Positions 1 through 64,000 of a stretch of DNA of 64,000 nt are shown here, piece after piece. Position numbers and translations under genes: made by a program. Source of the DNA: Pseudomonadota bacterium (GTDB taxonomy: Bacteria > Pseudomonadota > Gammaproteobacteria > Steroidobacterales > Steroidobacteraceae); NCBI GenBank assembly GCA_018241505.1, contig JAFEDS010000021.1:97472-161471 (forward strand), in the 5' to 3' direction. The notes beneath the pieces were generated by a model. That model did no database searches and was not told the DNA's origin. It worked only from the letters and a program-made list of their open reading frames with translations. How positions within the stretch are numbered: position 1 is the stretch's first letter; each line of letters opens with the position of its first letter.

Positions 1-513
1 GACTGGCAGTTGATGCGGACCTGTCCTACAGCGCTCATGTTGACGCGCGGGAGGGCGTGGAAGCCAGCGCCCACATTCGCGGCAGCCATAGACGTTTCCG
101 CTGCGGAAAGCGCGGGGCTGGCCCAAGGAATACTCAGCGCAGCCCAAGCGATCCTGCAATCAGCCGGCGGGGAGCTGGAAGTGGTTTACGCGGAGGCGCT
201 CGATCTACAAGATGAAGAACGTGAGAAGGGCGCGCGCACCCTGCAAGATTTGACGGCGCAGGTCCCAGAATTGAGCCCGCACGTACACATCCTCGCCGGC
301 AACCCCGAGGTGAGTTTGCCGCGTTTCGCCGAGCATCGAAAATACGATGCGATTCTGCTGGGCGCGTTGACGCACAAGCCGGGATACACATCGCAGGTGG
401 GCACGCTCACCTCGAGGCTGATGGATGCGCTCGATTGCGACTTCATTCTGTTGAAATCCAGTGCTTACCGCAGTCCGCTTGCGGCTTCCGCGGCACGGAC
501 TACTGCCGCCTGA
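1..513 (+). CDS. Universal stress protein, C-terminal part (5' end off the window)
   Basis: The reading frame is open from the first base, so the gene starts to the left. The first residues (DWQLMRTCPTALML) match the end of the first Usp domain in the tandem Usp proteins elsewhere in this window (compare DWELLRTS at 24.5 kb). They are followed by a second Usp domain with the nucleotide-loop-like segment LLGALTHKPGYTSQVGT. It most resembles the C-terminal half of the Usp at 38676-39620. Usp proteins are cytoplasmic stress and starvation factors, many binding ATP; the exact role is unknown. Confidence 0.85.
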   Translation, partial: DWQLMRTCPTALMLTRGRAWKPAPTFAAAIDVSAAESAGLAQGILSAAQAILQSAGGELEVVYAEALDLQDEEREKGARTLQDLTAQVPELSPHVHILAGNPEVSLPRFAEHRKYDAILLGALTHKPGYTSQVGTLTSRLMDALDCDFILLKSSAYRSPLAASAARTTAA

Positions 514-567
514 CAATCGAAGCAGCGCCGCAAGTCGAACCGGCGCGACTGACGGCTTCGTCAGATC

Positions 568-1023
568 TCAGGCTGTCTCGCTGCGCTGCACGGCGCGGTG
601 TGTTTGAGATTTCATCAGCTCGGCAAGCTCGTGAAGCTCTGACGCGACCGCGGGCAGGAGGTCATCCAGTGTTACGATACCCACGAGCGCGCCGTTGGCG
701 TCGGTCACGGGAGCTCTGCGCACGGCTCGCGCGTTCATGGCGTCGATACCATCCGAAAGGCTCGTCTCAACACCTAGGCACAGCGGATTTGTCGACATGA
801 CATCGCCGACGGTCAGGCAATGCAGATCGGCCCCCTTGAACACCTGGCCGCGCACGATGTCACGGTCCGTCAACATCCCGACCGCTCGACGCTGTGGGTC
901 GTGAGGGTTCAGCACGACCAATGAGCCCACCTTGTTTTCACGCATGAGCATGGCAGCCTGCGCCAAGGGCTGGTCGGGGTGTGTGACAATTACACGGGTC
1001 GTTCTGATGTCGCCGATATTCAT
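568..1023 (-). CDS. CBS-domain-pair protein
   Basis: A 151-residue protein made almost wholly of two CBS motifs (GMLTDRDIVRG in the first, GIVTLDDLLPA in the second). CBS pairs bind adenine nucleotides and act as energy sensors; stand-alone ones such as mycobacterial Hrp1 belong to hypoxia regulons. A GGAAG-type ribosome site precedes the ATG. It is divergent from the second CBS gene at 1162, so the 138 bases between them should hold both promoters. Partner and ligand are unknown. Confidence 0.88.
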   Translation of the reverse strand: MNIGDIRTTRVIVTHPDQPLAQAAMLMRENKVGSLVVLNPHDPQRRAVGMLTDRDIVRGQVFKGADLHCLTVGDVMSTNPLCLGVETSLSDGIDAMNARAVRRAPVTDANGALVGIVTLDDLLPAVASELHELAELMKSQTHRAVQRSETA

Positions 1024-1087
1024 GATTCTCGCTTCCGAATGGACTGCGGCGCTATTGATAGCGCGCGCGCTCCCTTGTGGCCATCAG

Positions 1088-1104
1088 CAAAGATACGGAT
1101 GGCC
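1088..1104. promoter_or_regulatory. Weak candidate regulatory site between divergent CBS genes
   Basis: On the minus strand the text reads TCCGTATCTTTGC, a partial match to the recurring word TAsGTAyTTTCCG. On the plus strand the overlapping GATACGGATGGCC resembles a second recurring word (see findings). It lies about 60 bases from both start codons, the same distance as the better sites. No clear -35/-10 pair was identified. Confidence 0.3.
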
Positions 1105-1161
1105 AAGTTGCTCGGGCGGTGACTGAATGTGAGACCGGAATACCGGACGGAGGTCTATCAA

Positions 1162-1599
1162 ATGAACGTGGGGCAAATCAGTGGCGGTCGGCTCGTGACA
1201 GTCTCACAGCACTCTATGGTGTCGGAGGTGGCTCGAATGATGGCCGCGAATCACGTAGGAGCTGTGATTGTCACGGAGAATGCGGATGATGAATCGCCGA
1301 TGGTCGGGCTCATTACCGATCGAGATATTGTGAATGCCCAGTTGGATCAGACCAAAGATCTCAACAGCCTCAGTGCGGAAGCGGTCATGACGCGCAAGGT
1401 ACTGACTCTGAGTCCGGGAGACTCCCTCGATGGCGCGATCGCACACATGCGTGCCAGAAATGTGCGCAGAGCACCGATCGTTAGCGCGGGGGGTGTTCCG
1501 GTTGGTATGGTGTCCACCGACGATCTCATTGCTCAAATGTCGTTCAAACTTTGCAGCATTGCCGGCATCGTGGCCAAGCAGTCCCAAAGGGAGCGCTGA
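1162..1599 (+). CDS. CBS-domain-pair protein, first gene of the rbbA operon
   Basis: About 145 residues with two CBS motifs (VGLITDRDIVNA and GMVSTDDLIAQ). I chose the ATG at 1162 over an in-frame GTG at 1129 because GGAGG sits about nine bases before it and the protein then begins MNVGQIS, like other CBS genes here. The stop is two bases before the GTG of the HlyD-type gene, so it is probably co-transcribed with the exporter. A CBS protein leading an RbbA-type exporter operon suggests energy-status input, but this is inference. Confidence 0.88.
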   Translation: MNVGQISGGRLVTVSQHSMVSEVARMMAANHVGAVIVTENADDESPMVGLITDRDIVNAQLDQTKDLNSLSAEAVMTRKVLTLSPGDSLDGAIAHMRARNVRRAPIVSAGGVPVGMVSTDDLIAQMSFKLCSIAGIVAKQSQRER

Positions 1600-1601
1600 G
1601 T

Positions 1602-2738
1602 GTGTCCGTTGCTCTCCAGCAGCCGCCCGTAAACCTGCCATCGGCGCCTGCGTTGCAGCCGCAGCCGGCCTTGCAACCTGCCCCCGACCTGCATCCGGTG
1701 CCGGTTGTCTCGACGCTGCCAGCCATTCCAGGCGACGCTTCAAACCGGCGGCGCTGGCGCGGTCCGGTGCGGTGGTTATTGTTTGTCCTGCTGATTGCTG
1801 GCGGCGCCGCTCTCTATTTCTGGAAACACACCGGCGGCACCGTACTTCCCGCGGGCATCGTGTCGTCCAACGGGCGGCTGGAGGCCACTGAGATCGACAT
1901 CGCGACGAAGCTCGCCGGCCGCATCAGCGAAGTGTTGGTTCAGGAGGGCGACTTCGTTGAGCGGGGGCAGATTGTTGCGCGCATGGATACAAATGTGCTG
2001 CAGGCGCAGTTCCGTGAGGCCCAGGCGGATGCCAATCGCGCCAAGATGGCCCTCGCCACGGCGAATGCGGTTGTCGACCAACGGCGCAATGAGCTGACGC
2101 TTGCACAGAGCATCCTACGGCGTTCCAAGCAACTGGTGGACGGCCATTTCATCAGCGTGGAGAAGCTCGACAGCGACCAGGCGCAGTTCAATGTAGCCAG
2201 TGCGACGCTGACTGCCGCGGTTTCCCAGGTCTCCATCGCCAAGGCGGCGCTGCAGGCCGCTGGAGCGGCCATCGAGCGGATCCAGGCCGATATTGACGAC
2301 AGCGTACTGCGCGCGCCGACTGCAGGTCGCGCTCAATATCGCCTCGCGCAGCCGGGAGAAGTCCTCCCCGCGGGCGGCAAAGTCATCGGAATGTTGGATC
2401 TCGCCGACGTCTACATGACCTTGTTCCTGCCGGAAGATTCCGCCGGACGGCTGGCAATCGGCTCTGAAGCGCGGCTCGTATTTGATGCCGCCCCACAGTA
2501 CGTGGTTCCTGCCCGCATCACTTTCGTTGCGACCGAAGCGCAATTCACACCCAAGACGGTGGAGACGGCCACCGAGCGGCAGAAGCTCGTCTTCAGGATA
2601 AAGGCGCAGTTGGATCCCGATCTGCTGCGCAAGCATTGGACGCAGGTGAAGGCGGGTGTTCCTGGCACCGGCTATGTCAGGGTCAATCCTGCTTCGGTCT
2701 GGCCCCAGACGCTGGCAATTCGCCTCCCGGCGCCATGA
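1602..2738 (+). CDS. yhiI: HlyD-family periplasmic adaptor of the RbbA/YhhJ exporter
   Basis: 378 residues from a GTG at 1602. A proline- and alanine-rich cytoplasmic lead (about 1-50) is followed by one membrane segment (about 56-74), a biotinyl-lipoyl-like half motif (GRLEATEIDIATKLAGRI), a long alanine/glutamine-rich coiled-coil hairpin, and a second lipoyl half with beta-barrel (APTAGRAQYRLAQPGEVLP). This is the membrane fusion architecture that links an inner-membrane pump to an outer-membrane channel. Gene order yhiI-rbbA-yhhJ matches the E. coli locus. Its end overlaps the rbbA start by four bases, so translation is coupled. No TolC-like gene lies nearby. The lead before the membrane segment is unusually long. 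Confidence 0.88.
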   Translation: MSVALQQPPVNLPSAPALQPQPALQPAPDLHPVPVVSTLPAIPGDASNRRRWRGPVRWLLFVLLIAGGAALYFWKHTGGTVLPAGIVSSNGRLEATEIDIATKLAGRISEVLVQEGDFVERGQIVARMDTNVLQAQFREAQADANRAKMALATANAVVDQRRNELTLAQSILRRSKQLVDGHFISVEKLDSDQAQFNVASATLTAAVSQVSIAKAALQAAGAAIERIQADIDDSVLRAPTAGRAQYRLAQPGEVLPAGGKVIGMLDLADVYMTLFLPEDSAGRLAIGSEARLVFDAAPQYVVPARITFVATEAQFTPKTVETATERQKLVFRIKAQLDPDLLRKHWTQVKAGVPGTGYVRVNPASVWPQTLAIRLPAP

Positions 2739-5434
2739 GCGCGGCGGTCCGGGTCGCGCGGGTCAGCTTGCGATACAAGGCCACGATTGCACTGCAGGAT
2801 GTCAGTCTCGGGATTCCCACCGGAGAGCTCATCGGCTTCATTGGACCCGATGGCGTAGGCAAGTCGAGTCTGCTGGGCTTGATTGCCGGAGCGCGTCGGA
2901 TCCAGTCGGGCTCGGTTGAGGCGTTGGGTGGCAACATGGCGGATCCTGAGCACCGCGGCCGGGTCTGCTCCCGCATCGCCTACATGCCCCAGGGCCTCGG
3001 CCGCAATCTGTACCCGAGTCTATCGGTCTTTGAGAATGTTGATTTTTTCGGACGCCTGTTCGGTCTCGACAGCGCGGCGCGGAAGCGGCGTATCGCCGAC
3101 TTGCTCAGCGCGGTGGGAATAGGCGAATTCCAGGATCGCCTTGCCGGCGCGCTGTCCGGAGGCATGAAGCAGAAACTCGGCTTGTGCTGCGCGCTGATCC
3201 ACGATCCCGATCTGCTGATTCTCGATGAGCCCACCACGGGTATCGACCCATTGTCGCGCCGCCAGTTCTGGCAGCTCATCTCGGGCATTCGGGCGCGGCG
3301 GCCAGGCCTCACGGTTTTGGTGGCAACAGCCTATTTCGATGAGGCTCAGACCTTCGATCAACTCGTTGTCATGAGTGACGGACGCATACTGGCTGTCGGT
3401 ACGCCTGCTGCACTCATGCAACAGTATCGCGCGGCAAATCTGGAGGATCTGTATGCGCGCCTTCTCGGAGGTTCGGTGGACGACTGGTCGATGGCCGCCG
3501 ACCGACCCGCCGGCGACATTCCGCGGGAGCCCGCGATCGAGGCGCGCGGGTTGACTCGCCGGTTCGGTGATTTCGTGGCCGTCGACAATATCGAGCTGGA
3601 GATTCGTCGCGGTGAAATTTTCGGCTTTCTGGGTCCGAACGGCTGCGGCAAGACCACGACCATGAAGATGTTGACCGGTCTGCTGCCCGCCTCCAGCGGC
3701 GTAACCCGCCTGTTGGGTCAACCGGTGGATGTCCGCGATCTGAGCCTGCGTCGTCGCGTAGGATTCATGTCGCAATCGTTCTCGTTGTATTCGGAGCTCA
3801 CGGTGCGTCAGAACCTCGAGCTGCATGCCCATTTGTTCCAGTTGCGCAAGCGAGCGGCGGTGCAGCGGATGGCATACCTGGCGGAGCAGTTCGGGCTGAA
3901 GCCATATCTCGATGAGGGCGCAGAGCGGCTGCCGCTTGGCGTACGTCAACGCCTGTCGCTTGCAGTCGCGCTCATCCATGAGCCGGAACTGCTGATTCTC
4001 GATGAGCCCACCTCAGGGGTGGATCCCATGGCGCGGGATCACTTCTGGCATCTGCTTCTCGGGCTCGCCCGTGACCGGGGTATCACAATCCTCATTTCCA
4101 CGCACTTCATGAATGAGGCGTCGCGGTGCGACCGGATCGCGTTGATGTACGAAGGCAAAATTCTCACAACAGGGGCTCCTGCGGACATCGTTCGAGACGC
4201 CCGGGCGCGGACACTCGAGGAGGCATTCATCACCCGTCTCAGTCAGATTGTATCGGTACCTGGGGAATCTGCGACTGTAGAGGTGTCCTCGCCTGGACGA
4301 AGCGGTCAAGCAGACACCGGGTTCACACTGCATCGCCTGTGGACCTACGCCCGCCGCGAGTGGATGGAAATCCGCCGCGACCCGATCCGACTCGCTTTCG
4401 CGCTCATCGGCCCCATCGTACTCATGATTGTCTTCGGGTACGGAATCACATTCGACGTCGAGCACCTTTCGTACGCCGTACTCGACTACGATCGCTCGTC
4501 CGACAGCAGAAACTACCTGGAGGGGTTCTCGAGCTCCCGGTATTTCGCCCCACACCAGGATGTTCGCGACGCGCAAGATCTCGAGAGACGCATGCGCGAC
4601 GGCGAGCTGCGATTTGTCATTGAGATACCTCCCGCGTTCGGGCGCGACTTGCAAGCGGGGCGCTCACCGGAAGTGGCGGTGTGGGTCGATGGAGCTTTTC
4701 CTTTCCGCGCCGAGACGACGCGAGCCTATGTCGAAGGCGTGCACCGGATGTATCTCGACCGCCTACTCACCGCGCAACAGACTATCTCGCCCGCTCGAAT
4801 CGAGGCGCGATTCCGCTACAACCAGGACTTTCGCAGCGTATACACGGTAGTTCCGGGCACTATTATGATGCTCCTTCTGTTCATGCCCGCGATCATGACG
4901 GCTCTCGGTGTGGTCCGGGAGAAGGAGCTTGGATCCATTGTCAACTTTCATGTGACGCCGACCACCAAGCTGGAGTTTCTGTTAGGCAAGCAATTGCCTT
5001 ACATTGCGCTGGGATTGACCAACTTCGCAATACTGCTCGCACTGGCTGTCGGGTTGTTCCAGGTGCCCGTCAAAGGCAGCCTGCCGGCGTTGGTGCTCGG
5101 CGCGGTCATCTATGTCATTTCCAGCACTGCATTCGGGCTGCTGATCTCCAATTTCGTGAAGACCCAGATTGCCGCCATCTTCGCCACGGCCATTATTACC
5201 ACGGTGCCGGCCATCGAGTATTCGGGATTCATTACACCTGTGTCTTCGCTGTCGACCGATGCTCACATCATCGGCGGCGCCTTCGCCAGCACTTATTTTC
5301 TGCACTTGAGCCTCGGAACGTTCACGAAGGCACTGGATCTGGCGGGCGTGAGCCTGGATCTGCTCGCCCTGATGCTCATAGCCACGGTCATCACGATATT
5401 CGCCCGCGCGGCCCTTCCTGCACAGGAGGCGTGA
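2735..5434 (+). CDS. rbbA: Fused double-ATPase ABC transporter with permease (RbbA type)
   Basis: 899 residues from the ATG at 2735. First ABC domain: Walker A GPDGVGKSS near residue 40, signature LSGGMKQKLG, Walker B LLILDEPTTGIDP. Second ABC domain: Walker A GPNGCGKTTT near residue 300, but a degenerate signature LPLGVRQRL, with Walker B LLILDEPTSGVDP. From about residue 530 an ABC-2 permease begins (RREWMEIRRDP) and several hydrophobic helices end the protein. The length fits E. coli RbbA (about 910). RbbA was described as a ribosome-associated ATPase, but the permease and HlyD partner point to export. The degenerate second signature suggests asymmetric ATP sites. Co-transcribed with its neighbours. 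Confidence 0.92.
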   Translation: MSAAVRVARVSLRYKATIALQDVSLGIPTGELIGFIGPDGVGKSSLLGLIAGARRIQSGSVEALGGNMADPEHRGRVCSRIAYMPQGLGRNLYPSLSVFENVDFFGRLFGLDSAARKRRIADLLSAVGIGEFQDRLAGALSGGMKQKLGLCCALIHDPDLLILDEPTTGIDPLSRRQFWQLISGIRARRPGLTVLVATAYFDEAQTFDQLVVMSDGRILAVGTPAALMQQYRAANLEDLYARLLGGSVDDWSMAADRPAGDIPREPAIEARGLTRRFGDFVAVDNIELEIRRGEIFGFLGPNGCGKTTTMKMLTGLLPASSGVTRLLGQPVDVRDLSLRRRVGFMSQSFSLYSELTVRQNLELHAHLFQLRKRAAVQRMAYLAEQFGLKPYLDEGAERLPLGVRQRLSLAVALIHEPELLILDEPTSGVDPMARDHFWHLLLGLARDRGITILISTHFMNEASRCDRIALMYEGKILTTGAPADIVRDARARTLEEAFITRLSQIVSVPGESATVEVSSPGRSGQADTGFTLHRLWTYARREWMEIRRDPIRLAFALIGPIVLMIVFGYGITFDVEHLSYAVLDYDRSSDSRNYLEGFSSSRYFAPHQDVRDAQDLERRMRDGELRFVIEIPPAFGRDLQAGRSPEVAVWVDGAFPFRAETTRAYVEGVHRMYLDRLLTAQQTISPARIEARFRYNQDFRSVYTVVPGTIMMLLLFMPAIMTALGVVREKELGSIVNFHVTPTTKLEFLLGKQLPYIALGLTNFAILLALAVGLFQVPVKGSLPALVLGAVIYVISSTAFGLLISNFVKTQIAAIFATAIITTVPAIEYSGFITPVSSLSTDAHIIGGAFASTYFLHLSLGTFTKALDLAGVSLDLLALMLIATVITIFARAALPAQEA

Positions 5435-5436
5435 GT

Positions 5437-6570
5437 GTGGACCGGCTGAGCAGCATCTATCGTCTCGCGTTGAAGGAGCTGGCGAGCCTGTCACGCGATG
5501 TTGCACTCGTGGGCCTAATCATCTACGCATTCACGTACGCCGTGTACGGTCCTGCCAAAGGTGCCCGTATGGAGCTGCGTGATGCTTCCGTCGCAATTGT
5601 CGACGAAGACCATTCCGTGCTGTCGGCCCGTTTAGGGGATGCACTGCTTCCGCCTCTGTTTCAGCCTCCGCGCTATCTCGATCGCGCGCAGATCGACGCA
5701 GCCATGGATGCAGGCAAATACACGTTCATTGTGGACATTCCCCCGCGCTTCCAAGCCGATGTTCAGGCAGGGCGGCAACCCGCGATGCAAGTCAACATCG
5801 ACGCCACTGCGATGAGCCAGGCGGGCCGGGGCGCTGGCTACATAGCAAACATATTCGCCGGGGAGATTGCTAGATTTGTCGGTGCCGCCACCGTACAAAC
5901 CCAGCCGGTGCGCCTGATCGTGCGCTCAAAATTCAACGCGAACCTGCTCGATACCTGGTTCCTGGGAGTCTCCCAGATCATCAGCAATATAACGCTCCTG
6001 GCGGTCATTCTTTCCGGAGCTGCGGTGGTGCGGGAGCGGGAACACGGCACGATCGAGCATCTGCTGGTCCTGCCCCTGCGACCCAGCGATGTCATGCTTG
6101 CGAAGATCGTGGCCAACGGCTTCACCATTGTGGTTGTGGCGACCCTCTCGCTGTGGATCATTGTGCAGGGCCTGTTACAGGTGCCGATTGCAGGCTCCGT
6201 TGCGCTGTTCATTCTGGATGCCGTCGTGTATCTGTTTTCGGTGACCTCACTGGGAATTCTGCTGGCCACCCTCGCGCGCTCCATGCCGCAATTCGGCCTG
6301 TTGGCATTTCTGGTTTTCCTGGTGCTCAACATGCTGTCCGGAGGGGCCACACCGCTCGACAGCATGCCGGACTGGCTGCAATCGATCATACAATTGTCAC
6401 CCGCCGTGCACTTCGTCAATACCGCGCTTGCGATCCTCTATCGTGGCGCGGATTTGCGCGCTGCGGGAGGTGAAATGCTGGTGACGGCGGGTATCGGCGT
6501 GCTGTTCTTTGCGGTTGCCCTGAGTCGCTTCCGGAAGATGATTGCCATTGTGCAATTGCGAGGTGTCTGA
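5437..6570 (+). CDS. yhhJ: ABC-2 type permease (YhhJ)
   Basis: 377 residues. I chose the GTG at 5437, seven bases after AGGAGG, over the GTG at 5431, which is too close to the ribosome site. One N-terminal membrane helix (RDVALVGLIIYAFTYAVYG), a large periplasmic domain (about 40-170), then five hydrophobic helices with the conserved VVREREHGTIEHLLVLPL segment of ABC-2 permeases. It should pair with the permease half of RbbA as a heterodimeric channel. It overlaps the next gene by one base (TGATG), so all five genes from 1162 to 8267 look like one transcript. Confidence 0.9.
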   Translation: MDRLSSIYRLALKELASLSRDVALVGLIIYAFTYAVYGPAKGARMELRDASVAIVDEDHSVLSARLGDALLPPLFQPPRYLDRAQIDAAMDAGKYTFIVDIPPRFQADVQAGRQPAMQVNIDATAMSQAGRGAGYIANIFAGEIARFVGAATVQTQPVRLIVRSKFNANLLDTWFLGVSQIISNITLLAVILSGAAVVREREHGTIEHLLVLPLRPSDVMLAKIVANGFTIVVVATLSLWIIVQGLLQVPIAGSVALFILDAVVYLFSVTSLGILLATLARSMPQFGLLAFLVFLVLNMLSGGATPLDSMPDWLQSIIQLSPAVHFVNTALAILYRGADLRAAGGEMLVTAGIGVLFFAVALSRFRKMIAIVQLRGV

Positions 6571-8267
6571 TGCTCGGAGAGTTTCTGCAAGAGGCGCGCG
6601 TAGCCTACTTTTCGATGGAGATTGCGTTACGCAGTGAAATTCCCACCTATGCCGGCGGTCTGGGTGTGTTGGCCGGAGACACGCTGCGGTCGTCTGCGGA
6701 TTTGGGCCTGCCGCTCGTCGCCGTGACGTTGGTGAGTCGCACCGGGTATTTTCATCAGGATATCGACGCGTCTGGCAACCAGCAGGAGCGGCCGGAGGGC
6801 TGGGACCCCGCACGCTGGGCTCGAAAGCTGGATGCCCAAGTGGCCGTCCGAATCGAAAATCGGGCTGTGTGGGTGGGCGCGTGGCTGTATGTCATCGAAA
6901 GCAACCTCGGCGGCCGCTCACCGGTGATCTTGCTCGACACGGATCTTGCTGAAAACGAACCGCCCGACCGGCAGATCACGGACGTTCTCTATGGGGGCGA
7001 TGATGCCTACCGCTTGAAACAAGAGATGGTGCTCGGCATGGCCGGTGTGCGCATTCTGCGCGCTCTGGGGTTCGTCATCAGTGCCTATCACATGAATGAG
7101 GGACATTCAGCGTTGCTCGGCATCGAGCTCCTGCGCACCCACGCTTACCCGCCGGATGATCTGCGGGCAGGGGAATTCCCTTACGATCTGCCGCGAGTGC
7201 GGGAACAGTGCCGCTTCACAACTCATACGCCTGTGGATGCCGGGCACGACCGGTTTGCCTATTCTCTCGTCGAGCGGCTGTTCACGAGTGACACCTACGA
7301 AAGCCATTCGGGCGGTGGCGCTGCCGGTCCCGTTGATTTCGCGGTTCTGCGTGAGCTCGCGGGCCAGGACAGTCTCAACATGACCCGACTCGCTCTCGCG
7401 GTGAGCGATTTCGTGAATGGGGTGGCGAAACGACATGCTGAAGTGTCCGCGAGGATGTTTCCGGGATACCGGGTTCGGGCGATCACCAACGGCGTGCATC
7501 CCTATACCTGGACCGCCAAAAGTTTCCGCGCGCTCTTTGACCAGTATGTGCCTGGCTGGTGCCATGAACCGGAGCTTCTGAGTCGGGCCGATGCAATTCC
7601 AGACGCGGAGGTCCTCGCTGCGCACACCGCAGCCAAAAAAACACTGTTCGACAGCGTGCGCGCACTTACAGGGGCGGTCCTTCGAGAGAGTGTTGCAACG
7701 CTCGGCTTCGCCAGGCGCATGACTGCCTACAAACGTCCCGATCTGTTGTTTACCGACCTCGAACGATTGAAATCCATCGCGCGCGAGCATCCGATCCAGG
7801 TGGTATTGGCGGGCAAGGCCCACCCGCGGGATGAGGAAGGCAAGCGGCTCATTCGGCTGCTGCACGAGCATGCACGCGCGCTATCCGGCGCCGTCCCGGT
7901 GGTCTTTCTGGCGAACTATGATCTGGCGTTAGCCCAACAGCTCGTTGCTGGCTGCGACATTTGGCTGAACACGCCTCTGCCACCCATGGAGGCTTCCGGT
8001 ACCAGCGGTATGAAGGCGGCTTTCAATGGTGTGCCGAGTCTGTCCATTCCGGACGGATGGTGGATTGAAGGCTGCATCGAAGGCGTGACAGGCTGGTCCG
8101 TGGAAGATTCGAGCTCGCTGTACGACAAGCTTGCCCAGGTAGTATTGCCTTGCTTCTACGGGCCGCGCTGGGTGGCTGTCATGAAGGGGACCCTCACGAA
8201 GAACCCTATGTATTTCAACACGCAGCGGATGATGCGCCGATATGCCACGGAGGCTTACCTGCGCTGA
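6570..8267 (+). CDS. Alpha-glucan phosphorylase, short GT35 type
   Basis: 565 residues; cleaves alpha-1,4-glucan with phosphate to give glucose 1-phosphate, saving an ATP when glycogen is burned. N-terminal AYFSMEIALRSEIPTYAGGLGVLAGD is typical of the short alpha-glucan phosphorylase family. The C-terminal part carries the pyridoxal-phosphate region EASGTSGMKAAFNGVP, although the total length is well under that of GlgP/MalP (about 800). It is translationally coupled to the exporter gene yhhJ, an odd partner; perhaps the operon is defined by shared low-energy regulation. I see no glycogen synthesis gene in the window. Confidence 0.88.
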   Translation: MLGEFLQEARVAYFSMEIALRSEIPTYAGGLGVLAGDTLRSSADLGLPLVAVTLVSRTGYFHQDIDASGNQQERPEGWDPARWARKLDAQVAVRIENRAVWVGAWLYVIESNLGGRSPVILLDTDLAENEPPDRQITDVLYGGDDAYRLKQEMVLGMAGVRILRALGFVISAYHMNEGHSALLGIELLRTHAYPPDDLRAGEFPYDLPRVREQCRFTTHTPVDAGHDRFAYSLVERLFTSDTYESHSGGGAAGPVDFAVLRELAGQDSLNMTRLALAVSDFVNGVAKRHAEVSARMFPGYRVRAITNGVHPYTWTAKSFRALFDQYVPGWCHEPELLSRADAIPDAEVLAAHTAAKKTLFDSVRALTGAVLRESVATLGFARRMTAYKRPDLLFTDLERLKSIAREHPIQVVLAGKAHPRDEEGKRLIRLLHEHARALSGAVPVVFLANYDLALAQQLVAGCDIWLNTPLPPMEASGTSGMKAAFNGVPSLSIPDGWWIEGCIEGVTGWSVEDSSSLYDKLAQVVLPCFYGPRWVAVMKGTLTKNPMYFNTQRMMRRYATEAYLR

Positions 8268-8364
8268 CGCTTTGCGGAAACTCCCTATCGTCACGAACGG
8301 CCACCGGTGAGACATTGGTGGGCGCCATGGATAAGCGACAGCACTTTTCACTCTCGTATTTTGC

Positions 8365-8885
8365 GGGCACCCACGCGGTATCGGTGCGCTCGGCTACACG
8401 CAACAACAGCCCACAGAGGATCGCTACCTGCTGAAGCATGGCGAGTTGCCCGTCTGGATGTTCTGATGGGCGGTCGGGGGGCGGAGCAGCTCATTTTCAA
8501 AGAGCTCTCGACCGGCGCGCAGAACGATCTGCAGCGAGCAACGGCGATGGCCCGTCAAATGGTCACACTGTACGGGATGAGCGACGCACTCGGGCCCGCG
8601 GCATTTGAACCCTCAGCGGCGCCGCTGTTTCTCCCGGAAGGAGCTACGCAACGCCGTGGCGAATACAGCGAGCGAACGGCTGAGGCGATTGACGAAGAGG
8701 TTCGCGGGTTGCTTTTGGCATCGGCGGAACGTGTTCGCAAGACTTTGACTGCGCACCGGGCCGAGCTACAGACACTTGCCGGCGAGCTCCTGCGGCACGA
8801 AGTGATCGACCGGCAGACATTGACGAATCTGTTACGAGCAGCGGAAGCACCGGTTGCGGCTACCGTTCGTTCACACGTCGCGTGA
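8365..8885 (+). pseudogene. ftsH: FtsH (M41 peptidase) C-terminal remnant, frameshifted
   Basis: Two frames together read like the peptidase end of FtsH. From 8368 one frame gives HPRGIGALGYTQQQPTEDR followed by YLLKHGEL and then a stop. From about 8449 another frame continues ARLDVLMGGRGAEQLIF, then STGAQNDLQRAT and MVTLYGMSDALGP, to the stop at 8885. Inserting one G near 8448 would join them perfectly. Everything upstream is missing: membrane helices, AAA domain and the HExxH zinc site. Bases 8268-8364 hold no clear coding match, only a doubtful ETLVGAM fragment. The 3' end overlaps the GNAT gene by 15 bases. A dead fragment; a sequencing error cannot explain the missing N-terminal part. 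Confidence 0.85.
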
Positions 8886-9401
8886 GGCCTCAACCAGGCA
8901 TTGGTCATCGAGGCACGAGGACGTCTTCATACCGAGCCAGTGCGCAAGTTCAATCATCTTCGCGTTGTCAGCCAGGATTTCGCCGTGCAGCCGATGCACG
9001 CCTTTCGCATGGGCGTACTCGAACAACAGCCCCATGAGCGTTGCGCCAACTCCGCGTGCCTGCCACGCATCCGCTACGGCAACCGCAAATTCGCTATCTG
9101 AGCCACCACGGTCCTGCGCGTATCGGGCGACTCCGATGATTTCCTCGTTGGGTGGCTCGCCTGTCAACGCCACAAATGCCATATCATTCACATAGTCGAC
9201 GTGCACGAATTGTCGCAGTAGCTCCGCCGGCAGCTCTTTCATCGCATTCATCATGCGGCGGTAACGCGATTCGGGGCTGAGTCGGATAACGAACCGGCGC
9301 TCCCGGTCTTCGTCGTCGGGACGGATGGGACGCACGAGATACGACACGCCATCGCGGGTCTTGGCAGACCGTTCCCATTCGGAAGGATAGATGGCGGTCA
9401 T
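8871..9401 (-). CDS. GNAT-family N-acetyltransferase
   Basis: 176 residues with the GNAT fold: a lead strand VRPIRPDDEDRERRFVIRLSPESRYRR, acetyl-CoA loop AWQARGVGATLM (the Q/R-x-x-G-x-G/A signature) and the closing segment HGEILADNAKMIELAHWLGM. This pattern is that of the C-terminal acetylase of Pat/PatZ-type protein lysine acetyltransferases, here without the acyl-CoA-synthetase-like portion. It begins four bases after fixJ ends, so it is probably co-transcribed. An acyl-CoA synthetase at 35 kb could be a target, but that is only a guess. Confidence 0.8.
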   Translation of the reverse strand: MTAIYPSEWERSAKTRDGVSYLVRPIRPDDEDRERRFVIRLSPESRYRRMMNAMKELPAELLRQFVHVDYVNDMAFVALTGEPPNEEIIGVARYAQDRGGSDSEFAVAVADAWQARGVGATLMGLLFEYAHAKGVHRLHGEILADNAKMIELAHWLGMKTSSCLDDQCLVEASRDV

Positions 9402-9405
9402 CCGT

Positions 9406-10020
9406 TCAATGTGCCGTGAGAGAACGGGTTATTCTCACGAGGTGTGCAAGCGAGGGCGCGTGCATCTTCTCCATGAGCCGGGCACGATGGATCTCCACGG
9501 TTCGCTGGCTGATGCTGAGGTCGAAGGCAACTACTTTGTTGGAGGAGCCGCGCGCTACGTGCTCCAGAACCTCCCGCTCGCGGGGTGTCAACGAGTCATA
9601 CCTCGCCCGGATGGACTGCACTTGCGTGAGTTGACTTTGCGCTTCGGCGTTTTGCCGCAGAGCCCGTTGTACCCGCTCGAGGAGCTCCTGATCGTGGAAG
9701 GGCTTTTCAACGAAGTCGAAGGCGCCGTGTTGCATGGCCTCGACCGCCATGGAGACATCTCCATGACCGGTGATGAAGATGACCGGCAGGATCGAGCCTC
9801 GGGTCGTCAGCTCGCGCTGCATTGCCGGTCCGCTCATCCCGGGCATGCGGACATCCAGCAGGACGCAGCCGGTTGCCTCATCCGCGTGATGATCGAGAAA
9901 AGTCTGTGCTGAGTCGCAGGTGATCACCTGCAGGCCCACCGACTTCAACAGAAGCTGCAGTGAATTGCGTACGGCGCTGTCGTCATCGACCACGTAAACG
10001 CAAGCGGTTGGCATCTTCAT
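9406..10020 (-). CDS. fixJ: FixJ-type response regulator
   Basis: 204 residues. Receiver domain (about 5-120) with acidic pocket VDDD, phospho-acceptor D56 in LLDVRMPGMSG, T84 in FITGHGD and K106 in VEKPF. A LuxR/FixJ helix-turn-helix follows (SLTPREREVLEHVARG, then ISQRTVEIHRARLMEKMHA). The receiver and helix-turn-helix give the usual FixJ length. The likely partner is the FixL-like kinase at 18407-19555. Ribosome site GGGAG precedes the ATG. Two candidate self-binding sites lie 55-100 bases upstream, suggesting autoregulation. It could be read from its own promoter or through from pfkA, 110 bases upstream. Confidence 0.92.
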   Translation of the reverse strand: MKMPTACVYVVDDDSAVRNSLQLLLKSVGLQVITCDSAQTFLDHHADEATGCVLLDVRMPGMSGPAMQRELTTRGSILPVIFITGHGDVSMAVEAMQHGAFDFVEKPFHDQELLERVQRALRQNAEAQSQLTQVQSIRARYDSLTPREREVLEHVARGSSNKVVAFDLSISQRTVEIHRARLMEKMHAPSLAHLVRITRSLTAH

Positions 10021-10072
10021 GACATATCTCCCTACCGGTCCGTAGCGCTAGGTTTGCCACGAGACGGCCTGT

Positions 10073-10117
10073 GGGAAATACGTAGAGTTCGCAAAGCTAC
10101 CTAGGTACTTTCCGAAG
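10073..10117. promoter_or_regulatory. Two inverted FixJ-like sites upstream of fixJ
   Basis: The minus strand over 10073-10086 reads TCTACGTATTTCCC. The plus strand over 10102-10114 reads TAGGTACTTTCCG, inside the perfect palindrome TACCTAGGTA (10098-10107). The two copies point away from each other with centres about 25 bases apart. They sit in the only gap (10021-10130) between pfkA and fixJ, 55-100 bases before the fixJ start. Confidence 0.6.
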
Positions 10118-10130
10118 TCGGGCCCGGAAC

Positions 10131-11117
10131 TCATTGAGCGAGCGTTTGTGCCAGCTCGAACAGGCGCCGGTCCAGGGGGCGTAGAGCACCGTTCAGGGCT
10201 GCCAGGGGCGTGCTCGTGACCTTGCCGTTCACGATTCCCAGCGTCAGCCCGAATTCGCCCGCGACGGCGTGTTCCGCCGCCGCCGCGCCCAATTGGCTGG
10301 CAATGATCCGGTCTTGGATACGCGGTGCGCCGCCACGCTGGATGTGCCCGAGCTTGGTTACCCGCAGCTCGAATCCCAGCCGTTCCCGATGAGTGTGAAA
10401 GTGGTTTGCCAGCGCGTCCGCGTTGTAGCGCGCCCCTTCGGCGACCACGACAATTGCGTGACTCTTGCCGCGGTCGTAGGCGGCAACGATCTGTGCGGCA
10501 ATGGCCTCCGCCTCCTGCTCGATCTCAGGTAGCACTATTGCTTCCGCGCCGCCGGCAATGCCGGCAGCCAGCGCGAGGTGTCCGCTATCGCGGCCCATCA
10601 CTTCGACCAGAAATACGCGTCTGTGCGCCGAAGCAGTGACGCGCAGCCTGTCGATCGCATCGAGCGCGGTATCCAGGGCCGTGGTAGCCCCGATCGCGAC
10701 GTCACTACTCGGCAGATCGTTGTCGATGGTAGACGCAATTGCAATGATGTGTGCTCCATGACGCGCCAGCTTGCGAGCGCCTTCGTGCGTCCCGTTGCCT
10801 CCGATGACAATGAGAGTATCGAGCCGAAGCGTCTCAATCTGTCTGATGGCAGCCGAACAGCCTTCGTCGCTTTTCAAACGTTCGCAGCGTGAGGTACCGA
10901 GCACGGTGCCGCCGCGATCAATGATGCCGCCAACCGAGCGCGCATCCAAGCGCTGGAAGTTGGCATCGATGAGGCCTGTGTAGCCTTGGCGGATGCCGAG
11001 CACTTCCCATCGGTGGGCGAGGGCGGATCTGACTACCGCGCGGATTGCCGCATTCATGCCGGGCGCGTCGCCGCCGCTCGTGAGAACACCTATGCGCCTG
11101 GGTTCCTGTGTGATCAT
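10131..11117 (-). CDS. pfkA: 6-phosphofructokinase (PfkA family)
   Basis: 328 residues, close to the usual 320. Phosphorylates fructose 6-phosphate, the committing step of glycolysis. Visible motifs: nucleotide loop TSGGDAPGMNAAIRAVVR, catalytic STIDNDLP, and substrate segment VEVMGRDSGHLALAAGIAGG. The usual ATP-type GGDGS loop reads GGNGT, so the metal-binding aspartate is replaced by asparagine while the glycine favouring ATP over pyrophosphate is kept. It starts after TTGAGGAC and is seven bases downstream of the L,D-transpeptidase gene in a minus-strand run. A phosphofructokinase in a hypoxia island recalls PfkB in the DosR regulon. Confidence 0.9.
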   Translation of the reverse strand: MITQEPRRIGVLTSGGDAPGMNAAIRAVVRSALAHRWEVLGIRQGYTGLIDANFQRLDARSVGGIIDRGGTVLGTSRCERLKSDEGCSAAIRQIETLRLDTLIVIGGNGTHEGARKLARHGAHIIAIASTIDNDLPSSDVAIGATTALDTALDAIDRLRVTASAHRRVFLVEVMGRDSGHLALAAGIAGGAEAIVLPEIEQEAEAIAAQIVAAYDRGKSHAIVVVAEGARYNADALANHFHTHRERLGFELRVTKLGHIQRGGAPRIQDRIIASQLGAAAAEHAVAGEFGLTLGIVNGKVTSTPLAALNGALRPLDRRLFELAQTLAQ

Positions 11118-11124
11118 GATGTCC

Positions 11125-12564
11125 TCAACGGTGATTGATGTGCGAGCGCTGATTCATAGCTGACTGAGTGGGTACGACTGCGGGCAATCCCATCAACTGC
11201 TCGAGCCGGCGGTCGTGTCCATAAATATCGTCAAAAAACACCGTGGTTCCATCCTCTTGTGCCAGAGCCGTTGCATACACGATCATCACGCGAATGGGCG
11301 TTTTCAGCTTGACGCGAAGAGTCTCTGTACCGTTCATGGCGGCGGTGATGGCTTCCGCGGTCCAAGTGTCGCCTGCGTTACGCAGCACATGAGTGGCCAG
11401 CAGTACCGGGTCGCTAACGCGTATGCAGCCGTGGCTGAACGCCCGACGCGACCGGGCAAAGAGTTGGCGCGCCGGCGTCGAGTGCAAATAGACGTTGTAC
11501 TCGTTGGGAAGCATGAACTTGATCAGGCCCAGGGCATTGTCCGCGCCCGGTTGCTGCCGTAGACGCAATTTGCCCGCTTCCAGCAGATCCAGGTTCTGCG
11601 CTGTAAACGGTACGACCGGGGCGGAATCTCCGGGGCCGGCGACGAGCTCGAGGTGTTGCTTCTGCCAGAAGTCACGTTTACGGCGTAGCTCCGGCAGCAT
11701 TTCCTTCTTTGTGATGCTGTACGGGATATCCCAGTACGGACGGAAGACGACGTACCGGAGGTCCGCGGCAAATACAGGAGTGCGGAATCGGGGAAAGGCG
11801 CGCCCGACGATGACATCCATCTGCGCGATCTCCGCTTTGAGGTCGCGCGTGGTTTGAAAAGCAAACAGCCTGAATTGCGGAATGTTGACAATGATCGGCG
11901 GAGTGGAAAACTCGGGTAGCCAACGCCAGCGTTCCAGGGTGAGCTCAATCTTGCGGATCTGCTGTTCCTGTAAGGGATTGGCGCCGACGGGCTGCTGGGT
12001 CCCCGCCGAACGATAGCGGGCCAACGTTTCTTTCAACAGCCGGTAGTGTTCGTAAGGGGGCTCCACGGAGCTCAGCACCGGTGCAATGTCAGGGGCACTC
12101 GCCAGGGCCGTGAGAATCTGTGCATAGGGAAGAGGCCGTCGCTTGATTCCGAAATCAAAGCCGGCATCGCGCGGATCCACGCGCCCGAAGTGAATATCGT
12201 TCAGAAATCGGATGGCGGCGCCGGTCAGCCCGAGATCGAATTCAGCGGTGGACGCAATGGCCGGCTGTCGCGGATACAGGGCATCAAAGCCACTGCAGTC
12301 CAGATACTCAATGGACCTGAGGCCGTAGCTCTCGGCCGAGCAGAGGCTCTTCACCAAGGCAAGCGCCTGAGGAGTCAATGAGCCGTCGTGGATCCACAGA
12401 GGTTTGAAATCGCGCTGACTATATATTTCTCGTATCGGGCCCGTTTGTTCGATGCGCCCGCGGAGGTCATCGGCTGTGACGCCACGCTGTGAGGCGTGCA
12501 CGCTGCTCGTGCCCAGCTCGAAAAGACACCAGAGCAGACTTGCAAAACGTCCGAAGCACACCAT
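11125..12564 (-). CDS. L,D-transpeptidase (YcbB/LdtD-like)
   Basis: 479 residues with an N-terminal signal-like helix (MVCFGRFASLLWCLFELGTSSVHA). A scaffold region and peptidoglycan-binding-like part precede a YkuD catalytic domain with the active-site motif SHGCIRVSDP (catalytic Cys) and upstream HSTPARQLF. It should make 3-3 cross-links or attach proteins to peptidoglycan in the periplasm, a change often linked to stationary-phase wall remodelling. Its end (11125) is seven bases from pfkA and its start overlaps the end of the Usp upstream only by spacing of 15 bases. A MepK-like endopeptidase gene lies at 38 kb. Confidence 0.88.
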   Translation of the reverse strand: MVCFGRFASLLWCLFELGTSSVHASQRGVTADDLRGRIEQTGPIREIYSQRDFKPLWIHDGSLTPQALALVKSLCSAESYGLRSIEYLDCSGFDALYPRQPAIASTAEFDLGLTGAAIRFLNDIHFGRVDPRDAGFDFGIKRRPLPYAQILTALASAPDIAPVLSSVEPPYEHYRLLKETLARYRSAGTQQPVGANPLQEQQIRKIELTLERWRWLPEFSTPPIIVNIPQFRLFAFQTTRDLKAEIAQMDVIVGRAFPRFRTPVFAADLRYVVFRPYWDIPYSITKKEMLPELRRKRDFWQKQHLELVAGPGDSAPVVPFTAQNLDLLEAGKLRLRQQPGADNALGLIKFMLPNEYNVYLHSTPARQLFARSRRAFSHGCIRVSDPVLLATHVLRNAGDTWTAEAITAAMNGTETLRVKLKTPIRVMIVYATALAQEDGTTVFFDDIYGHDRRLEQLMGLPAVVPTQSAMNQRSHINHR

Positions 12565-12579
12565 GGGGCGCGCCCGTCC

Positions 12580-13566
12580 CTATGCGGCCTTCCGGCCGTT
12601 GCCGGCAAAGGCGCGTGATCCGACTGCCGACTTGAACCCTCGTGGCTTCACAACCAACACATCGCAATCGAGTTTATCGAGCGCGCTCTCCGCCGTGCTG
12701 CCGATGAAGAGGCGCTTCAGCCTCGACCGTGACACCGCGCCCATGACGACCAGGCCGGCTCGCGTAGTTTTTGCAACCTCGCATAGCTCGTTCGCTATGA
12801 CTCCCATTCGAAGGTGACGCGCGCGTACAGGCACGCCGGCAGCTACAGCCAGGCGCGCGAGCTCGCTGGTGACGAGCTGCGCATACGCCCTTTCCGCCTC
12901 CGGGGGGGCAATCGCGGGAATGGCCATCGCAGTGGGCAGCGGCACGATCTCGAGCAAAGGAGTGTAAGCATGAAACACATGCAAGGATCCCTTTATCAAT
13001 TGCGCGACCGTGTTTCCGAGATCCAACAGTCGCATGTCGAGATCGGCGGGCTTTGCATGGGTATGGAAGGGATCAACGGCCGCAAGTACGGCTGAACCTG
13101 CGTATGAGCGCGCCGATTTTACCAGCAGCAAGGGGCAGGGACATTGACGAATCAGCTCCCAGTCCGTATTCCGCAACAGCAGACGCTCTGTAAAGCCATG
13201 TGGCCGCGTGCCGGCAATCACCAGATCGGCACGGGTGCGTTCGGCGCGGCGCACTACCGCCTCGTGGGCTGGATAATCGGCATTGGCATGTTGGGTCACG
13301 TCAATGCCACGAAGAGTTGCCATGCGCGCAAACTGCTGCAGGCGTTGTTCCGCGGTGCGTAACTTGGTCATGATGAGCTTCCCGACCGTGCCCGCCGGCA
13401 GTGCGGCGGCGGCGCGGTCGGTCCGCACGGGAATATCAACAGCGTGAAATAATTCCAGCTTCGCGTGAGCAGCACGAGCAAGCTCTGCCGCCTTGCGCAG
13501 CTCGGTGCGGGGAGGGTGGTGCAGGTCGCGAATCGCGACGAGAATGCGGTTGATGGAGTTGGCCAT
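12580..13566 (-). CDS. Tandem universal stress protein (UspE type)
   Basis: 328 residues, two Usp domains. The first starts INRILVAIRDLHHPP and ends DWELIRQCPCPLLLVK; the second carries the nucleotide loop VMGAVSRSRLKRLFIGSTAE. The arrangement is that of E. coli UspE. It lies 13 bases downstream of the other Usp (13580) and 15 bases upstream of the L,D-transpeptidase gene, so the four-gene minus run probably shares a promoter near 14.5 kb. Close relatives in the window are at 23891, 41239 and 56224. Confidence 0.92.
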   Translation of the reverse strand: MANSINRILVAIRDLHHPPRTELRKAAELARAAHAKLELFHAVDIPVRTDRAAAALPAGTVGKLIMTKLRTAEQRLQQFARMATLRGIDVTQHANADYPAHEAVVRRAERTRADLVIAGTRPHGFTERLLLRNTDWELIRQCPCPLLLVKSARSYAGSAVLAAVDPFHTHAKPADLDMRLLDLGNTVAQLIKGSLHVFHAYTPLLEIVPLPTAMAIPAIAPPEAERAYAQLVTSELARLAVAAGVPVRARHLRMGVIANELCEVAKTTRAGLVVMGAVSRSRLKRLFIGSTAESALDKLDCDVLVVKPRGFKSAVGSRAFAGNGRKAA

Positions 13567-13579
13567 GATTTCGCTCTTT

Positions 13580-14467
13580 TCAGGGAATCATCAGGACGTC
13601 CACGGGGCAGTGGTAGGCAATCTGCGTCCCGATGCATCCCATCAGGGGATGGTCTGGGGCAAGCGGCGTTTGCTCGTGCCTGCCAATCACGACGACCTGG
13701 GCCGCATGTCGGGCGACTTCAGCCAATACGGTCGGCAAGGGTGTCCCGCGCACCAGGTGCATATGGATCGTAGCGGCCGTTTCGTCGCCCGACCAAGGCG
13801 GATTTGCGGCATATTTCGCCGCCATCTCTGCATCTGCGTAGCACGTCGCGATAGCTTCAGGACTGACGCCACTCAGTTTGAGACGTTCGAGATAGGGGAC
13901 TTCGTAGGTCCGTACTATGTGGCAGTCTCCGCTGGAGACGATCGCAGTGGCCCAGTGAACGATCCTCCGCGCCTGTTCCGATGATGGACCAATTGCAGCG
14001 ACGGATGTGTTGTACGGCTTTGCATCCTCACGGCGCACGAGGAGCAGAGGCACTTCGAGCCTCGAGACGAGTTTCATGGTCGTCGCGCCCAATGCCATTT
14101 GCGCGTTGCCTGCGGTATGCTCGCCATGAGCACCCAGGACCAACATTCCGGGCTGATACTGCGTGACGCAGCGGGCAATGGCTTGGCTCGCCTTACCCTG
14201 ATGCAGTTCCGCAACGACATGGACCGAGAACTCGGCTGCGAGTCGGTCCTTCGCCCGGTTCAGGAGCATCCCGGCATTCTTCGATATGTCGGTATAGTGT
14301 TGCTGCGCCATGGGAGCGCTGTTGGAGAACAGAGTCCAGTCCGGAGTCGCATGAATGATGCGCAACTCCGCTCCCTGCTGGGCCGCTATCCGGCCCGCCC
14401 GGGCCAGGGCGGCATTACCCGCGGCTGAGAAGTCGGTGGCGGCGAGAATCCTGGAAAGTGTGCGCAT
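13580..14467 (-). CDS. Tandem universal stress protein
   Basis: About 295 residues from the ATG at 14467 (MRTLSRILAATDFSAAG). An in-frame GTG at 14512 would add 15 residues, but the shorter start begins the Usp fold directly. The first domain ends with VLGAHGEHTAGNAQMALGATT, a near-canonical G-x2-G-x9-G nucleotide loop. The second has VIGRHEQTPLAPDHPLMG, which departs from it. Apparent first gene of the minus-strand run to fixJ. Confidence 0.9.
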   Translation of the reverse strand: MRTLSRILAATDFSAAGNAALARAGRIAAQQGAELRIIHATPDWTLFSNSAPMAQQHYTDISKNAGMLLNRAKDRLAAEFSVHVVAELHQGKASQAIARCVTQYQPGMLVLGAHGEHTAGNAQMALGATTMKLVSRLEVPLLLVRREDAKPYNTSVAAIGPSSEQARRIVHWATAIVSSGDCHIVRTYEVPYLERLKLSGVSPEAIATCYADAEMAAKYAANPPWSGDETAATIHMHLVRGTPLPTVLAEVARHAAQVVVIGRHEQTPLAPDHPLMGCIGTQIAYHCPVDVLMIP

Positions 14468-14558
14468 GAGGGGACCTGTGCGTTGGCTATGCGCCACAGA
14501 TTGCCGCGCCACGGGCGCTGCGGCATCGGGGCAAACCCCTATTCCAAGGGTGAATGTC

Positions 14559-14580
14559 TAGGTACAAATGCGGATTCGCG
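14559..14580 (+). promoter_or_regulatory. FixJ-like site in a divergent intergenic region
   Basis: The plus strand starts TAGGTACAAATGCGG and runs on as ATTCGCG. It shares this layout almost base for base with 34478-34500 (TACGTACAACTGCGG then ATTTGCGG), with four or so mismatches. It is 53-74 bases before the GTG of the oxidoreductase and about 90 before the Usp start on the other strand, so it could serve both. Confidence 0.55.
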
Positions 14581-14632
14581 CTGTCCGGGCCGGGAAGCAC
14601 AGTGTGGCCAACAGGATGCCCGGGTACTGCGT

Positions 14633-15220
14633 GTGTCAAAGCGAATTCTGATTATCGATGGCCATCCCGACTCCCGTGCGGAGCGGTATGTGCACGCGTT
14701 GTCAAAGGCGTATTTCGATGGAGCGCGCCTGGGCGGGCACGAGGTTCGCAGTATCATCGTCAGTGAACTGCAGTTTCCCCTGCTGCGTACGAGCGAGGAT
14801 TTCCGGGACGGCGAAGCACCGGAGTCGATTCGTCGCTGTCAGGAGCTCATTGCCTGGGCCAACCACATCGTCATCTTGTTTCCGCTGTGGCTGGGCTCGA
14901 TGCCGGCGTTGCTCAAGGCATTTCTGGAACAGGCGCTTCGGCCGGGTTTCGCATTTGACGAGTCGGCACACGATGGATTTCCGAAGAAGCTGCTGAGCGG
15001 CAGAAGCGCGAGGATCATTGTCACTATGGGCATGCCTGCGCTGTTCTACCGTTGGTATTTTCGTGCTCATAGTCTCAGGAGTCTGCAGCGAAATGTGTTG
15101 CGTTTCTGTGGCTTTCGGCCGGTGAACGCCTGTGTGGTCGGGATGGTTGAAAGCATGACCAGTGCGCAGCGGGGCGAGTGGCTGGCCAAGGTTCAGCAGC
15201 TCGGCCTGCGGGGCGAATGA
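14633..15220 (+). CDS. Flavodoxin-fold NAD(P)H oxidoreductase (quinone reductase type)
   Basis: 195 residues from a GTG at 14633 (VSKRILIIDGHPDS). The HPDS phosphate loop, the FPLWLGSMPALLKAFLEQ segment and the MGMPALFYRWYF segment are typical of the flavodoxin_2 family (NQO/MdaB/YwrO), which uses FMN or FAD to reduce quinones by two electrons. It is followed 17 bases later by the dihaem cytochrome c and then the P-type ATPase, apparently one transcript. Physiological substrate unknown; possibly quinone or nitro-compound reduction, like the nitroreductases of the DosR regulon. Confidence 0.85.
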   Translation: MSKRILIIDGHPDSRAERYVHALSKAYFDGARLGGHEVRSIIVSELQFPLLRTSEDFRDGEAPESIRRCQELIAWANHIVILFPLWLGSMPALLKAFLEQALRPGFAFDESAHDGFPKKLLSGRSARIIVTMGMPALFYRWYFRAHSLRSLQRNVLRFCGFRPVNACVVGMVESMTSAQRGEWLAKVQQLGLRGE

Positions 15221-15237
15221 TCGGCAGGAGAACTGTC

Positions 15238-15915
15238 ATGCGGCGAAACCAACTCGGACTGATCTTGGCGGCACTGTTGTTACCGGCGCTGGCTTGGGCT
15301 TTCACCAGTGCAAAGCAGGAGCTGGCGCAGGCGCTGCGCAATGTTCCGGACATGAAGCGCGGCGCGCAATTGTACCGGCAATGTGCGGCCTGTCACGGCC
15401 CGGACGGTGCGGGCACCAAGGATGGCAACAACCCACGAATCGCCGGGCAGCATGTCGCGGTGTTGGTGAAACAACTGGTCGATTACCGGCACAACCGTCG
15501 CTGGGATATTCACATGGAGCACTACGCGGGTAAGGATTTGCTCGCAGATGCTCAGTCCCTGAAGGATGTTTCTGCCTATATCCATCGGCTGGAGCCCGCC
15601 GCGCCGCCCGGAAGAGGCGGTGGCGAGCTGGCCTCTCACGGCGCCAACGTTTATGGACGACTATGCGAGTCCTGCCACGGGGAGAGTGCGCTCGGGAACC
15701 GGCAGAAGATGGTGCCGCGCATTGCCGGCCAACACTACGATTATCTCATGCGACAGATTTATGATGGTGCCGACGGGCGCCGTCCTAACTTTTCCCCGGT
15801 GCACATCCGCCTTTTTGGACGCCTCGATCGACGCGACATAGTCGGACTCTCAGACTACCTCTCGCGGTTGGAGCCGGGTCAGCACGGGACCGGAACAGTT
15901 GCTCTTGCCCAGTAG
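15238..15915 (+). CDS. Dihaem c-type cytochrome (c4/c553-like)
   Basis: 225 residues from the ATG at 15238, preceded by CAGGAG. A signal peptide (LGLILAALLLPALAWA) then two cytochrome c domains, with CAACHG in the first and CESCHG in the second, so it is a periplasmic dihaem carrier of the c4 type. Candidate electron donor to the cbb3 oxidase at the right end of the window. Its end overlaps the P-type ATPase start by 17 bases. Confidence 0.9.
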   Translation: MRRNQLGLILAALLLPALAWAFTSAKQELAQALRNVPDMKRGAQLYRQCAACHGPDGAGTKDGNNPRIAGQHVAVLVKQLVDYRHNRRWDIHMEHYAGKDLLADAQSLKDVSAYIHRLEPAAPPGRGGGELASHGANVYGRLCESCHGESALGNRQKMVPRIAGQHYDYLMRQIYDGADGRRPNFSPVHIRLFGRLDRRDIVGLSDYLSRLEPGQHGTGTVALAQ

Positions 15916-18394
15916 CCCACCGCAGGGGCTGAGTGAACCCGAAGCGATTGCGCGTCTGAGCGCGGAGGGACCGAACGCACTTCCGGATTCACAGCGGCGT
16001 TCCAGCTTGCACATTGTCGCTGAGGTGCTGCGGGAACCAATGTTTGCGCTGCTGGTGGGAGCAGCGGTTCTGTATGGTCTCCTCGGGGAGCTGACGGATG
16101 CTCTGGTGCTTTTGTGTTTCGCCTGTGCGTCAGTCTCGATCGCCGTTGTGCAGGAGACCCGCAGTGAACGGGTGTTGGAATCGTTGCGTGATCTGACGAG
16201 CCCGCGTGCACTGGTTATCCGTAGCGGCGAACGCCGCCGCATCGCGGGGCGGGACGTGGTGCGTGAGGACGTCGTCGTGATTGCGACTGGGGACCGGGTT
16301 CCTGCGGATGCACGCGTGATTTGCGCGAATGACCTATACGCTGATGAGTCCCTGCTGACTGGCGAATCCGTTCCCGTTCAGAAGCGAGCCGACGGTTCCA
16401 CTCTGGTCTTTTCCGGAACTCTGATTGTCCGGGGTACCGGCGTGGGTGTCGTCATTGCGACGGGTGTTCGTTCTCAAATCGGACAAATCGGCCATTCGCT
16501 CGTTGGAATGCCGGTCGAAAAGCCGCGCCTGCAAGCACAGACTCAGCGGGTCGTTCTATGGGCTGCTGTCGTCGGCGCCTTGGTCAGCGTCCTGGCTGCC
16601 GTTCTCTATGGAATGATTCACGGAGAGTGGCTACAGGCGCTTCTCGCCGGAATTGCACTCGGCATGTCCGTGTTGCCCGAGGAGTTTCCTCTCGTGCTCA
16701 CGGTGTTCATGGTAATGGGTGCATGGCGTCTGTCACGAGCGAATGTGTTGACTCGCCGGCCTCCCGCCATAGAGACGCTCGGAGCTGCGACCGTTCTGTG
16801 CTCCGACAAGACCGGTACATTGACGGAGAACCGGATGTCAGTCGCGCTCATCCGCGGGGCCGACTCACAATGGCAGCTCGGCGACTCTCCCGGCGGGCTC
16901 GATGCATCGGCGGTGCTCAAACGCATCGTGGAGGCCGCGGACCTTGCCAGTGTGCCGGAATCTTCCGACCCAATGGATCTGGCAGTGGCGGCACTGGGCA
17001 GCAGATCAATACCCCATAGCCGCCGTGAGCTCGTGCGCAGCTATCCATTGACACCCGAGTTGCTCGCCGTGACGGGCGTCTGGCGGGTCCCCGACCGAGC
17101 CGCCGTTGCTGCCGCGAAGGGAGCGCCGGAAGCGATTGCGCGACTATGTCATTTGAATGGACGCGAGAGTGGCGCACTACTGGCCCAGGTCGACGAGCTG
17201 GGTGCTCGGGGCATGAGAGTCCTTGCCGTGGCCACCTGCGCTGATATCCCTGAGCGGTTGCCCGATGCCCCGACACAGTTTCATTTCAAATACCTGGGCA
17301 TCATCGGCTTTGCTGATCCCGTGCGTGCCGGCGTCCCGCAAGCCGTCGATGAATGCCGAGCCGCGGGAATTCGCGTAGTCATGATCACAGGTGACTATCC
17401 GGTCACGGCGCGCGCTATTGCAGAGCAAGCTCACATCGACACCGCCTCAGTAGTTTGCGGTGACGAGCTCGATGCCCTCAGTGATGAAGCCTTGCGTCGA
17501 AGGGCCGCGCACGTTGCGGTCTTCGCCCGCATCAATCCACAGCAGAAACTACGGATTGTCCAGGCGCTCAAAGCCAACGGTGACGTTGTAGCAATGACTG
17601 GGGATGGCGTGAACGACGCGCCGGCATTGAAAGCCGCGCACATAGGCATTGCCATGGGTGGCCGAGGCACGGATGTCGCGAGGGAGGCCGCTTCTTTAGT
17701 TCTCTTAGATGATGATTTCAGCTCAATGGTGCACGCAATTCGCCAGGGACGCCGCATCTACGACAACCTGCGCAAGGCCATGGCCTTCATAGTCGCGATT
17801 CACGTGCCCATCGCCGGCCTCGCGATTCTGACAATTGCTTCAGGCCACGAGCTGCTGCTGACGCCTATGCTCATCGCCTTGCTGGAGTTGATCATTGACC
17901 CGGCCTGCTCGGTGGTGTTGGAGGCGGAACGGGAGGAGCCCGATGTCATGACCCGGCCGCCCCGCAACCCCGACGCCCGATTGCTGTCCCGATCAGTTAT
18001 CGGCTGGAGTCTGATGCAGGGCCTGATGGCGCTGGGAGTCGTCTCCACCGTGTTCCTGGTTGCCAGTCGCCGCGGCGGTATCGAGTTTACCGAAGTGCGG
18101 ACCGTGACCTATGTGAGCTTGATTCTGACCATCGTGGTGTTGGTGCTCACCAATCGTTCATTCAGCACGTCGCTGCGGATGGTGCTGGCGAAGCCGAACC
18201 CGACAATGTGGTGGGGGCTGGCGGCGGCGGTCGGGGTGCTCGGATTGATGCTGTCCCTGGACCGGCTGCGCGACTTCCTGACCTTGGGCCCTCTGCATCC
18301 GCATGATCTGGCCGTGCTGGCCGGAGTGGCTCTCGTGCTCATGTTCCTGTTGCAGACACTGAAGCGGGTCTGGCACTCGCGTCTGTGGCTTTGA
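15899..18394 (+). CDS. Cation-transporting P-type ATPase (P2-like, CtpF-like context)
   Basis: 831 residues from a TTG at 15899, a weak start choice; no other in-frame start is better supported. N-terminal cation-ATPase segment GLSEPEAIARLSAEGPNAL, actuator motif LLTGESVPV, phosphorylation site CSDKTGTLTEN, hinge MTGDGVNDAPALK and a C-terminal group of helices. The ion-coordinating helix 4 reads VLPEEFPLVL, PEEFP, not PEGLP of calcium pumps or PEMLP of MgtA. The transported ion cannot be named. By position with Usp and cytochrome genes it resembles the DosR-regulated CtpF. Confidence 0.88.
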   Translation: MLLPSSPPQGLSEPEAIARLSAEGPNALPDSQRRSSLHIVAEVLREPMFALLVGAAVLYGLLGELTDALVLLCFACASVSIAVVQETRSERVLESLRDLTSPRALVIRSGERRRIAGRDVVREDVVVIATGDRVPADARVICANDLYADESLLTGESVPVQKRADGSTLVFSGTLIVRGTGVGVVIATGVRSQIGQIGHSLVGMPVEKPRLQAQTQRVVLWAAVVGALVSVLAAVLYGMIHGEWLQALLAGIALGMSVLPEEFPLVLTVFMVMGAWRLSRANVLTRRPPAIETLGAATVLCSDKTGTLTENRMSVALIRGADSQWQLGDSPGGLDASAVLKRIVEAADLASVPESSDPMDLAVAALGSRSIPHSRRELVRSYPLTPELLAVTGVWRVPDRAAVAAAKGAPEAIARLCHLNGRESGALLAQVDELGARGMRVLAVATCADIPERLPDAPTQFHFKYLGIIGFADPVRAGVPQAVDECRAAGIRVVMITGDYPVTARAIAEQAHIDTASVVCGDELDALSDEALRRRAAHVAVFARINPQQKLRIVQALKANGDVVAMTGDGVNDAPALKAAHIGIAMGGRGTDVAREAASLVLLDDDFSSMVHAIRQGRRIYDNLRKAMAFIVAIHVPIAGLAILTIASGHELLLTPMLIALLELIIDPACSVVLEAEREEPDVMTRPPRNPDARLLSRSVIGWSLMQGLMALGVVSTVFLVASRRGGIEFTEVRTVTYVSLILTIVVLVLTNRSFSTSLRMVLAKPNPTMWWGLAAAVGVLGLMLSLDRLRDFLTLGPLHPHDLAVLAGVALVLMFLLQTLKRVWHSRLWL

Positions 18395-18406
18395 CTTCCC
18401 GCCTGA

Positions 18407-19555
18407 TCAGGCCGAGACCGGTTCGGCTCGCATCGCGGGCAGTTGCACCTTGAAACAGGCACCCCGCGGCTCATTCGGACTATATTCGAGCCGCCCATCA
18501 TGGGCAGTCACAATCGTGCGGCTGATGGGCAGGCCGAGCCCGGTCCCTGTGGGCTTGGTCGAGCAGAAGGGGTCGAACATCCGATTCACAATGGCCTCCT
18601 GCACACCGCCCCCGTTGTCGCACACGGAGATCTCAACATCGCCCGCACCGGTTCTGCGCGTTTGCACAACCAGCTCGCCCGTTTCGACCTGCGCCAGGGC
18701 CAGGGAGTCGAGCGCATTGTGGACGAGATTCATCACCACCTGCTGGATCTGCGAGCTGTCAAGAACCACCTGCGGCAGATTCGGCTGCAGATCGCGGCGA
18801 TAGTCAACGCCATGCGCCTTGGCGTCGGACTCGATCAGCAGGTTCAGCTCGGCTATGACCTGGTTCACGTCGGAGGGGACACGCGTGGGGCGCTCGCTTT
18901 TGGCGAGGCCTCTCAGCTTGCGGATGATGTTGCCCGCACGTACCGCCTGTTCGGCGATCTGCTTCAATGCACCTTGCACTTCCTCGACATCCGGATCGGC
19001 TCCGCCCAACAACCGGTCGCAGGCATGAGCGTAGGTCGCTATCGCGGCGAGAGGTTGGTTCAGCTCGTGAGCGATGCCGGAGGCCATTTCGCCGACTGTG
19101 GCAAGGCGTGCGACATGCATCAGCCGGTCCTGAAGACGATGGGCCTCGGCTTCCGATTCATGCTGTGCCGAGTTATCACGGACGAAACCAACGAAGCGCG
19201 GCGGATTGGATTCGGGAATCAGTCCGACAGCGAGGGACGCTGGAAAAAGCGTACCGTTCTTGCGCCTCACCTCTATTTCATGTCCGCGTCCGATGATGCG
19301 TGGAATACAGGACGCCAGGTATTGAGCCAAATGGCTGCCGTGCGACTGTCGATCTTCGTCGTTCATCAGGATGTCGACTGTGCATCCGAGGACTTCGTGC
19401 GCCTCATAGCCGAAGATTCTTTCGGCTGCGCGACTGAAGGTCAGGATGGTCCCGATGTGATCGATGACCACGATTGCGTCGACCGCGGCATCAAGCAGCG
19501 CCTGCAGTTCGAATGCGGTATCGGTAGCGGTCGCAAGAGGCGGGGCGGCGTTCAT
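18407..19555 (-). CDS. fixL: FixL-like haem-PAS oxygen-sensing histidine kinase
   Basis: 382 residues from the ATG at 19555; a longer frame exists, but the PAS domain starts near residue 15 of this version. PAS (15-130): AERIFGYEAHEVLGCTV, then DRQSHGSHLAQY, where H72 aligns with the haem-ligand histidine of rhizobial FixL (DRSRHDSYISRY in Bradyrhizobium, from memory). The distal arginine of FixL (GIGR) appears as H92 in IIGRGHEIEV. Kinase core: IAHELNQPLA with phospho-acceptor H163, then N, G1 and G2 boxes (NLVHNALDSL, VCDNGGGV, GTGLGLPIS). No membrane segment, so a soluble sensor. It faces the P-type ATPase tail to tail. Confidence 0.85.
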   Translation of the reverse strand: MNAAPPLATATDTAFELQALLDAAVDAIVVIDHIGTILTFSRAAERIFGYEAHEVLGCTVDILMNDEDRQSHGSHLAQYLASCIPRIIGRGHEIEVRRKNGTLFPASLAVGLIPESNPPRFVGFVRDNSAQHESEAEAHRLQDRLMHVARLATVGEMASGIAHELNQPLAAIATYAHACDRLLGGADPDVEEVQGALKQIAEQAVRAGNIIRKLRGLAKSERPTRVPSDVNQVIAELNLLIESDAKAHGVDYRRDLQPNLPQVVLDSSQIQQVVMNLVHNALDSLALAQVETGELVVQTRRTGAGDVEISVCDNGGGVQEAIVNRMFDPFCSTKPTGTGLGLPISRTIVTAHDGRLEYSPNEPRGACFKVQLPAMRAEPVSA

Positions 19556-19595
19556 GATTCGGCACCATGTTGTTCCTGTGCGCCGCGCCAATCTG

Positions 19596-19608
19596 TACGT
19601 ATCTTCCG
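19596..19608 (+). promoter_or_regulatory. FixJ-like site upstream of fixL
   Basis: Plus strand reads TACGTATCTTCCG, one of the best matches to the recurring word. It lies in the 70-base gap (19556-19625) between fixL and the CHAD gene, with its nearest edge 41 bases before the fixL start, so fixL may be controlled by its own partner. Confidence 0.6.
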
Positions 19609-19625
19609 AACGGACAGCCTCGATC

Positions 19626-20472
19626 TCAACGCAGTGTCCTCCATTCTTTGTGAATTCGCTTGGTGAACTTCGCGGGAGATTCACTGAAGATGCGTTCACC
19701 GAGGGTCCAGAGTTTCTGTCGGAGCGCACTCTGTTTCCGGTCAGCCAGGCGAGCGATGTGTCCGGAGGGGGCGCCACTCAACAGAACCGATAGGTCATGC
19801 ATGGTACCCAGGCACGCTGCAAAGCTTTTCAATTGCCGCGCCTCGAAGTCCGCATGCGAGCTCAGCTTTCCCAGGAACTCGCACATGTATAGCAGGCCCT
19901 TCGATCGTTTCCGCAATTCGTGAAGGTGCGCGTCGGTCGGTGCCTCCCGTGCAGCTTCAAACGCGTCCCTTGCGCCGGTATATTCGTGGCGCAGCCCTCG
20001 CGACAACACTTTCCAACCGGCGTGGAATCCGGGCCAGCCCGCCACGGAGTTTTGGACAGTCATCAGCTTCAGCGCCATTGAGCGACGCGTTTTCGCAGTA
20101 AGTCTTCCGAGCGGCCCGCAAACGCCTGCGCAGCGGAATTGAGTACGCGGCGCGGTAGGCGGCAGTTCGACGCCGCAGCAACTGCTGGCAAGTCGTCAAC
20201 ATCACCTTGGCGTCCCGCACGTTCGCGAGCGAATGGCTGGTCTGTTTCAGTTTCCGCCTTGCCTGCGCATACCCCGCATGGCCGATGTCCGCGCGCACCA
20301 GTCTCAGCAGCGCTCGCATTCGCTTGATGTGGGTCCGGATTTCATGCACTGCTTCGTCTGTCAGGGGTTTCGATAGTGCAGCCGTCAGAAGCTGCACGCA
20401 CGGTTGGGCCAGCTCGGTCAATGCAGCTTGGATGGCACGGCGCACATTCTCGCGAGGATTGAGCGTGCGCAT
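19626..20472 (-). pseudogene. CHAD-domain protein split by a frameshift
   Basis: The upstream frame (20472 to about 20070) starts MRTLNPRENVRRAIQAAL and carries the first CHAD half: AVHEIRTHIKRMRALLRLVR and LKQTSHSLANVRDAKVML. The second frame, from about 20078, carries the other half: FEAAREAPTDAHLHELRKRS, LLYMCEFLGKL and LKSFAACLGTMHDLSVL. One CHAD domain (about 290 residues, conserved histidines that bind polyphosphate) normally holds both. A shift near 20070-20080 breaks it. It may be a decayed gene or a pair of separate half proteins. It sits between fixL and the phosphoribosyltransferase gene on the same strand. Confidence 0.75.
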
Positions 20473-20484
20473 GTGCCTCCGATG

Positions 20485-21177
20485 TCAACTACGGGAGTCG
20501 GGCTGGCGGTCATGCTGAACCCTTCTATCCGCCGCCGCCCGGCAGCGGGCCAGCAACTCGCACACCTCAAAATCTTCAACCTGCGTGAAATCATCGTACC
20601 AGGCGCCAACCGATGACAGACGCGGCTCAATTCTGAGAGCGATTACTTCATCTGCTTCCGCGCGCACGAGTGCGTGCCCTGCGTCCGAGGCGACCGGCGC
20701 CGCCACGATGACACGAGATGCCCCCAATCGGTTGGCTTCGCGTACGGCAGCCAACATGGTACACCCTGTTGCCAGACCGTCATCTACGAGAAGCACGTCG
20801 AGACCCTTCAGGTTGAGCGGTAGCAGGCCCGCACGATAGATCCGCTCCCGGCGCCGCAGTTCCACTCGCTGCAGGCGTGCCAACTCGGCGAACTGTTGTG
20901 TTGAGACTTCAAACGGCGGATTGGATTCGCGAACTACGGTCTTGCCGGCGATGGCGCCGATGGCGAACTCGGGGTTGTCGGGCATTGCGATCTTGCGAAC
21001 CGGCATCACATCCAAAGGTGCGCCCAGTACCCGGGAAATTTCAAATGCAACCGGCACGCCACCCCGAGGTAGCCCCAACACGACGCCCGGAGCGGCGAGG
21101 CTGCGCCTGCGAATCGCTGCGCCGAGCTGGATTCCAGCCGTCTTGCGGTCGGCAAACGTGAATGACGAGGAAGTCAT
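20485..21177 (-). CDS. Phosphoribosyltransferase-domain protein
   Basis: 230 residues from the ATG at 21177. Central PRPP-binding motif VLLVDDGLATGCTMLAAV is the type I phosphoribosyltransferase signature; N-terminal LGLPRGGVPVAFEISRVLG and MPVRKIAMPDNPEFAIGAI are typical of the COG1926 group (substrate unknown). The same domain forms part of a DosR-regulon protein (Rv2030c). Only 12 bases separate it from the CHAD gene. PRPP could come from the synthetase at 26.3 kb, but I see no direct link. Confidence 0.85.
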   Translation of the reverse strand: MTSSSFTFADRKTAGIQLGAAIRRRSLAAPGVVLGLPRGGVPVAFEISRVLGAPLDVMPVRKIAMPDNPEFAIGAIAGKTVVRESNPPFEVSTQQFAELARLQRVELRRRERIYRAGLLPLNLKGLDVLLVDDGLATGCTMLAAVREANRLGASRVIVAAPVASDAGHALVRAEADEVIALRIEPRLSSVGAWYDDFTQVEDFEVCELLARCRAAADRRVQHDRQPDSRS

Positions 21178-21227
21178 GACCAGAAAGTTAGGACGCAATT
21201 GTGGTTGCTGCCATGCGTGGTTTCCGC

Positions 21228-21263
21228 ATACGTACTAACCACCGTAGGCACGATTACGGATGC
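21228..21263. promoter_or_regulatory. Two candidate regulatory words between divergent genes
   Basis: Minus strand over 21220-21238 contains TTAGTACGTATGCGGAAA, with TACGTA at 21229-21234. Plus strand over 21251-21263 reads GATTACGGATGCC, a match to the second recurring word, 58 bases before the lipoprotein-like start. The first word lies about 50 bases before the phosphoribosyltransferase start. No clear -10/-35 boxes were found. Confidence 0.4.
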
Positions 21264-21320
21264 CTCGCAGGCATCTTGCTGCGCATACTGAGCGCCGGTT
21301 GTAGATGGAGCTCACAAAAG

Positions 21321-21887
21321 ATGAACAGACTTGGATCTCATGTACTCGCGTGTCTGGCTGCGACGCTGCTCGCCGGTCTCACACAGACGAGTTGCTCCAC
21401 CTTGAGAGTGGGAGCTGATTTCGACCACTCGGCGGTGTTCTCCGGTTATCGCACCTACAACCTGATGGCGCGCGAGCACCACGGTAGCGGCAACCCGCTG
21501 GTTGTCCAGCGTGCGCGGGACGCCATCGAGGCCGAATTGACACGTAAAGGATTTACAGCGGTCGCGGCGGGGGACCCGACCGACTTTGTCGTTGATTTCA
21601 CAATCGGCGCGAGAGACCGCACCGACGTTCAGTCGATCCCCGGGAGTTACGTTGCACACGGATGGTGGGACGCACGAGGCTGGTGGGAACCGTATTGGGG
21701 GAGCCAGGTGGATGTGCGCAACTACAAGGAAGGCACTCTATCAATCGATGTTTTCGACATGCGAACCCACCGGCCCGTCTGGCACGGCTGGGCTAAAAAG
21801 GAGCTGAGCCGTTCCGACCTGGAGCATTCCGAGGCACCCATCCGCGCTGCCGTATCTGCCGTACTGCAGCCGTTTCCGCCACACTGA
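21321..21887 (+). CDS. DUF4136-family probable lipoprotein
   Basis: 188 residues from the ATG at 21321. Signal-like helix MNRLGSHVLACLAATLLAGL ending near a cysteine (TSCSTL), which is a poor lipobox because of Gln and Thr at -4/-3. The mature part (FDHSAVFSGYRTYNLM, FVVDFTIGARDRTDVQ, GTLSIDVFDMRTHRPVWHGWA) matches the DUF4136 family of periplasmic proteins, function unknown. It heads a plus-strand operon with CBS and OsmC. Confidence 0.78.
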   Translation: MNRLGSHVLACLAATLLAGLTQTSCSTLRVGADFDHSAVFSGYRTYNLMAREHHGSGNPLVVQRARDAIEAELTRKGFTAVAAGDPTDFVVDFTIGARDRTDVQSIPGSYVAHGWWDARGWWEPYWGSQVDVRNYKEGTLSIDVFDMRTHRPVWHGWAKKELSRSDLEHSEAPIRAAVSAVLQPFPPH

Positions 21888-21905
21888 TTTCACAGGAGAC
21901 ATCGT

Positions 21906-22361
21906 ATGAATGCTGGAGAACTTTGCAAACGGGAACCCGTGACCGTGCGGGAGTTTGATGAGGTCACCGACGCTGCGAAGCGAATGCGCGAACAGCATGT
22001 CGGTTATCTGGTTGTCGTCGAGCCTGTAGTGGCCGATGGAGGGTATGAGCCCGTCGGCGTTCTTACCGACAGGGACATTGCAATCGGTGTCGTGGCGCGT
22101 GGGGTAGATCCGCGTGCGTTGCGCGTGGGCGATCTCATGACGCGCGATCCGGTTGTGATTGAGGAGGAAAGTTCCGTCGAAGAAGCCCTGAACGAAATGC
22201 GCCGCATTGGCGTGCGCCGCCTGCCTGTAGTCCGAAAAAATGGGCGATTGGTGGGCGTGCTGTCGATGGATGAGATACTCGAGACACTCGCGGCACAGAT
22301 GTCAACGGTGTCGCGATCTATCAAGAACGAGCAGCGCCTCGAGACCGAACTGCGCAGGTAG
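21906..22361 (+). CDS. CBS-domain-pair protein
   Basis: 151 residues with two CBS motifs (VGVLTDRDIAIG; VGVLSMDEILETL). AGGAGAC precedes the ATG. It lies 18 bases after the DUF4136 gene and six before OsmC. Closest relative by eye in the window is the CBS at 34560 (both end in a run VSRAIRSGQRLE or VSRSIKNEQRLE). Confidence 0.9.
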   Translation: MNAGELCKREPVTVREFDEVTDAAKRMREQHVGYLVVVEPVVADGGYEPVGVLTDRDIAIGVVARGVDPRALRVGDLMTRDPVVIEEESSVEEALNEMRRIGVRRLPVVRKNGRLVGVLSMDEILETLAAQMSTVSRSIKNEQRLETELRR

Positions 22362-22366
22362 GTAAT

Positions 22367-22810
22367 ATGCATCCGTATCCGCATACCTACATCGCGTCGG
22401 CAGCAGGTGACCCTGCCGGCTTGGTCAGCGTCACGTCTCCACAGGTTGAGGCATTCGACTCAGCAGCACCGCCCGAGTTCGATGGTCCTGGAGACGTATG
22501 GTCTCCGGAAACTTTGCTGTGCGCATCCGTCGCCGACTGCTTTATTCTGACTTTCCGCGCCGTTGCGCGAGCGGCGCGGTTCGAGTGGATAGGGCTTACT
22601 TGTCGCGTCGAAGGCGTTCTGGAACGCGCCGATCAAGTCGCGCAGTTCACTCGCTTTATCACATATGCGAAGCTGCGGATTTCCGCGGGCGTGGACGAAG
22701 AATGGGCACGTGAGCTCTTGGAGAGAGCGGAACGAGGCTGTCTAGTGGCCAACTCGCTGCGAGGTTCACGTAAGCTGGTTGCGCAGATTTCCGTCGCTAT
22801 GGAGGCCTAG
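22367..22810 (+). CDS. OsmC/Ohr-family peroxiredoxin-like protein
   Basis: 147 residues with the OsmC fold: SPETLLCASVADCFILTFRAVAR carries the first conserved cysteine and ERAERGCLVANSLRG the second; these are the redox pair that reduces organic hydroperoxides. The N-terminal segment differs from classic OsmC and Ohr. Translated from an ATG near AGGT. Its end overlaps a small minus-strand ORF by four bases. Probably part of the 21321-22810 operon. Confidence 0.88.
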   Translation: MHPYPHTYIASAAGDPAGLVSVTSPQVEAFDSAAPPEFDGPGDVWSPETLLCASVADCFILTFRAVARAARFEWIGLTCRVEGVLERADQVAQFTRFITYAKLRISAGVDEEWARELLERAERGCLVANSLRGSRKLVAQISVAMEA

Positions 22811-22980
22811 TTCAGGCGCCCGTGAGTAGCTGCACTGGCTTGTGCAACCACCGCATCCCGCCACTGACGCTTGCACAGCGCCGCCGCGTGGCGGTCGGAT
22901 GTGGCGGTGACTGCTCGCAACCACAGAGCAGGTGATTCCTCGACGTACCACAACGGTAGATTGGGCTTACGTGTGCTCAT
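22807..22980 (-). CDS. Small 57-residue protein, function unknown
   Basis: Starts MSTRKPNLPLWYVEESP after GGAGGATTTC, a strong ribosome site. It is basic and has no membrane segment. No family recognised. A FixJ-like word lies about 95 bases upstream (23076-23088). It converges on OsmC with a four-base overlap. Supported by its ribosome site only. Confidence 0.5.
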   Translation of the reverse strand: MSTRKPNLPLWYVEESPALWLRAVTATSDRHAAALCKRQWRDAVVAQASAATHGRLN

Positions 22981-23074
22981 GAAATCCTCCGCGCTCTGCC
23001 TGCTGATTGGTTCTGCTGGTGAACACTCTCCATTGCGGCGATCCCGTCGCCAAGTCGTACTCTCATCGACCGGC

Positions 23075-23140
23075 GTAAGTAGTTTCACGGAGTCATCCTG
23101 AACGATGACTGACCCGAATTGGGCGATAAGTATTACTCCG
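23075..23140 (+). promoter_or_regulatory. Two FixJ-like sites in a 276-base non-coding gap
   Basis: Plus strand 23075-23090 reads GTAAGTAGTTTCACGG, close to the rhizobial TAAGTA-TTTCCC form, and 23127-23140 reads TAAGTATTACTCCG, with one extra base. Centres are 50 bases apart. They lie between a 57-residue ORF on the minus strand and a 30-residue ORF on the plus strand, the only candidates they could control. Nothing else was recognised in 22981-23256. Confidence 0.45.
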
Positions 23141-23256
23141 AATCGCCGTGGGCAGCGTTTCGGCGCAATTTCGAAACTCATCGCACAATTGGAGCCGGCC
23201 ATGTCGTCCAGGTTGATTGTGATCGGCGCCGAGCGCCGCAGGCGGAGGAGCCTGAA

Positions 23257-23349
23257 ATGAAAGCACACGCGCGCCACGTCACGCTTGTCATTGTGCTCGG
23301 TGTCATCATGCTCATCGTAGCGGCCATTGCCGGAGGACTCGGATTATGA
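23257..23349 (+). CDS. Small 30-residue membrane peptide
   Basis: Starts MKAHARHVTLVIVLGV from an ATG eight bases after GGAGGAG, then a single hydrophobic helix (VTLVIVLGVIMLIVAAIAGG) and ends GLGL. This is the shape of small stress-induced inner-membrane peptides. No family identified. A real gene is likely, but too short for certainty. Confidence 0.5.
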   Translation: MKAHARHVTLVIVLGVIMLIVAAIAGGLGL

Positions 23350-23438
23350 GACGCGGGTCGTCGTGGCAGATCAGGGTGAGGCCCGCGGCGCGGTTCAGTC
23401 ACCGCTGCAGCGGGGAATCTCGCCGTTGGCCGTACGAA

Positions 23439-23888
23439 TCAGCTTTTTGCACCGACGGCGCGCACCAGCAGAAGTGCGACCGGCGTGTGCCGCACGAGGT
23501 ATTCCGCATCGCTGCCGAGGACGATCCGGCGCAAGCCGCGACGACCGTGGGTACCACAAACGATGATGTCGGCGGCCCAGTCGTTCGCCGCTTTGACGAT
23601 GAGCTCTCCTGCCGCGGTGCCGAATGCTTCGATCAACTGCGTGTCGGCCGCCACCCCGGCCCGCTGCACCGTTTCCAGTGCGCTCGCCAGAACCGACTTG
23701 CCTGAGATACACAGGCCTTCGATGACATTTTCGGTTACAACGGCGTAGGGCGACACCATCACAAACTCGTCCACAACATGCACGATCCGGATACGGGCAC
23801 CCTGGTCGACGGCTAGTCTGATCGCCTCCTGCAAACCTCGCTCAGCCGTTTCGCTGCCATCGACGGGAACCAGAACTTTCTTGTACAT
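23439..23888 (-). CDS. Single-domain universal stress protein
   Basis: 149 residues, one Usp domain: KVLVPVDGSETAERGLQEAIRLA opens the fold and ICGTHGRRGLRRIVLGSDAEYLVR-like text (VCGTHGRRGLRRIVLGS) is the canonical G-x2-G-x9-G-S ATP loop. The only single-domain Usp in the window with a full loop. It begins two bases after the tandem Usp (23891) ends, so translated from the same transcript. Confidence 0.92.
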   Translation of the reverse strand: MYKKVLVPVDGSETAERGLQEAIRLAVDQGARIRIVHVVDEFVMVSPYAVVTENVIEGLCISGKSVLASALETVQRAGVAADTQLIEAFGTAAGELIVKAANDWAADIIVCGTHGRRGLRRIVLGSDAEYLVRHTPVALLLVRAVGAKS

Positions 23889-23890
23889 GG

Positions 23891-24877
23891 CTAGATACCT
23901 GGAAGATACGGAAGCGCCGCGAACCGTACTCCGCGGGTGCGTTTTTGCACCCGGGGCGCGAATCCCGGTGGTTTGACAATCAACATGTCGCAGTCGAGCG
24001 AATCCAACAACGCCTCCGCGGTATTGCCGAAGAAGAAGCGCTGGACTCCCGATCTGGCGATGGCCCCCATGACAACGATGCTGCTGTGAGTCTTGCGCGC
24101 TGTCTGCTCGATGGCGTCAATGGGGGGGCGTGCGATCAGATGGCATCGAGACTTGGGAATCCGCGCTGTCGCCGTTGTGCGCTCGAAGGCTTGCTTGGCG
24201 GCGCGGCGTGCATCTGCTGCCATCTGACGCATGACGGCGTCGCTCATGTGGCGGCTCGGTGGAAACTGCAACGGGAAGGAATTGAATGCGTTCACGGCGT
24301 GCAGGGGGCCGTGGAGTGCCTTCGCCAGGGTGCTGGCAACAGCCAGGATCTCGCGATCCAGAGTCTCAGGCTTGGAAAACGTATGTTCGGGATCGACCGC
24401 CGCGAGCACCGCCGAGCGCCGATAGGGCGCCGGGGTTTTGACCAACAGCACCGGCAGCGTGCTCGTTCGCAGCAGCTCCCAGTCGGTTAGTTGCAACAAA
24501 CCGGGTGTCACATGCGCCTTGGCGTGTCGCTCGGCGACGATCAGATCTGCACCTTGATGGGCAGCGCGACGCATGATCGCCTCGTAGACCGGAAAGTCCC
24601 AGCTCGCCGACACGTCAACATCCAGTCCTCCCCGGGCGCGCAGTTTTCGTGCCACCTTCTCGAGCTGCTCAATGTTGTCGTTGCGCGTGGTTCGCTCAAT
24701 CTGTGGAATGGACAGCGCCGGTGAATAGGCATCGACGTATAGCGGTGTCGAAATGGCGTGAAAGAGCTCGAGGCGCGCACCGAAGGCGCGCGCCAGTTGC
24801 GCGGCCTTGTCAACGGCGGGAAGCGTTTTCGCCGCAGGATCTTTGACGGCCACCAGAATTCGGTGAATCGCGCGCAT
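23891..24877 (-). CDS. Tandem universal stress protein (UspE type)
   Basis: 328 residues, two domains: IHRILVAVKDPAAKTLPA opens the first and VMGAIARSGVQRFFFGNTAE is the second-domain loop. Close to the copies at 41239 and 56224, so recent family expansion is likely. A FixJ-like site lies about 60 bases before the start. Co-transcribed with the single-domain Usp downstream. Confidence 0.92.
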   Translation of the reverse strand: MRAIHRILVAVKDPAAKTLPAVDKAAQLARAFGARLELFHAISTPLYVDAYSPALSIPQIERTTRNDNIEQLEKVARKLRARGGLDVDVSASWDFPVYEAIMRRAAHQGADLIVAERHAKAHVTPGLLQLTDWELLRTSTLPVLLVKTPAPYRRSAVLAAVDPEHTFSKPETLDREILAVASTLAKALHGPLHAVNAFNSFPLQFPPSRHMSDAVMRQMAADARRAAKQAFERTTATARIPKSRCHLIARPPIDAIEQTARKTHSSIVVMGAIARSGVQRFFFGNTAEALLDSLDCDMLIVKPPGFAPRVQKRTRGVRFAALPYLPGI

Positions 24878-24936
24878 GAGCCTCTCCTGATCTGCTTCGG
24901 CTCATGATGCTCCTGACGAGCCGCGCCGCGCAGTCA

Positions 24937-24957
24937 GGAAAACCACGTATGTACCTA
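24937..24957 (-). promoter_or_regulatory. FixJ-like site upstream of the Usp pair
   Basis: Minus strand reads TAGGTACATACGTGG followed by TTTTCC. Combines the TAGGTACA opening of the 14559 site with the TACGT and TTTTCC words of others. 60-80 bases before the Usp start in gene orientation. It overlaps the 3' end of the beta-CASP gene by three bases. Confidence 0.45.
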
Positions 24958-26331
24958 TACCTCTACACGCTCTGCGTCAGCCGGAATCCGAGCCTCCCAG
25001 CCGAGTCGACTCTTGATCGCGGCTGCGAGGCCGCCGCAAGAACGGGGCTCGCCATGCACCAGAAACAGGTGGCGTGGGGCCGCGCTTAGCTGTGATAGCC
25101 AGCCAAGGAGAGCGGACTGATCGGCATGCGCGGAGAACCCACCCAGCGTTGCGATCCGTGCGCGCACCGGTACGTCCTCGCCAAACAGGCGGACGCTCCT
25201 GGCCCCGTCCACCAGCTCGCGCCCCAGGGTTCCCATGGCCTGGAATCCCACAATCAGGACTGTTGTATGTGGATTGGGTAACCGCTGCCGCAGATGATGC
25301 CGAATCCGTCCGCCATCGCACATGCCGCTGCCGGCCAGGATCACTGCACCGGCTTCAATGCGGTTGAGGGCTATGGAGTCCTGCACATGGTCGGTGAAAT
25401 GCACACGAATGGAAGGGGCGCCGGGAGCCGCGCCGCCGGCGGCAAGGCGGCGCGCTTCGTCATTGAACAGCTCCAGATGATGGGCCGTAATGGCTGTGAC
25501 TTGCTGCGCCATGGGGGAATCCACGAAGACATTCAGTTTGCCCACGCGACTGTCGCGAGCCAATCGATTGAGGTAGTAAAGCAGCTCCTGAGCACGCCCC
25601 ACGGCAAACGACGGAACGAGCACCACTCCGCTGCTCAAGGCTGGATTGAGGATGCCGGTCAGCTCATCGAGGGTGTCCGGCAGAGACTTGTGATTGCGGT
25701 CACCGTAGGTCGATTCCAACAGCAATACATCCGCTTCCCGGATCACTGCGGGATCCCGGAGTATCGGCCTGCCGGTTTGACCAAGGTCTCCGGACACCAC
25801 GACCTTCTTAGACCGCCCGCCTTCCGTGATGGACAGCTCGACAATGGCCGATCCCAGTATGTGCCCCGCGTCCCGGAGAATGACCTCCACGCCGGGAGCC
25901 AGCTTACTGGGTACATCGTAGGGAATAGGTTGTACCTGCTTCAGCACGTGATCGACATCATCGACATCATAGGCAACCCGCGGATCCCTATGTCTGCGAG
26001 TGGCGCGTTCCGCCTCCATCTCCTGAAGGTGAGCACTGTCGAGCAGCAGAACTGGCAGCAGATCGCGCGTTGCCGAGGTCGTGTAAATCGGGCCCTTGAA
26101 ACCCTGAGCCCCCAACCGCGGAAGCAGTCCGCTGTGATCCAGATGCGCGTGAGTCAGGATCACGAAATCGATGCCGAGAGGATCGAAGGCGAAGGGTTCG
26201 AGATTGCGGGCTCGCGTGGCGGCATGCCCTTGAAACAGGCCGCAATCCACCAGGAACCGGGTCGCCGAAGTCTCGAACAGGAAGCATGAGCCAGTGACTT
26301 GCTGAGCAGCTCCGCAGAAGGTGATGTGCAT
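24955..26331 (-). CDS. Beta-CASP metallo-beta-lactamase-fold RNase
   Basis: 458 residues. Metal motif THAHLDHSGLLP, then HILGSA, DLGQTGRPILRDP, and the beta-CASP insertion with STYGDRNH, GRAQELLYYL and SHADQSALLGWL. This is the archaeal CPSF/bacterial exoRNase group; the hydrolase may process or degrade RNA. The start ATG is at 26331, seven bases after the PRPP synthetase stop. Last gene of the groEL-ppsA-prs minus operon. Exact substrate unknown. Confidence 0.88.
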   Translation of the reverse strand: MHITFCGAAQQVTGSCFLFETSATRFLVDCGLFQGHAATRARNLEPFAFDPLGIDFVILTHAHLDHSGLLPRLGAQGFKGPIYTTSATRDLLPVLLLDSAHLQEMEAERATRRHRDPRVAYDVDDVDHVLKQVQPIPYDVPSKLAPGVEVILRDAGHILGSAIVELSITEGGRSKKVVVSGDLGQTGRPILRDPAVIREADVLLLESTYGDRNHKSLPDTLDELTGILNPALSSGVVLVPSFAVGRAQELLYYLNRLARDSRVGKLNVFVDSPMAQQVTAITAHHLELFNDEARRLAAGGAAPGAPSIRVHFTDHVQDSIALNRIEAGAVILAGSGMCDGGRIRHHLRQRLPNPHTTVLIVGFQAMGTLGRELVDGARSVRLFGEDVPVRARIATLGGFSAHADQSALLGWLSQLSAAPRHLFLVHGEPRSCGGLAAAIKSRLGWEARIPADAERVEV

Positions 26332-26337
26332 GGCCGC

Positions 26338-27318
26338 TCAGCCGACGGGTGGCCAACGAGTCAACAAAGGAGTGATGGGCTGGCCGTGCTTCATGCGCAA
26401 TATTGCCTCACCAAACAATGGGGCGATCGACAAGCTGCGAATCTTCGCTGTAACCTCGCGAGGTCCCACACTGTCTGTAACAACAACGTCCGTGATCGAC
26501 TCCGCGCCGGCAACTTCCCCGATGCCCGCCGGACAGGGCGCATGAGTGACCGCGGCGTGCACCGCTACCGCTCCGGCCTCACGACATCTGTCCGCGGCCC
26601 GAACCAACGTGCCGCCGGTGGCGCACAGATCATCCACGATCAATGCGACTCGGCCGTCGAGCTCACCCACCAGCCGGCCGGTGTTGACTTTTCCCAATGC
26701 ACGCCGTTTTTCGAGAAAGGCCAACTCAACCGGCCGGCCGGAGGCCGCTTCCAGCATTTCCTGAAATAGCTGCGCTCTTTTGATGCCACCGACGTCTGGC
26801 GATACTACGGTGAGGTGGGCAGCGCCCATTCGAGCCGCGAAATGATCCGCGATCATCGGCAGCGCACTCAAATGATCGGTCGGGACTCCGAATGCATTGT
26901 CGAAAGCGGCAGGGCTGTGCACATCGAGCGCAATGACGCGGTCGGCACCTGAGGCCTCCAGCAACCGGGCAACGTATCGCGTGTTGACGGGGTCCCGCGG
27001 CTGCGTCCGTCGCTCCTTACGAGCGTAGGCGAGATAGGGAATCATCACGATTCGTTCAGTCGCTCCTGCATCCCGCAATCCGTTCAACAGAAACAGAAGC
27101 CGTACGAAGCGGTTGGCCACGGACGAGCTCGCAGAGGGCGCCAGCGATTGCATGATGTAGACCGGCCGGCCGCGCATCGACTCGAGGGGCCGCAGCTTGA
27201 ATTCGCCGTCCTCGAAATTGCGTTCCTCTATCTCCGAGAGTTGCATATGCGCAACGCTGCAGGTTGCCAGCGCCAGCTCGCGACTCTCGCTGAGAGTGCA
27301 GAATCGAGGTTGCATCAT
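26338..27318 (-). CDS. prs: Ribose-phosphate diphosphokinase (PRPP synthetase)
   Basis: 326 residues against about 315 in the family. FEDGEFKLRPLESMRGRPVYIMQS opens it, DVHSPAAFDNAFGVPTDH is the substrate loop, and DDLCATGGTLVRAADRC the PRPP signature. It uses ribose 5-phosphate and ATP to make PRPP for nucleotides. Overlaps ppsA by four bases. It is probably not the housekeeping copy, because it departs from the classical Prs in several positions and sits in a stress operon. Confidence 0.85.
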   Translation of the reverse strand: MMQPRFCTLSESRELALATCSVAHMQLSEIEERNFEDGEFKLRPLESMRGRPVYIMQSLAPSASSSVANRFVRLLFLLNGLRDAGATERIVMIPYLAYARKERRTQPRDPVNTRYVARLLEASGADRVIALDVHSPAAFDNAFGVPTDHLSALPMIADHFAARMGAAHLTVVSPDVGGIKRAQLFQEMLEAASGRPVELAFLEKRRALGKVNTGRLVGELDGRVALIVDDLCATGGTLVRAADRCREAGAVAVHAAVTHAPCPAGIGEVAGAESITDVVVTDSVGPREVTAKIRSLSIAPLFGEAILRMKHGQPITPLLTRWPPVG

Positions 27319-29729
27319 GCCGCTTGAATCTGGCGGCTTGCGAGCTGTTGCTCGATCTCGAGGACCCGTCGGGTCACGCTCACGACACTGTCCGGATTCA
27401 GACTGATGGAGTCGATTCCCAGGCGCACCAGGAAGTCCGCGAATTCGGGGAAGTCTGAGGGGGCCTGGCCGCAGAGACCCGAGTGCCGGTCATTGCGCCG
27501 GCATCCCTCGACTGCCAGGCGGATCATCTGTTTGACCCCGGCGTCACGCTCATCGAAGTCGAAGGCGACAATGGACGAGTCCCGATCGACGCCGAGGGTG
27601 AGTTGTGTCAGATCGTTCGAGCCGATGGAGAACCCGTCGAACACCCGGCTGAATTCGTCAATCAACATCACGTTGTTCGGAATTTCGCACATCACATAGA
27701 TGTCGAGTCCGTCTTTGCCGCGTTCCAGCCCGAGTGAGCGCATACGCTCGATGACTTTGACTCCTTCCTCCACTCGGCGGCAGAAAGGAATCATGAGCTT
27801 GACGTTGCTGAATCCCATGGTTTCGCGTACGCGCTTCATTGCCGCGCACTCCAAAGCGAACCCTTCAGCGTAGGCAGGGTGCGCATAACGTGAGGCGCCT
27901 CGGAAGCCCAGCATGGGGTTGTCTTCGACAGGTTCGAACCAATGACCACCCAGCAGGCCGGCGTACTCATTGGTTTTGAAGTCGGACATCCGAACGATGA
28001 CGGGCTTCGGATAAAACGCCGCCGCAATCGTCGCAATACCCTCGGAGAGCTTGCGCACAAAGAATTCCGCCGGCGATGGGTCGTTACTCGCGAGCTCCAG
28101 AACTGCGCGCCGCTCAGTCTCGTCCGCCACGCGTTGCGGATACAGCAGGGCCATTGGATGGGCCTTGATGTGTTCGGCAATGACAAACTCCATGCGCGCG
28201 AGTCCCACGCCATCGTTGGGAAGGAAGCTGCTCTGCAGGGCCAGGTCGGGGTTGCCGAGAATGACCATGATCTTTGTTTTCGGGCGCGGCAGGTTCGTCA
28301 CATCCGTCCGCCTGACTTCGAAGGGCAGCCGTCCCTCATAGACTTTACCCACATCGCCTTCGGCACATGAAACAGTGACCGCTTGTCCGTTGCTCAAAGT
28401 CTCAGTGGCATTCTCGCAGCCAATGACGGCGGGAATTCCGAACTCGCGCGCAACGATGGCCGCATGGCAGGTGCGGCCGCCCCGATTGGTCACGATGGCC
28501 GCGGCTATTTTCATGACCGGCTCCCAGTCAGGGGTAGTCGTGTCCGTGACCAATACCTCGCCCGGCCTGAATTCGGCGATGCGGGAGGCATCGGAGATGA
28601 CACGGACGTTTCCCACGCCAACACGCGACCCTACCGCACGGCCTGTCGTCAGTACACGCGCAGTGCCCTGCAGTCGAAACTCCTCCAATAGCCCGCTGCG
28701 GCGATTACTGGCCGCCGTCTCCGGCCGCGCCTGTACGATGTACAGTTCCTGATCCGAGCCGTCCTTGACCCACTCGATATCCATCGGCAGTGAGTGCCCG
28801 GCCTTGCGGCTGTAGTGCCGCTCGATCTTCAAAGCGTAGTCGGCAAGCGTACAGATGTCCGCGTCGTTCAGGCAGAAGCGTTTGCTCTCGGCTTCCGGCG
28901 TGGGCACATTGCGGGTGCCCTTGTCGCTGTAGACCATCTTGATCTTTTTGCTGCCGAGCGACCGCCGTAACACGGTGCGATGGCCCCGTTCGAACGTAGG
29001 CTTGAACACCATGAACTCATCAGGCTCCAGCGCGCCCTGCACGATGTTCTCTCCGAGACCGTATGCGGCGCTGATGAGTACCACATCGCGAAATCCCGTC
29101 TCGGTATCCAGAGTGAACATGATGCCGCTGGCACCCAGATCGGCGCGCACCATTTTCATGACACCAATGGAAAGAGCTACCTTGAATTGGTCGAACCCCT
29201 GATCGATGCGATAGTGAATGGCGCGGTCGGTGAACAAACTCGCGAAACAGCGTTTGCACGCATCGAGCAGCTCACTCTCATTCTGCACATTTAGATAGGT
29301 TTCCTGCTGGCCCGCGAAGCTCGCTGTTGGTAAATCCTCTGCCGTTGCGGAGCTACGCACCGCGACGCTCAACGTCGCACCGTACTGCTCGCGCAGCTCA
29401 CGGTGCGCATTCAAGATCTCTGTTTCGAGATCGGCTGGCATTCCGGCTGCGTAGACGATCTCGCGGGCTCGCTTGCCGCGCCGTGCCAGATCCTCCATGT
29501 CATCGGCACGCAGGCCTTCGAGGGCCTGGCGCAACAGGGGCCATGAACCGGATTGATCGAGAATGTAACGGTACGCGTCCGCGGTGATCGCAAAGCCGTT
29601 CGGCACCCGCACTCCCTGGGAGCTGAGATTTCGATACATCTCACCCAGGGAGGCGTTCTTGCCGCCTACCGTGGGAACATCCTCCATGCCGATCTCACTG
29701 AAGAAGCGGATATAACGTCGGGGGGGCAT
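27315..29729 (-). CDS. ppsA: Phosphoenolpyruvate synthase
   Basis: 804 residues, near the usual 790. N-terminal nucleotide-binding domain (GGKNASLGEMYRNLSSQGVRVPNGFAITADAY), swivelling phosphohistidine domain (TNRGGRTCHAAIVAREFGIPAVIGC, catalytic His in TCHAA), and C-terminal PEP/pyruvate barrel ending GLCGQAPSDFPEFADFLV. Makes PEP from pyruvate and ATP. It starts 10 bases after the groEL stop. Together with phosphotransacetylase and phosphofructokinase it suggests rerouted carbon flow. Confidence 0.92.
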   Translation of the reverse strand: MPPRRYIRFFSEIGMEDVPTVGGKNASLGEMYRNLSSQGVRVPNGFAITADAYRYILDQSGSWPLLRQALEGLRADDMEDLARRGKRAREIVYAAGMPADLETEILNAHRELREQYGATLSVAVRSSATAEDLPTASFAGQQETYLNVQNESELLDACKRCFASLFTDRAIHYRIDQGFDQFKVALSIGVMKMVRADLGASGIMFTLDTETGFRDVVLISAAYGLGENIVQGALEPDEFMVFKPTFERGHRTVLRRSLGSKKIKMVYSDKGTRNVPTPEAESKRFCLNDADICTLADYALKIERHYSRKAGHSLPMDIEWVKDGSDQELYIVQARPETAASNRRSGLLEEFRLQGTARVLTTGRAVGSRVGVGNVRVISDASRIAEFRPGEVLVTDTTTPDWEPVMKIAAAIVTNRGGRTCHAAIVAREFGIPAVIGCENATETLSNGQAVTVSCAEGDVGKVYEGRLPFEVRRTDVTNLPRPKTKIMVILGNPDLALQSSFLPNDGVGLARMEFVIAEHIKAHPMALLYPQRVADETERRAVLELASNDPSPAEFFVRKLSEGIATIAAAFYPKPVIVRMSDFKTNEYAGLLGGHWFEPVEDNPMLGFRGASRYAHPAYAEGFALECAAMKRVRETMGFSNVKLMIPFCRRVEEGVKVIERMRSLGLERGKDGLDIYVMCEIPNNVMLIDEFSRVFDGFSIGSNDLTQLTLGVDRDSSIVAFDFDERDAGVKQMIRLAVEGCRRNDRHSGLCGQAPSDFPEFADFLVRLGIDSISLNPDSVVSVTRRVLEIEQQLASRQIQAA

Positions 29730-29738
29730 GATGATCTC

Positions 29739-31358
29739 CTACATGGCTTCCGCGGCAGCGGTGGATGGCTCTTCCTGTTCCGGCTTTTCGGTCATGGTCG
29801 CTTCCGCCAGCAACAGCACACCTGCGACCGATACTGCGTTTTCCAGGGCGATGCGCACCACCTTGGCCGGATCAACAATGCCCGCCTCGAACAGATTGAC
29901 AAACTGTTTCTGGGCGGCGTCGTAACCGTAATCCTCATCGCCATTCAACATTCGATCGACGACCACGCCGCCGTCCGCCGCGGAGTTTTCGGCAATCTGG
30001 CGTGTCGGCGCCTCGAGCGCGCGCCGCAGAATCTGCACGCCGGTCCGCTCATCGCCGGTACATTCAGCCTCGACGTTGGCCAGCGCCGGCGTCGCGCGCA
30101 GCAATGCCAGCCCGCCGCCCGCCACGATCCCTTCGGCAATGGCGGCTTTGGTAGAGCTGATCGCATCATCGAGCGCGTCCTTTCTTGCTTTCATTTCCGA
30201 TTCGGAAGGGGCACCGACTTTGATGACTGCAACTCCGCCGGAGAGTTTGGCCAGGCGCTCCTGCAGCTTGTCGCGATCGTAGTCGCTGGTAGCATCGTCC
30301 ATCTCCCTGCGGATCATCTGAATCCGTCCCGCAATGGCCGCCTTGTCGCCGGCGCCGCCGATGATGGTGGTGTTCTCTTTGTCGACGACCACGCGCTTGG
30401 CCCGGCCGAGCTGACTCAGTTGCACATTTTTGAGCTCCAGGCCGACTTCCTCCGCAATCACCTGCCCGCCGGTCAACACGGCGATGTCCTGAAGCATGGC
30501 CTTGCGCCGGTCGCCGTAACCGGGCGCCTTGACGGCCGCGCTGCTGAGCACGCGCCGAATCTGATTGACGATCAGGGTCGCCAGTGCCTCGCCTTCAATG
30601 TCCTCTGCAATGAACAGGATGGGACGGCCGGATTTGGCCACTTGCTCGAGCAGCGGCAACAGGTCCTTCAGAAAATTCATCTTGCGGTCGCAGACCAGGA
30701 TATAGGGGTCCTCCAACACAGCCTCCATGGTGTTGGTGTCGGTCACGAAGTAGGGCGACAGATACCCCCGGTCAAACTGCAGTCCCTCGACAACCTCTAG
30801 TGATGTCTCCGTGGTCTTGGATTCCTCTACCGTGATGACGCCATCACCGCCTACCTTCTCCATGGCGTTGGCGACGAGCTCGCCGATTGCCGGATCGTTA
30901 TGCGCGGAGATCGTCGCGACCTGTGCTTTCTCCTTGCGCTCCTTCACGGGTTTGGCTCGATCCTTCAGCGCCTTCACGGTCGCAGCCAAAGCGCGATCCA
31001 GGCCGCGCTTCAAGTCGATGGCGCTGGCGCCGGCGGCCACATTGCGCGCGCCGTCCGCGAAGATCGCGTGCGCCAGGATGGTCGATGTGCTCGTGCCGTC
31101 GCCCACCAGATCGCCCGTCTTCTCCGCTGCCTGGCGCAGCATCTGTGCTCCCAGATTCTCCTCCGGATCCTCCAGCTCCATTTCCTTGGCGATGGTCACA
31201 CCGTCATTGCAGACGATGGGAGCGCCCCATTTCTTCTGAATCAGAACCGATTTTGACTTGGGCCCCAGCGTGATACGGACGGCATCCGCGAGCCGTGCAG
31301 TGCCTCTGAGCACCTTCTCGCGGGCCTGCGAGCGGAAAAGAACCTGTTTCGCGGTCAT
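29739..31358 (-). CDS. groEL: Chaperonin GroEL, orphan copy
   Basis: 539 residues from the ATG at 31358, preceded by GGAGAC. Chaperonin motifs: [69 protein letters not shown]. The C-terminus (STAAAEAM) lacks the usual GGM repeats. No groES is adjacent, so it is not the housekeeping pair. It leads the groEL-ppsA-prs-beta-CASP operon, in tight spacing. Divergent sequence suggests a low-oxygen-specific chaperonin, an inference. Confidence 0.92.
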
Positions 31359-31412
31359 ATCGTCTCCACGAGCATCAGCAATTTGCTGCATCGTGGCGCG
31401 CGAACCACGCGC

Positions 31413-31457
31413 CGGCTATACGGATTTGCACGGATCGGTAGTTCTGCGTATTTCCAG
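31413..31457. promoter_or_regulatory. Candidate sites upstream of groEL
   Basis: Plus strand 31445-31457 reads TGCGTATTTCCAG, a good match to the recurring word. Plus strand 31417-31429 reads TATACGGATTTGC, the second recurring word. They are about 60-100 bases upstream of the groEL start. Bases 31359-31562 hold no other feature. Confidence 0.5.
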
Positions 31458-31562
31458 ACGGCATGCCCGCGGGCGAGGCTGTGATTTCCCGACAGGTCAT
31501 ATCTTCGGATCGGACGGATTTCTCGATTTCAGTGTCAGTAGTCATGACTCTATTTCCGAAGA

Positions 31563-32432
31563 TTAATGCATGAGAAGAACCGGCAGACGGGCGGCACCCA
31601 GCAGATCCCGGGTGACTCCGCCGAAGTAGTGTTCGCGAAAGGCGTTGTGTCCATAGCCACCGACGACCAGCAGGTCCGCGCGCTCCGCAGCGGCGGTGTC
31701 GGCGAGTTGTTGGGCTGTGGATCTGGAAGACTCCGCAAGAGTTATGACCTCCGCTGCAACACCATTCCAACGCAACTGTCGTGCCAGGTGAGACAGCGTT
31801 ATACGACTACGGTCCAGCTCTTTGGTTACCGTGACCAGGATCACGCGTCGCGCTGCCGTCAACAGCGGCATCGCAGCGGTCAATGCGCGAGCACACTCCG
31901 CGGTCTCTTTCCAGCCGATGAGCACCGTCTGGATGGGGCCAGGAGGCGGAGCGTCGGGTGCGATGACGACTGGCCGACCTGATTGCGTCAAGAGTTGCCC
32001 GATCATGTCCTGCGGCATCAGGTCGAGAGTATGTTTGCGGCCCAGTACCGTGACATCGCTGTGCCGCGCGTGCAGCAACAGCCTTTGCTCGGGATAGTTG
32101 AGCTCCTCGACACAGCTTGCCGACAATCCGGTTGCGGTAACCGGTTCGTCGACAACGGGAATGTCGTGCGTCTCGCAGAAATCCCGAACGTGTCTGGCCG
32201 CCTCCGTCGCCAGTGTCTTACCCCGCTTTTCGAAATGAGACAAAGTGGCGCCTATGGCCGGCCCGATGACAAAGTGCGCATGTGGATCGTGGAGGGCGGA
32301 TTCGCACGGATCGAGTCGCAAATGGCAGAACTCCATGTGTGCGCCGGGCAGGGACCGCCCCAAGGTGAACGCGGTGGCAAAGACACCGACGTCCGTTGCG
32401 GTACCGCTCACTGGGACAAAAATCGTCTTCAT
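31563..32432 (-). CDS. Divergent tandem universal stress protein
   Basis: About 289 residues from the ATG at 32432 (MKTIFVPVSGTATDVGVF). The first half departs from the consensus; the second has VLIGWKETAECARALTAAMPLL and ends LVVGGYGHNAFREHYFGGVTRDLL, a Usp nucleotide-loop region. It resembles the Usp group of alpha- and betaproteobacteria with two divergent domains. A hairpin terminator lies directly upstream. Confidence 0.85.
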   Translation of the reverse strand: MKTIFVPVSGTATDVGVFATAFTLGRSLPGAHMEFCHLRLDPCESALHDPHAHFVIGPAIGATLSHFEKRGKTLATEAARHVRDFCETHDIPVVDEPVTATGLSASCVEELNYPEQRLLLHARHSDVTVLGRKHTLDLMPQDMIGQLLTQSGRPVVIAPDAPPPGPIQTVLIGWKETAECARALTAAMPLLTAARRVILVTVTKELDRSRITLSHLARQLRWNGVAAEVITLAESSRSTAQQLADTAAAERADLLVVGGYGHNAFREHYFGGVTRDLLGAARLPVLLMH

Positions 32433-32454
32433 CCGGTCGACCCCCAGCAAAAAT

Positions 32455-32484
32455 CCAGGGCGATGAGGGAACTCATCGCCCTGG
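32455..32484 (-). terminator. Intrinsic terminator after the three-BON gene
   Basis: Perfect 13-base inverted repeat, CCAGGGCGATGAG with its complement, four-base loop, followed on the minus strand by ATTTTTG. It lies seven bases after the three-BON stop and 23 bases before the Usp start. It should end the Hsp20-BON transcript, or act as a partial attenuator on readthrough into the Usp. Confidence 0.8.
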
Positions 32485-32490
32485 CGGTGC

Positions 32491-33147
32491 TCAACTTCTG
32501 ACGGTCAGCTCGTTCTTGACGTTCGTAACACCCGGTGCTGACCACGCCGAGCGTTGCGCCTGGTCGCGTTCGGACCACGACCGGACTTCGCCTTTCAGAA
32601 GAACTTCCGAACCCGACGTATCCACGACGATATGGTCGGCATCCACCTGTGCCAGGCGTCGGAATGCTTCCTCGATCCGATGTTTTATGTTGTCCGGTGC
32701 CAGCGACGGGCGGATCTTGATTGAATTGCGCACACCGACTACGCCCGCCAGATGCCTGACGGCGCTCTCGGCTCGCTCACGCTGGTAGTGCCATTCCACC
32801 GTGCCCTCGAGGCTCACGTGGCCTTCCTTCACCACGGGCTTAATTTGCTCCCAGCAGGTCGGCAGCTCCGTTTTCAGGATTTGTACCGCGGCGCGCGCGA
32901 TCTGCGGGTCCGTTGGGGCGCCTGAGAGCGGCTTCACGGCAATGTCGTTGGCCACCGCCGCTGCGCCCTTGATGCGTCGTGTTGCAATTTCCGCCTGATA
33001 CTTGGACAGATAGCTGTCCGTGAAGCCACTCAAGGTGACTTCGCCATCATTGACCTTGACGGCGATGTCGGTTTCATCCACGTCGGGGCTCCAACGCAGC
33101 TCAGCCTCGACGTCCTTTTTGATATCAGTATCCGATCTCATGGGCAT
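32491..33147 (-). CDS. Three-BON-domain protein
   Basis: 218 residues with three BON repeats: DIKKDVEAELRWSPDVDET in the first, VSLEGTVEWHYQRERAESAV in the second, VLLKGEVRSWSERDQAQRSAW in the third. BON domains bind phospholipids or act in osmotic shock (OsmY). No signal peptide seen, so it may be cytoplasmic. GGAGAA precedes the ATG. 14 bases follow the Hsp20 stop. A two-BON relative is at 55597. Confidence 0.88.
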   Translation of the reverse strand: MPMRSDTDIKKDVEAELRWSPDVDETDIAVKVNDGEVTLSGFTDSYLSKYQAEIATRRIKGAAAVANDIAVKPLSGAPTDPQIARAAVQILKTELPTCWEQIKPVVKEGHVSLEGTVEWHYQRERAESAVRHLAGVVGVRNSIKIRPSLAPDNIKHRIEEAFRRLAQVDADHIVVDTSGSEVLLKGEVRSWSERDQAQRSAWSAPGVTNVKNELTVRS

Positions 33148-33161
33148 TCTCCGCGACGCTG

Positions 33162-33602
33162 TTACTGCACGCTGATCTGCTTCGGTTTCGACTTCTGCGG
33201 TTCCGTCTTCGGAATGTGCACGGTCAGAATGCCGTCCTTGCTTTCACAGCGGATCGCATCCGAATTGACATTCTCGGGAAGGCTGAAGCTGCGTTCGAAT
33301 GAGCCGTAAAAGCTCTCAACCCGATGATACTTCTCGTTCTTGTCTTCCTTCTGCTGCTTGCGTTCGCCTTTGATGGTGATCAATCCACCATCGACAGTCA
33401 CATTGACGTCTTCCTTCTTGACCGCAGGCAGCGAGGCGCGTATGACGAATTCGTGGTCGGTTTCGCTGATGTCGGCGCTCGGCGCCCATTCAGTCTTGCC
33501 ATTGTCGGAAGTAAACTGTGGCCACCGGGCGAAGCTGGCGGGCATCATGCGATTGAAAAAGGTGTCCATATCGGCAAACGGATCCCAACGTACGAGGCTC
33601 AT
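33162..33602 (-). CDS. Hsp20-family small heat shock protein
   Basis: 146 residues from the ATG at 33602, after AAGGAGAC. N-terminal WDPFADMDTFFNRM, alpha-crystallin domain FVIRASLPAVKKEDVNVTVDGG to GSFERSFSLPENVN, and the C-terminal IPKTEPQKSK, with an I-x-K variant of the I-x-I anchor. An ATP-independent chaperone. HspX is the counterpart in the DosR regulon. Confidence 0.92.
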   Translation of the reverse strand: MSLVRWDPFADMDTFFNRMMPASFARWPQFTSDNGKTEWAPSADISETDHEFVIRASLPAVKKEDVNVTVDGGLITIKGERKQQKEDKNEKYHRVESFYGSFERSFSLPENVNSDAIRCESKDGILTVHIPKTEPQKSKPKQISVQ

Positions 33603-33682
33603 GGTTGTCTCCTTCGATGTGTGTTGTCTGTCACACGGCAATGTTGAGTCAGTGGGCCATGGACGGCGATTCGGAGATGTAC

Positions 33683-34450
33683 TTACGCGCTCCCCGAGCG
33701 GGGATTGCGTGAGTGCGCAAAGTCCGGACTGGCAGTCGACAATTCCCGCTGCAGCCCGGTCTGCAGGCTGTGGGCGGCCGAGTCCACATCATCGACAAAC
33801 TCGAACAGTCGCAGGTCCTGCGCGTCGATCACGCCGTGGCGCAACAGAGCATCGAAGTTGATGATTTCCTTCCAGTACGCGGATCCATACAAAAGCACCG
33901 GAATCCGCCGCGCCAGCTTCTGAGTCTGCGCGAGCGCCAGAACCTCGAGAATCTCATCCAATGTGCCGAACCCGCCGGGAAAAGCGATGAGCGCACGCGC
34001 CAGATGTGCGAACCACAGCTTGCGCATGAAGAAGTAGTGGAACTCAAATGACAGCCCACGCGTGATATACGGATTGGGGCGCTGCTCATGCGGCAGGCCG
34101 ATGTTGAGTCCAACCGACTTGCCAGCGGCGTCCGCCGCGCCGCGATTGGCGGCTTCCATGATGCCGCCGCCACCGCCGGTACAGACGACATACCGATGCG
34201 CGTGTGAGGGGAGGGACTTCGACCAAAGGGTCATCCGTCTGGCGAGCTCGCGGGCGTCCTCGTAGTATCGGCCTAGCGGCGAACCGGGTTGCACCCGCGC
34301 CGATCCGAAAAAGACAATCGTGTCGTGAATTCCAGCCCTGCGAAAGCGCTCCAGCGGCTCCAGGTATTCCGCCAGGATGCGCACAGGCCGCGCCTCATCG
34401 CCTTCCAGAAACTCGGTGTTCTCATATGCCGGTCCACTCATGCTACGCAT
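33683..34450 (-). CDS. LOG-family (TIGR00730) nucleotide-5'-monophosphate phosphoribohydrolase
   Basis: About 255 residues; I take the ATG at 34450 (34441 is possible). Motifs VFFGSARVQPG, CTGGGGGIMEAANRGA, and PGGFGTLDEILEVLALAQTQ with the PGGxGT signature of lysine decarboxylase-like LOG proteins, which release nucleobases from nucleotides. Divergent from the CBS gene at 34560; the FixJ-like site at 34478 lies between them. Confidence 0.85.
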   Translation of the reverse strand: MRSMSGPAYENTEFLEGDEARPVRILAEYLEPLERFRRAGIHDTIVFFGSARVQPGSPLGRYYEDARELARRMTLWSKSLPSHAHRYVVCTGGGGGIMEAANRGAADAAGKSVGLNIGLPHEQRPNPYITRGLSFEFHYFFMRKLWFAHLARALIAFPGGFGTLDEILEVLALAQTQKLARRIPVLLYGSAYWKEIINFDALLRHGVIDAQDLRLFEFVDDVDSAAHSLQTGLQRELSTASPDFAHSRNPRSGSA

Positions 34451-34477
34451 CTTACGGTTCGCCGGCGTGCCATGGGC

Positions 34478-34500
34478 TACGTACAACTGCGGATTTGCGG
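34478..34500 (+). promoter_or_regulatory. FixJ-like site between divergent LOG and CBS genes
   Basis: Plus strand opens TACGTACAACTGCGG and continues ATTTGCGG. Nearly the same arrangement as the 14559 site. 60-82 bases before the CBS GTG and 28-50 before the LOG gene. Confidence 0.55.
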
Positions 34501-34559
34501 CTCCTGCGCCGCGTCCATACTGGCTGCCATCACGTTGAGTAGCAGCGAGGAATGCAGTC

Positions 34560-35015
34560 GTGGAAGTAGGCGACATCTGCAATCGAAATATGGTCACCAC
34601 AGCCGCGCATGCGAGCTTGGTGGAAGCTGCGCAGCTCATGCGCAAGGATCATGTCGGCCTTCTGGTAGTCGCCGAGCCCGCCGCCGATGGCCACGACTCC
34701 AGAGTGGTCGGCGTTCTGACAGACCGCGACATCGTCACCGCGGTGGTGGCCAAGGAAGCTGATCCGGCTACCTTGACAGTGGGGGATGTCATGGCTCGCA
34801 ACCCGGTCATGGCGAACGAACTTCATTCGCTGGGTCATGCACTGCGTCTCATGCGCGAATCCGGCGTCCGGCGCGTGCCGGTGTTGGGGAATCGCGATCA
34901 ACTCGTGGGCGTCCTGTCAGTGGATGATGTGCTGGAGGCACTGGCGGTAGAGCTGGGGGACGTGTCCAGGGCTATTCGCAGTGGTCAGAGGTTGGAACGC
35001 CACAGTCGCCCGTGA
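34560..35015 (+). CDS. CBS-domain-pair protein
   Basis: 151 residues from a GTG at 34560 after GAGGAA. Two CBS motifs (VGVLTDRDIVTAV; VGVLSVDDVLEAL). It is four bases before the acyl-CoA synthetase GTG, so the two are likely co-translated; the CBS unit may report adenylate state next to an AMP-forming enzyme, an inference. Confidence 0.9.
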   Translation: MEVGDICNRNMVTTAAHASLVEAAQLMRKDHVGLLVVAEPAADGHDSRVVGVLTDRDIVTAVVAKEADPATLTVGDVMARNPVMANELHSLGHALRLMRESGVRRVPVLGNRDQLVGVLSVDDVLEALAVELGDVSRAIRSGQRLERHSRP

Positions 35016-35018
35016 CCT

Positions 35019-36797
35019 GTGAATGAAATCACTCTACCGTCACTGTTTCGGCGGCGGGTGCGTCTGACGCCGAAACGCGAGGCCTACCGTCAATTTGACG
35101 AGGTTTCCCGGGAATGGATCAGCTATTCGTGGCAGTTGACAGCCGCGCGCGTGGCACGCTGGCGGGCAGCCTTCAGGACTGAGTCACTGCCACAGGGCGT
35201 GAGAATTGCAATCCTGGTTCCCAACAGCTTCGAGCATGTGTGCATCGATCAGGCTGCGTTGGCTTCGGGTTTCGTACCTGTTCCCCTGCATGTGGTCGAC
35301 AACCCGGACAGCCTGGCGTTCGTCATCTCTGATTGCGGAGCATCTGTGCTCATTGTGGATTCCGTCACCCGCTGGGAGGCTCTGGTTCCATTTCTGGATC
35401 GCTTTCCAGAGCTGCGCCGCGTGGTGTACCTGACCGGGTCTGCCGATACTGCTCCCTCGGGTCCGGCTGTGCCGATGAGCGATTGGCTGGTGGCAGAATC
35501 GCAGACAGATACCACGGACATCGCTCTCGATCCGAATTCTCTGGCTGCGATTGTTTATACCTCGGGAACGACCGGCAGGCCCAAGGGCGTCATGCTCTCT
35601 CACCGCAACGTGGTGTCTAACGTGATCGCGCTGTTGAAGGCTATGTCAGTCGACGAAAGGGACGTTCTCCTGTCGTTTTTGCCGCTATCGCATACTTTTG
35701 AGCGCACCGTCGGCTACTATCTGGCGGTGGCCTCCGGTGCAACCGTCGTCTTCGCGCGATCCATACCCCTGTTGGCTGAGGATTTGCGGGAGGTGAGGCC
35801 AACGGTTCTCGTCTCGGTACCTCGCATCTACGAGCGAGCTTACGGAGCCTTCACAGCGAAGTTGGAAGGCCATCGGCTCAGCCGGCTGCTGTTCGACCGG
35901 ACCGTAAAAATCGGCTGGCAGCGCTTCGAATATCGCCAGGGACGTGCTGCGGCACCTGGCTGGCGCGATCGTCTGATGTGGCGGGTGCTCGATATGTTGG
36001 TGGCGCGGCGGGTGAGAGCGCGTTTTGGAGGGCGGCTGCGAGCCGCGCTCTGCGGTGGCGCGCCCATGGCATTTGACATCGCGCAGCCGCTGCTTTCTCT
36101 CGGGGTTCCGGTTCTTCAGGGCTACGGCATGACGGAGAGCTCCCCGGTGATTTCCTGCAACTCGCTGGAGGACAATGATCCCACCACGGTGGGCCGCCCG
36201 TTACGGGACGTCGAAGTTCGTTTGGGCGACAATGATGAGCTGCTGGCCCGTGACGATAACGTGATGCTCGGCTACTGGCATCGGCCGGATGAAACAACCC
36301 GCGTAAAGGAGGCCGCTGGTTGGCTGCATACCGGCGATCAGGCCGAGATCGTCGACGGCCGCATCCGCATCAAGGGACGTATCAAGGACATCATAGTCAC
36401 TTCCACAGGTGAGAAAATCTCACCGTCGGACCTGGAGGCGGCAATCGGCACGGATGGTACTTTCGAGCAGGCCATGGTCGTGGGTGAGGGCAGACCCTAT
36501 CTTGCGGCGCTGTTGGTTCTCAACGGCGATCGTTGGCGCCTGGAGGCTGAGTCCTTGGGAGTGGATGCGCAAAGCCCGCAGGCCCTGTACGCGACAGCGG
36601 CGACGCAGTGGGCGCTGGCGCGGGTTACAAGTGCGCTGCGAGGATTTCCCAGCTACGCCATGCCCCGACGTGTTTGTTTGCTCACGGAGCCGTGGACCGT
36701 TGCCAACGGCCTGATGACCCCGACGCTGAAACCCAAGCGGGCTGCCATCGAGACCCGCCTGGCTGGGCGAATCGCGCAGATGTATGAGGGACATTGA
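35019..36797 (+). CDS. Long-chain acyl-CoA synthetase (AMP-forming)
   Basis: 592 residues, GTG start at 35019. The adenylation motif YTSGTTGRPKGVMLSH, GYGMTESSPVI, and GWLHTGDQAEIVDG with KGRIKDIIVTSTGEKISP are complete. This is the FadD15-like group of long-chain fatty-acyl ligases. The C-terminal lysine region is partly altered (SYAMPRRVCLL then GLMTPTLKPKR). Overlaps the 66-residue cytochrome-like ORF by 14 bases. Confidence 0.9.
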   Translation: MNEITLPSLFRRRVRLTPKREAYRQFDEVSREWISYSWQLTAARVARWRAAFRTESLPQGVRIAILVPNSFEHVCIDQAALASGFVPVPLHVVDNPDSLAFVISDCGASVLIVDSVTRWEALVPFLDRFPELRRVVYLTGSADTAPSGPAVPMSDWLVAESQTDTTDIALDPNSLAAIVYTSGTTGRPKGVMLSHRNVVSNVIALLKAMSVDERDVLLSFLPLSHTFERTVGYYLAVASGATVVFARSIPLLAEDLREVRPTVLVSVPRIYERAYGAFTAKLEGHRLSRLLFDRTVKIGWQRFEYRQGRAAAPGWRDRLMWRVLDMLVARRVRARFGGRLRAALCGGAPMAFDIAQPLLSLGVPVLQGYGMTESSPVISCNSLEDNDPTTVGRPLRDVEVRLGDNDELLARDDNVMLGYWHRPDETTRVKEAAGWLHTGDQAEIVDGRIRIKGRIKDIIVTSTGEKISPSDLEAAIGTDGTFEQAMVVGEGRPYLAALLVLNGDRWRLEAESLGVDAQSPQALYATAATQWALARVTSALRGFPSYAMPRRVCLLTEPWTVANGLMTPTLKPKRAAIETRLAGRIAQMYEGH

Positions 36798-36984
36798 GCG
36801 TTTCTTTCGCGAAGCTGTCTACTACTTTCCCCGCCTTGCAGGCCAGCATTCACAGTATGTGTTGAAGCAATTGGGCTCGTTGCAATCAGACATGCGAAGC
36901 GTCGCGGTAATGCATGGCGTTGCACAGAGTCTGCGGCTGGAGCAGATGAGGGCAGTGGCTGCGTACGTCGAATCACTGGATTGA
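36784..36984 (+). CDS. Cytochrome c4-like domain fragment without haem motif
   Basis: 66 residues. FPRLAGQHSQYVLKQLGS and MRAVAAYVESLD match the second half of a c4/c553 cytochrome domain (typical IPRLAGQHADYL in the first segment). The CxxCH motif that would lie before it is absent, and no signal peptide is seen. It overlaps the synthetase stop by 14 bases in another frame. Either an eroded cytochrome remnant or a small protein derived from it. Confidence 0.6.
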   Translation: MRDIERFFREAVYYFPRLAGQHSQYVLKQLGSLQSDMRSVAVMHGVAQSLRLEQMRAVAAYVESLD

Positions 36985-37023
36985 GGGTCGGCTGCCAAAG
37001 CTCGTAGCAGGAGATGTTTAGTG

Positions 37024-37045
37024 GCGGTGCGCGCTTGCGCACCGC
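37024..37045. terminator. Strong hairpin between convergent genes
   Basis: Perfect nine-base stem GCGGTGCGC/GCGCACCGC with a four-base loop GCTT. It lies 40 bases after the cytochrome fragment stop and 23 bases before the CBS stop on the other strand. No T run follows on either side, so termination is likely but not certain. Confidence 0.45.
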
Positions 37046-37067
37046 TGACCTATCAGGCCAGGTGTTC

Positions 37068-37523
37068 CTAGCGGCGGGCGCGCTGCTCTTTGTTTTGTTC
37101 CTTGCTGACGATCTCAGTCAGCATGTGCGCATCCGCGGCGAGTTGCTTCAACATATCGTCGGCCGTCACGATCCCAACGAGACACCCGTCATCTCCGACG
37201 ACTGGAATGCGTCGCACGCCATGTACTCGCATTCGCTCGAGAACCAGTGAAGAGTCCTCGTGTGCATTCGCAACGACCACTGGTGTACGCATGACTTGAC
37301 TCACCAGTGTAGTGGCCGGATTGGCACCTTGCGCCAGAACATCGACAACAATATCCCGATCCGTGATCACCCCCAGCGGAGTCAGTCGCTCTTCGCCACC
37401 GCCGTCGTCCACGACAACGAGGTCGCCTGTGTGGTGGCGGCGCATGAGATGTGCCGCCTCCAGCACGGTTGTCCGGGGACTGCAGCGCGCCACATCCAAC
37501 ATGCAGAATGAGTTGAGGAGCAT
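37068..37523 (-). CDS. CBS-domain-pair protein
   Basis: 151 residues with CBS motifs LGVITDRDIVVDVLAQ and VGIVTADDMLKQL. GGAGAAGG precedes the ATG. Faces the lipoprotein cytochrome on the divergent side across a 125-base gap. The gap holds CATATGCCGG (37591-37600), a weak recall of the TACGTATGCGG word. Confidence 0.9.
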   Translation of the reverse strand: MLLNSFCMLDVARCSPRTTVLEAAHLMRRHHTGDLVVVDDGGGEERLTPLGVITDRDIVVDVLAQGANPATTLVSQVMRTPVVVANAHEDSSLVLERMRVHGVRRIPVVGDDGCLVGIVTADDMLKQLAADAHMLTEIVSKEQNKEQRARR

Positions 37524-37648
37524 GTACCTTCTCCGTGAAATGGTGCAGTCACTGTAAACCGGCGGGCGCGGGGGACAATACGAACAACTACATATGCCGG
37601 ACTCGGTCGGCGACGGGCATCATCTGTTCCCATATCAAGGAGTTCCGA

Positions 37649-38062
37649 ATGAGTTGGCGTTCAATACCTGCCGTACTGTGCCTTCTGCTCATGGCTTGTG
37701 CCAACCGGGAGTGCCTCGACACATCCGGCACAGCTTCCGGCGCTGCACTCTTTCGGATCAACTGTGCCGGTTGTCACGGAACCGATGCGCGTGGCAATGG
37801 TCCAATTGCCGAATTCATCAATGCACCCGTTGCGGATCTCACCCGGATCTCGGTGAGAAACGGGGGGCAATTTCCAACGGAGCGAGTTTTCCAGGTGATT
37901 GACGGACAATCCGGAAGCAGCGTGCACGGTGTGCGTCACATGCCGGTGTGGGGCTACGAGTTCTTTGGTTCCGAGTCGGACGACGCGAAAGCGCACCTCG
38001 ATGCAACCCAGAAGGTTGATCGTCTCGTGATGTACCTGCGCACTCTCCAGGTAGAGCAGTAG
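37649..38062 (+). CDS. Lipoprotein monohaem cytochrome c
   Basis: 137 residues from the ATG at 37649, after AAGGAG. Signal peptide with lipobox (LLLMAC), then one haem site CAGCHG in ASGAALFRINCAGCHG. The C-terminal MPVWGYEF supplies the axial-ligand methionine. Periplasmic or membrane-anchored electron carrier, partner unknown. It is followed four bases later by the MepK-like gene. Confidence 0.85.
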   Translation: MSWRSIPAVLCLLLMACANRECLDTSGTASGAALFRINCAGCHGTDARGNGPIAEFINAPVADLTRISVRNGGQFPTERVFQVIDGQSGSSVHGVRHMPVWGYEFFGSESDDAKAHLDATQKVDRLVMYLRTLQVEQ

Positions 38063-38066
38063 GGCC

Positions 38067-38606
38067 GTGAGCCGCAAAATCATAAACCGCCGTGCTTTCT
38101 TGCAGAATGCGACATTGGCCTCGCTCTCCTTGAGAGGCATCGCCGCACGTGCTGAAGGGTCGCAGACACGTTCGCTGTCATTCGTCCATACGCACACCGG
38201 CGAACGGGTTTCTGAGACATACTTTGACAACAACGGATATGTGACCGAGTCGCTCGGTCGAATCAATCGGTTGCTGCGTGACTTCCGTACGGACGATATT
38301 CACGCCATCGACGTGCGTGTGCTGGACATCCTCCACGATCTGCAGACCCTGACCGGCCACGAGGCGCCTTACGAAATCATTTCAGGTTACCGCTCGCCAA
38401 AGACCAATGCCGCTTTGCGGCGAAGCTCGGCAGGCGTAGCAGAGCACAGCTTCCACATGCAAGGGCGGGCAATTGATGTGCGTCTGTCCGGCTACGCGAC
38501 CAGCAGGTTGCACGAGCTTGCGCTGACACTGCGGCGCGGTGGTGTCGGATTCTATCCGCGGTCGGACTTCGTCCACCTCGATAGCGGACCCGTGCGGTTC
38601 TGGTAG
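38067..38606 (+). CDS. MepK-like DUF882 murein endopeptidase (YcbK type)
   Basis: 179 residues, GTG start. Twin-arginine-type signal (NRRAFLQNATLASLSL). Peptidase M15 metal motifs: EIISGYRSPKTNAALRR, AEHSFHMQGRAIDVRLSG and the final DFVHLDSGPVRFW. In E. coli MepK (ycbK) acts on 3-3 cross-links, the same bonds L,D-transpeptidases form, and an LdtD-like gene lies at 11 kb. The 3' end holds the start of a FixJ-like site. Confidence 0.88.
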   Translation: MSRKIINRRAFLQNATLASLSLRGIAARAEGSQTRSLSFVHTHTGERVSETYFDNNGYVTESLGRINRLLRDFRTDDIHAIDVRVLDILHDLQTLTGHEAPYEIISGYRSPKTNAALRRSSAGVAEHSFHMQGRAIDVRLSGYATSRLHELALTLRRGGVGFYPRSDFVHLDSGPVRFW

Positions 38607-38616
38607 GTATTTTCCG
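38604..38616 (+). promoter_or_regulatory. FixJ-like site upstream of a Usp
   Basis: Plus strand reads TAGGTATTTTCCG, the best single match to the consensus. It overlaps the stop codon of the MepK-like gene and lies 60 bases before the Usp ATG at 38676. Confidence 0.6.
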
Positions 38617-38675
38617 CAATCGGCTACGCATTCGCGCGCATTTCGTCCGTTTGACAGTCGGCGCACGCTGTCGGC

Positions 38676-39620
38676 ATGGACGAGCTGAAATCAATTCTCG
38701 CAGTCGCCAGTCGGTCTGCGACGGACGGCGCCTTGTTGGAAAAGGCAGTGCGGCTGGCTGTCGGTTGTGGGGCACACATCCATCTTTTCTATAGCGACGC
38801 CCGATCGGGAGGCGCACTAGGTCAGGAAAAAGAGCCGGCAAAGGCACAGCAGGCGTGGGACGAGCGCGTCAGCGATGATCGCGAATATCTCGATGCGCTG
38901 ATTGCCCGCTTGCGGGTACCGGGAGTCAGGATCACATCACATGCCACCTGCGACCAACCCCTCAATGAGGCAATCCTGCGAGAGGTTGCCCGGATGCAGC
39001 CAGACCTGGTGATGAAGTCCCCGGCGGGTTCACATCCGTTACGTTTGTTCACATTGGATTTGAACGACTGGCGCCTGGCGCGCAAGTGCCCTTCGGCCCT
39101 GATGCTCGTCCATGAGGCCCCTTGGCCCGTGGCGCCGCGATTCGGCGCGCTGGTCAATGTCTCGGAGCGAGCCGTCGCGCGATTGCCCGCAGAAGTGTTG
39201 CATGCCTGCGAATACCTGTCATTGGGAAGCGGCGCCGCGGTGGACGCCGTTTACTGTGAGTCGGGAGACGATCCGGATGAGGTGGCGGATCGAGCGGCGT
39301 CGTTCGACCGGCTGACACGGGAGTTTCATATTCCGGCCGGGCACGTTTTCACTCTGCGCGGCGACCCGGATTTACAACTCCCGGAGTTTGTTTCAAAAAA
39401 GCGCTACGACGTGTTGGTATTGGGTGCTCCCACTCATCGGCACGGGCTGGGCGCGCTCGCGGGCGGTCTCAGCAGCAAGCTGATTGATGCGGCCGACTCC
39501 GATCTGTTGCTGGTGCGACTGCCGGTCAGATCAACCGGCGAGCAGCTCGCGCATCATTGCGAGCAGCTCGTCGGCCTTGATGGGTTTGCTGGCGACGCGG
39601 ACGAGCTCGTCCACGGCTAG
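38676..39620 (+). CDS. Tandem universal stress protein
   Basis: 314 residues (MDELKSILAVASRSATDG). Second domain VLGAPTHRHGLGALAGGLSSKLID resembles the partial Usp at the left edge. No good ribosome site; a FixJ-like site lies 60 bases upstream. It converges with the hybrid kinase, overlapping by 90 bases, so its last 30 residues (after LLLVRLPVRSTG) are in antisense to the kinase end. Confidence 0.88.
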   Translation: MDELKSILAVASRSATDGALLEKAVRLAVGCGAHIHLFYSDARSGGALGQEKEPAKAQQAWDERVSDDREYLDALIARLRVPGVRITSHATCDQPLNEAILREVARMQPDLVMKSPAGSHPLRLFTLDLNDWRLARKCPSALMLVHEAPWPVAPRFGALVNVSERAVARLPAEVLHACEYLSLGSGAAVDAVYCESGDDPDEVADRAASFDRLTREFHIPAGHVFTLRGDPDLQLPEFVSKKRYDVLVLGAPTHRHGLGALAGGLSSKLIDAADSDLLLVRLPVRSTGEQLAHHCEQLVGLDGFAGDADELVHG

Positions 39621-41096
39621 CTCGCGGATGGCTGACGACGTGTCGCCCGTAATCAGCACGGCTTTCAAGGGCCTGCCCAGGTTTTCGCGCAACGAGGCGA
39701 CCAATTGGGTGCCGGTGTCCGAGCCGCCGAGATGATAGTCCGTCACCAGCAGATCGATGTCGCTATTCTCGCGCGCGACCCGCTGTGCTTCCCCGAGTGA
39801 GCCGACTGCACTGACCCGAAAGCCTTCCACTCGGAACAACATCCGCGTCGCGTCGCGGACACTGGTGTCATCTTCAACGAGCAGGACATGGACCTTTCCG
39901 GTCTGACGCGCGGATGTGGGCGCGCTTTGTTTGGCGCTGGCTGACACAGCGGTCGGCTGCGCCATGCTTCCCGGAAGCACCAGTGTGAAGGCCGATCCCT
40001 TGCCGGGTTCCGAGCGAACATCGAAACCGAGATTGAGCAGCTTGACCAGCCGCTGCACGATGCTTAGACCCAAACCGTACCCATCCCGTGTGCTGTTGGT
40101 GGGGACGCCGACCTGATAGAACTCATCGCAAATGTAAGGAAGCTGGTCCGCGGGAATACCGATACCGGTATCCGTGACTTCAATCCGTACTTTTGAGTCG
40201 CCATCCGACATGCAATGGAGAATGACCCGCCCCGAGCGCGTATATTTGATGGCGTTGGAGAGCAGATTGCGCAGGATCTGCTCGACGAGCGACGGATCGC
40301 TGTAGATGAGTTGGGCGCTGCTTTGTATCTGCAGCTCGAGACCTTTGCGTGCGGCAAGACTGGCAAATTCGTTACGTAACTCGTCGAAAATGGCCGCCAC
40401 CTTGAAGTCGGTGAGTTCCGGCTTGATGGCGCCGGACTCGAGCTTGCTGATATCCAACAACGCATTCAGCAGGCGCGACATGGCGCCGATCGCCAGCTCC
40501 TGTTGGGTCACGGCGGCGACGGCGTCTGGGTCGTGGACCAGCCGCAGCAGTGTGCCGTTCAGCAGGGCCAGGGTTTGCAGGGGTTGACGTAGATCGTGGC
40601 TCGCGGTGGCCAGGAACCGACTCTTGGCCAGGTTGGCGCGATCGGCAACGTCGCGAGCTTCGTCCGCCACTTTCCGCGCCTGCTCGGCCGCTTCACGGGC
40701 AACGATCAGCTCCGCCTTGACACGATTACGCTCGGTGATATCGCGAATCGCCGCGGCTACCAGCATCTGGTCCCCGTCTTGCACGGGGCTCAAGCTCACC
40801 TCGACAGGAAATTCAGTCCCGTCCCGCCGCAGCGCATACAGGTCGAGATTGGCGCCCATGGGCCGCAGGCGCATGCTCTGGGCATACCCCTCGCGATGGC
40901 CTACATGCGGCTTTCGGAAACGCTCCGGCAGAAGCATCTCCACCTTCTGGCCAACAATGGCGTCATGCTCATAACCGAACAGTACCGAGAGCTGCCGATT
41001 CGAAAACCGGATGACGCCGAAGGAATCGATGATGACCATCGCATCAGGGGCGGCATCCAGGGCGCTGCGCGCGAGTTCGGACGGAGTGGAACGCAT
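39531..41096 (-). CDS. Hybrid histidine kinase, PAS-HisKA-HATPase-REC
   Basis: 521 residues. PAS domain (FGVIRFSNRQLSVLFGYEHDA), linker coiled coil with repeated AREAAEQARKVADEARD text, HisKA with SHDLRQPLQTLALL, ATPase (DTGIGIPADQL; DGYGLGLSIVQ) and a C-terminal receiver (LLVEDDTSVRDATRML, D in LLVTDYHLGG, K in ASKPIKA). No membrane helix. The SHDLRQPL box is that of NahK/ErcS-type hybrids. It lacks a cognate regulator next door and could feed FixJ or another. A weak FixJ-like word lies 40-60 bases upstream. Confidence 0.9.
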   Translation of the reverse strand: MRSTPSELARSALDAAPDAMVIIDSFGVIRFSNRQLSVLFGYEHDAIVGQKVEMLLPERFRKPHVGHREGYAQSMRLRPMGANLDLYALRRDGTEFPVEVSLSPVQDGDQMLVAAAIRDITERNRVKAELIVAREAAEQARKVADEARDVADRANLAKSRFLATASHDLRQPLQTLALLNGTLLRLVHDPDAVAAVTQQELAIGAMSRLLNALLDISKLESGAIKPELTDFKVAAIFDELRNEFASLAARKGLELQIQSSAQLIYSDPSLVEQILRNLLSNAIKYTRSGRVILHCMSDGDSKVRIEVTDTGIGIPADQLPYICDEFYQVGVPTNSTRDGYGLGLSIVQRLVKLLNLGFDVRSEPGKGSAFTLVLPGSMAQPTAVSASAKQSAPTSARQTGKVHVLLVEDDTSVRDATRMLFRVEGFRVSAVGSLGEAQRVARENSDIDLLVTDYHLGGSDTGTQLVASLRENLGRPLKAVLITGDTSSAIRELAVDELVRVASKPIKADELLAMMRELLAG

Positions 41097-41131
41097 GGCT
41101 GGAGCAGTCTTGCACTTCTCCCGCGCGGGGT

Positions 41132-41154
41132 GGCAGGAAAGAGTTAACGTAGAT
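41132..41154 (-). promoter_or_regulatory. Weak FixJ-like site upstream of the hybrid kinase
   Basis: Minus strand reads ATCTACGTTAACTCTTTCCT, with a spacing error of several bases relative to the consensus. 36-58 bases before the start. The rest of 41097-41238 shows nothing else. Confidence 0.3.
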
Positions 41155-41238
41155 TGATGCCACTCTACTCATTAGGTTGCGGCTTGGCAATTGACAGCAA
41201 GGGGGGCGGCCGGCACCGTGCGTTCGCGCTCTTCGATG

Positions 41239-42219
41239 CTATATCAAGGGAGCGGATGCCAGGACCGAGATGCGGGGACCCCGTCGGCGCCGTTGTATCG
41301 CGAGCGCAATTCGGTCCGGTTTGACGATCAGGAGATCGCATGGCAGCGAGTCCAACAGTGACTCGGCCGTGTTGCCAATGAAGAGCCGTTTCAGACCTGA
41401 ACGCGAAAGTGCGCCCATGACCACAATCGCGCTGTTGAGCTTGCGCGCCGTTTCCTCGACGGCATTGATCGGGTGCCGTGCCAACAGGTGGCGGCGTGCC
41501 TTCGGGATCTCATAGGCGCGCACCGTGCGCTCGAATCCGCGCCGCGCCTTCGCTGCTATGTCGGCCGCGAGTTTCTGAACGGCACTTTCCGTCAACAGAT
41601 TGGAAGGAAACGGAGTCGGGAGTGGAATGTAGGCATGGACTGCGTGGAGACTGCCCTGCAATGCCTGGCTGAAAAGGGCCGCCTGGCCCAGGATCCGCGC
41701 GTCCAGGTCGGTCGGTTTTGCATTGGCGTGTGACGGATCGACGGCAGCCAGCACGGCGGGCTTTTGATACATCCCGGTGGTCTTGACCAGCAGCACGGGC
41801 ACCGGGCTGATTCTCAGCAACTCCCAATCCGTCAATTGCAGCAGGCCCGCGGCGAAATGGCGGCCTGCATGCCGTTCCGCAACGATCAAATCGGCTTTGA
41901 TCTCATTGGCACGGCGTACGACGGCTTCGAATACAGGGTGGTCCCATTCCACCGACACGCCCACTTCGAGGCCTTCCGCCCGAAGCCTGCCGGCCAGCCG
42001 CTGCAATTTGTCCCGGTGCTTCTGTGACGTGACCCGTTCGACATCTTCGAGCGCACCGTTCGTTGAATAGGCGTCCACATACAGTGTTGTCGATATGCAA
42101 TGGAACAGCTCCAGGCGGGCACCCCAGGGCTTCGCAAGTTGAGCGGCCTTCACCACAGCCGGCAGCGAACGGGCGGACGGATCCTTGATCGCGACCAGAA
42201 TCCGCTTAATTTTTTGCAT
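41239..42219 (-). CDS. Tandem universal stress protein (UspE type)
   Basis: 326 residues from the ATG at 42219 (MQKIKRILVAIKDPSARS); an upstream ATG at 42228 is possible. Second domain VMGALSRSGLKRLFIGNTAESLL. Highly similar to 23891 and 56224 by eye. Divergent from the MgtA-like ATPase. Confidence 0.92.
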   Translation of the reverse strand: MQKIKRILVAIKDPSARSLPAVVKAAQLAKPWGARLELFHCISTTLYVDAYSTNGALEDVERVTSQKHRDKLQRLAGRLRAEGLEVGVSVEWDHPVFEAVVRRANEIKADLIVAERHAGRHFAAGLLQLTDWELLRISPVPVLLVKTTGMYQKPAVLAAVDPSHANAKPTDLDARILGQAALFSQALQGSLHAVHAYIPLPTPFPSNLLTESAVQKLAADIAAKARRGFERTVRAYEIPKARRHLLARHPINAVEETARKLNSAIVVMGALSRSGLKRLFIGNTAESLLDSLPCDLLIVKPDRIALAIQRRRRGPRISVLASAPLI

Positions 42220-42272
42220 ACGAAGCATTCCGAAGCGTTGTCCCGATCCTATGGTGACGTACCCGGCGGGCA

Positions 42273-42294
42273 GAGGACATACGCAATTACCCGG
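42273..42294. promoter_or_regulatory. Candidate site between divergent Usp and MgtA genes
   Basis: Minus strand over 42273-42285 reads TGCGTATGTCCTC, like the groEL site TGCGTATTTCCAG; plus strand over 42280-42294 reads TACGCAATTACCCGG. It is 54-75 bases before the Usp start and 37-58 before the ATPase GTG. Confidence 0.4.
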
Positions 42295-42330
42295 ATAGGA
42301 CCGTTGCCATACGCTCCGCCAGACTGGGGC

Positions 42331-44931
42331 GTGAAGCGAGATTTTCAGCACAAGGACAGCCTTCCCGCCCAGTTGACCGAGCTCGTGGACTGTACGGCCG
42401 AGCAGGTTCTGCTGCGCCTCGGCGTCTCATCGGGAGGGCTCGCACCCGATGAAGTGGCCAGGCGCCGGGAGCAGTTTGGTCCCAACCGCGTGGCTCACGA
42501 GAAGCAGGCAACTGTGCTGCGACAGCTGCTGCAGCGGCTGTTGAATCCTCTCAATATTCTGCTGCTCGTCCTGGCTTCTCTGTCAACTCTCATGGGTGAC
42601 CAGGAAGCGGCCGTCCTCATTGCCGTGATGGTCATACTGAGCCTGTCGCTGTCTGTCCTGCAGGAGCGCAAGTCGGATACGGCAGCGAAGAAACTACGTG
42701 CGATGGTGCACACGACGGCCACGGTAGTGCGCGCTGGCGAGACCGCTCAACAGCGTGAAATCCCCCTGGAAGAGCTCGTTCCCGGCGATCTGGTGCACTT
42801 GTGTGCCGGGGACCTGATTCCGGCGGATCTGCGCCTGATTGCGGCAAAGGATCTGTTCGTCAATCAGGCAGCGCTGACGGGCGAGGCGCTGCCAGCGGAA
42901 AAACACGCCGCGCCGCAAACCATTACGGCCACCAATCTGGAATCGTTCAACAATCTGTGCTTCATGGGAACGACCGTGGTCAGCGGAACGGCTACCGGTG
43001 TCGTGGTGTTGACCGGTTGCCGCGCCTATTTCGGACGCGTAGCCGATGTGATCGCCTGCCAGCGGGTCGACACGAGCTTCGACCGCGGTGCGACCCGATT
43101 TGCGTGGCTGATGATCCGCTTCATTCTCGTCATGACTCCGTTGGTGTTTGTCATCAATGGGGTCACCAAGGGCGACTGGCTGCAGGCGTTGCTGTTTGCA
43201 AGTGCCGTTGCAGTCGGTCTCACCCCCGAGATGTTGCCGATGATTGTGACAGTGAATCTCGCCAAGGGCGCGCTGGCCATGTCGAATCGACAGGTGATCG
43301 TCAAGCGGCTCAATTCGATTCAGAACTTCGGCGCCATGGATGTGCTGTGTACCGACAAGACCGGCACCCTGACGCAGAACCGGGTCATTCTGCAAAAGCA
43401 CGTGGATCTGTTCGAGCGCGACAGTCGGGAGGTCCTCGAGTACGCGTATCTCAACAGCCGGTATCAATCGGGGCTGCACAACCTGCTGGATGAGGCGGTC
43501 CTGCAGCACCCGGAAGCCCAGGCGCTGGCGCAACTGAGCGCGGGTTTTCGCAAGCTGGACGAGGTGCCGTTTGACTTCGAGCGCCGACGCATGTCGGTGG
43601 CGGTGGAAGGACGGGGCCGGCGGCAGTTGATTTGCAAGGGCGCTGTCGAGGAGGTCTCATCGGTTTGCGCTACCGGGCGGGTCGACGGCGAGACGTTTCC
43701 GCTGGATGAGGCCCATCTCGCGCGGTTGCGAACCACGGTTGATGATTTGAACTCGGATGGGTTCCGTGTCATTGCAATCGCCGTCAAGGATCTACCCGCA
43801 GGGCGTGATACCTGCGTGCTGCAGGATGAGAGCGAGCTGACGTTGCTCGGCTACATTGCGTTTCTCGATCCGCCAAAGGAGTCGGCCGGACGGGCCATAG
43901 CTGCGCTGGCATCACATGGTGTCAGCGTCAAGGTGCTGACCGGCGACAACGAGATCATTTCCCGCAAGATCTGCCGGGAAGTCAACCTGCCGGTCGAGCG
44001 CGTCATGTTGGGCAGCGAGGTCGCGTCATTGACGGCCGAGCAGCTTCGCGAGTCCGTTGCAAACGTACAGTTATTCGCGAAACTCGCGCCTATGCAGAAG
44101 GCAAGTGTGATAGCCGCCCTGCAGGCAGGCGGGCACGTTGTGGGCTTCCTGGGCGATGGCATCAACGACGGTCCGGCGCTGAAAGCCGCCGATGTCGGTA
44201 TCTCGGTGGACACCGCAGTGGATATTGCCAAGGAGTCGGCCGATATCATTCTGCTCGAGAAGAGCCTGCTCGTACTCGATCAGGGCGTGACCGAAGGGCG
44301 CAAGGTCTTCGGCAATGTCATCAAGTACATCAGAATGGGTGCGAGCTCCAATTTCGGCAACATGTTCAGTGTTCTGGGCGCCAGCGCCTGGTTGCCCTTT
44401 CTGCCCATGCTGCCCATCCAGGTGCTGGTGAACAACCTGCTGTACGACATTTCCCAGACTGCCATACCCACGGATACGGTTGATGCGGAATACCTGCAAA
44501 AGCCGCGGCGTTGGGAGATCGGCAATATCGCGCGGTTCATGGTGTACATCGGTCCGATCAGCTCCCTGTTCGATTACCTCACATTCGGGATGTTGTTTTT
44601 CCTGTTCGGCGCCCGGACGCCTGCACAGGCTTCGCTGTTTCAGACCGGGTGGTTCGTGGAGTCGCTGTTGTCCCAGACTCTCATCATCCATGTCCTGCGC
44701 ACGCGTCATCTGGCATTCATTCACAGCAGGGCGAGTCTGCCGCTGATGCTGACCACTTCCGTGGTGTGCGTGTTGGGGATAGGGCTGGTGTATTCGCCTC
44801 TGGCGCCGGCTCTTGGCTTCGTCCCATTGCCGCTCCCGTATTGGCCACTGCTGGCGGCGTCGTTGATCGCCTATTTCATCCTGACCCACCTCGTGAAGAC
44901 ATGGCTGCACCGGCGCTTCGCGTTGGAGTGA
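42331..44931 (+). CDS. mgtA: Magnesium-type P-type ATPase (MgtA-like)
   Basis: 866 residues from the GTG at 42331. LPAQLTELVDCTAEQVLLRLGVS precedes the cation-ATPase N domain; helix 4 VGLTPEMLPMIVTVNLAKGA has the PEMLP motif typical of MgtA/MgtB, CTDKTGTLTQN is the phosphorylation site and FLGDGINDGPALKAADVGISVD the hinge. Imports Mg2+ at the cost of ATP in known members. Followed by phosphotransacetylase nine bases later. No mgtA leader riboswitch was recognised. Confidence 0.88.
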   Translation: MKRDFQHKDSLPAQLTELVDCTAEQVLLRLGVSSGGLAPDEVARRREQFGPNRVAHEKQATVLRQLLQRLLNPLNILLLVLASLSTLMGDQEAAVLIAVMVILSLSLSVLQERKSDTAAKKLRAMVHTTATVVRAGETAQQREIPLEELVPGDLVHLCAGDLIPADLRLIAAKDLFVNQAALTGEALPAEKHAAPQTITATNLESFNNLCFMGTTVVSGTATGVVVLTGCRAYFGRVADVIACQRVDTSFDRGATRFAWLMIRFILVMTPLVFVINGVTKGDWLQALLFASAVAVGLTPEMLPMIVTVNLAKGALAMSNRQVIVKRLNSIQNFGAMDVLCTDKTGTLTQNRVILQKHVDLFERDSREVLEYAYLNSRYQSGLHNLLDEAVLQHPEAQALAQLSAGFRKLDEVPFDFERRRMSVAVEGRGRRQLICKGAVEEVSSVCATGRVDGETFPLDEAHLARLRTTVDDLNSDGFRVIAIAVKDLPAGRDTCVLQDESELTLLGYIAFLDPPKESAGRAIAALASHGVSVKVLTGDNEIISRKICREVNLPVERVMLGSEVASLTAEQLRESVANVQLFAKLAPMQKASVIAALQAGGHVVGFLGDGINDGPALKAADVGISVDTAVDIAKESADIILLEKSLLVLDQGVTEGRKVFGNVIKYIRMGASSNFGNMFSVLGASAWLPFLPMLPIQVLVNNLLYDISQTAIPTDTVDAEYLQKPRRWEIGNIARFMVYIGPISSLFDYLTFGMLFFLFGARTPAQASLFQTGWFVESLLSQTLIIHVLRTRHLAFIHSRASLPLMLTTSVVCVLGIGLVYSPLAPALGFVPLPLPYWPLLAASLIAYFILTHLVKTWLHRRFALE

Positions 44932-44940
44932 GCTCGCGAT

Positions 44941-45945
44941 ATGAAAACCCGACATCTGCATCCCCGATACGACTCTTTGATCGCCGCCTGCCGCGGGCTG
45001 CCGCCGTTGCGAACGGCGGTCGTGTTTCCCTGTGATCGCCTGTCACTGGAAGGTGCTTTGGAAGCGACCCGGGCTGGTCTGATTGAGCCGGTGCTGCTGG
45101 GCCCCGATGCGCAGATCCGTTTTCTCGCCCATCAGCTGCACTGGGATCTTCACACTGTAACGATCATGGATGTGCCGGAGGCGCGCGCTGCAGCAGCTCA
45201 GGCCATCACCCTGGCCCGCGGGGGCGAGGTGGAGGCCTTGATGAAAGGCAGCCTGCACACCGATGACCTCATGGCGGAAGTCGTCAAGGCGCAAGGGGGC
45301 ATCCGCACGGGGCGGCGTATCAGCCATGTGTTTGTCATGGATGTGCCCAGCTATTCCAAGTTGCTTCTCATTACCGATGCGGCAGTCAACATCACCCCGA
45401 CCCTCGAGGAAAAGGCTGACATCGTGCAGAACGCGATCGACCTTGCTCACTCGCTAGGCGTGAACCGGCCGAAAGTGGCCATTCTGTCGGCGCTGGAGAC
45501 AGTCACGCCCCGAATACCTTCGACCATTGAGGCGGCAGCCTTGTGCAAAATGGCCGATCGTCATCAGATCACGGGCGGCATTCTCGACGGACCGCTCGCC
45601 CTGGATAACGCGATCAGTCGTGAATCTGCGGCGGTCAAACACATCGATTCACCTGTGGCGGGCGACGCCGACATCCTGGTCGTACCGGATATGGAAGCCG
45701 GAAACATGTTGGCGAAGGAGTTGAGTTACCTGGCGGGCGCCGATGCCGCGGGCATCGTGTTGGGAGCCCAGGTACCCATCGTGCTCACCAGCCGCGCGGA
45801 CAATCCTCGTGCGCGGCTGGCCAGTTGCGCCGTGGCGACGCTTTATGGCCGGTTTACACGCAAGCCGTCGATTTCCTTTTCGGCGGCCAGCCAATCCTCG
45901 AGCGCGTTGCCGACCGCGGGCACTCGACGCAAGGAGCGGAAGTAG
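44941..45945 (+). CDS. Phosphate acetyltransferase (PTA/PTB family)
   Basis: 334 residues. Converts acetyl-CoA and phosphate to acetyl phosphate (or butyryl analog). Motifs ALMKGSLHTDDLMAEVV, GRRISHVFVMDVPSY, ITDAAVNITPTLEEKADI, DILVVPDMEAGNMLAKELSYLA and GAQVPIVLTSRAD fit the single-domain enzyme. No ackA follows. With the P-type ATPase it may make a two-gene transcript. The tail (SAASQSSSALPTAGTRRKERK) is low in complexity and overlaps a small minus ORF by 103 bases. Confidence 0.88.
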   Translation: MKTRHLHPRYDSLIAACRGLPPLRTAVVFPCDRLSLEGALEATRAGLIEPVLLGPDAQIRFLAHQLHWDLHTVTIMDVPEARAAAAQAITLARGGEVEALMKGSLHTDDLMAEVVKAQGGIRTGRRISHVFVMDVPSYSKLLLITDAAVNITPTLEEKADIVQNAIDLAHSLGVNRPKVAILSALETVTPRIPSTIEAAALCKMADRHQITGGILDGPLALDNAISRESAAVKHIDSPVAGDADILVVPDMEAGNMLAKELSYLAGADAAGIVLGAQVPIVLTSRADNPRARLASCAVATLYGRFTRKPSISFSAASQSSSALPTAGTRRKERK

Positions 45946-46076
45946 GCCGCGTCCCGAATGCATTTCTCGCGCCAGGCGTGTTCCACATGCGGATGGGTGC
46001 AATAGGGGTCGGGCAGCTCCGGGGAGTGTTGCGCAGCCAATTGCGGATCGAACAGCGGGATCGTCGTTTCAGTCAT
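45843..46076 (-). CDS. Small DUF2934-like protein
   Basis: 77 residues from the ATG at 46076 after GAGGGG. C-terminal AWREKCIRDAAYFRSLRRVP and ALEDWLAAEKEIDGL resemble DUF2934 proteins, of unknown function, by the pattern of a W-L-x-A-E motif. It overlaps the phosphotransacetylase 3' end on the opposite strand. The family call is tentative. Confidence 0.5.
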   Translation of the reverse strand: MTETTIPLFDPQLAAQHSPELPDPYCTHPHVEHAWREKCIRDAAYFRSLRRVPAVGNALEDWLAAEKEIDGLRVNRP

Positions 46077-46134
46077 GTTACTGCCCCTCAGGTTGTGCCC
46101 AAGGGAGACTAAGACCTGCACTTCCGGGGCGCGA

Positions 46135-46147
46135 TAGGTACTTGCCC
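46135..46147 (+). promoter_or_regulatory. FixJ-like site upstream of a kinase gene
   Basis: Plus strand reads TAGGTACTTGCCC. It is 38 bases before the ATG at 46186 and also 59-71 bases before the small DUF2934-like ORF on the other strand. Confidence 0.5.
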
Positions 46148-46185
46148 AAGTAGCCGCCGCTGCTCGCCGCCGCTAGGCTGAGCTC

Positions 46186-47280
46186 ATGAGAAGGCCGCAA
46201 ACCCCGCTGGTGTCCACGCGCCGCAAGCTGGCATTTCTGCGCCGTGCGGACAGCTATCACGAGGGGGAAGGGCCTGTGGAAGTGATCGAAACTCACTTCG
46301 CCTGGATCTTTCTCACGGCTTCGCACGCCTACAAGATGAAGAAGCCCGAGCGGCACGTGTGGGACTACAGTTTGCTGGATGTGCGCGAGCGTGGATGCCG
46401 CGCCGAGTTGCGCCTCAATCGGCGCCTTGCTGCTTCAGTCTATCTGGATCTGGTTCCGCTGAGTTGTGAGCACGATGGGCGGCTCGTGTTGGGCAGGGGG
46501 CAGACAGTAGTTGACTGGCTGATCAAGATGCGTCGACTTCCCGCCGCGCGCGCGCTCGATGTTTCTTTTCGCAGCTCAGGGTGTATCTGCTCCCGTGAGC
46601 AAAGGGGTGTCATTGCGCTGTTGTCCCGATTTTATCGGGCCGCCGCCCACCGGCCCATGCCGCCGGAGGGTTATCTGCGCAGCCTGAGCGCCCGTATTGC
46701 ACGCAATGGCAAAGACCTGACCGCACCGGATCTTCGGGTCAACCCATTGTGGGTCGAGCAAATCGTGCGCAATCAACAACAGTTTGTGCGCGAGAACCTG
46801 GTCCTGCTGGGTGCTCGCTCGAGCCACCTGGTCGACGGCCACGGCGATCTGCGGCCCGAGCATATCTTCCTGGACGGGCCGGCCGGGGTTCCCTGCGCCA
46901 TCGATTGTCTGGAGTTCGATGCGAATTTGCGCCGGCTCGACCCGGCAGAGGAACTGGCTTTCCTCATGTTGGAATGCAAGAGGCTGGGTGCCCATGGGTT
47001 CGCCGATCAACTCGGGACCGGCGTACTGGCAGGTCTGACGGACGCCGTTTCCCCTGAGCTGATTCACTTTTACATGAGCTGTCAGGCACTGAATCGCGCC
47101 AAGGTTGCTGCCTGGCATTTGCGCGACCGGCGCGGAGCGCGACGCGTTCGCCACTGGAGGGCGCGGACTGACTCGTACCTGGAAGACGCCGACCACTATG
47201 CGAGGTGGGCGGTCAGCAACGGGTGGCGGAGCGTCAGGACTGCGGCAGCGTGCGTTCCCGATGTCTGCCCAACATGCTGA
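46186..47280 (+). CDS. APH-like small-molecule kinase (COG2187 group)
   Basis: 364 residues. VEVIETHFAWIFLTASHAYKMKK is the N-lobe of the COG2187 family; DGHGDLRPEHIFLDGPAG is the catalytic loop (HGDLRPEH), and AIDCLEFDANLRRLDPAEEL the following acidic loop of aminoglycoside-phosphotransferase-like kinases. No P-loop partner is present, unlike its paralogue at 48164. The substrate is unknown. Its end overlaps the secreted protein gene by 47 bases. Confidence 0.78.
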   Translation: MRRPQTPLVSTRRKLAFLRRADSYHEGEGPVEVIETHFAWIFLTASHAYKMKKPERHVWDYSLLDVRERGCRAELRLNRRLAASVYLDLVPLSCEHDGRLVLGRGQTVVDWLIKMRRLPAARALDVSFRSSGCICSREQRGVIALLSRFYRAAAHRPMPPEGYLRSLSARIARNGKDLTAPDLRVNPLWVEQIVRNQQQFVRENLVLLGARSSHLVDGHGDLRPEHIFLDGPAGVPCAIDCLEFDANLRRLDPAEELAFLMLECKRLGAHGFADQLGTGVLAGLTDAVSPELIHFYMSCQALNRAKVAAWHLRDRRGARRVRHWRARTDSYLEDADHYARWAVSNGWRSVRTAAACVPDVCPTC

Positions 47281-48142
47281 CCAGACCCGACGGGTTGTGA
47301 ATCTGTCCCTCGCCCGACAGGATGACTGCCGTCGATGGATCCTGCAGAAGATCCAACAACCGCTTCGGCTCGCCATTGACATACGCAGTGTCGCTGATCA
47401 ACCGCACGCCATGGCTGTAATCGGCGTATCGCCACCCATGAACCGTGCTCAGCGGTTGGATACGGCTGCCATCCGGGCGATGCCAACCGTAGATGGCGAC
47501 CCGGTCGGGAAAGTTCCACAGTCGATTGGTGAGTACCAGGTCCTTCTTGTCGCCGGCGATCAAATCGCCCAGTCCCGAGCCAACATCGGCGCGCTGCAGG
47601 TGCACGAGTTGGTCGTGCTCCGCGTAGTACGCGGTCGTCCGCATGGTGTCGCCGGGTGGCAGAGGGCGCGGCTCGAGGTGCGTACCGGCTTGTGCGTAGA
47701 TCGCATCAACAATCTTCGGTGTCGGCAACATGAAATGAAATCGCATCGCCACCGCCAGCGCCGTTTGCAGCCTCATCGGCGTCAGGAAATAGTTCCGATC
47801 CGACCCAACGGCAAGATAATCCGGTGTCACGCAAACAACGACTCGCCTCGCAGCGCTGTCCCCCGCGGGGGCGTTGAGGAGCACGGCGTGCAGCTCGCGC
47901 AGAAACGACGGCAGATTTCCCGAAAGCAGCGCTTCGCGAATCGCGGTCTCACGTTCGTCATCGGTGAGTCCGGCCAGGCGGCGGATGAATTCGCTTCCGC
48001 TCGGGGCTTCGGCGCGGCGGGCCGGCACTTCGCGGGCGAGATCCTTGCTGCAGGCATCTGTGTTTTGTGCGCCACAAGTGCCTGCGTATAGAACCGAAAC
48101 CACGAGGACGGCGATCGAGGTCCTGATGAGCATGCGGTCCAT
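47234..48142 (-). CDS. Secreted protein of unknown function
   Basis: 302 residues from the ATG at 48142, after AGGTAGG. Signal peptide (MLIRTSIAVLVVSVLYAGTCGAQ), then a globular body (AEAPSGSEFIRRLAGLTDDERE, VCVTPDYLAVGSDRNYFLTPMRLQ). No family recognised. 21 bases separate it from the second kinase on the other strand. It sits between the two kinases and may be part of the same functional set. Confidence 0.75.
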   Translation of the reverse strand: MDRMLIRTSIAVLVVSVLYAGTCGAQNTDACSKDLAREVPARRAEAPSGSEFIRRLAGLTDDERETAIREALLSGNLPSFLRELHAVLLNAPAGDSAARRVVVCVTPDYLAVGSDRNYFLTPMRLQTALAVAMRFHFMLPTPKIVDAIYAQAGTHLEPRPLPPGDTMRTTAYYAEHDQLVHLQRADVGSGLGDLIAGDKKDLVLTNRLWNFPDRVAIYGWHRPDGSRIQPLSTVHGWRYADYSHGVRLISDTAYVNGEPKRLLDLLQDPSTAVILSGEGQIHNPSGLVSMLGRHRERTLPQS

Positions 48143-48163
48143 TCTACCTACCTGAGTCCAACT

Positions 48164-49711
48164 ATGGCACTTTCCGGGATTCTCCAATCACTGCTGAGTC
48201 CCCGGGCCTACCCGCACCCAGTGCAGGAAGTCCGGTTGGTGGAAACGCATATTTCCTGGCTTCTGCTGACCGGGACCCTCGTCTACAAGATCAAGCGGCC
48301 GGTGCACTTTCCATTTGTCGACCTGCGCTCAGCCGAGCGAAGGGAGTTTCTGTGCCATGAGGAAGTGAGACTCAATCGACGTTTTGCACCCGGAATCTAC
48401 CTGGGAGTCTCCAGGATCACGGCGGACGCCGCGGGCGCGCGCATCGATGGAACGGGCTCCGTGCTCGAGTCCTGCGTGCGAATGCGGCAATTCGATCCGA
48501 AGCAACAGTTGGACCATCTGCTCCAGAATGGGGCCCTCCAACCGAACGAGCTGTTTGAGTTTGGACGAGACCTTGCGCGCATACATGCGACGTTGCCGGC
48601 AGTAGACGAACTGCACGACTGGGGGCAACCTGAAGCCGTCAGAGCGATGTTGTTGCGGAACTTCGATGAATGTACCGAGGCGCTCGGCGACGGCGTAGCG
48701 GCGGCGTTGCGAGCCCAGCTCGACACAGCCGCAAAGTCGGCAGCCGGGTGGCTGACCGAGCGTCGCTTGCACGCCCGGGTCAGGGAGTGTCATGGCGACT
48801 TGCACTGCAGCAATATTGTACGCCTCGAGGGCAAGCTGTGCGCCTTCGACGGCCTGGAGTTTGATCCGGCAATGCGGTGGATCGATGTCGCCGATGAGAT
48901 TGCGTTCCTGCTCGCCGATCTGGCTCCGTATGATGACCCGACGCTGCAGCAGGCTTTCCTGGGCGGTTATCTGCTGGAAAGCGGCGACTATGAGGCCTGC
49001 CGATTTCTGCATCTATATCAGGCCCATCGTTTCCTGGTGCGTGCCAAAGTCATCGCGCTGAGCAGGGAGGGTGGTTCAACCGCCGCGTACGTCGAGGCTG
49101 CCCGCCGGGCGCTCGCCGCGAAGCGTCCCTTGCTCATCCTCATGTCAGGGCTGTCGGGATCCGGCAAGTCCTGGTTGGCGCAACGGCTTGCGCCGTTTCT
49201 CGGGGCAGTTCACCTTCGATCGGATGTGGAACGCAAGCGACTCGCCGGAATGAGTATCGGCGCCGAGGCCGCGGCAGCGCCGGGCGAAGGCTTGTACACG
49301 CAGCAAAGAAGCGAGCAGGTTCAAGAGCATCTGTTGGCGAGCGCCGACGCGTTGCTGGCGGGCGGTTATACGACAATCGTCGATGCCACTTTCATCCGCC
49401 ACAATCAACGCCAGTCGTTTCTGGCGCTTGCCATACGGCTCGGCGTTCCGCTTCGGATCATTCGCTGCGAGGCCTCCGAGGCGATACTGGAGGCGCGTAT
49501 AGACGAGCGTGCAAGGAAGGGGACTGACCCGTCGGATGCGGACTTAGCGGTCCTGCAATGGCAGCTTGCACATGAGGAGCCGTTTGATTCAGAGGAGGCC
49601 GGCTTCGTGCTGTGTCTATCGAGTGAGGACTCGCGGATTATCGACACCGCCCGCAGGCACCTGGAGCCGCTGCTCGGACGGACTACGCCATTCGATTCCA
49701 TATCCGCCTGA
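48164..49711 (+). CDS. APH-like kinase fused to P-loop AAA kinase
   Basis: 515 residues. First half (to about 320): VRLVETHISWLLLTGTLVYKIKRP, RVRECHGDLHCSNIV and AFDGLEFDPAMRWIDVADEIA, the same fold as 46186. Second half (about 320-515): P-loop LMSGLSGSGKSWLAQRL and a shikimate/gluconate-kinase-like domain. This two-domain arrangement is known as an uncharacterised COG2187/COG0645 fusion. Overlaps the PilZ gene by 96 bases at its end. Confidence 0.85.
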   Translation: MALSGILQSLLSPRAYPHPVQEVRLVETHISWLLLTGTLVYKIKRPVHFPFVDLRSAERREFLCHEEVRLNRRFAPGIYLGVSRITADAAGARIDGTGSVLESCVRMRQFDPKQQLDHLLQNGALQPNELFEFGRDLARIHATLPAVDELHDWGQPEAVRAMLLRNFDECTEALGDGVAAALRAQLDTAAKSAAGWLTERRLHARVRECHGDLHCSNIVRLEGKLCAFDGLEFDPAMRWIDVADEIAFLLADLAPYDDPTLQQAFLGGYLLESGDYEACRFLHLYQAHRFLVRAKVIALSREGGSTAAYVEAARRALAAKRPLLILMSGLSGSGKSWLAQRLAPFLGAVHLRSDVERKRLAGMSIGAEAAAAPGEGLYTQQRSEQVQEHLLASADALLAGGYTTIVDATFIRHNQRQSFLALAIRLGVPLRIIRCEASEAILEARIDERARKGTDPSDADLAVLQWQLAHEEPFDSEEAGFVLCLSSEDSRIIDTARRHLEPLLGRTTPFDSISA

Positions 49712-49930
49712 GTCCGTGCGTACCACGTAGGCCGCTATGCCTCCCCGTCCACCGGCAGCCAACATGTCGACTTCGAGGGGAGTGAGTAATGGCAATTGCG
49801 CATTGGTTTGAATCCAGGCACCGCTCGCGCTGATATTCGTGATCTCGCCTGTCGAGGCGCCGTAGCGTTGGCGCCACCTCAGGCGTACAGGAATCGACAC
49901 ATCGTCTCTTTGGCCCCATCGGTGTTCCAT
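49616..49930 (-). CDS. PilZ-domain protein
   Basis: 104 residues. N-terminal RDDVSIPVRLRW and the NISASGAWI motif make up the cyclic-di-GMP-binding signature of PilZ proteins, although the usual RxxxR arginines read RWGQR. GAGGAA precedes the ATG. It is 75 bases downstream of the SUMF1 gene and its 3' end lies inside the AAA kinase gene. Might tie the glycan cluster to c-di-GMP. Confidence 0.8.
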   Translation of the reverse strand: MEHRWGQRDDVSIPVRLRWRQRYGASTGEITNISASGAWIQTNAQLPLLTPLEVDMLAAGGRGGIAAYVVRTDSGGYGIEWRSPSEQRLQVPAGGVDNPRVLTR

Positions 49931-49982
49931 GGCAATTCCTCGTTCGCTGTGAACGGGATATTCGCTGAAACCTTCCGGGTTA

Positions 49983-49999
49983 CGATATACGGACTTGCC
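49983..49999. promoter_or_regulatory. Weak site upstream of the PilZ gene
   Basis: Plus 49986-49999 reads TATACGGACTTGCC, the second recurring word; on the minus strand it reads TCCGTATATCGTA. About 55 bases before the PilZ start. Confidence 0.3.
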
Positions 50000-50005
50000 G
50001 AGACC

Positions 50006-51019
50006 TCACCGTGAAGGTGCGAGCGTCTTGCAGCACCGGAATCCGAGGTGGTAGTTGGAATGGCTGTGCGGGTCCATGACGCGGGTCCCGTGCCAGAAGG
50101 GTGCCCGCCAGCGACACCAATCCTCGTGCGCCCGGTAAGTGTCAAAAATGAACCAACTGCCTTTCATCTCGGTGTACCCGAGGGTGGTGCTGCCGCGGCT
50201 GGCCATTTGTTCCGGACTGATGGGCAGATTCATGTGCTCGGCTGCATTGCCGTTCAGATCAAATACCTGCAGAGGACTGTGACAGGCCGGAAATTCGCCG
50301 GCGGGGTAGGTGTTCGATCCACATTGGGCCCAGTTGCCGCCATTGCAACCCGGGGATTTGAAGCTGCTAGTCGCGCAGATGTGTTGCTCGTACTGCGGAC
50401 CGTAACTCCAGCGTTTGTCAGGTGAGTGCGCGGTGTTGTGTGCCTCCCGCATGCGATGGATTGCAGCCTCTCGAGGAACACCCTGCGCCAGATCGAAGCG
50501 ATAGTCGGCGGGCTCCGTGCTTCCCTGACAGGCATCCTCCCATTCGTTCGCATCGCACATGCGCTTGCCTTCGGCCTCGCATAGCTGTGCCGCTTCCGCC
50601 GCCTTCACCCAAACTACCGGGTACGCACACGGGATGTCGGGAAACTCAAACTGATCGATGCAGGCGCCGGCCTGTTCCGGTTGCTGTGTCTTCGGATCAT
50701 AAAGGGGGGCCATGTAGGGCGCATGACAGACATTCAGGAAACCAGGGTTGTTGTACTCGATGCCCGCGTTGTGCAGTTTTGTCCGACATCCCTGCGGTGT
50801 ATCTGGATGTTGAGTGATGGCGGGGTTGCCCTGACCGATGACGGGTGAAGCGGCAAAGATGGCCCGGACGCGTTGCATCTGCTCATCGGTCAGGCCATGG
50901 ACCGATTGCAACTGCTGCAGCAACTCGGCGTTATTATGCGCGAGTGTCGACTGCGCCCCCGCTCCTGCCGTACGCAAGCCCAGAACGGCGATGCCCAACA
51001 CGATCCAGCGTTGCCTCAT
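50006..51019 (-). CDS. Secreted SUMF1/formylglycine-generating-enzyme-like protein
   Basis: 337 residues, signal peptide (MRQRWIVLGIAVLGLRTAGAGAQ). Sulfatase-modifying domain motifs: YPVVWVKAAEAAQLCEAEGKRMCDANEWEDACQG and FDLNGNAAEHMNLPISPEQM, ending LGFRCC. Canonical cysteines that bind copper are not clearly placed, so catalytic oxidation is uncertain. It overlaps the upstream gene by four bases (ATGA). No sulfatase is seen in the window. Confidence 0.78.
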   Translation of the reverse strand: MRQRWIVLGIAVLGLRTAGAGAQSTLAHNNAELLQQLQSVHGLTDEQMQRVRAIFAASPVIGQGNPAITQHPDTPQGCRTKLHNAGIEYNNPGFLNVCHAPYMAPLYDPKTQQPEQAGACIDQFEFPDIPCAYPVVWVKAAEAAQLCEAEGKRMCDANEWEDACQGSTEPADYRFDLAQGVPREAAIHRMREAHNTAHSPDKRWSYGPQYEQHICATSSFKSPGCNGGNWAQCGSNTYPAGEFPACHSPLQVFDLNGNAAEHMNLPISPEQMASRGSTTLGYTEMKGSWFIFDTYRAHEDWCRWRAPFWHGTRVMDPHSHSNYHLGFRCCKTLAPSR

Positions 51020-52803
51020 GGCGTGCGCGCTCCGCGGGTCAGATAGAAAAAATCGCGGTCATCGGGAAAGCTGAGAAAGCGTGGCGCGACCTCGTTGCCC
51101 TTTTCATGATCCACTTCCTCCATGCCCTGGACGAGGTGCTCTACGAGAGTCTGCTGCCCGCTGCGCACATACAGTGCCAGGTAGGTATGCTCGAGCGCGT
51201 TCATGTCGAGATGCATCGCATATGTGCACTGATATGCCTGGAAAACGCGGGCCATCGCCGAGGGAGTAGCGGCCGAGAAATATCCGTAGATGAGATAGCG
51301 ATGGCCATAAGCATTCTGCAGGCACAAACCCGCGCGCACAGTACGCAGGTCTTCGCCGGCGGATCCCGACCAATTGCCAGGCCCCCACAGGTTGACGAGC
51401 TCGCCGGGGACTCCATGGGCGGTATGCGCCTCGTACTCGATCAAAGGTACGCCATTCTGTCGGGCGTAGCGCACGTGCTCCAGCAGGTTGTCATCGGACG
51501 GCTGCCACGTTTTCATCTGAACCCGGCCGTCGCTTGCTACCCATACGGTGGCCAGACCCGGTTGTAGCTTGCTGAACACGACTCCTTCTTCTAAGAATCC
51601 GTAGTGACTGCCGTGATTGCGTTCCGAGAGGGGCCCAAACTTGAAAGCACCGTGGCTGCGTTTGAAGCCACCGGCGAACGTGGCGATGGTTCTAGACGCG
51701 TCGGCCGGGCTCACCATGCCATTCGCAACGAGCGGTGCGGGGGTCGCGATCCCGTCCGGGCCCGGCAACCTCGCGTCCTGAGATGAGCGCGGCGGCCGCT
51801 CTGACCAATCCACGCGGGGGTGCTCGGTACCGAGCACAAAATGCAGGTCAAAAGATTGCAAATCGAAGGCGACGAGATAGACGAGGGCCTGAGACTCCAC
51901 GGCGGTGAGCGGATTCACACTCGCTTCGTGCCCCGTCAGAAGGCTGCGAAGAATGTATCCGGGTTGCAGCACACTGACGGTTACACCCTCAACGCCGTGT
52001 ACCGCGTACCACTCCCCGGGCAGTAAGCCACCGTCTGCGTCAAGGTCGATTGCGAGACGTTGGGGCGCAATGGGCTGGTTCGCAAACTCTTCGGATACCA
52101 GTGCAGGCAGGGGTGCCTGCCCGGCTGTCGCGGGCGCGGCGGCACCAACTGATCCGCTGCGCTCCAGGAAACGATCACGGTAAAACTCCTTTTTTACAAA
52201 TGAGATGACTCGATCGCCCTGCCAGAGGTGATTGCGCAGCAGGTCGGTAATCAGCTCGAGGGAAGTACGATGGCCCGCAACTGGATTGCGCAGATACAAC
52301 ATACCCGTGCACAGGGGAGCATAGGGCAGGCCGGTTTGGCCGGCTGCAACGAGTGGCTGCGGCCCGACGTTGCTCCAAAGCGAACAAGCGAATCCGTTGG
52401 CGGTTGTGACGGCAAGCACGCTTGGATCACCTGATAGCAGGCGAATCGATGCTCCGGTCGGCAGCGGATTCTCCAGATGATATTGCGTGCGACTGTCGGT
52501 GTCCGGCCACGTGAGGGTCAACAGATACCAGGTGTTGATGGCCGGATTCAGGTTCACCAGCGTCGCAAACCCACTCATACCGTCGGCGCGCTTCAGAGGT
52601 ACGCGCGTCGTCGCGCGGAAACGCTGCAATTCCAATATCGTCTTCGTGGAATCATCGTCATATTGAATCCGCTGCTGTGCGAGCTCGTCCTGCCGCGTCG
52701 CGGTCGGATCAATCGCAATGGAGGCCCAACTGACCCAGCCGAGCACCAGCAGCGCACCCACGAACGGGAGATATCGCAATTGTTTGCTCAGATTGCGAGC
52801 CAT
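51016..52803 (-). CDS. Large secreted or membrane-anchored protein, possible phosphodiester-glycosidase-like domain
   Basis: 595 residues from the ATG at 52803; one N-terminal hydrophobic helix (FVGALLVLGWVSWASIAI), the rest extracytoplasmic. The final part (FAGGFKRSHGAFKFGPL, VASDGRVQMKTW, AMHLDMNALEHTYLALYV) resembles the phosphodiester glycosidase (NAGPA) fold by the pattern of G-G-F and D-x-N segments. Similarity is by eye and the first 400 residues are unassigned. Overlaps UbiA by 16 bases and SUMF1 by four. Confidence 0.6.
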   Translation of the reverse strand: MARNLSKQLRYLPFVGALLVLGWVSWASIAIDPTATRQDELAQQRIQYDDDSTKTILELQRFRATTRVPLKRADGMSGFATLVNLNPAINTWYLLTLTWPDTDSRTQYHLENPLPTGASIRLLSGDPSVLAVTTANGFACSLWSNVGPQPLVAAGQTGLPYAPLCTGMLYLRNPVAGHRTSLELITDLLRNHLWQGDRVISFVKKEFYRDRFLERSGSVGAAAPATAGQAPLPALVSEEFANQPIAPQRLAIDLDADGGLLPGEWYAVHGVEGVTVSVLQPGYILRSLLTGHEASVNPLTAVESQALVYLVAFDLQSFDLHFVLGTEHPRVDWSERPPRSSQDARLPGPDGIATPAPLVANGMVSPADASRTIATFAGGFKRSHGAFKFGPLSERNHGSHYGFLEEGVVFSKLQPGLATVWVASDGRVQMKTWQPSDDNLLEHVRYARQNGVPLIEYEAHTAHGVPGELVNLWGPGNWSGSAGEDLRTVRAGLCLQNAYGHRYLIYGYFSAATPSAMARVFQAYQCTYAMHLDMNALEHTYLALYVRSGQQTLVEHLVQGMEEVDHEKGNEVAPRFLSFPDDRDFFYLTRGARTP

Positions 52804-53720
52804 GCGCTCATTCCTGTCAGTGCCAACAGACACAGGCCCACTTTGTCTGTGATGACAAACAGCAGAGGATCATCCGTCATATGCCCGCGGTGGGCTGTCA
52901 ACCACATGCGGCTCAGCCAGTAGAGCAGAGTGACGCAGGCGAGCCAGATCATCAGGTCCTTCGGAGCCCGCACCGGCATTTCGCCGGCGCTCAAATACAG
53001 TCCGAACAACTGTACTGCCACCAACCCGCTGCCCACTCCCAAAGCGAGCACGAAGTCCAGGTCTTCCAGCAAATAGGCGCGCGCATGCGCCGCGGTACCG
53101 TCGCGTGCTCGGAGCAAAAACAACTCGGTGTAGCGCTTGAGCAGGGCGAGACTGAGAAACAACAGAGCGCAAAACAGCAGCAATTCGAATGGAAGTGGCA
53201 GGCTGGTGACGACTTCTCCAGCATAGACGCGCAAGGTATAGCCCGTGGCAAGAACGAACGCGTCCAGGAGAATCACCTCCTTCAACCACAATGTGTACGC
53301 GACCTGAAGGCCGATGTAAAACGCCAGTACCAGCGGCAACACGGGATGGGCACCGACCGCAACGATGTTAGCTGCGAGAATCAGCCCTGGAATACTGGCC
53401 AACGCGAGTTGCCACGGGAGTCTTCCGGAAGCAATCGCGCGAAATCGCTTGTGCGGGTGCAGACGGTCCGCCGCCCGGTCATGAATGTCATTGAAAACAT
53501 ATACGGCAGACGCACAGAGACTGAAGGCGAGAAAGGCACGAGCCGTCACGCCGAGCAGGTGCCCGTCGATCAGACGGTGCGCCGCGGCCAATGGGACAAA
53601 CAACAGCAGGTTCTTCAACCACTGGTAAGGCCGAAGGCTCTCCACGAAGGCTGCGGCAAGTGCCAGTGGACCACCGGTCCGCGCAGTCGGTTCGGGTGTC
53701 GGAACAGGTTCAAAAGGCAT
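52788..53720 (-). CDS. UbiA-family prenyltransferase
   Basis: 310 residues from the ATG at 53720. Nine hydrophobic helices predicted by eye and the aspartate-rich motif YVFNDIHDRAADRLHPHKRFR, with second motif in LLDAFVLATGYTLRVYAGE. The combination with WecG and an epimerase recalls the decaprenylphosphoryl-ribose/arabinose enzymes of actinobacteria, but which lipid is made is unknown. The start overlaps the epimerase end by 11 bases. Confidence 0.85.
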   Translation of the reverse strand: MPFEPVPTPEPTARTGGPLALAAAFVESLRPYQWLKNLLLFVPLAAAHRLIDGHLLGVTARAFLAFSLCASAVYVFNDIHDRAADRLHPHKRFRAIASGRLPWQLALASIPGLILAANIVAVGAHPVLPLVLAFYIGLQVAYTLWLKEVILLDAFVLATGYTLRVYAGEVVTSLPLPFELLLFCALLFLSLALLKRYTELFLLRARDGTAAHARAYLLEDLDFVLALGVGSGLVAVQLFGLYLSAGEMPVRAPKDLMIWLACVTLLYWLSRMWLTAHRGHMTDDPLLFVITDKVGLCLLALTGMSAWLAI

Positions 53721-54750
53721 ACTTCGCAAGTTGCAATACTCCTTTCTTCCACGGAACCCGATGGGTGACTCCGGTGCGCCGCTGCGTTGGGTTCCTGTGT
53801 GCAACGTACCAGTCGTAGTTGCGGATCAATGCTTCGCAATTCGAGTACCGTGGCTCGAAACCGAGCCGGGCGTGGATCCGGTCAATCGACACGAAACTGT
53901 CCTGCGCCGCCGTGGCGTAGATCCAGGGATACAAGGGCGACAGATGCAGTCGACTGAGCATGCTCAAGAGCAACCGGGCGGGTGTCGCCGGCAAGGCGAT
54001 GACGCGGCGGCCCCGCCCGGCCCGATCCAACACAGCCTGGAAGTTCTCCCGCATCGTGCCGAAGGTGCGTGCGCCGACATTGAAGGTGTCATTCGCGTTT
54101 TCCTGTGGCGCTGTTGCGCACAGATAGATGGCCTCGCAAAGGTCTTCTACGTCGAGCAACTGATATCGGTTCGCGCCGTTGCCCAACACCGGAAATGCGC
54201 GCCCTTCAAAGGCCCAGCTATAGAGCAGCTCGAACGCACCTAGCCGCTCCGGACCGACGAAGCTCTTAGGTCGCAGGATGCTCACGCAGAGACGGTCTGC
54301 ACGCGCGGCCGCGCACAGGTGCTCGGCCTGTATCTTCGATTCTCCGTAAGGGCCGACTCCCGAAAGCCTGTCGGACTCTACGATCGGATGATGATCAGGA
54401 ATGCCATACACAGCAGTGGACGATGTGTAGATGAATCTCTGGACGCCCCTTGCTTTGGCATGCTCCAACATGAGGCGCGTGCCGTTGACAGTGGTGGAAA
54501 GGATGTCTGTACGCGATGCCAGCGGTAATGCGGCCGCTGCGTGCACGACTACATCGATTCCCTCCAGCGCGCGATTCACATCCGTTGTCAAACGGACATC
54601 GCCGTCAATTACGTCGACTCTCGAGCGCTCGGGGTAAGTGAAAGGCGCTATGTCCAGTGTGCGCACAAAGTGATTGCGCGCCAGCAGATAGCGGCACAGG
54701 TTGATGCCGAGAAAGCCGGCGCCGCCGGTGATGAGATATCGGGTGGCCAT
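53710..54750 (-). CDS. NAD-dependent epimerase/dehydratase
   Basis: 346 residues, extended short-chain dehydrogenase. NAD loop YLITGGAGFLGINLCRYL, catalytic YGESKIQAE (YxxxK) and typical SVLRPKSFVGP. Likely modifies a nucleotide or lipid-linked sugar. Begins six bases after the WecG stop. Confidence 0.88.
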   Translation of the reverse strand: MATRYLITGGAGFLGINLCRYLLARNHFVRTLDIAPFTYPERSRVDVIDGDVRLTTDVNRALEGIDVVVHAAAALPLASRTDILSTTVNGTRLMLEHAKARGVQRFIYTSSTAVYGIPDHHPIVESDRLSGVGPYGESKIQAEHLCAAARADRLCVSILRPKSFVGPERLGAFELLYSWAFEGRAFPVLGNGANRYQLLDVEDLCEAIYLCATAPQENANDTFNVGARTFGTMRENFQAVLDRAGRGRRVIALPATPARLLLSMLSRLHLSPLYPWIYATAAQDSFVSIDRIHARLGFEPRYSNCEALIRNYDWYVAHRNPTQRRTGVTHRVPWKKGVLQLAKYAF

Positions 54751-54756
54751 CGCTTC

Positions 54757-55515
54757 TTACTGGACGTGCCCGGCAGCATTGGCATCCGCCGACGGGTCAC
54801 GCAGGACAAATCGTGCTTTCAGCAGATACCCGAAAATTCGTGGGCCGCGGATGAGGTATCGGTGGCCCAGGCGGCGTGGGTTGCGCGAGAGCCGATACAG
54901 CCACTCGAGGCAGGCGCGCTGCATCCATGCTGGCGCGTGCCGTTCCAGGCCGCTCAGAAAGTTCAGCGATGCCCCCACGCAAAGCGCCAATCCCCGCGCT
55001 ACACCGCGCCGTCGCAGCTCGTGAGCCAGGTGTTCCTGCTGAGGTGAGCCTACCGCAAGGAAGCAGAACCGGAAGGGACTGGCATTTTCAATCAACTGCA
55101 AACATTGTTCGGTTGCTCGCGGATTGTGGATGAATCCCATCGGTGGCTCGAAGTGATACACATTGCGCAGTCGCAACCGTGCCGCCAGTTGCTGAACGGT
55201 TCGCTTCGCGCCACCAATGATGACGATCCGATCGTCGGCGGAGACGATCTGCGTGAGCAACTTCTGGGTGAGGTCGGCACCGGTGCAGATAGGCAGCCGG
55301 ATTCCCCGTAGCAGCCGGACCAAACACACACAAAATCGGCTGTCCATCAGAACGTAATCGGCGTGCTGGTAGTACGTCCGGAAGTCGAGGTCGTCATGTA
55401 CACGGATCAGATGGTCTGCGTTCGGCGTAACCACATAGCCGAAGCGATTACTGCCGAAGGTCCCAGCGACCGATAGGAATTGGCCGACATCGTAGTCATC
55501 GACACTGTGAACCAT
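54757..55515 (-). CDS. WecG/TagA/CpsF-family glycosyltransferase
   Basis: 252 residues from the ATG at 55515 (GGAG eight bases upstream); an in-frame TTG at 55527 also exists. Motifs GYVVTPNADHLIRVHDD, MDSRFCVCL, GADLTQKLL, GFIHNPRATEQ and LAVGSPQQEHLAHELR are diagnostic. The family adds N-acetylmannosamine or its uronic acid to lipid-linked GlcNAc. First gene of the minus-strand glycan operon. Confidence 0.9.
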   Translation of the reverse strand: MVHSVDDYDVGQFLSVAGTFGSNRFGYVVTPNADHLIRVHDDLDFRTYYQHADYVLMDSRFCVCLVRLLRGIRLPICTGADLTQKLLTQIVSADDRIVIIGGAKRTVQQLAARLRLRNVYHFEPPMGFIHNPRATEQCLQLIENASPFRFCFLAVGSPQQEHLAHELRRRGVARGLALCVGASLNFLSGLERHAPAWMQRACLEWLYRLSRNPRRLGHRYLIRGPRIFGYLLKARFVLRDPSADANAAGHVQ

Positions 55516-55585
55516 CGGTTGCTCCAAGCTCTAGCGTTTGCGCTCCCGGATTCTTTTATGCCCGTATGGACGTGGACGGCCAATA

Positions 55586-55599
55586 CGGGAAACTACTCA
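55586..55599 (-). promoter_or_regulatory. FixJ-like site upstream of the glycan operon
   Basis: Minus strand reads TGAGTAGTTTCCCG, the closest match to the rhizobial-type word. 70-84 bases before the WecG start in gene orientation. It overlaps the stop codon of the BON gene. The rest of 55516-55596 holds no other recognised feature. Confidence 0.55.
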
Positions 55600-56079
55600 C
55601 GTTGACGCCACGATGTCGTTCTTGACATCAGTGCCCCCTGAGGTCGCGACCGAGATGTCGTTGATGATGCTTTTGACGCCGTCCAGACTTTTCAAAACAG
55701 ACTCGGCTTGCTCGCGTTGAAAGTAAAGTGGGGCGCTCCCCTCCAGCGTCAGATGCCCTTGATGAACGATCACCTTCAGGCTGTCTCGTAATCCGGGCAG
55801 AATGCGCGCAAGAGTGGCTACGGCCTCACGCGCAATCTCCGGGTCGCTCGGCGCGTTATCCATCGAGTCACGCACTTGGATTTCGTTGGCGATTCCCCGT
55901 ACTCCCGGGGTTCGCTTGACAGCATCCTCCACGGCGAGCTTGACACGATAAGCGCTTGCGAACCCCGTGAGAGTAACCACGCCGCCATGAACCTTCAGCG
56001 CGATGTCGGTTGTGTCGATATCGGGCGTCCAACGCAACTCCGATAAGATGTCCTGCTCGAGCTCGGCATCGGTCTTCAT
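55597..56079 (-). CDS. Two-BON-domain protein
   Basis: 160 residues. First BON: DILSELRWTPDIDTTDIALKVHGGVVTLTGFAS; second: GHLTLEGSAPLYFQREQAESVLKS. Same leader pattern as the three-BON protein (DVEAELRWSPDVDETDIA), so a paralogue lacking the third repeat. No signal peptide seen. Divergent from the fusion Usp. Confidence 0.88.
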   Translation of the reverse strand: MKTDAELEQDILSELRWTPDIDTTDIALKVHGGVVTLTGFASAYRVKLAVEDAVKRTPGVRGIANEIQVRDSMDNAPSDPEIAREAVATLARILPGLRDSLKVIVHQGHLTLEGSAPLYFQREQAESVLKSLDGVKSIINDISVATSGGTDVKNDIVAST

Positions 56080-56147
56080 GGTTACGCCCGCGCCCCCCGG
56101 CTGATGATGCAGACGATTCTCGTACCGGCGCAGAGGACACAGAATTC

Positions 56148-56160
56148 GCAGAAATACGTA
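56148..56160 (-). promoter_or_regulatory. FixJ-like site between BON and fusion Usp
   Basis: Minus strand reads TACGTATTTCTGC, plus strand GCAGAAATACGTA. 63 bases before the Usp ATG and 69 bases before the BON start, so it could serve both. Confidence 0.55.
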
Positions 56161-56223
56161 TTAACTGAGCGCTGGATATGCGGTCGAATGCTGCAACGGA
56201 TAATTTCATCCAGGAGTGCAGTC

Positions 56224-57480
56224 ATGGGTCCTGATATCGCGGCGAGTCCCGGCCGCTGGTATTTGCGCTGGGATAAGGGGGAGATCTTTCAGGTGACCGG
56301 GCAGGATGCCGAGACGGGCGAGATCACCATTCGCACCTACGATGGCGATGTGGACCTGCTGTCTCTGGATCAGTGGCGTGAGCTGCGGCCCGGGCTGGCG
56401 GATCCGCCCTGCGACTGGACCGGGCCTGTCGAGAGCGTCGATGAGTTGGATGCGAGTGCTTCGCTGCCACCCGGCTTCATGACTGCAGCACCCAGCGCCC
56501 GCAATGCGATCAAGCGGATTCTGGTAGCTGTCAAGGAGCCGGGCGAAAGCTGGTCCCCGGGACTGGCGAAGGCGACGCAGATTGCCCGTGCCACCGGTGC
56601 CCAGATTGAGCTGTTCCACTGCGTGGATGCAGCGTTGACGGTCGAGCAGCTGGCGGCCTATCGAGGCGGGATGGATGAGTTCGAGCGGAGTCAACGCCAC
56701 TCATGGGAAGAGGGCCTGGAGCGGCTGGCCTCAAAAGTGCGCAGCCACGGTGTTCACGCCACGTTTTCAGCGCCCGTTGATCATCCGGTACACGAAGGGA
56801 TCGTGCGCCAGGCGCGGTGCTTCCATGCTGACCTGATTGTGACCGACGCCCACCGGGGTTCCAACTTCGCTGCGTGGATCATGGAGGAGGTGGACTGGGA
56901 GCTGGTACGCCTGAGCACGGCGCCGCTGCTCATTGTCAGACAGACCGAGCTTTACCAGCGCCCGCTGGTGCTCGCGGCGTTGGATCCGAGTGATTCGCAT
57001 TCAAAGCCGGCAACGCTCAACCGCAAGCTGCTGAACGCCTCCGCAGTCTTCAGCCGGGCGCTCGAGGGCGATCTGCATGCAATGCATGCCTATTCGGTAC
57101 CCGGGGCGGTTGCAGAGGCTGCATCGGCAGTCAGCGCAAGCGTTGCGGCCGAGTTGCAAGCTATCGATGCGGGCAGGGCCCACGCCAGCCTGGATAGCCT
57201 GTTGATGTCAACTAACATACCAGCCGAATGCCGGCACGTAGCGCCGGGATCGCCGGCGGATGCCATTGTACGCACCGCCACCGAGTTGAAAGCCTCGCTG
57301 CTGGTGATGGGAAGCGTCGCCCGCTCCGGCGTCGGCAGGCTCTTCATCGGCAACACCGCTGAGAAGGTGCTAAATCGCCTGCCGTGCGATCTGCTATTGC
57401 TCAAACCGGACGATTTCGCGAATTCGATCGCCGATCAGCGCCGCGGAGCGCGCCTGATTTCAACTGGAGTGTATTTTTGA
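56224..57480 (+). CDS. Tandem universal stress protein with an extra N-terminal domain
   Basis: 418 residues from the ATG at 56224, eight bases after AGGAG. Residues 1-90 (RWYLRWDKGEIFQVTGQDAE then ITIRTYDGDVDLLSLDQWREL) form a separate small domain like short acidic gammaproteobacterial proteins of unknown function; two Usp domains follow, the first opening IKRILVAVKEPGESW and the second with VMGSVARSGVGRLFIGNTAE. The other Usps here lack the lead. Ends inside ccoS by 21 bases. Confidence 0.9.
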   Translation: MGPDIAASPGRWYLRWDKGEIFQVTGQDAETGEITIRTYDGDVDLLSLDQWRELRPGLADPPCDWTGPVESVDELDASASLPPGFMTAAPSARNAIKRILVAVKEPGESWSPGLAKATQIARATGAQIELFHCVDAALTVEQLAAYRGGMDEFERSQRHSWEEGLERLASKVRSHGVHATFSAPVDHPVHEGIVRQARCFHADLIVTDAHRGSNFAAWIMEEVDWELVRLSTAPLLIVRQTELYQRPLVLAALDPSDSHSKPATLNRKLLNASAVFSRALEGDLHAMHAYSVPGAVAEAASAVSASVAAELQAIDAGRAHASLDSLLMSTNIPAECRHVAPGSPADAIVRTATELKASLLVMGSVARSGVGRLFIGNTAEKVLNRLPCDLLLLKPDDFANSIADQRRGARLISTGVYF

Positions 57481-57633
57481 CGCGGAAGGCGCCTCATCGC
57501 GTTCGACCGCGATGAGCCCCTGCGCCTCCACATCGCCATCATATTGACCCGAATCCACGGCCCAGAACAGAGCCCAGGCCGCCACGGCCACGAGTACCAG
57601 GCCCAACGGAATCAGAAGCAGAACGATAGTCAT
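57460..57633 (-). CDS. ccoS: cbb3 oxidase assembly protein CcoS (FixS)
   Basis: 57 residues from the ATG at 57633. MTIVLLLIPLGLVLVAVAAW helix then ALFWAVDSGQYDGDVEAQG, the CcoS signature. Needed for copper and haem incorporation in CcoN in known systems. Overlaps CcoI by four bases and converges with the Usp. Confidence 0.88.
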   Translation of the reverse strand: MTIVLLLIPLGLVLVAVAAWALFWAVDSGQYDGDVEAQGLIAVERDEAPSASKIHSS

Positions 57634-59765
57634 GTTCGTCCCCATGCCAGGCGGGCGGCGTTGGTGACGACGACGAGAGAGCTGATCGACATGCCCAGTG
57701 CGGCCACCCATGGGACCATGAGGCCCGCGGCGGCCAGCGGTACTGATACGAGGTTGTAGACGAGCGCCCAGCCGAGATTTTGTCGGACGATGCGACGCGC
57801 ATGTTGCGCAACCCGGATCCCGGTAGCCAACGATTGAAGTGAACCGTTCAACAGGAGTAGATCCGCCGCGGCCTGCGCGATGACGGCTCCCTGTGTCATT
57901 GCGCAGGAGACCGTGGCTGCGGCGAGCACGGGGGCATCGTTGATGCCATCCCCTACCATCAGCACGTTGCGACCTTTCGCCTGAGTTTGCTCGACGAAGT
58001 CGAGCTTGTCTTGCGGGCTCATTCGAGCGTGATATTCCGCGATACCCAAAGTTGTGGCCACTGCGCGGACCGCCTCCGGCGTATCGCCGCTTGCAACAAC
58101 CACATTCAGACCTTGGTTTTGCAGCTCGCGTACGGAATTTACGGCGTCCGGCACCACGTTGTCGCGTATTGCCACAGTGGCGGCAATGCCGTCATCCGAT
58201 CCCAGGTACAACACGGAGTCATCCTGTTGGCACACCTGCCCTGAAACAAATTCGCACGTTCCGATTCGCCACCGGGCGCTCTGCACGATACCCTCGACCC
58301 CACAGCCCGGATGTTCATGGAAGTCCGCTGCGGTCACGTTGGGGTCGGCAAAGAGCTGAAACGCCCTGGCCAAAGGATGATCCGAGCCACGCTCCAGCGC
58401 TGCTGCAATCGCCAGTGCCCGAGCGGGCTCGATTCCATTCGTGCTCTCGACGGCTGCCACGGGTGTCCCCTCCGTCAATGTGCCGGTCTTGTCCAACATG
58501 ACCGAATCGATGCGGGGGAGGCGCTCGATTGCATCCGGCTTCACAACCAGCAGGCCCTTGCGCGCAAGATTCGCAGTAGCCGCCGCAAACGTCGCAGGAA
58601 TGGCGAGAGAGAGGGCGCATGGACAAGTAACTACCAATACCGCGAGAGTTGCGGGCATGGCACGCTGGGGATCGACGATGCTCCAGAAGACTGCGACCGC
58701 AAATGCCAATGCGAGCGTGCCGAATGAGAACCAAGACGCCACGCGGTCCGCGACGGCTACAGTGCGGGGCTTCTCGGAGCCGGCTAGCTGCAGCAGCTCG
58801 ATGATTCCTGCCAGGGTCGATTGGGCTGCAGGCTTCGTGCACGCGAGCTCGATCGCTTCTCCGGAATTGATCGCGCCGCCCGGTACCATATCCCCCGCGC
58901 GTCGCGCAATTGGGCGCGATTCGCCCGTAATCAACGATTCATCCAGGAGCGCCGCCTTGGATGTCAGCCGCCCGTCTACTGGTACGGCCGCTCCCTTGGC
59001 AACGCGCAGCCGGTCACCAGGAACCACACGCGCGAGCAGCACCCTTTCGGTACTGCCATCAGGATGCAATCGGGTGGCTTCCGCGGGAACTGTGCGCGCC
59101 AGCGCCTCACTGGCGCTGAGACTGCGCTGCCTGACTGACATTTCCGCGAACCGGCCGAGAGAAAGCAGAAAGATGAACATGGTCACCGAGTCGTAATAGA
59201 CCTCTCCGGCCCCCAACAGCGTGTGATACACACTCGCAACGAAAGCCACCGTCAATGCAATTGCCACCGGCACATCCATTCCGACGCGACGGCGCCGCAA
59301 GTCCTGGATCGCTGCCTGATAGAACGGTAAACCCGAGTAGAGCAACACGGGCGTAGTCAGCAACATGCCGGCAATTCGCAGGTATTGAGCGATGCCGGGA
59401 TCGATTCCGTGGGCGCCGCTGGCGTACAGCGCGTACACGAACATCATCGTCTGCATCATTCCAAGGCCGGCAACTCCAATGCGCTTCAATGCGCTGCGGC
59501 GCTCCTTGACGGCCGCGGCCTCCGCCATTTCACCTGCAAGTGAAACGGGTTGAAAGCCAAGTTTGCGGACAGCTTCGAATATCGGTCTCAGAGTGAGCTT
59601 GCTGGGATCCCAATCCACGCGCGCTTTGCCGGTCGCGGCATTCACTGAAACCGAATGAATCCCATCCATCCCGCGCAACGCGCGCTCGACCGAGGCGGCA
59701 CAGTTGGCGCAATGCATGCCTTCAATGCCGAAGGCTGTGCGTGAATCGGACACGGCAGCGGACAT
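57630..59765 (-). CDS. ccoI: Copper P-type ATPase CcoI (FixI)
   Basis: 711 residues from the ATG at 59765. N-terminal metal-binding domain GMHCANCAASVERAL (CxxC), TM helix motif VVTCPCALSLAIPATF (CPC), phosphorylation site LDKTGTLTEG and GDGINDAPVLAAA. The translation start overlaps the CcoH stop by one base (TGATG). Supplies copper to the oxidase. Confidence 0.92.
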   Translation of the reverse strand: MSAAVSDSRTAFGIEGMHCANCAASVERALRGMDGIHSVSVNAATGKARVDWDPSKLTLRPIFEAVRKLGFQPVSLAGEMAEAAAVKERRSALKRIGVAGLGMMQTMMFVYALYASGAHGIDPGIAQYLRIAGMLLTTPVLLYSGLPFYQAAIQDLRRRRVGMDVPVAIALTVAFVASVYHTLLGAGEVYYDSVTMFIFLLSLGRFAEMSVRQRSLSASEALARTVPAEATRLHPDGSTERVLLARVVPGDRLRVAKGAAVPVDGRLTSKAALLDESLITGESRPIARRAGDMVPGGAINSGEAIELACTKPAAQSTLAGIIELLQLAGSEKPRTVAVADRVASWFSFGTLALAFAVAVFWSIVDPQRAMPATLAVLVVTCPCALSLAIPATFAAATANLARKGLLVVKPDAIERLPRIDSVMLDKTGTLTEGTPVAAVESTNGIEPARALAIAAALERGSDHPLARAFQLFADPNVTAADFHEHPGCGVEGIVQSARWRIGTCEFVSGQVCQQDDSVLYLGSDDGIAATVAIRDNVVPDAVNSVRELQNQGLNVVVASGDTPEAVRAVATTLGIAEYHARMSPQDKLDFVEQTQAKGRNVLMVGDGINDAPVLAAATVSCAMTQGAVIAQAAADLLLLNGSLQSLATGIRVAQHARRIVRQNLGWALVYNLVSVPLAAAGLMVPWVAALGMSISSLVVVTNAARLAWGRT

Positions 59766-60268
59766 CACTGCACCGCGGACGCCAGCGTTACGCGACCGGC
59801 GCCTCCAGTCCAATCCTGGCGGTAACTCCATTCACCCGCGGACGACCTCAGCTCCAAGTGCCAGCTTCCGGCTGGCAGAGGAGTGCAGGCCGCTGTGTAA
59901 TTTCCCGAGCTGCGGTCACGAACGAACCGCATCTGTCGGTCCAGCTCCGGCCGGCTCGCGGAAATGACATCCAACGCCACCTCGGTGGGCATATCGGATG
60001 CCAGTTGTAGAGTCAGATGGCAGGCGCCCTGCGCCGGTTGCAGATCGAGTGTTGCTGCCAGACCGAGTGCGGCGGCCCTATGTGCATCGGCGAAGTCATG
60101 GTCGAGTCGGTCCCCCTCCCAGTGATATTGACCGGGCAGAGGCGGGTCGCCGCTGGTCATAGCGACCCACGCTGTGCCTACACTCGCCAAAACGGCAAAT
60201 GCCGGGAGTGCAATGGCCAGAATGACTGCGGCGTTCGGTCCACGGTGGATGGGTTTGGATGTGCTCAT
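59765..60268 (-). CDS. ccoH: CcoH/FixH-family assembly protein
   Basis: 167 residues. One membrane helix (AAVILAIALPAFAVLASVG) then a periplasmic FixH domain (PLPGQYHWEGDRLDHDFADAH). Assists cbb3 assembly. Starts six bases after ccoG stops. Confidence 0.88.
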   Translation of the reverse strand: MSTSKPIHRGPNAAVILAIALPAFAVLASVGTAWVAMTSGDPPLPGQYHWEGDRLDHDFADAHRAAALGLAATLDLQPAQGACHLTLQLASDMPTEVALDVISASRPELDRQMRFVRDRSSGNYTAACTPLPAGSWHLELRSSAGEWSYRQDWTGGAGRVTLASAVQ

Positions 60269-60274
60269 TTTGAC

Positions 60275-61705
60275 CTACTTGCTGGGGGCGAGAAATCGCG
60301 CTGTCGTGACTGCACGCAAGGCTGCATCGTCCTCGGCCTGGACGGTAATTCGGACTGACTCGGACCCAACCGGCTCATAGGCTGACCGCCGGATGCGAAT
60401 GCCTGCAGGGAATACCTCTCCCGGGGCGACCGCAAACACCGCGGGCTCGGGATCGAGGCTCAAGACGCCCGGGCCACTCACGCTCACGCGAAAGCGGTGA
60501 GTTTTCTCGCTTTTGTTGATGATCTTTACGTCGTAGACGTTCTCCACCCGCCCATCGTCCAACAGTCGATACAAGGCGTTGCGGTCCCGGATCACATCGA
60601 GTGCTACCGGCTCGCGCAACCACAGCGCAATTGCCCATCCAGCAATCAGCAAAGTCAGAAGAGCTGCATAAAGCACGATCCGTGGCCGCAGAATGTGCGT
60701 CGGATTGTGCTCAATCGCATGCTGCGTGCTGTAGCGAATCAACCCCCGCGGATATTGCATCTTGTCCATGATCGAATCGCAGGCGTCGATGCAGGCAGCG
60801 CAGGCGATGCACTCCTGCTGCAAGCCTTTTCGAATATCGATTCCCGTGGGACATACCTGTACACACCAAGTGCAGTCGATGCACGAACCGAGGTTCGATG
60901 ACTTTGGATCAGCGCCGCGTCGACGCGGCCCGCGCGGCTCACCACGCTGTGCATCGTATGTGATGACGAGCGTGTCATGGTCGAGCATTGCGCTCTGAAA
61001 ACGCGCGTACGGGCACATGTACTTGCAGACCTGCTCGCGCAGGTAGCCGGCATTGCCGTAAGTTGCAAGGCCATAGAACAATATCCAGAACAACTCCCAG
61101 CCGCCGACGGCGCCTGTCAGAACTTCGTGTGACAGTGAGCGGATGGGAGTGAAATAGCCGACAAATGTGAATCCAGTCCATATCGCGAATGTGATCCAGA
61201 GGAACTGCTTCAGCGATTTGCGTACCACCTTGGCGGCCGTCCACGGGCCTTCATCGAGCTTCATGCGCTGAGCCCGATCACCCTCCGTCACTCGCTCCAT
61301 CCAAAGGAAGACTTCCGTCCAGACGGTTTGCGGACAGGCGTAACCGCACCATAGCCGGCCCGCCAAGGCCGTGAAAAAGAACAAGGACAGAGCCGCGATA
61401 ATCAACAGGCCGGTGAGGAAGATGAAGTCCTGGGGCCAGAAGACGACCCCCAGAACATAAAACTTGCGGGCCGGCAGATCGAACAGGAAGGCCTGGCGGC
61501 CGTTCCATTGCCACCAGGCGTTCAGGTAGTAAAGCCCGAGCAGTACCCAGGCTGCGATGATTCGAAGCCGCGAGAATCGTCCCACGATCTCACGTGGGTA
61601 GACCTTCTGTTGCGCTTCGTAGAGAGAACCGGAGGGAACACTCGCAGGCGGTGCGGCACCATAGGCAGTGCCGTTATCTTTCCGTGCTGTCGCGGTCTCG
61701 GTCAC
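60275..61705 (-). CDS. ccoG: CcoG (FixG/RdxA) membrane iron-sulfur protein
   Basis: 476 residues. Helices and two [4Fe-4S]-type clusters: CIDCTWCVQVCPTG and CIACAACIDACD; also GRLWCGYACPQTVW. Transfers electrons for copper delivery in oxidase assembly. Overlaps ccoP by four bases. Confidence 0.92.
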   Translation of the reverse strand: MTETATARKDNGTAYGAAPPASVPSGSLYEAQQKVYPREIVGRFSRLRIIAAWVLLGLYYLNAWWQWNGRQAFLFDLPARKFYVLGVVFWPQDFIFLTGLLIIAALSLFFFTALAGRLWCGYACPQTVWTEVFLWMERVTEGDRAQRMKLDEGPWTAAKVVRKSLKQFLWITFAIWTGFTFVGYFTPIRSLSHEVLTGAVGGWELFWILFYGLATYGNAGYLREQVCKYMCPYARFQSAMLDHDTLVITYDAQRGEPRGPRRRGADPKSSNLGSCIDCTWCVQVCPTGIDIRKGLQQECIACAACIDACDSIMDKMQYPRGLIRYSTQHAIEHNPTHILRPRIVLYAALLTLLIAGWAIALWLREPVALDVIRDRNALYRLLDDGRVENVYDVKIINKSEKTHRFRVSVSGPGVLSLDPEPAVFAVAPGEVFPAGIRIRRSAYEPVGSESVRITVQAEDDAALRAVTTARFLAPSK

Positions 61706-62643
61706 GGAGCATCCTGTTTGGTCTTCGTTGGCGCACTCTGCGACTGCAACTGCGCACCGCCCAGGCTGATAACATAGGCAGTCAGCAGATCTACTCGTGT
61801 CTTTCCGAGGCGTGCCAGATGTGCTGGCATCTCTGCATGGCGGCCATTGGCGATGGTCTCCCTGACGGTCGCCACAGCACCGCCGTTCAACCAGATCTGG
61901 TCAGTCAGATTCGGAGCACCCAGGACCGGGTTCCCGCGTCCATCCGCGCCATGACAGGCTGAGCAGATCGCCGTGAATTTGGCTTTGCCACTGTTGATAT
62001 CGCCGGCGGGAAGATCGCGCCCCGACAGGCTCATTACGTAGCGAAGCACATCTTCCACACCCGCATCGCCGCCCAGCGCCTGTTTCCACGCGGGCATGAC
62101 ACTGGTTCGACCCTGTGCAATCGACTCTCCAATGGCTTCAGGCGTGCCGCCCCACAACCAGTCGTGGTCAGTAAGGTTGGGGAAGCCTGGAGCACCGCGT
62201 GCGTCCGATCCATGGCAGGCAGCGCAGTTGTTGACGAACAGATTGCGGCCGATCCGTACCGCTTCGGGGTTGGCTGCCAGCTCGAGAGCGCTGTGGTGTT
62301 CATAATGTTCGAATGTCACCTCCAGCAACCGATCCGCGGCTGCCGATTGCTCGGCGTGCTCTCGTTCCGATGTCCAGCCTAAGGTGCCTCGGTAGTTTCC
62401 CAGTCCCGGATAGGCGACCAGGTAGCCCAGACCGAAAATCGTGGTGATGACAAAGAGCCACAGCCACCAGCGGGGCAGCGGGTTATTGAGCTCGCGCAGG
62501 TCCTCGTCCCAAACGTGCCCGGTAGTCTCGGTAGTCACCGATTCCTCGCCGGGGCGGCGCCGCAACCCGAACAGCAGATACATCAGTGCGGCAATGTTCA
62601 GCAGCACGACAATCGTGACAATGACAGCAACTGTCGGATTCAT
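61702..62643 (-). CDS. ccoP: cbb3 oxidase subunit III, dihaem CcoP
   Basis: 313 residues, N-terminal helix then two cytochrome c domains with CAACHG and CSACHG. PRWWLWLFVITTIFGLGYLVAYPGLG is the diagnostic membrane stretch. Overlaps ccoQ by four bases and ccoG by four. Confidence 0.93.
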   Translation of the reverse strand: MNPTVAVIVTIVVLLNIAALMYLLFGLRRRPGEESVTTETTGHVWDEDLRELNNPLPRWWLWLFVITTIFGLGYLVAYPGLGNYRGTLGWTSEREHAEQSAAADRLLEVTFEHYEHHSALELAANPEAVRIGRNLFVNNCAACHGSDARGAPGFPNLTDHDWLWGGTPEAIGESIAQGRTSVMPAWKQALGGDAGVEDVLRYVMSLSGRDLPAGDINSGKAKFTAICSACHGADGRGNPVLGAPNLTDQIWLNGGAVATVRETIANGRHAEMPAHLARLGKTRVDLLTAYVISLGGAQLQSQSAPTKTKQDAP

Positions 62644-62816
62644 GTTCTTGCATCTCCGCTGCGGTCTTCCTCCAGCGGCAAACGCGCGGCGGCTTCAAAT
62701 CCCGCCCGTTGCCGCTTGCCGAACACCCAGATCCATAACCCCACGAACATCAGCAGCAAAGTACCGGCCATTACGCCGCGCAACAGGCCGGTGAGGGCTT
62801 CCATCTCGTGACTCAT
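62640..62816 (-). CDS. ccoQ: cbb3 oxidase small subunit CcoQ
   Basis: 58 residues: [19 protein letters not shown] then helix LLLMFVGLWIWVFGKRQRAG, the CcoQ shape. Starts one base within the ccoO stop (TGATG). Confidence 0.85.
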   Translation of the reverse strand: MSHEMEALTGLLRGVMAGTLLLMFVGLWIWVFGKRQRAGFEAAARLPLEEDRSGDART

Positions 62817-63424
62817 CAGTGCCACCCCTTCGATGCGATACCGAGCCCTTGCAGGTACGCAATTAACGCGTCCATCTCGGTCTTGTCCTGTACGTCCCGC
62901 GAAGCCTGCTCGATTTCCTGCTCGTTGTAGGGCACTCCCAGAGTGCGCATGAGCTTCAGTTTTCTGGGCGTCAGCATCGCGTCGACGCGCTCGTTCGCGA
63001 GCCAGGCGTACGCCGGCATGTTTGATTCGGGCACGACATCGCGCGGATTGCTCAAATGCACGCGGTGCCACTCGTCGCTGTAGCGGCCCCCGACCCGCGC
63101 CAGATCCGGGCCGGTACGCTTGGAGCCGAACTGAAACGGATGGTCATACACGGATTCTCCGGCGAGGGAGTAGTGCCCATACCGCTCGGTCTCGGCGCGC
63201 AGGGGCCGTACCATCTGTGAGTGACAGTTGTAGCAACCTTCACGGATGAAGATGTCCCGACCTTCGAGTTGCAATGCCGTGTAGGGCTTGACGCCGGGTG
63301 CCGGCGTGGTGACCTGGCTCGAGAAATACAGCGGGACTATCTCGACCAGGCCGCCCACGCTGATGACGAGTGCAATCAGTACACCCAGCAGGCCTGCCCG
63401 GGTCTCAATCAGTTCATGTTTCAT
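62816..63424 (-). CDS. ccoO: cbb3 oxidase subunit II, monohaem CcoO
   Basis: 202 residues. N-terminal helix, haem site [20 protein letters not shown], and [24 protein letters not shown]. Usual length. Starts 14 bases after ccoN stops. Confidence 0.93.
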
Positions 63425-63438
63425 TTGTACGTTCTCTC

Positions 63439-64000
63439 TCAGGCCGGGACCGGAACGGTAACGGGTCGTACGTCGCCGCGCGCCTGTTGCACGGTCTTCC
63501 AGTAGTTGTAGGCCATTACGGCCATCCCGGCGATTACCAGCAGCCCACCCGCCAGGCGCACCGCGTAGTAGGGATAGGTTGCTTTCAGGGCCTCGACGAA
63601 CGTGTAAGTGAGCGTGCCGTCAGGGTTAGTCGCGCGCCACATGAGGCCCTGCATGAGTCCGGCGATCCACATGGCCGTGACGTACAACACGACGCCGATA
63701 GTGGTAGTCCAGAAATGCCAGGAAATCAGTCGAGTGCTCCACATCTGCGTTTGTCCGTAGAGTCGCGGAATCAGTACATACACTGAGCCTATGGTCATCA
63801 TCGCGACCCAACCGAGCGCGCCCGAATGCACGTGCCCGATGGTCCAGTCGGTGAAGTGAGACAGTGCGTTCACAGTCTTGATTGACATCATCGGACCTTC
63901 GAAGGTCGACATGCCGTAGAAGGACAGCGCGACGATCATGAATTTGAGGATGGGGTCGGTACGCAGTTTGTCCCAGGCACCCGACAGGGTCATGATGCCG
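63439..64000 (-). CDS. ccoN: cbb3 oxidase subunit I CcoN, C-terminal part
   Basis: Frame is open to the right edge, so the gene begins outside. Motifs [42 protein letters not shown] and [18 protein letters not shown] include the conserved histidines of the low-spin/high-spin haem region. Last gene part read in this operon, transcribed leftwards. Confidence 0.93.

Follow-up and report, generated by a model that had tools for sequence, protein, structure and literature searches.

Which regulator would read a short word that recurs before many genes of a gammaproteobacterial stress island? The question is raised by 64,000 nt of DNA from a Pseudomonadota bacterium (Steroidobacteraceae; GCA_018241505.1, contig JAFEDS010000021.1, positions 97,472–161,471 of the forward strand), the whole of which is termed here the window and contains 26 gaps (6.0 kb) and 57.8 kb of coding DNA. 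The island encodes Usp, CBS, BON, Hsp20, GroEL-like, cytochrome c and cation ATPase proteins, with fixJ and a FixL-like kinase gene inside it. By its dense Usp cluster with BON, Hsp20, cytochrome c and pfk it is like the lxa locus of Burkholderia cenocepacia, as far as the excerpted account describes the latter (six Usp, BON, heat-shock protein, cytochrome c, phosphofructokinase and flavin/nitro-reduction protein; PMC6127331).

A sequence-only reading of this DNA had pointed to a word, TAsGTAyTTTCCG, in many promoter gaps. All eleven single words that it listed were found where, and on the strand on which, it had placed them; the TAsGTACAAnTGCGG pair was confirmed at 14559 and 34478, and the words do sit in promoter gaps above chance. 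The search for TASGTAYTTTCCG with up to 3 mismatches gave 45 matches in the window vs 19.97 ± 4.01 in shuffled DNA (0 of 100 shuffles reached 45); matches with 0–2 mismatches number 7 in the gaps and 1 in coding DNA, and those with exactly 3 mismatches 8 and 29, respectively. Against shuffled and coding controls, which had been proposed as a check, the word is enriched in the gaps and far less dense in coding DNA. In an unsupervised count of gap dyads TACnTAT ranked first, and GTAnTTT and GTAnnTTC also ranked high. In the genome scan, also proposed, the word is without genome-wide excess (17 TANGTANTTNCC vs 29 for the reversed control), yet 5 of these 17 are confined to ~50 kb of this contig, the window accounting for 4 of them, and another 3 adjoin a second fixLJ pair.

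The enrichment of TAsGTAyTTTCCG in gaps stood, but the word turned out to be mostly a partial view of a 16–18 bp palindrome with the consensus AT[AC]CG[TC]A-N4-T[AG]CG[GT]AT. A matrix trained solely on relatives' promoters finds, at a threshold of at least 12 bits, 16 sites in 13 of the 26 gaps vs 2 in coding DNA, while 100 column-permuted matrices gave a mean of 0.44 and a maximum of 2 sites in the gaps. Palindromic sites are present in all seven divergent gaps, and the dyad GTA-n7-GGA, obtained without supervision, occurs in 19 of the 86 promoter gaps that precede homologues of window genes vs 2 of 217 others at the same loci (Fisher 1e-9). Nine of the 13 words of the sequence-only reading overlap a palindromic site of at least 12 bits, that at 10102 by 2 bases only; those at 10084, 19596, 38604 and 46135 do not, and the last fits both the palindrome and the type-ii arrangement described below poorly. 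Sites beyond its list are those at 21245, 24934, 31419, 33670, 37579 and 42219, as well as 1084, near position 1088 that was given there just as the start of a range. Palindromic sites of at least 12 bits are absent from the gaps before glgP, fixL, usp 31563, usp 38676, HK-RR, aph, CopA and ccoP. Unseeded EM on the window gaps returned GCAATTGC and an 18-mer and did not recover the palindrome.

The sites are listed in Table 1. A -10-like element lies at a fixed distance of 22–23 bp past the site in 37 relatives' promoters (0 of 500 shuffles), and likewise in the window, whether 18 or all 23 site-to-gene directions are considered (again 0 of 500 shuffles). The words had been said to lie mostly 40–90 bases before a start, which agrees with palindromic sites at 44–95 bp and fails for 23127 (146 bp) and 42219 (105 bp).

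Table 1. Putative regulatory sites of the window and the genes of its candidate regulators.
Feature	Position	Strand	Context and score
Palindromic site	1084..1099	.	Between divergent CBS genes; 16.0 bits; -10-like scores 6 and 4, two sides
fixJ-like response regulator	9406..10020	-	REC and GerE HTH; proposed binder of sites
Palindromic site	10088..10103	.	Upstream of fixJ, 67 bp to start; 12.9 bits; 2 bases common with type-ii word 10102
Type-ii word TAGGTACTTTCCG(AAG)	10102..10117	+	Upstream of fixJ; exact 13-mer
Palindromic site	14559..14574	.	Between usp (13580-14467) and flavodoxin-fold reductase (14633-15220); 16.0 bits
FixL-like PAS sensor histidine kinase	18407..19558	-	Pfam PAS/HisKA/HATPase; start refined by eye
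Type-ii-like word	19596..19611	+	Upstream of fixL, 37 bp to refined start; 1 mismatch to TASGTAYTTTCCG
Palindromic site	21245..21260	.	Between phosphoribosyltransferase and DUF4136 genes; 15.9 bits
Palindromic site	23076..23091	.	Gap 22981-23438; 14.7 bits; poor -10 match, score 2
Palindromic site	23127..23142	.	Gap 22981-23438; 15.6 bits; poor -10 match, score 3
Palindromic site	24934..24949	.	Upstream of usp genes 23439-24877; 14.2 bits
Palindromic site	31419..31434	.	Upstream of Cpn60/GroEL-like gene; 17.3 bits
Second palindromic site, abutting 31419..31434	31435..31450	.	Upstream of Cpn60/GroEL-like gene; 19.2 bits
Palindromic site	33670..33685	.	Upstream of hsp20; 15.6 bits
Palindromic site	34478..34493	.	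Between LOG-like and CBS genes; 18.1 bits; TAAGAT at 23 bp, CATACT at 22 bp, two sides
Palindromic site	37579..37594	.	Between CBS and cytochrome c genes; 15.5 bits; -10-like scores 7 and 6
Type-ii site TAGGTATTTTCCGCAA	38604..38619	+	Upstream of usp 38676-39620; exact word; 7.4 bits in window's palindrome matrix
PAS hybrid histidine kinase-receiver (NahK/ErcS-like)	39531..41096	-	Possible extra sensor
Weaker palindromic site	42219..42234	.	Between usp and cation ATPase; 12.5 bits
Palindromic site	42280..42295	.	Between usp (41239-42219) and cation P-type ATPase; 17.3 bits; -10-like scores 5 and 5
Palindromic site	55584..55599	.	Upstream of WecG-like gene; 13.4 bits; 13/16 to S. meliloti fixK site
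Palindromic site	56145..56160	.	Between BON and usp genes; 18.5 bits; -10-like scores 6 and 6

The motif is conserved before Usp genes of other bacteria and is linked there, modestly, to the presence of FixJ. Among 77 Usp promoters drawn from 51 other genomes, a matrix trained on the window only finds sites of at least 12 bits in 32, vs a mean of 0.8 and a maximum of 4 for 60 permuted matrices. A site of at least 11 bits precedes a Usp gene in 28 of 44 FixJ-bearing genomes vs 1 of 7 without FixJ (p = 0.020); per promoter, p is 0.03–0.27 depending on threshold and 0.054 by rank, these statistics ignoring kinship. At 80 named FixJ loci, most of which are without a site, 14 sites of at least 13 bits were found vs 4.0 for permuted matrices, and the excess by quarters of falling similarity to the window FixJ is 7 vs 0.8, 2 vs 1.3, 4 vs 0.8 and, in the least similar quarter, absent (1 vs 1.0). 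Two of these sites, at 71 and 46 bp, precede fixK-like genes adjoining fixJ in two alphaproteobacteria; three precede Usp genes that neighbour fixJ, and ccoN and a PAS kinase gene adjoining fixJ have one each. Within this assembly, the 64 kb window has 18 sites of at least 12 bits, the second fixLJ locus has 6 (20 kb), and seven other loci of 7–12 kb have none. As an island marker pfkA led nowhere: of 274 genomes 12 have it, this one among them, and the other copies are 42–48% identical.

Rhizobial FixJ sites of the TAAGTA-TTTCCC type, to which the words had been likened, are indeed in print: FixJ sites are described as imperfect palindromes of 16–18 bp, that of S. meliloti fixK is TAAGTAATTTCCCTTA, and FixJ SELEX words include GTAGTTTCCC and GTAMGTAG (excerpts of PMC4999443). 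When the S. meliloti site was used as a query (at least 11/16), 8 matches were found in gaps (1.34/kb) and 7 in coding DNA (0.12/kb), permuted patterns giving 1.18 gap matches on average with 2 of 300 reaching 8. The same site scores 13.1 bits in the relatives-only matrix, a value matched by 1 of 20,000 random 16-mers. SELEX class I is enriched in the window at 8/10 or better (13 vs 5.1; 1 of 300 reach this), and the class II words GTACGTAG and GTAAGTAG show no clear enrichment in the window. By sequence, the putative FixJ sites of the window resemble published fixK sites. Since a B. dolosa strain with FixLJ did not induce a reporter carrying the S. meliloti fixK promoter (excerpted in PMC5234846), site specificity can differ among FixJ proteins.

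The window FixJ has Pfam Response_reg and GerE domains and full-length similarity to FixJ, which is its best NCBIfam model (251.2 bits, just under the cut-off of 255). Among PDB structures FixJ 5xso (1.3e-51) and 1yio (1.2e-51), which we take to be StyR, are equally close; where StyR has the contact residues Lys175 and His179, Glu and Ala are aligned in the window protein, same as in FixJ 5xso. The PAS domain of the FixL-like kinase, aligned to FixL 1dp6 (7.5e-25), retains His at what is presumably the haem-ligand column, and the columns that we take for the two regulatory arginines of the haem pocket read Gln and His; rhizobial FixL is its best NCBIfam model at 320.4 bits, far below the cut-off of 850. 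The gap of the PAS hybrid kinase is without a site, and its homologues at two other loci (L336 and L342) have sites upstream.

It is quite probable, judging from these sequence comparisons, that the FixJ encoded within the island binds at the word, is controlled by oxygen via the FixL-like kinase and acts on lxa-like stress genes; the earlier choice of FixJ as prime candidate is supported to that extent. The haem-PAS kinase would set FixJ phosphorylation by oxygen, a FixJ dimer would bind the palindrome with its centre near -42, and bound FixJ would switch those promoters whose -10 lies 22–23 bp past the site. A palindrome between divergent genes would face two -10 elements, so that one dimer may serve both operons. 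Its targets would be fixJ itself and the island's stress and redox genes. We infer FixJ binding, oxygen control and activation rather than repression; control by the window FixJ may be of either sign, because the FixJ of R. palustris, when unphosphorylated, is a repressor that binds at nif genes (excerpted in PMC13327599).

The sites might be real yet have other readers, either a different response regulator of the NarL/FixJ family or several FixJ paralogues together, FixJ being just one among the regulators of the island. The genome holds 99 response-regulator matches (E ≤ 0.001), the second FixJ (59%) sits at the further site cluster, one genome (G065) retains a site with no FixJ found, and the nearness of the window FixJ to 1yio fits as well. 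Against this, the site counts over 12 kb are just 0 and 1 at two other FixJ-paralogue loci (42% and 45%), and the matrix finds the fixK-like promoters next to fixJ in two alphaproteobacteria; we regard such a reader as unlikely. Control by a CRP/FNR-family protein (Anr, FixK) would follow the relay suggested for Burkholderia, where a central role of BCAM0049/FixK was proposed (excerpts of PMC6127331), and the 6-N4-6 palindrome is spaced like an FNR box. However, the half-site is TMCGYA, not TTGAT, none of the 20 CRP/FNR matches in the genome is on the window's contig, and FNR/Anr boxes, tried as the shared signal, were ruled out as they are at chance level in the window (20 vs 16.4 at up to 2 mismatches), which leaves this explanation only a slight chance. 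A compositional artefact, AT-rich words collecting in AT-richer gaps, is very unlikely, with a chance close to nil, because of the permuted-matrix, dyad and -10 spacing controls, even with both words below their reversed controls genome-wide (17 vs 29 and 594 vs 1009).

Control of the island by its own FixJ would have parallels in known systems. The DosR dormancy regulon of mycobacteria likewise has a box and kinases. It includes 10 Usp among 48 genes (excerpts of PMC6127331) and would be analogous in that hypoxic control of many Usp genes falls to a regulator of NarL/FixJ type, but it belongs to another phylum, has another box and is likened by description. The StyR/TodT box, ATAAACN4GTTTAT (PMC5874301, in part), shares regulator family, 6-N4-6 geometry and a site near -40 (STY2 at about -40; PMC2442086, in part) with the window palindrome, whereas the half-site sequence differs. 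FixLJ of Alphaproteobacteria is alike in its FixJ-type regulator, haem-PAS kinase and 16–18 bp imperfect palindrome, and there candidate FixJ sites precede four genes in Rhizobiales, whereas in Caulobacterales fixK alone has them consistently (excerpts of PMC4999443). In contrast, predicted sites occupy 13 gaps of one island here, and no CRP/FNR gene was found on the contig. The Burkholderia cepacia complex also has an oxygen-responsive FixLJ outside rhizobia, whose influence extends to fixK and, by direct or indirect routes, to ~11% of genes; the excerpts give no DNA motif for it (PMC5234846, in part). At the lxa locus the FixLJ homologues are, by locus tag, elsewhere in the genome and a FixK role was suggested (PMC6127331, in part), unlike the window, where fixJ and fixL are inside the island and promoters carry FixJ-type sites with no FNR-box excess.

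Excerpts of the comparative work in print name one to four FixJ targets, and a putative regulon in which FixJ acts directly on many promoters of an lxa-like island, with FNR boxes not in excess, is likely new. It suggests that lxa-like islands may be controlled directly, with the FixK relay unneeded, and a matrix that is drawn from many promoters and fits the S. meliloti fixK site could make FixJ regulons searchable, at least for close kin of this FixJ. Much more tentatively, direct FixJ control of Usp and redox genes may be old and widespread in Proteobacteria, the fixK/nitrogen-fixation cascade being a special case, with one palindrome code common to fixK of Rhizobiales and stress islands of Gammaproteobacteria, and with divergent operon pairs driven both ways by single palindromes; this is less likely than not, its odds being lowered by the outcome of the B. 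dolosa reporter and by the last quarter of FixJ loci, which is without excess.

The palindrome leaves unexplained the type-ii words, a separate arrangement (TASGTAYTTTCCGCAa) that includes 19596 and 38604; FixJ may read this asymmetric word too, as a second arrangement of its site. Among 33 fixJ loci type-ii-like words are upstream in 3 (own and two same-genus), the total being 4 matches vs 3.5 in shuffled letters. Outside the genus the exact word has little excess (33 vs 24 control matches), and one set of 31 Usp promoters has none at up to 3 mismatches. Type ii is also found at the second fixL (C11), upstream of fixJ in 7 same-genus genomes and, in six genomes belonging to one genus, ~81–86 bp ahead of another group of Usp genes.

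The sequence-only reading had listed an asymmetric word, TAsGTAyTTTCCG, in many promoter gaps, with FixJ as the proposed reader. All eleven single words were found in place, as was the word pair at 14559 and 34478, and the word is both more frequent than chance (45 occurrences at up to 3 mismatches vs 20.0 expected, reached in 0 of 100 shuffles) and concentrated in gaps, which make up ~9% of the window and hold 7 of the 8 occurrences with 0–2 mismatches. In an unsupervised count of gap dyads the top entry was part of the same motif, followed by GCAATT. EM seeded with the word on the window gaps shifted onto a palindrome, which unseeded EM on these gaps did not recover; 9 of the 13 listed words overlap a palindromic site.

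Since a motif taken from the window alone would be circular, 40 loci surrounding Usp homologues were fetched from further genomes of the family, picked by protein similarity alone. In their promoter gaps the dyad GTA-n7-GGA, second in an unsupervised count, occurs in 19 of 86 gaps before window-homologous genes vs 2 of 217 before other genes, and EM seeded with it on the 86 gaps led to the palindrome AT[AC]CG[TC]A-nWWn-T[AG]CG[GT]AT, the exact symmetry of which partly arises from two-strand scanning. The resulting relatives' matrix, built without any window sequence, identifies 16 gap sites and 2 coding sites in the window at ≥12 bits, while 100 column-permuted matrices gave a mean of 0.44 gap sites (maximum 2). 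These 16 sites occupy 13 of the 26 gaps: all 7 divergent ones, 6 of 14 with a one-way promoter and none of the 5 promoterless gaps.

Scanning 77 distinct Usp promoters (51 other genomes) with the matrix trained on window gaps only gave a site of ≥12 bits in 32; the median distance to the start is 66 bp, and 60 permuted matrices gave a mean of 0.8 and a maximum of 4. A Usp match exists in 111 of 150 genomes, own included, and the 51 belong to these. The pattern TASGTANNNNTGCGGA at ≤2 mismatches has 20 matches in 31 Usp promoters vs 0.72 permuted, a count that takes in one promoter from the window and in which palindromes may score once per strand. In the 40 loci its matches at ≤1 mismatch number 12 in the gaps (64 kb) and 5 in the coding sequence (600 kb). 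Within the assembly 2 of 3 exact matches and 4 of 33 with one mismatch allowed lie in the window, and with two mismatches there is no genome-wide excess (594 vs 1009 control). In relatives, sites of ≥11 bits are found ahead of a B12-dependent ribonucleotide reductase (141 bp), ccoN (194 bp), and zinc alcohol dehydrogenase, cytochrome c, FAD-linked oxidase, Hsp20, BON and hybrid kinase genes; others precede genes without evident link, and some lie inside coding sequence. Several of these targets fit a low-oxygen regulon. In one relative's locus (L307, G022:C35) a palindromic site at 1196 has a B12-dependent ribonucleotide reductase gene on one side and a CBS gene on the other.

A TATAAT-like hexamer lies at a fixed 22–23 bp past the site in 37 relatives' promoters (0 of 500 shuffles), and the same spacing was found in the window for 18 site-to-gene directions and then for all 23 (0 of 500 shuffles each); two of the five added directions (23076, 23127) match the -10 poorly. 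This spacing places the site centre near -42, adjoining the -35 position. Four of the seven divergent gaps (34478, 37579, 42280, 56145) score ≥5 for a -10 at 22–24 bp both ways, against a background of 0.18 per side, so a single palindrome may serve two promoters.

Several lines of evidence bear on the protein that reads the sites. The S. meliloti fixK site, used as an outside query, matches 8 times in window gaps vs 1.18 permuted (reached in 2 of 300), with 7 further matches in the coding part, which is ten times larger. The relatives' matrix gives this site 13.1 bits. Of 20,000 random 16-mers 1 scores as high, and 5,000 shufflings of the site's letters never do. Among 80 named FixJ loci the mean of the two matrices gave 14 sites of ≥13 bits vs 4.0 permuted. 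Two are located 71 and 46 bp ahead of CRP/FNR genes adjoining fixJ (best NCBIfam model FixK, both short of the curated cut-off), three precede Usp genes adjoining fixJ (in two records from Woeseiaceae and one from another gammaproteobacterium), one lies before ccoN and one before a PAS kinase adjoining fixJ, and the remaining seven have no target of such kinds. By quarters of falling similarity, the FixJ loci hold 7, 2, 4 and 1 sites vs 0.8, 1.3, 0.8 and 1.0 permuted; since the last quarter equals its control, the palindrome code is not borne out for the most distant group.

Of 44 FixJ-bearing genomes, 28 have a Usp gene preceded by a site of ≥11 bits, vs 1 of 7 FixJ-lacking ones, i.e., those with no match at 1e-50 (p = 0.020). 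Because the per-promoter test gave p of 0.03–0.27 by threshold (0.054 by rank test) and these statistics ignore kinship, the result supports FixJ reading and is not a proof of it. Geometry and position of the palindrome match the StyR/TodT branch of the regulator family, but two recognition-helix columns of the window FixJ agree with FixJ and not StyR. FNR boxes in the window are at chance. Separately, a perfect FNR-type box, TTGATGGTGATCAA, lies within the hsp20 coding sequence (33370-33383). In PMC5234846 the S. meliloti fixK promoter was the negative control and was not induced in B. dolosa, which counts against a universal FixJ code.

The PAS domain of the FixL-like kinase aligns to FixL 1dp6 (7.5e-25); the histidine of the haem-ligand column is retained and two arginine columns carry Gln and His. 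The kinase is thus likely to sense oxygen. As described in PMC13327599, R. palustris FixJ without phosphate binds and represses nif genes, and the island FixJ may therefore act with either sign, as activator or as repressor.

The two-component genes of the window, with gene starts adjusted by rule and by eye
Feature	Coordinates	Strand
FixJ-like regulator	9406-10020	minus
FixL-like kinase	18407-19558	minus

The asymmetric arrangement TASGTAYTTTCCGCAa, here type ii, is found at 38604, partially at 10102 and 19596, at a second fixL of the assembly and in front of fixJ in seven further genomes of the same genus; in six genomes of a different genus it stands ~81–86 bp ahead of a distinct set of Usp genes. 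Matches to the exact 13-mer number 17 (reversed control 2) across the 14 genomes of the genus and 33 (control 24) across the other 136. Type ii can be read as a direct repeat of the same half-sites with 3 bp between, and we infer that FixJ reads it.

At ≥12 bits, the own assembly holds 18 sites in the 64-kb window, 6 in 20 kb around the second fixLJ pair on contig C11, near norB and an Rrf2 gene, 0 and 1 in the 12-kb surroundings of two FixJ paralogues of lower similarity, none at seven other loci, and 3 in the 20-kb stretch adjoining the window on its left, all ≤5 kb from it. Because of these three sites and a type-ii word at C13:93119, the island probably begins left of the window. This word (one mismatch; 15648 of locus L068, G000:C13:93119) stands directly before a GGDEF-EAL gene. 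The second fixLJ pair (59% each) lies at 2821-4733 of locus L067 (G000:C11:1-20000), with palindromic sites in tandem at 1587, 1607 and 1638 (1587-1659) and type-ii words around the fixL start. The assembly measures 7.88 Mb (93.9% complete, 5.67% contamination), roughly double the size of 13 other genomes in its genus (2.8–4.7 Mb); the two fixLJ loci may therefore stem from different source organisms, and G000, the own assembly, may be a mixed bin. Judged by its relatives, the source is probably a gammaproteobacterium. The window covers 97472-161471 of contig C13 (161471 bases) and shares its right end.

The window carries eight Usp genes above the Pfam cut-off and one below, five CBS genes, BON, Hsp20, a Cpn60/GroEL-like chaperonin, phosphofructokinase, a PEP-synthase-like enzyme, cation ATPases, cytochromes c and part of a cbb3 oxidase operon, a set resembling the one given in PMC6127331 for the B. 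cenocepacia lxa locus. The comparative study PMC4999443 located FixJ sites ahead of four Rhizobiales genes, and in Caulobacterales fixK was the sole consistent target. In B. dolosa, FixLJ controls fixK and affects ~11% of genes by direct or indirect action (PMC5234846). Listings from searches of the openly accessible literature showed no account of a FixJ palindrome spanning gammaproteobacterial Usp islands.

Palindromes of the GCAATTGC type, e.g., at 6552 and 49792, are in excess in window gaps and genes (63 vs 42 at ≤1 mismatch) and rank high in unsupervised counts; no explanation was found for them. A 1.1-kb stretch (5435-6569) without any gene kept in the annotation precedes a glycogen-phosphorylase-like gene. 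The C-terminal part of the hybrid kinase at 39531-41096 is nearest the NahK/ErcS (near-NosP) family, below the family cut-off, and homologues of this kinase were found repeatedly, at many of the relatives' loci.
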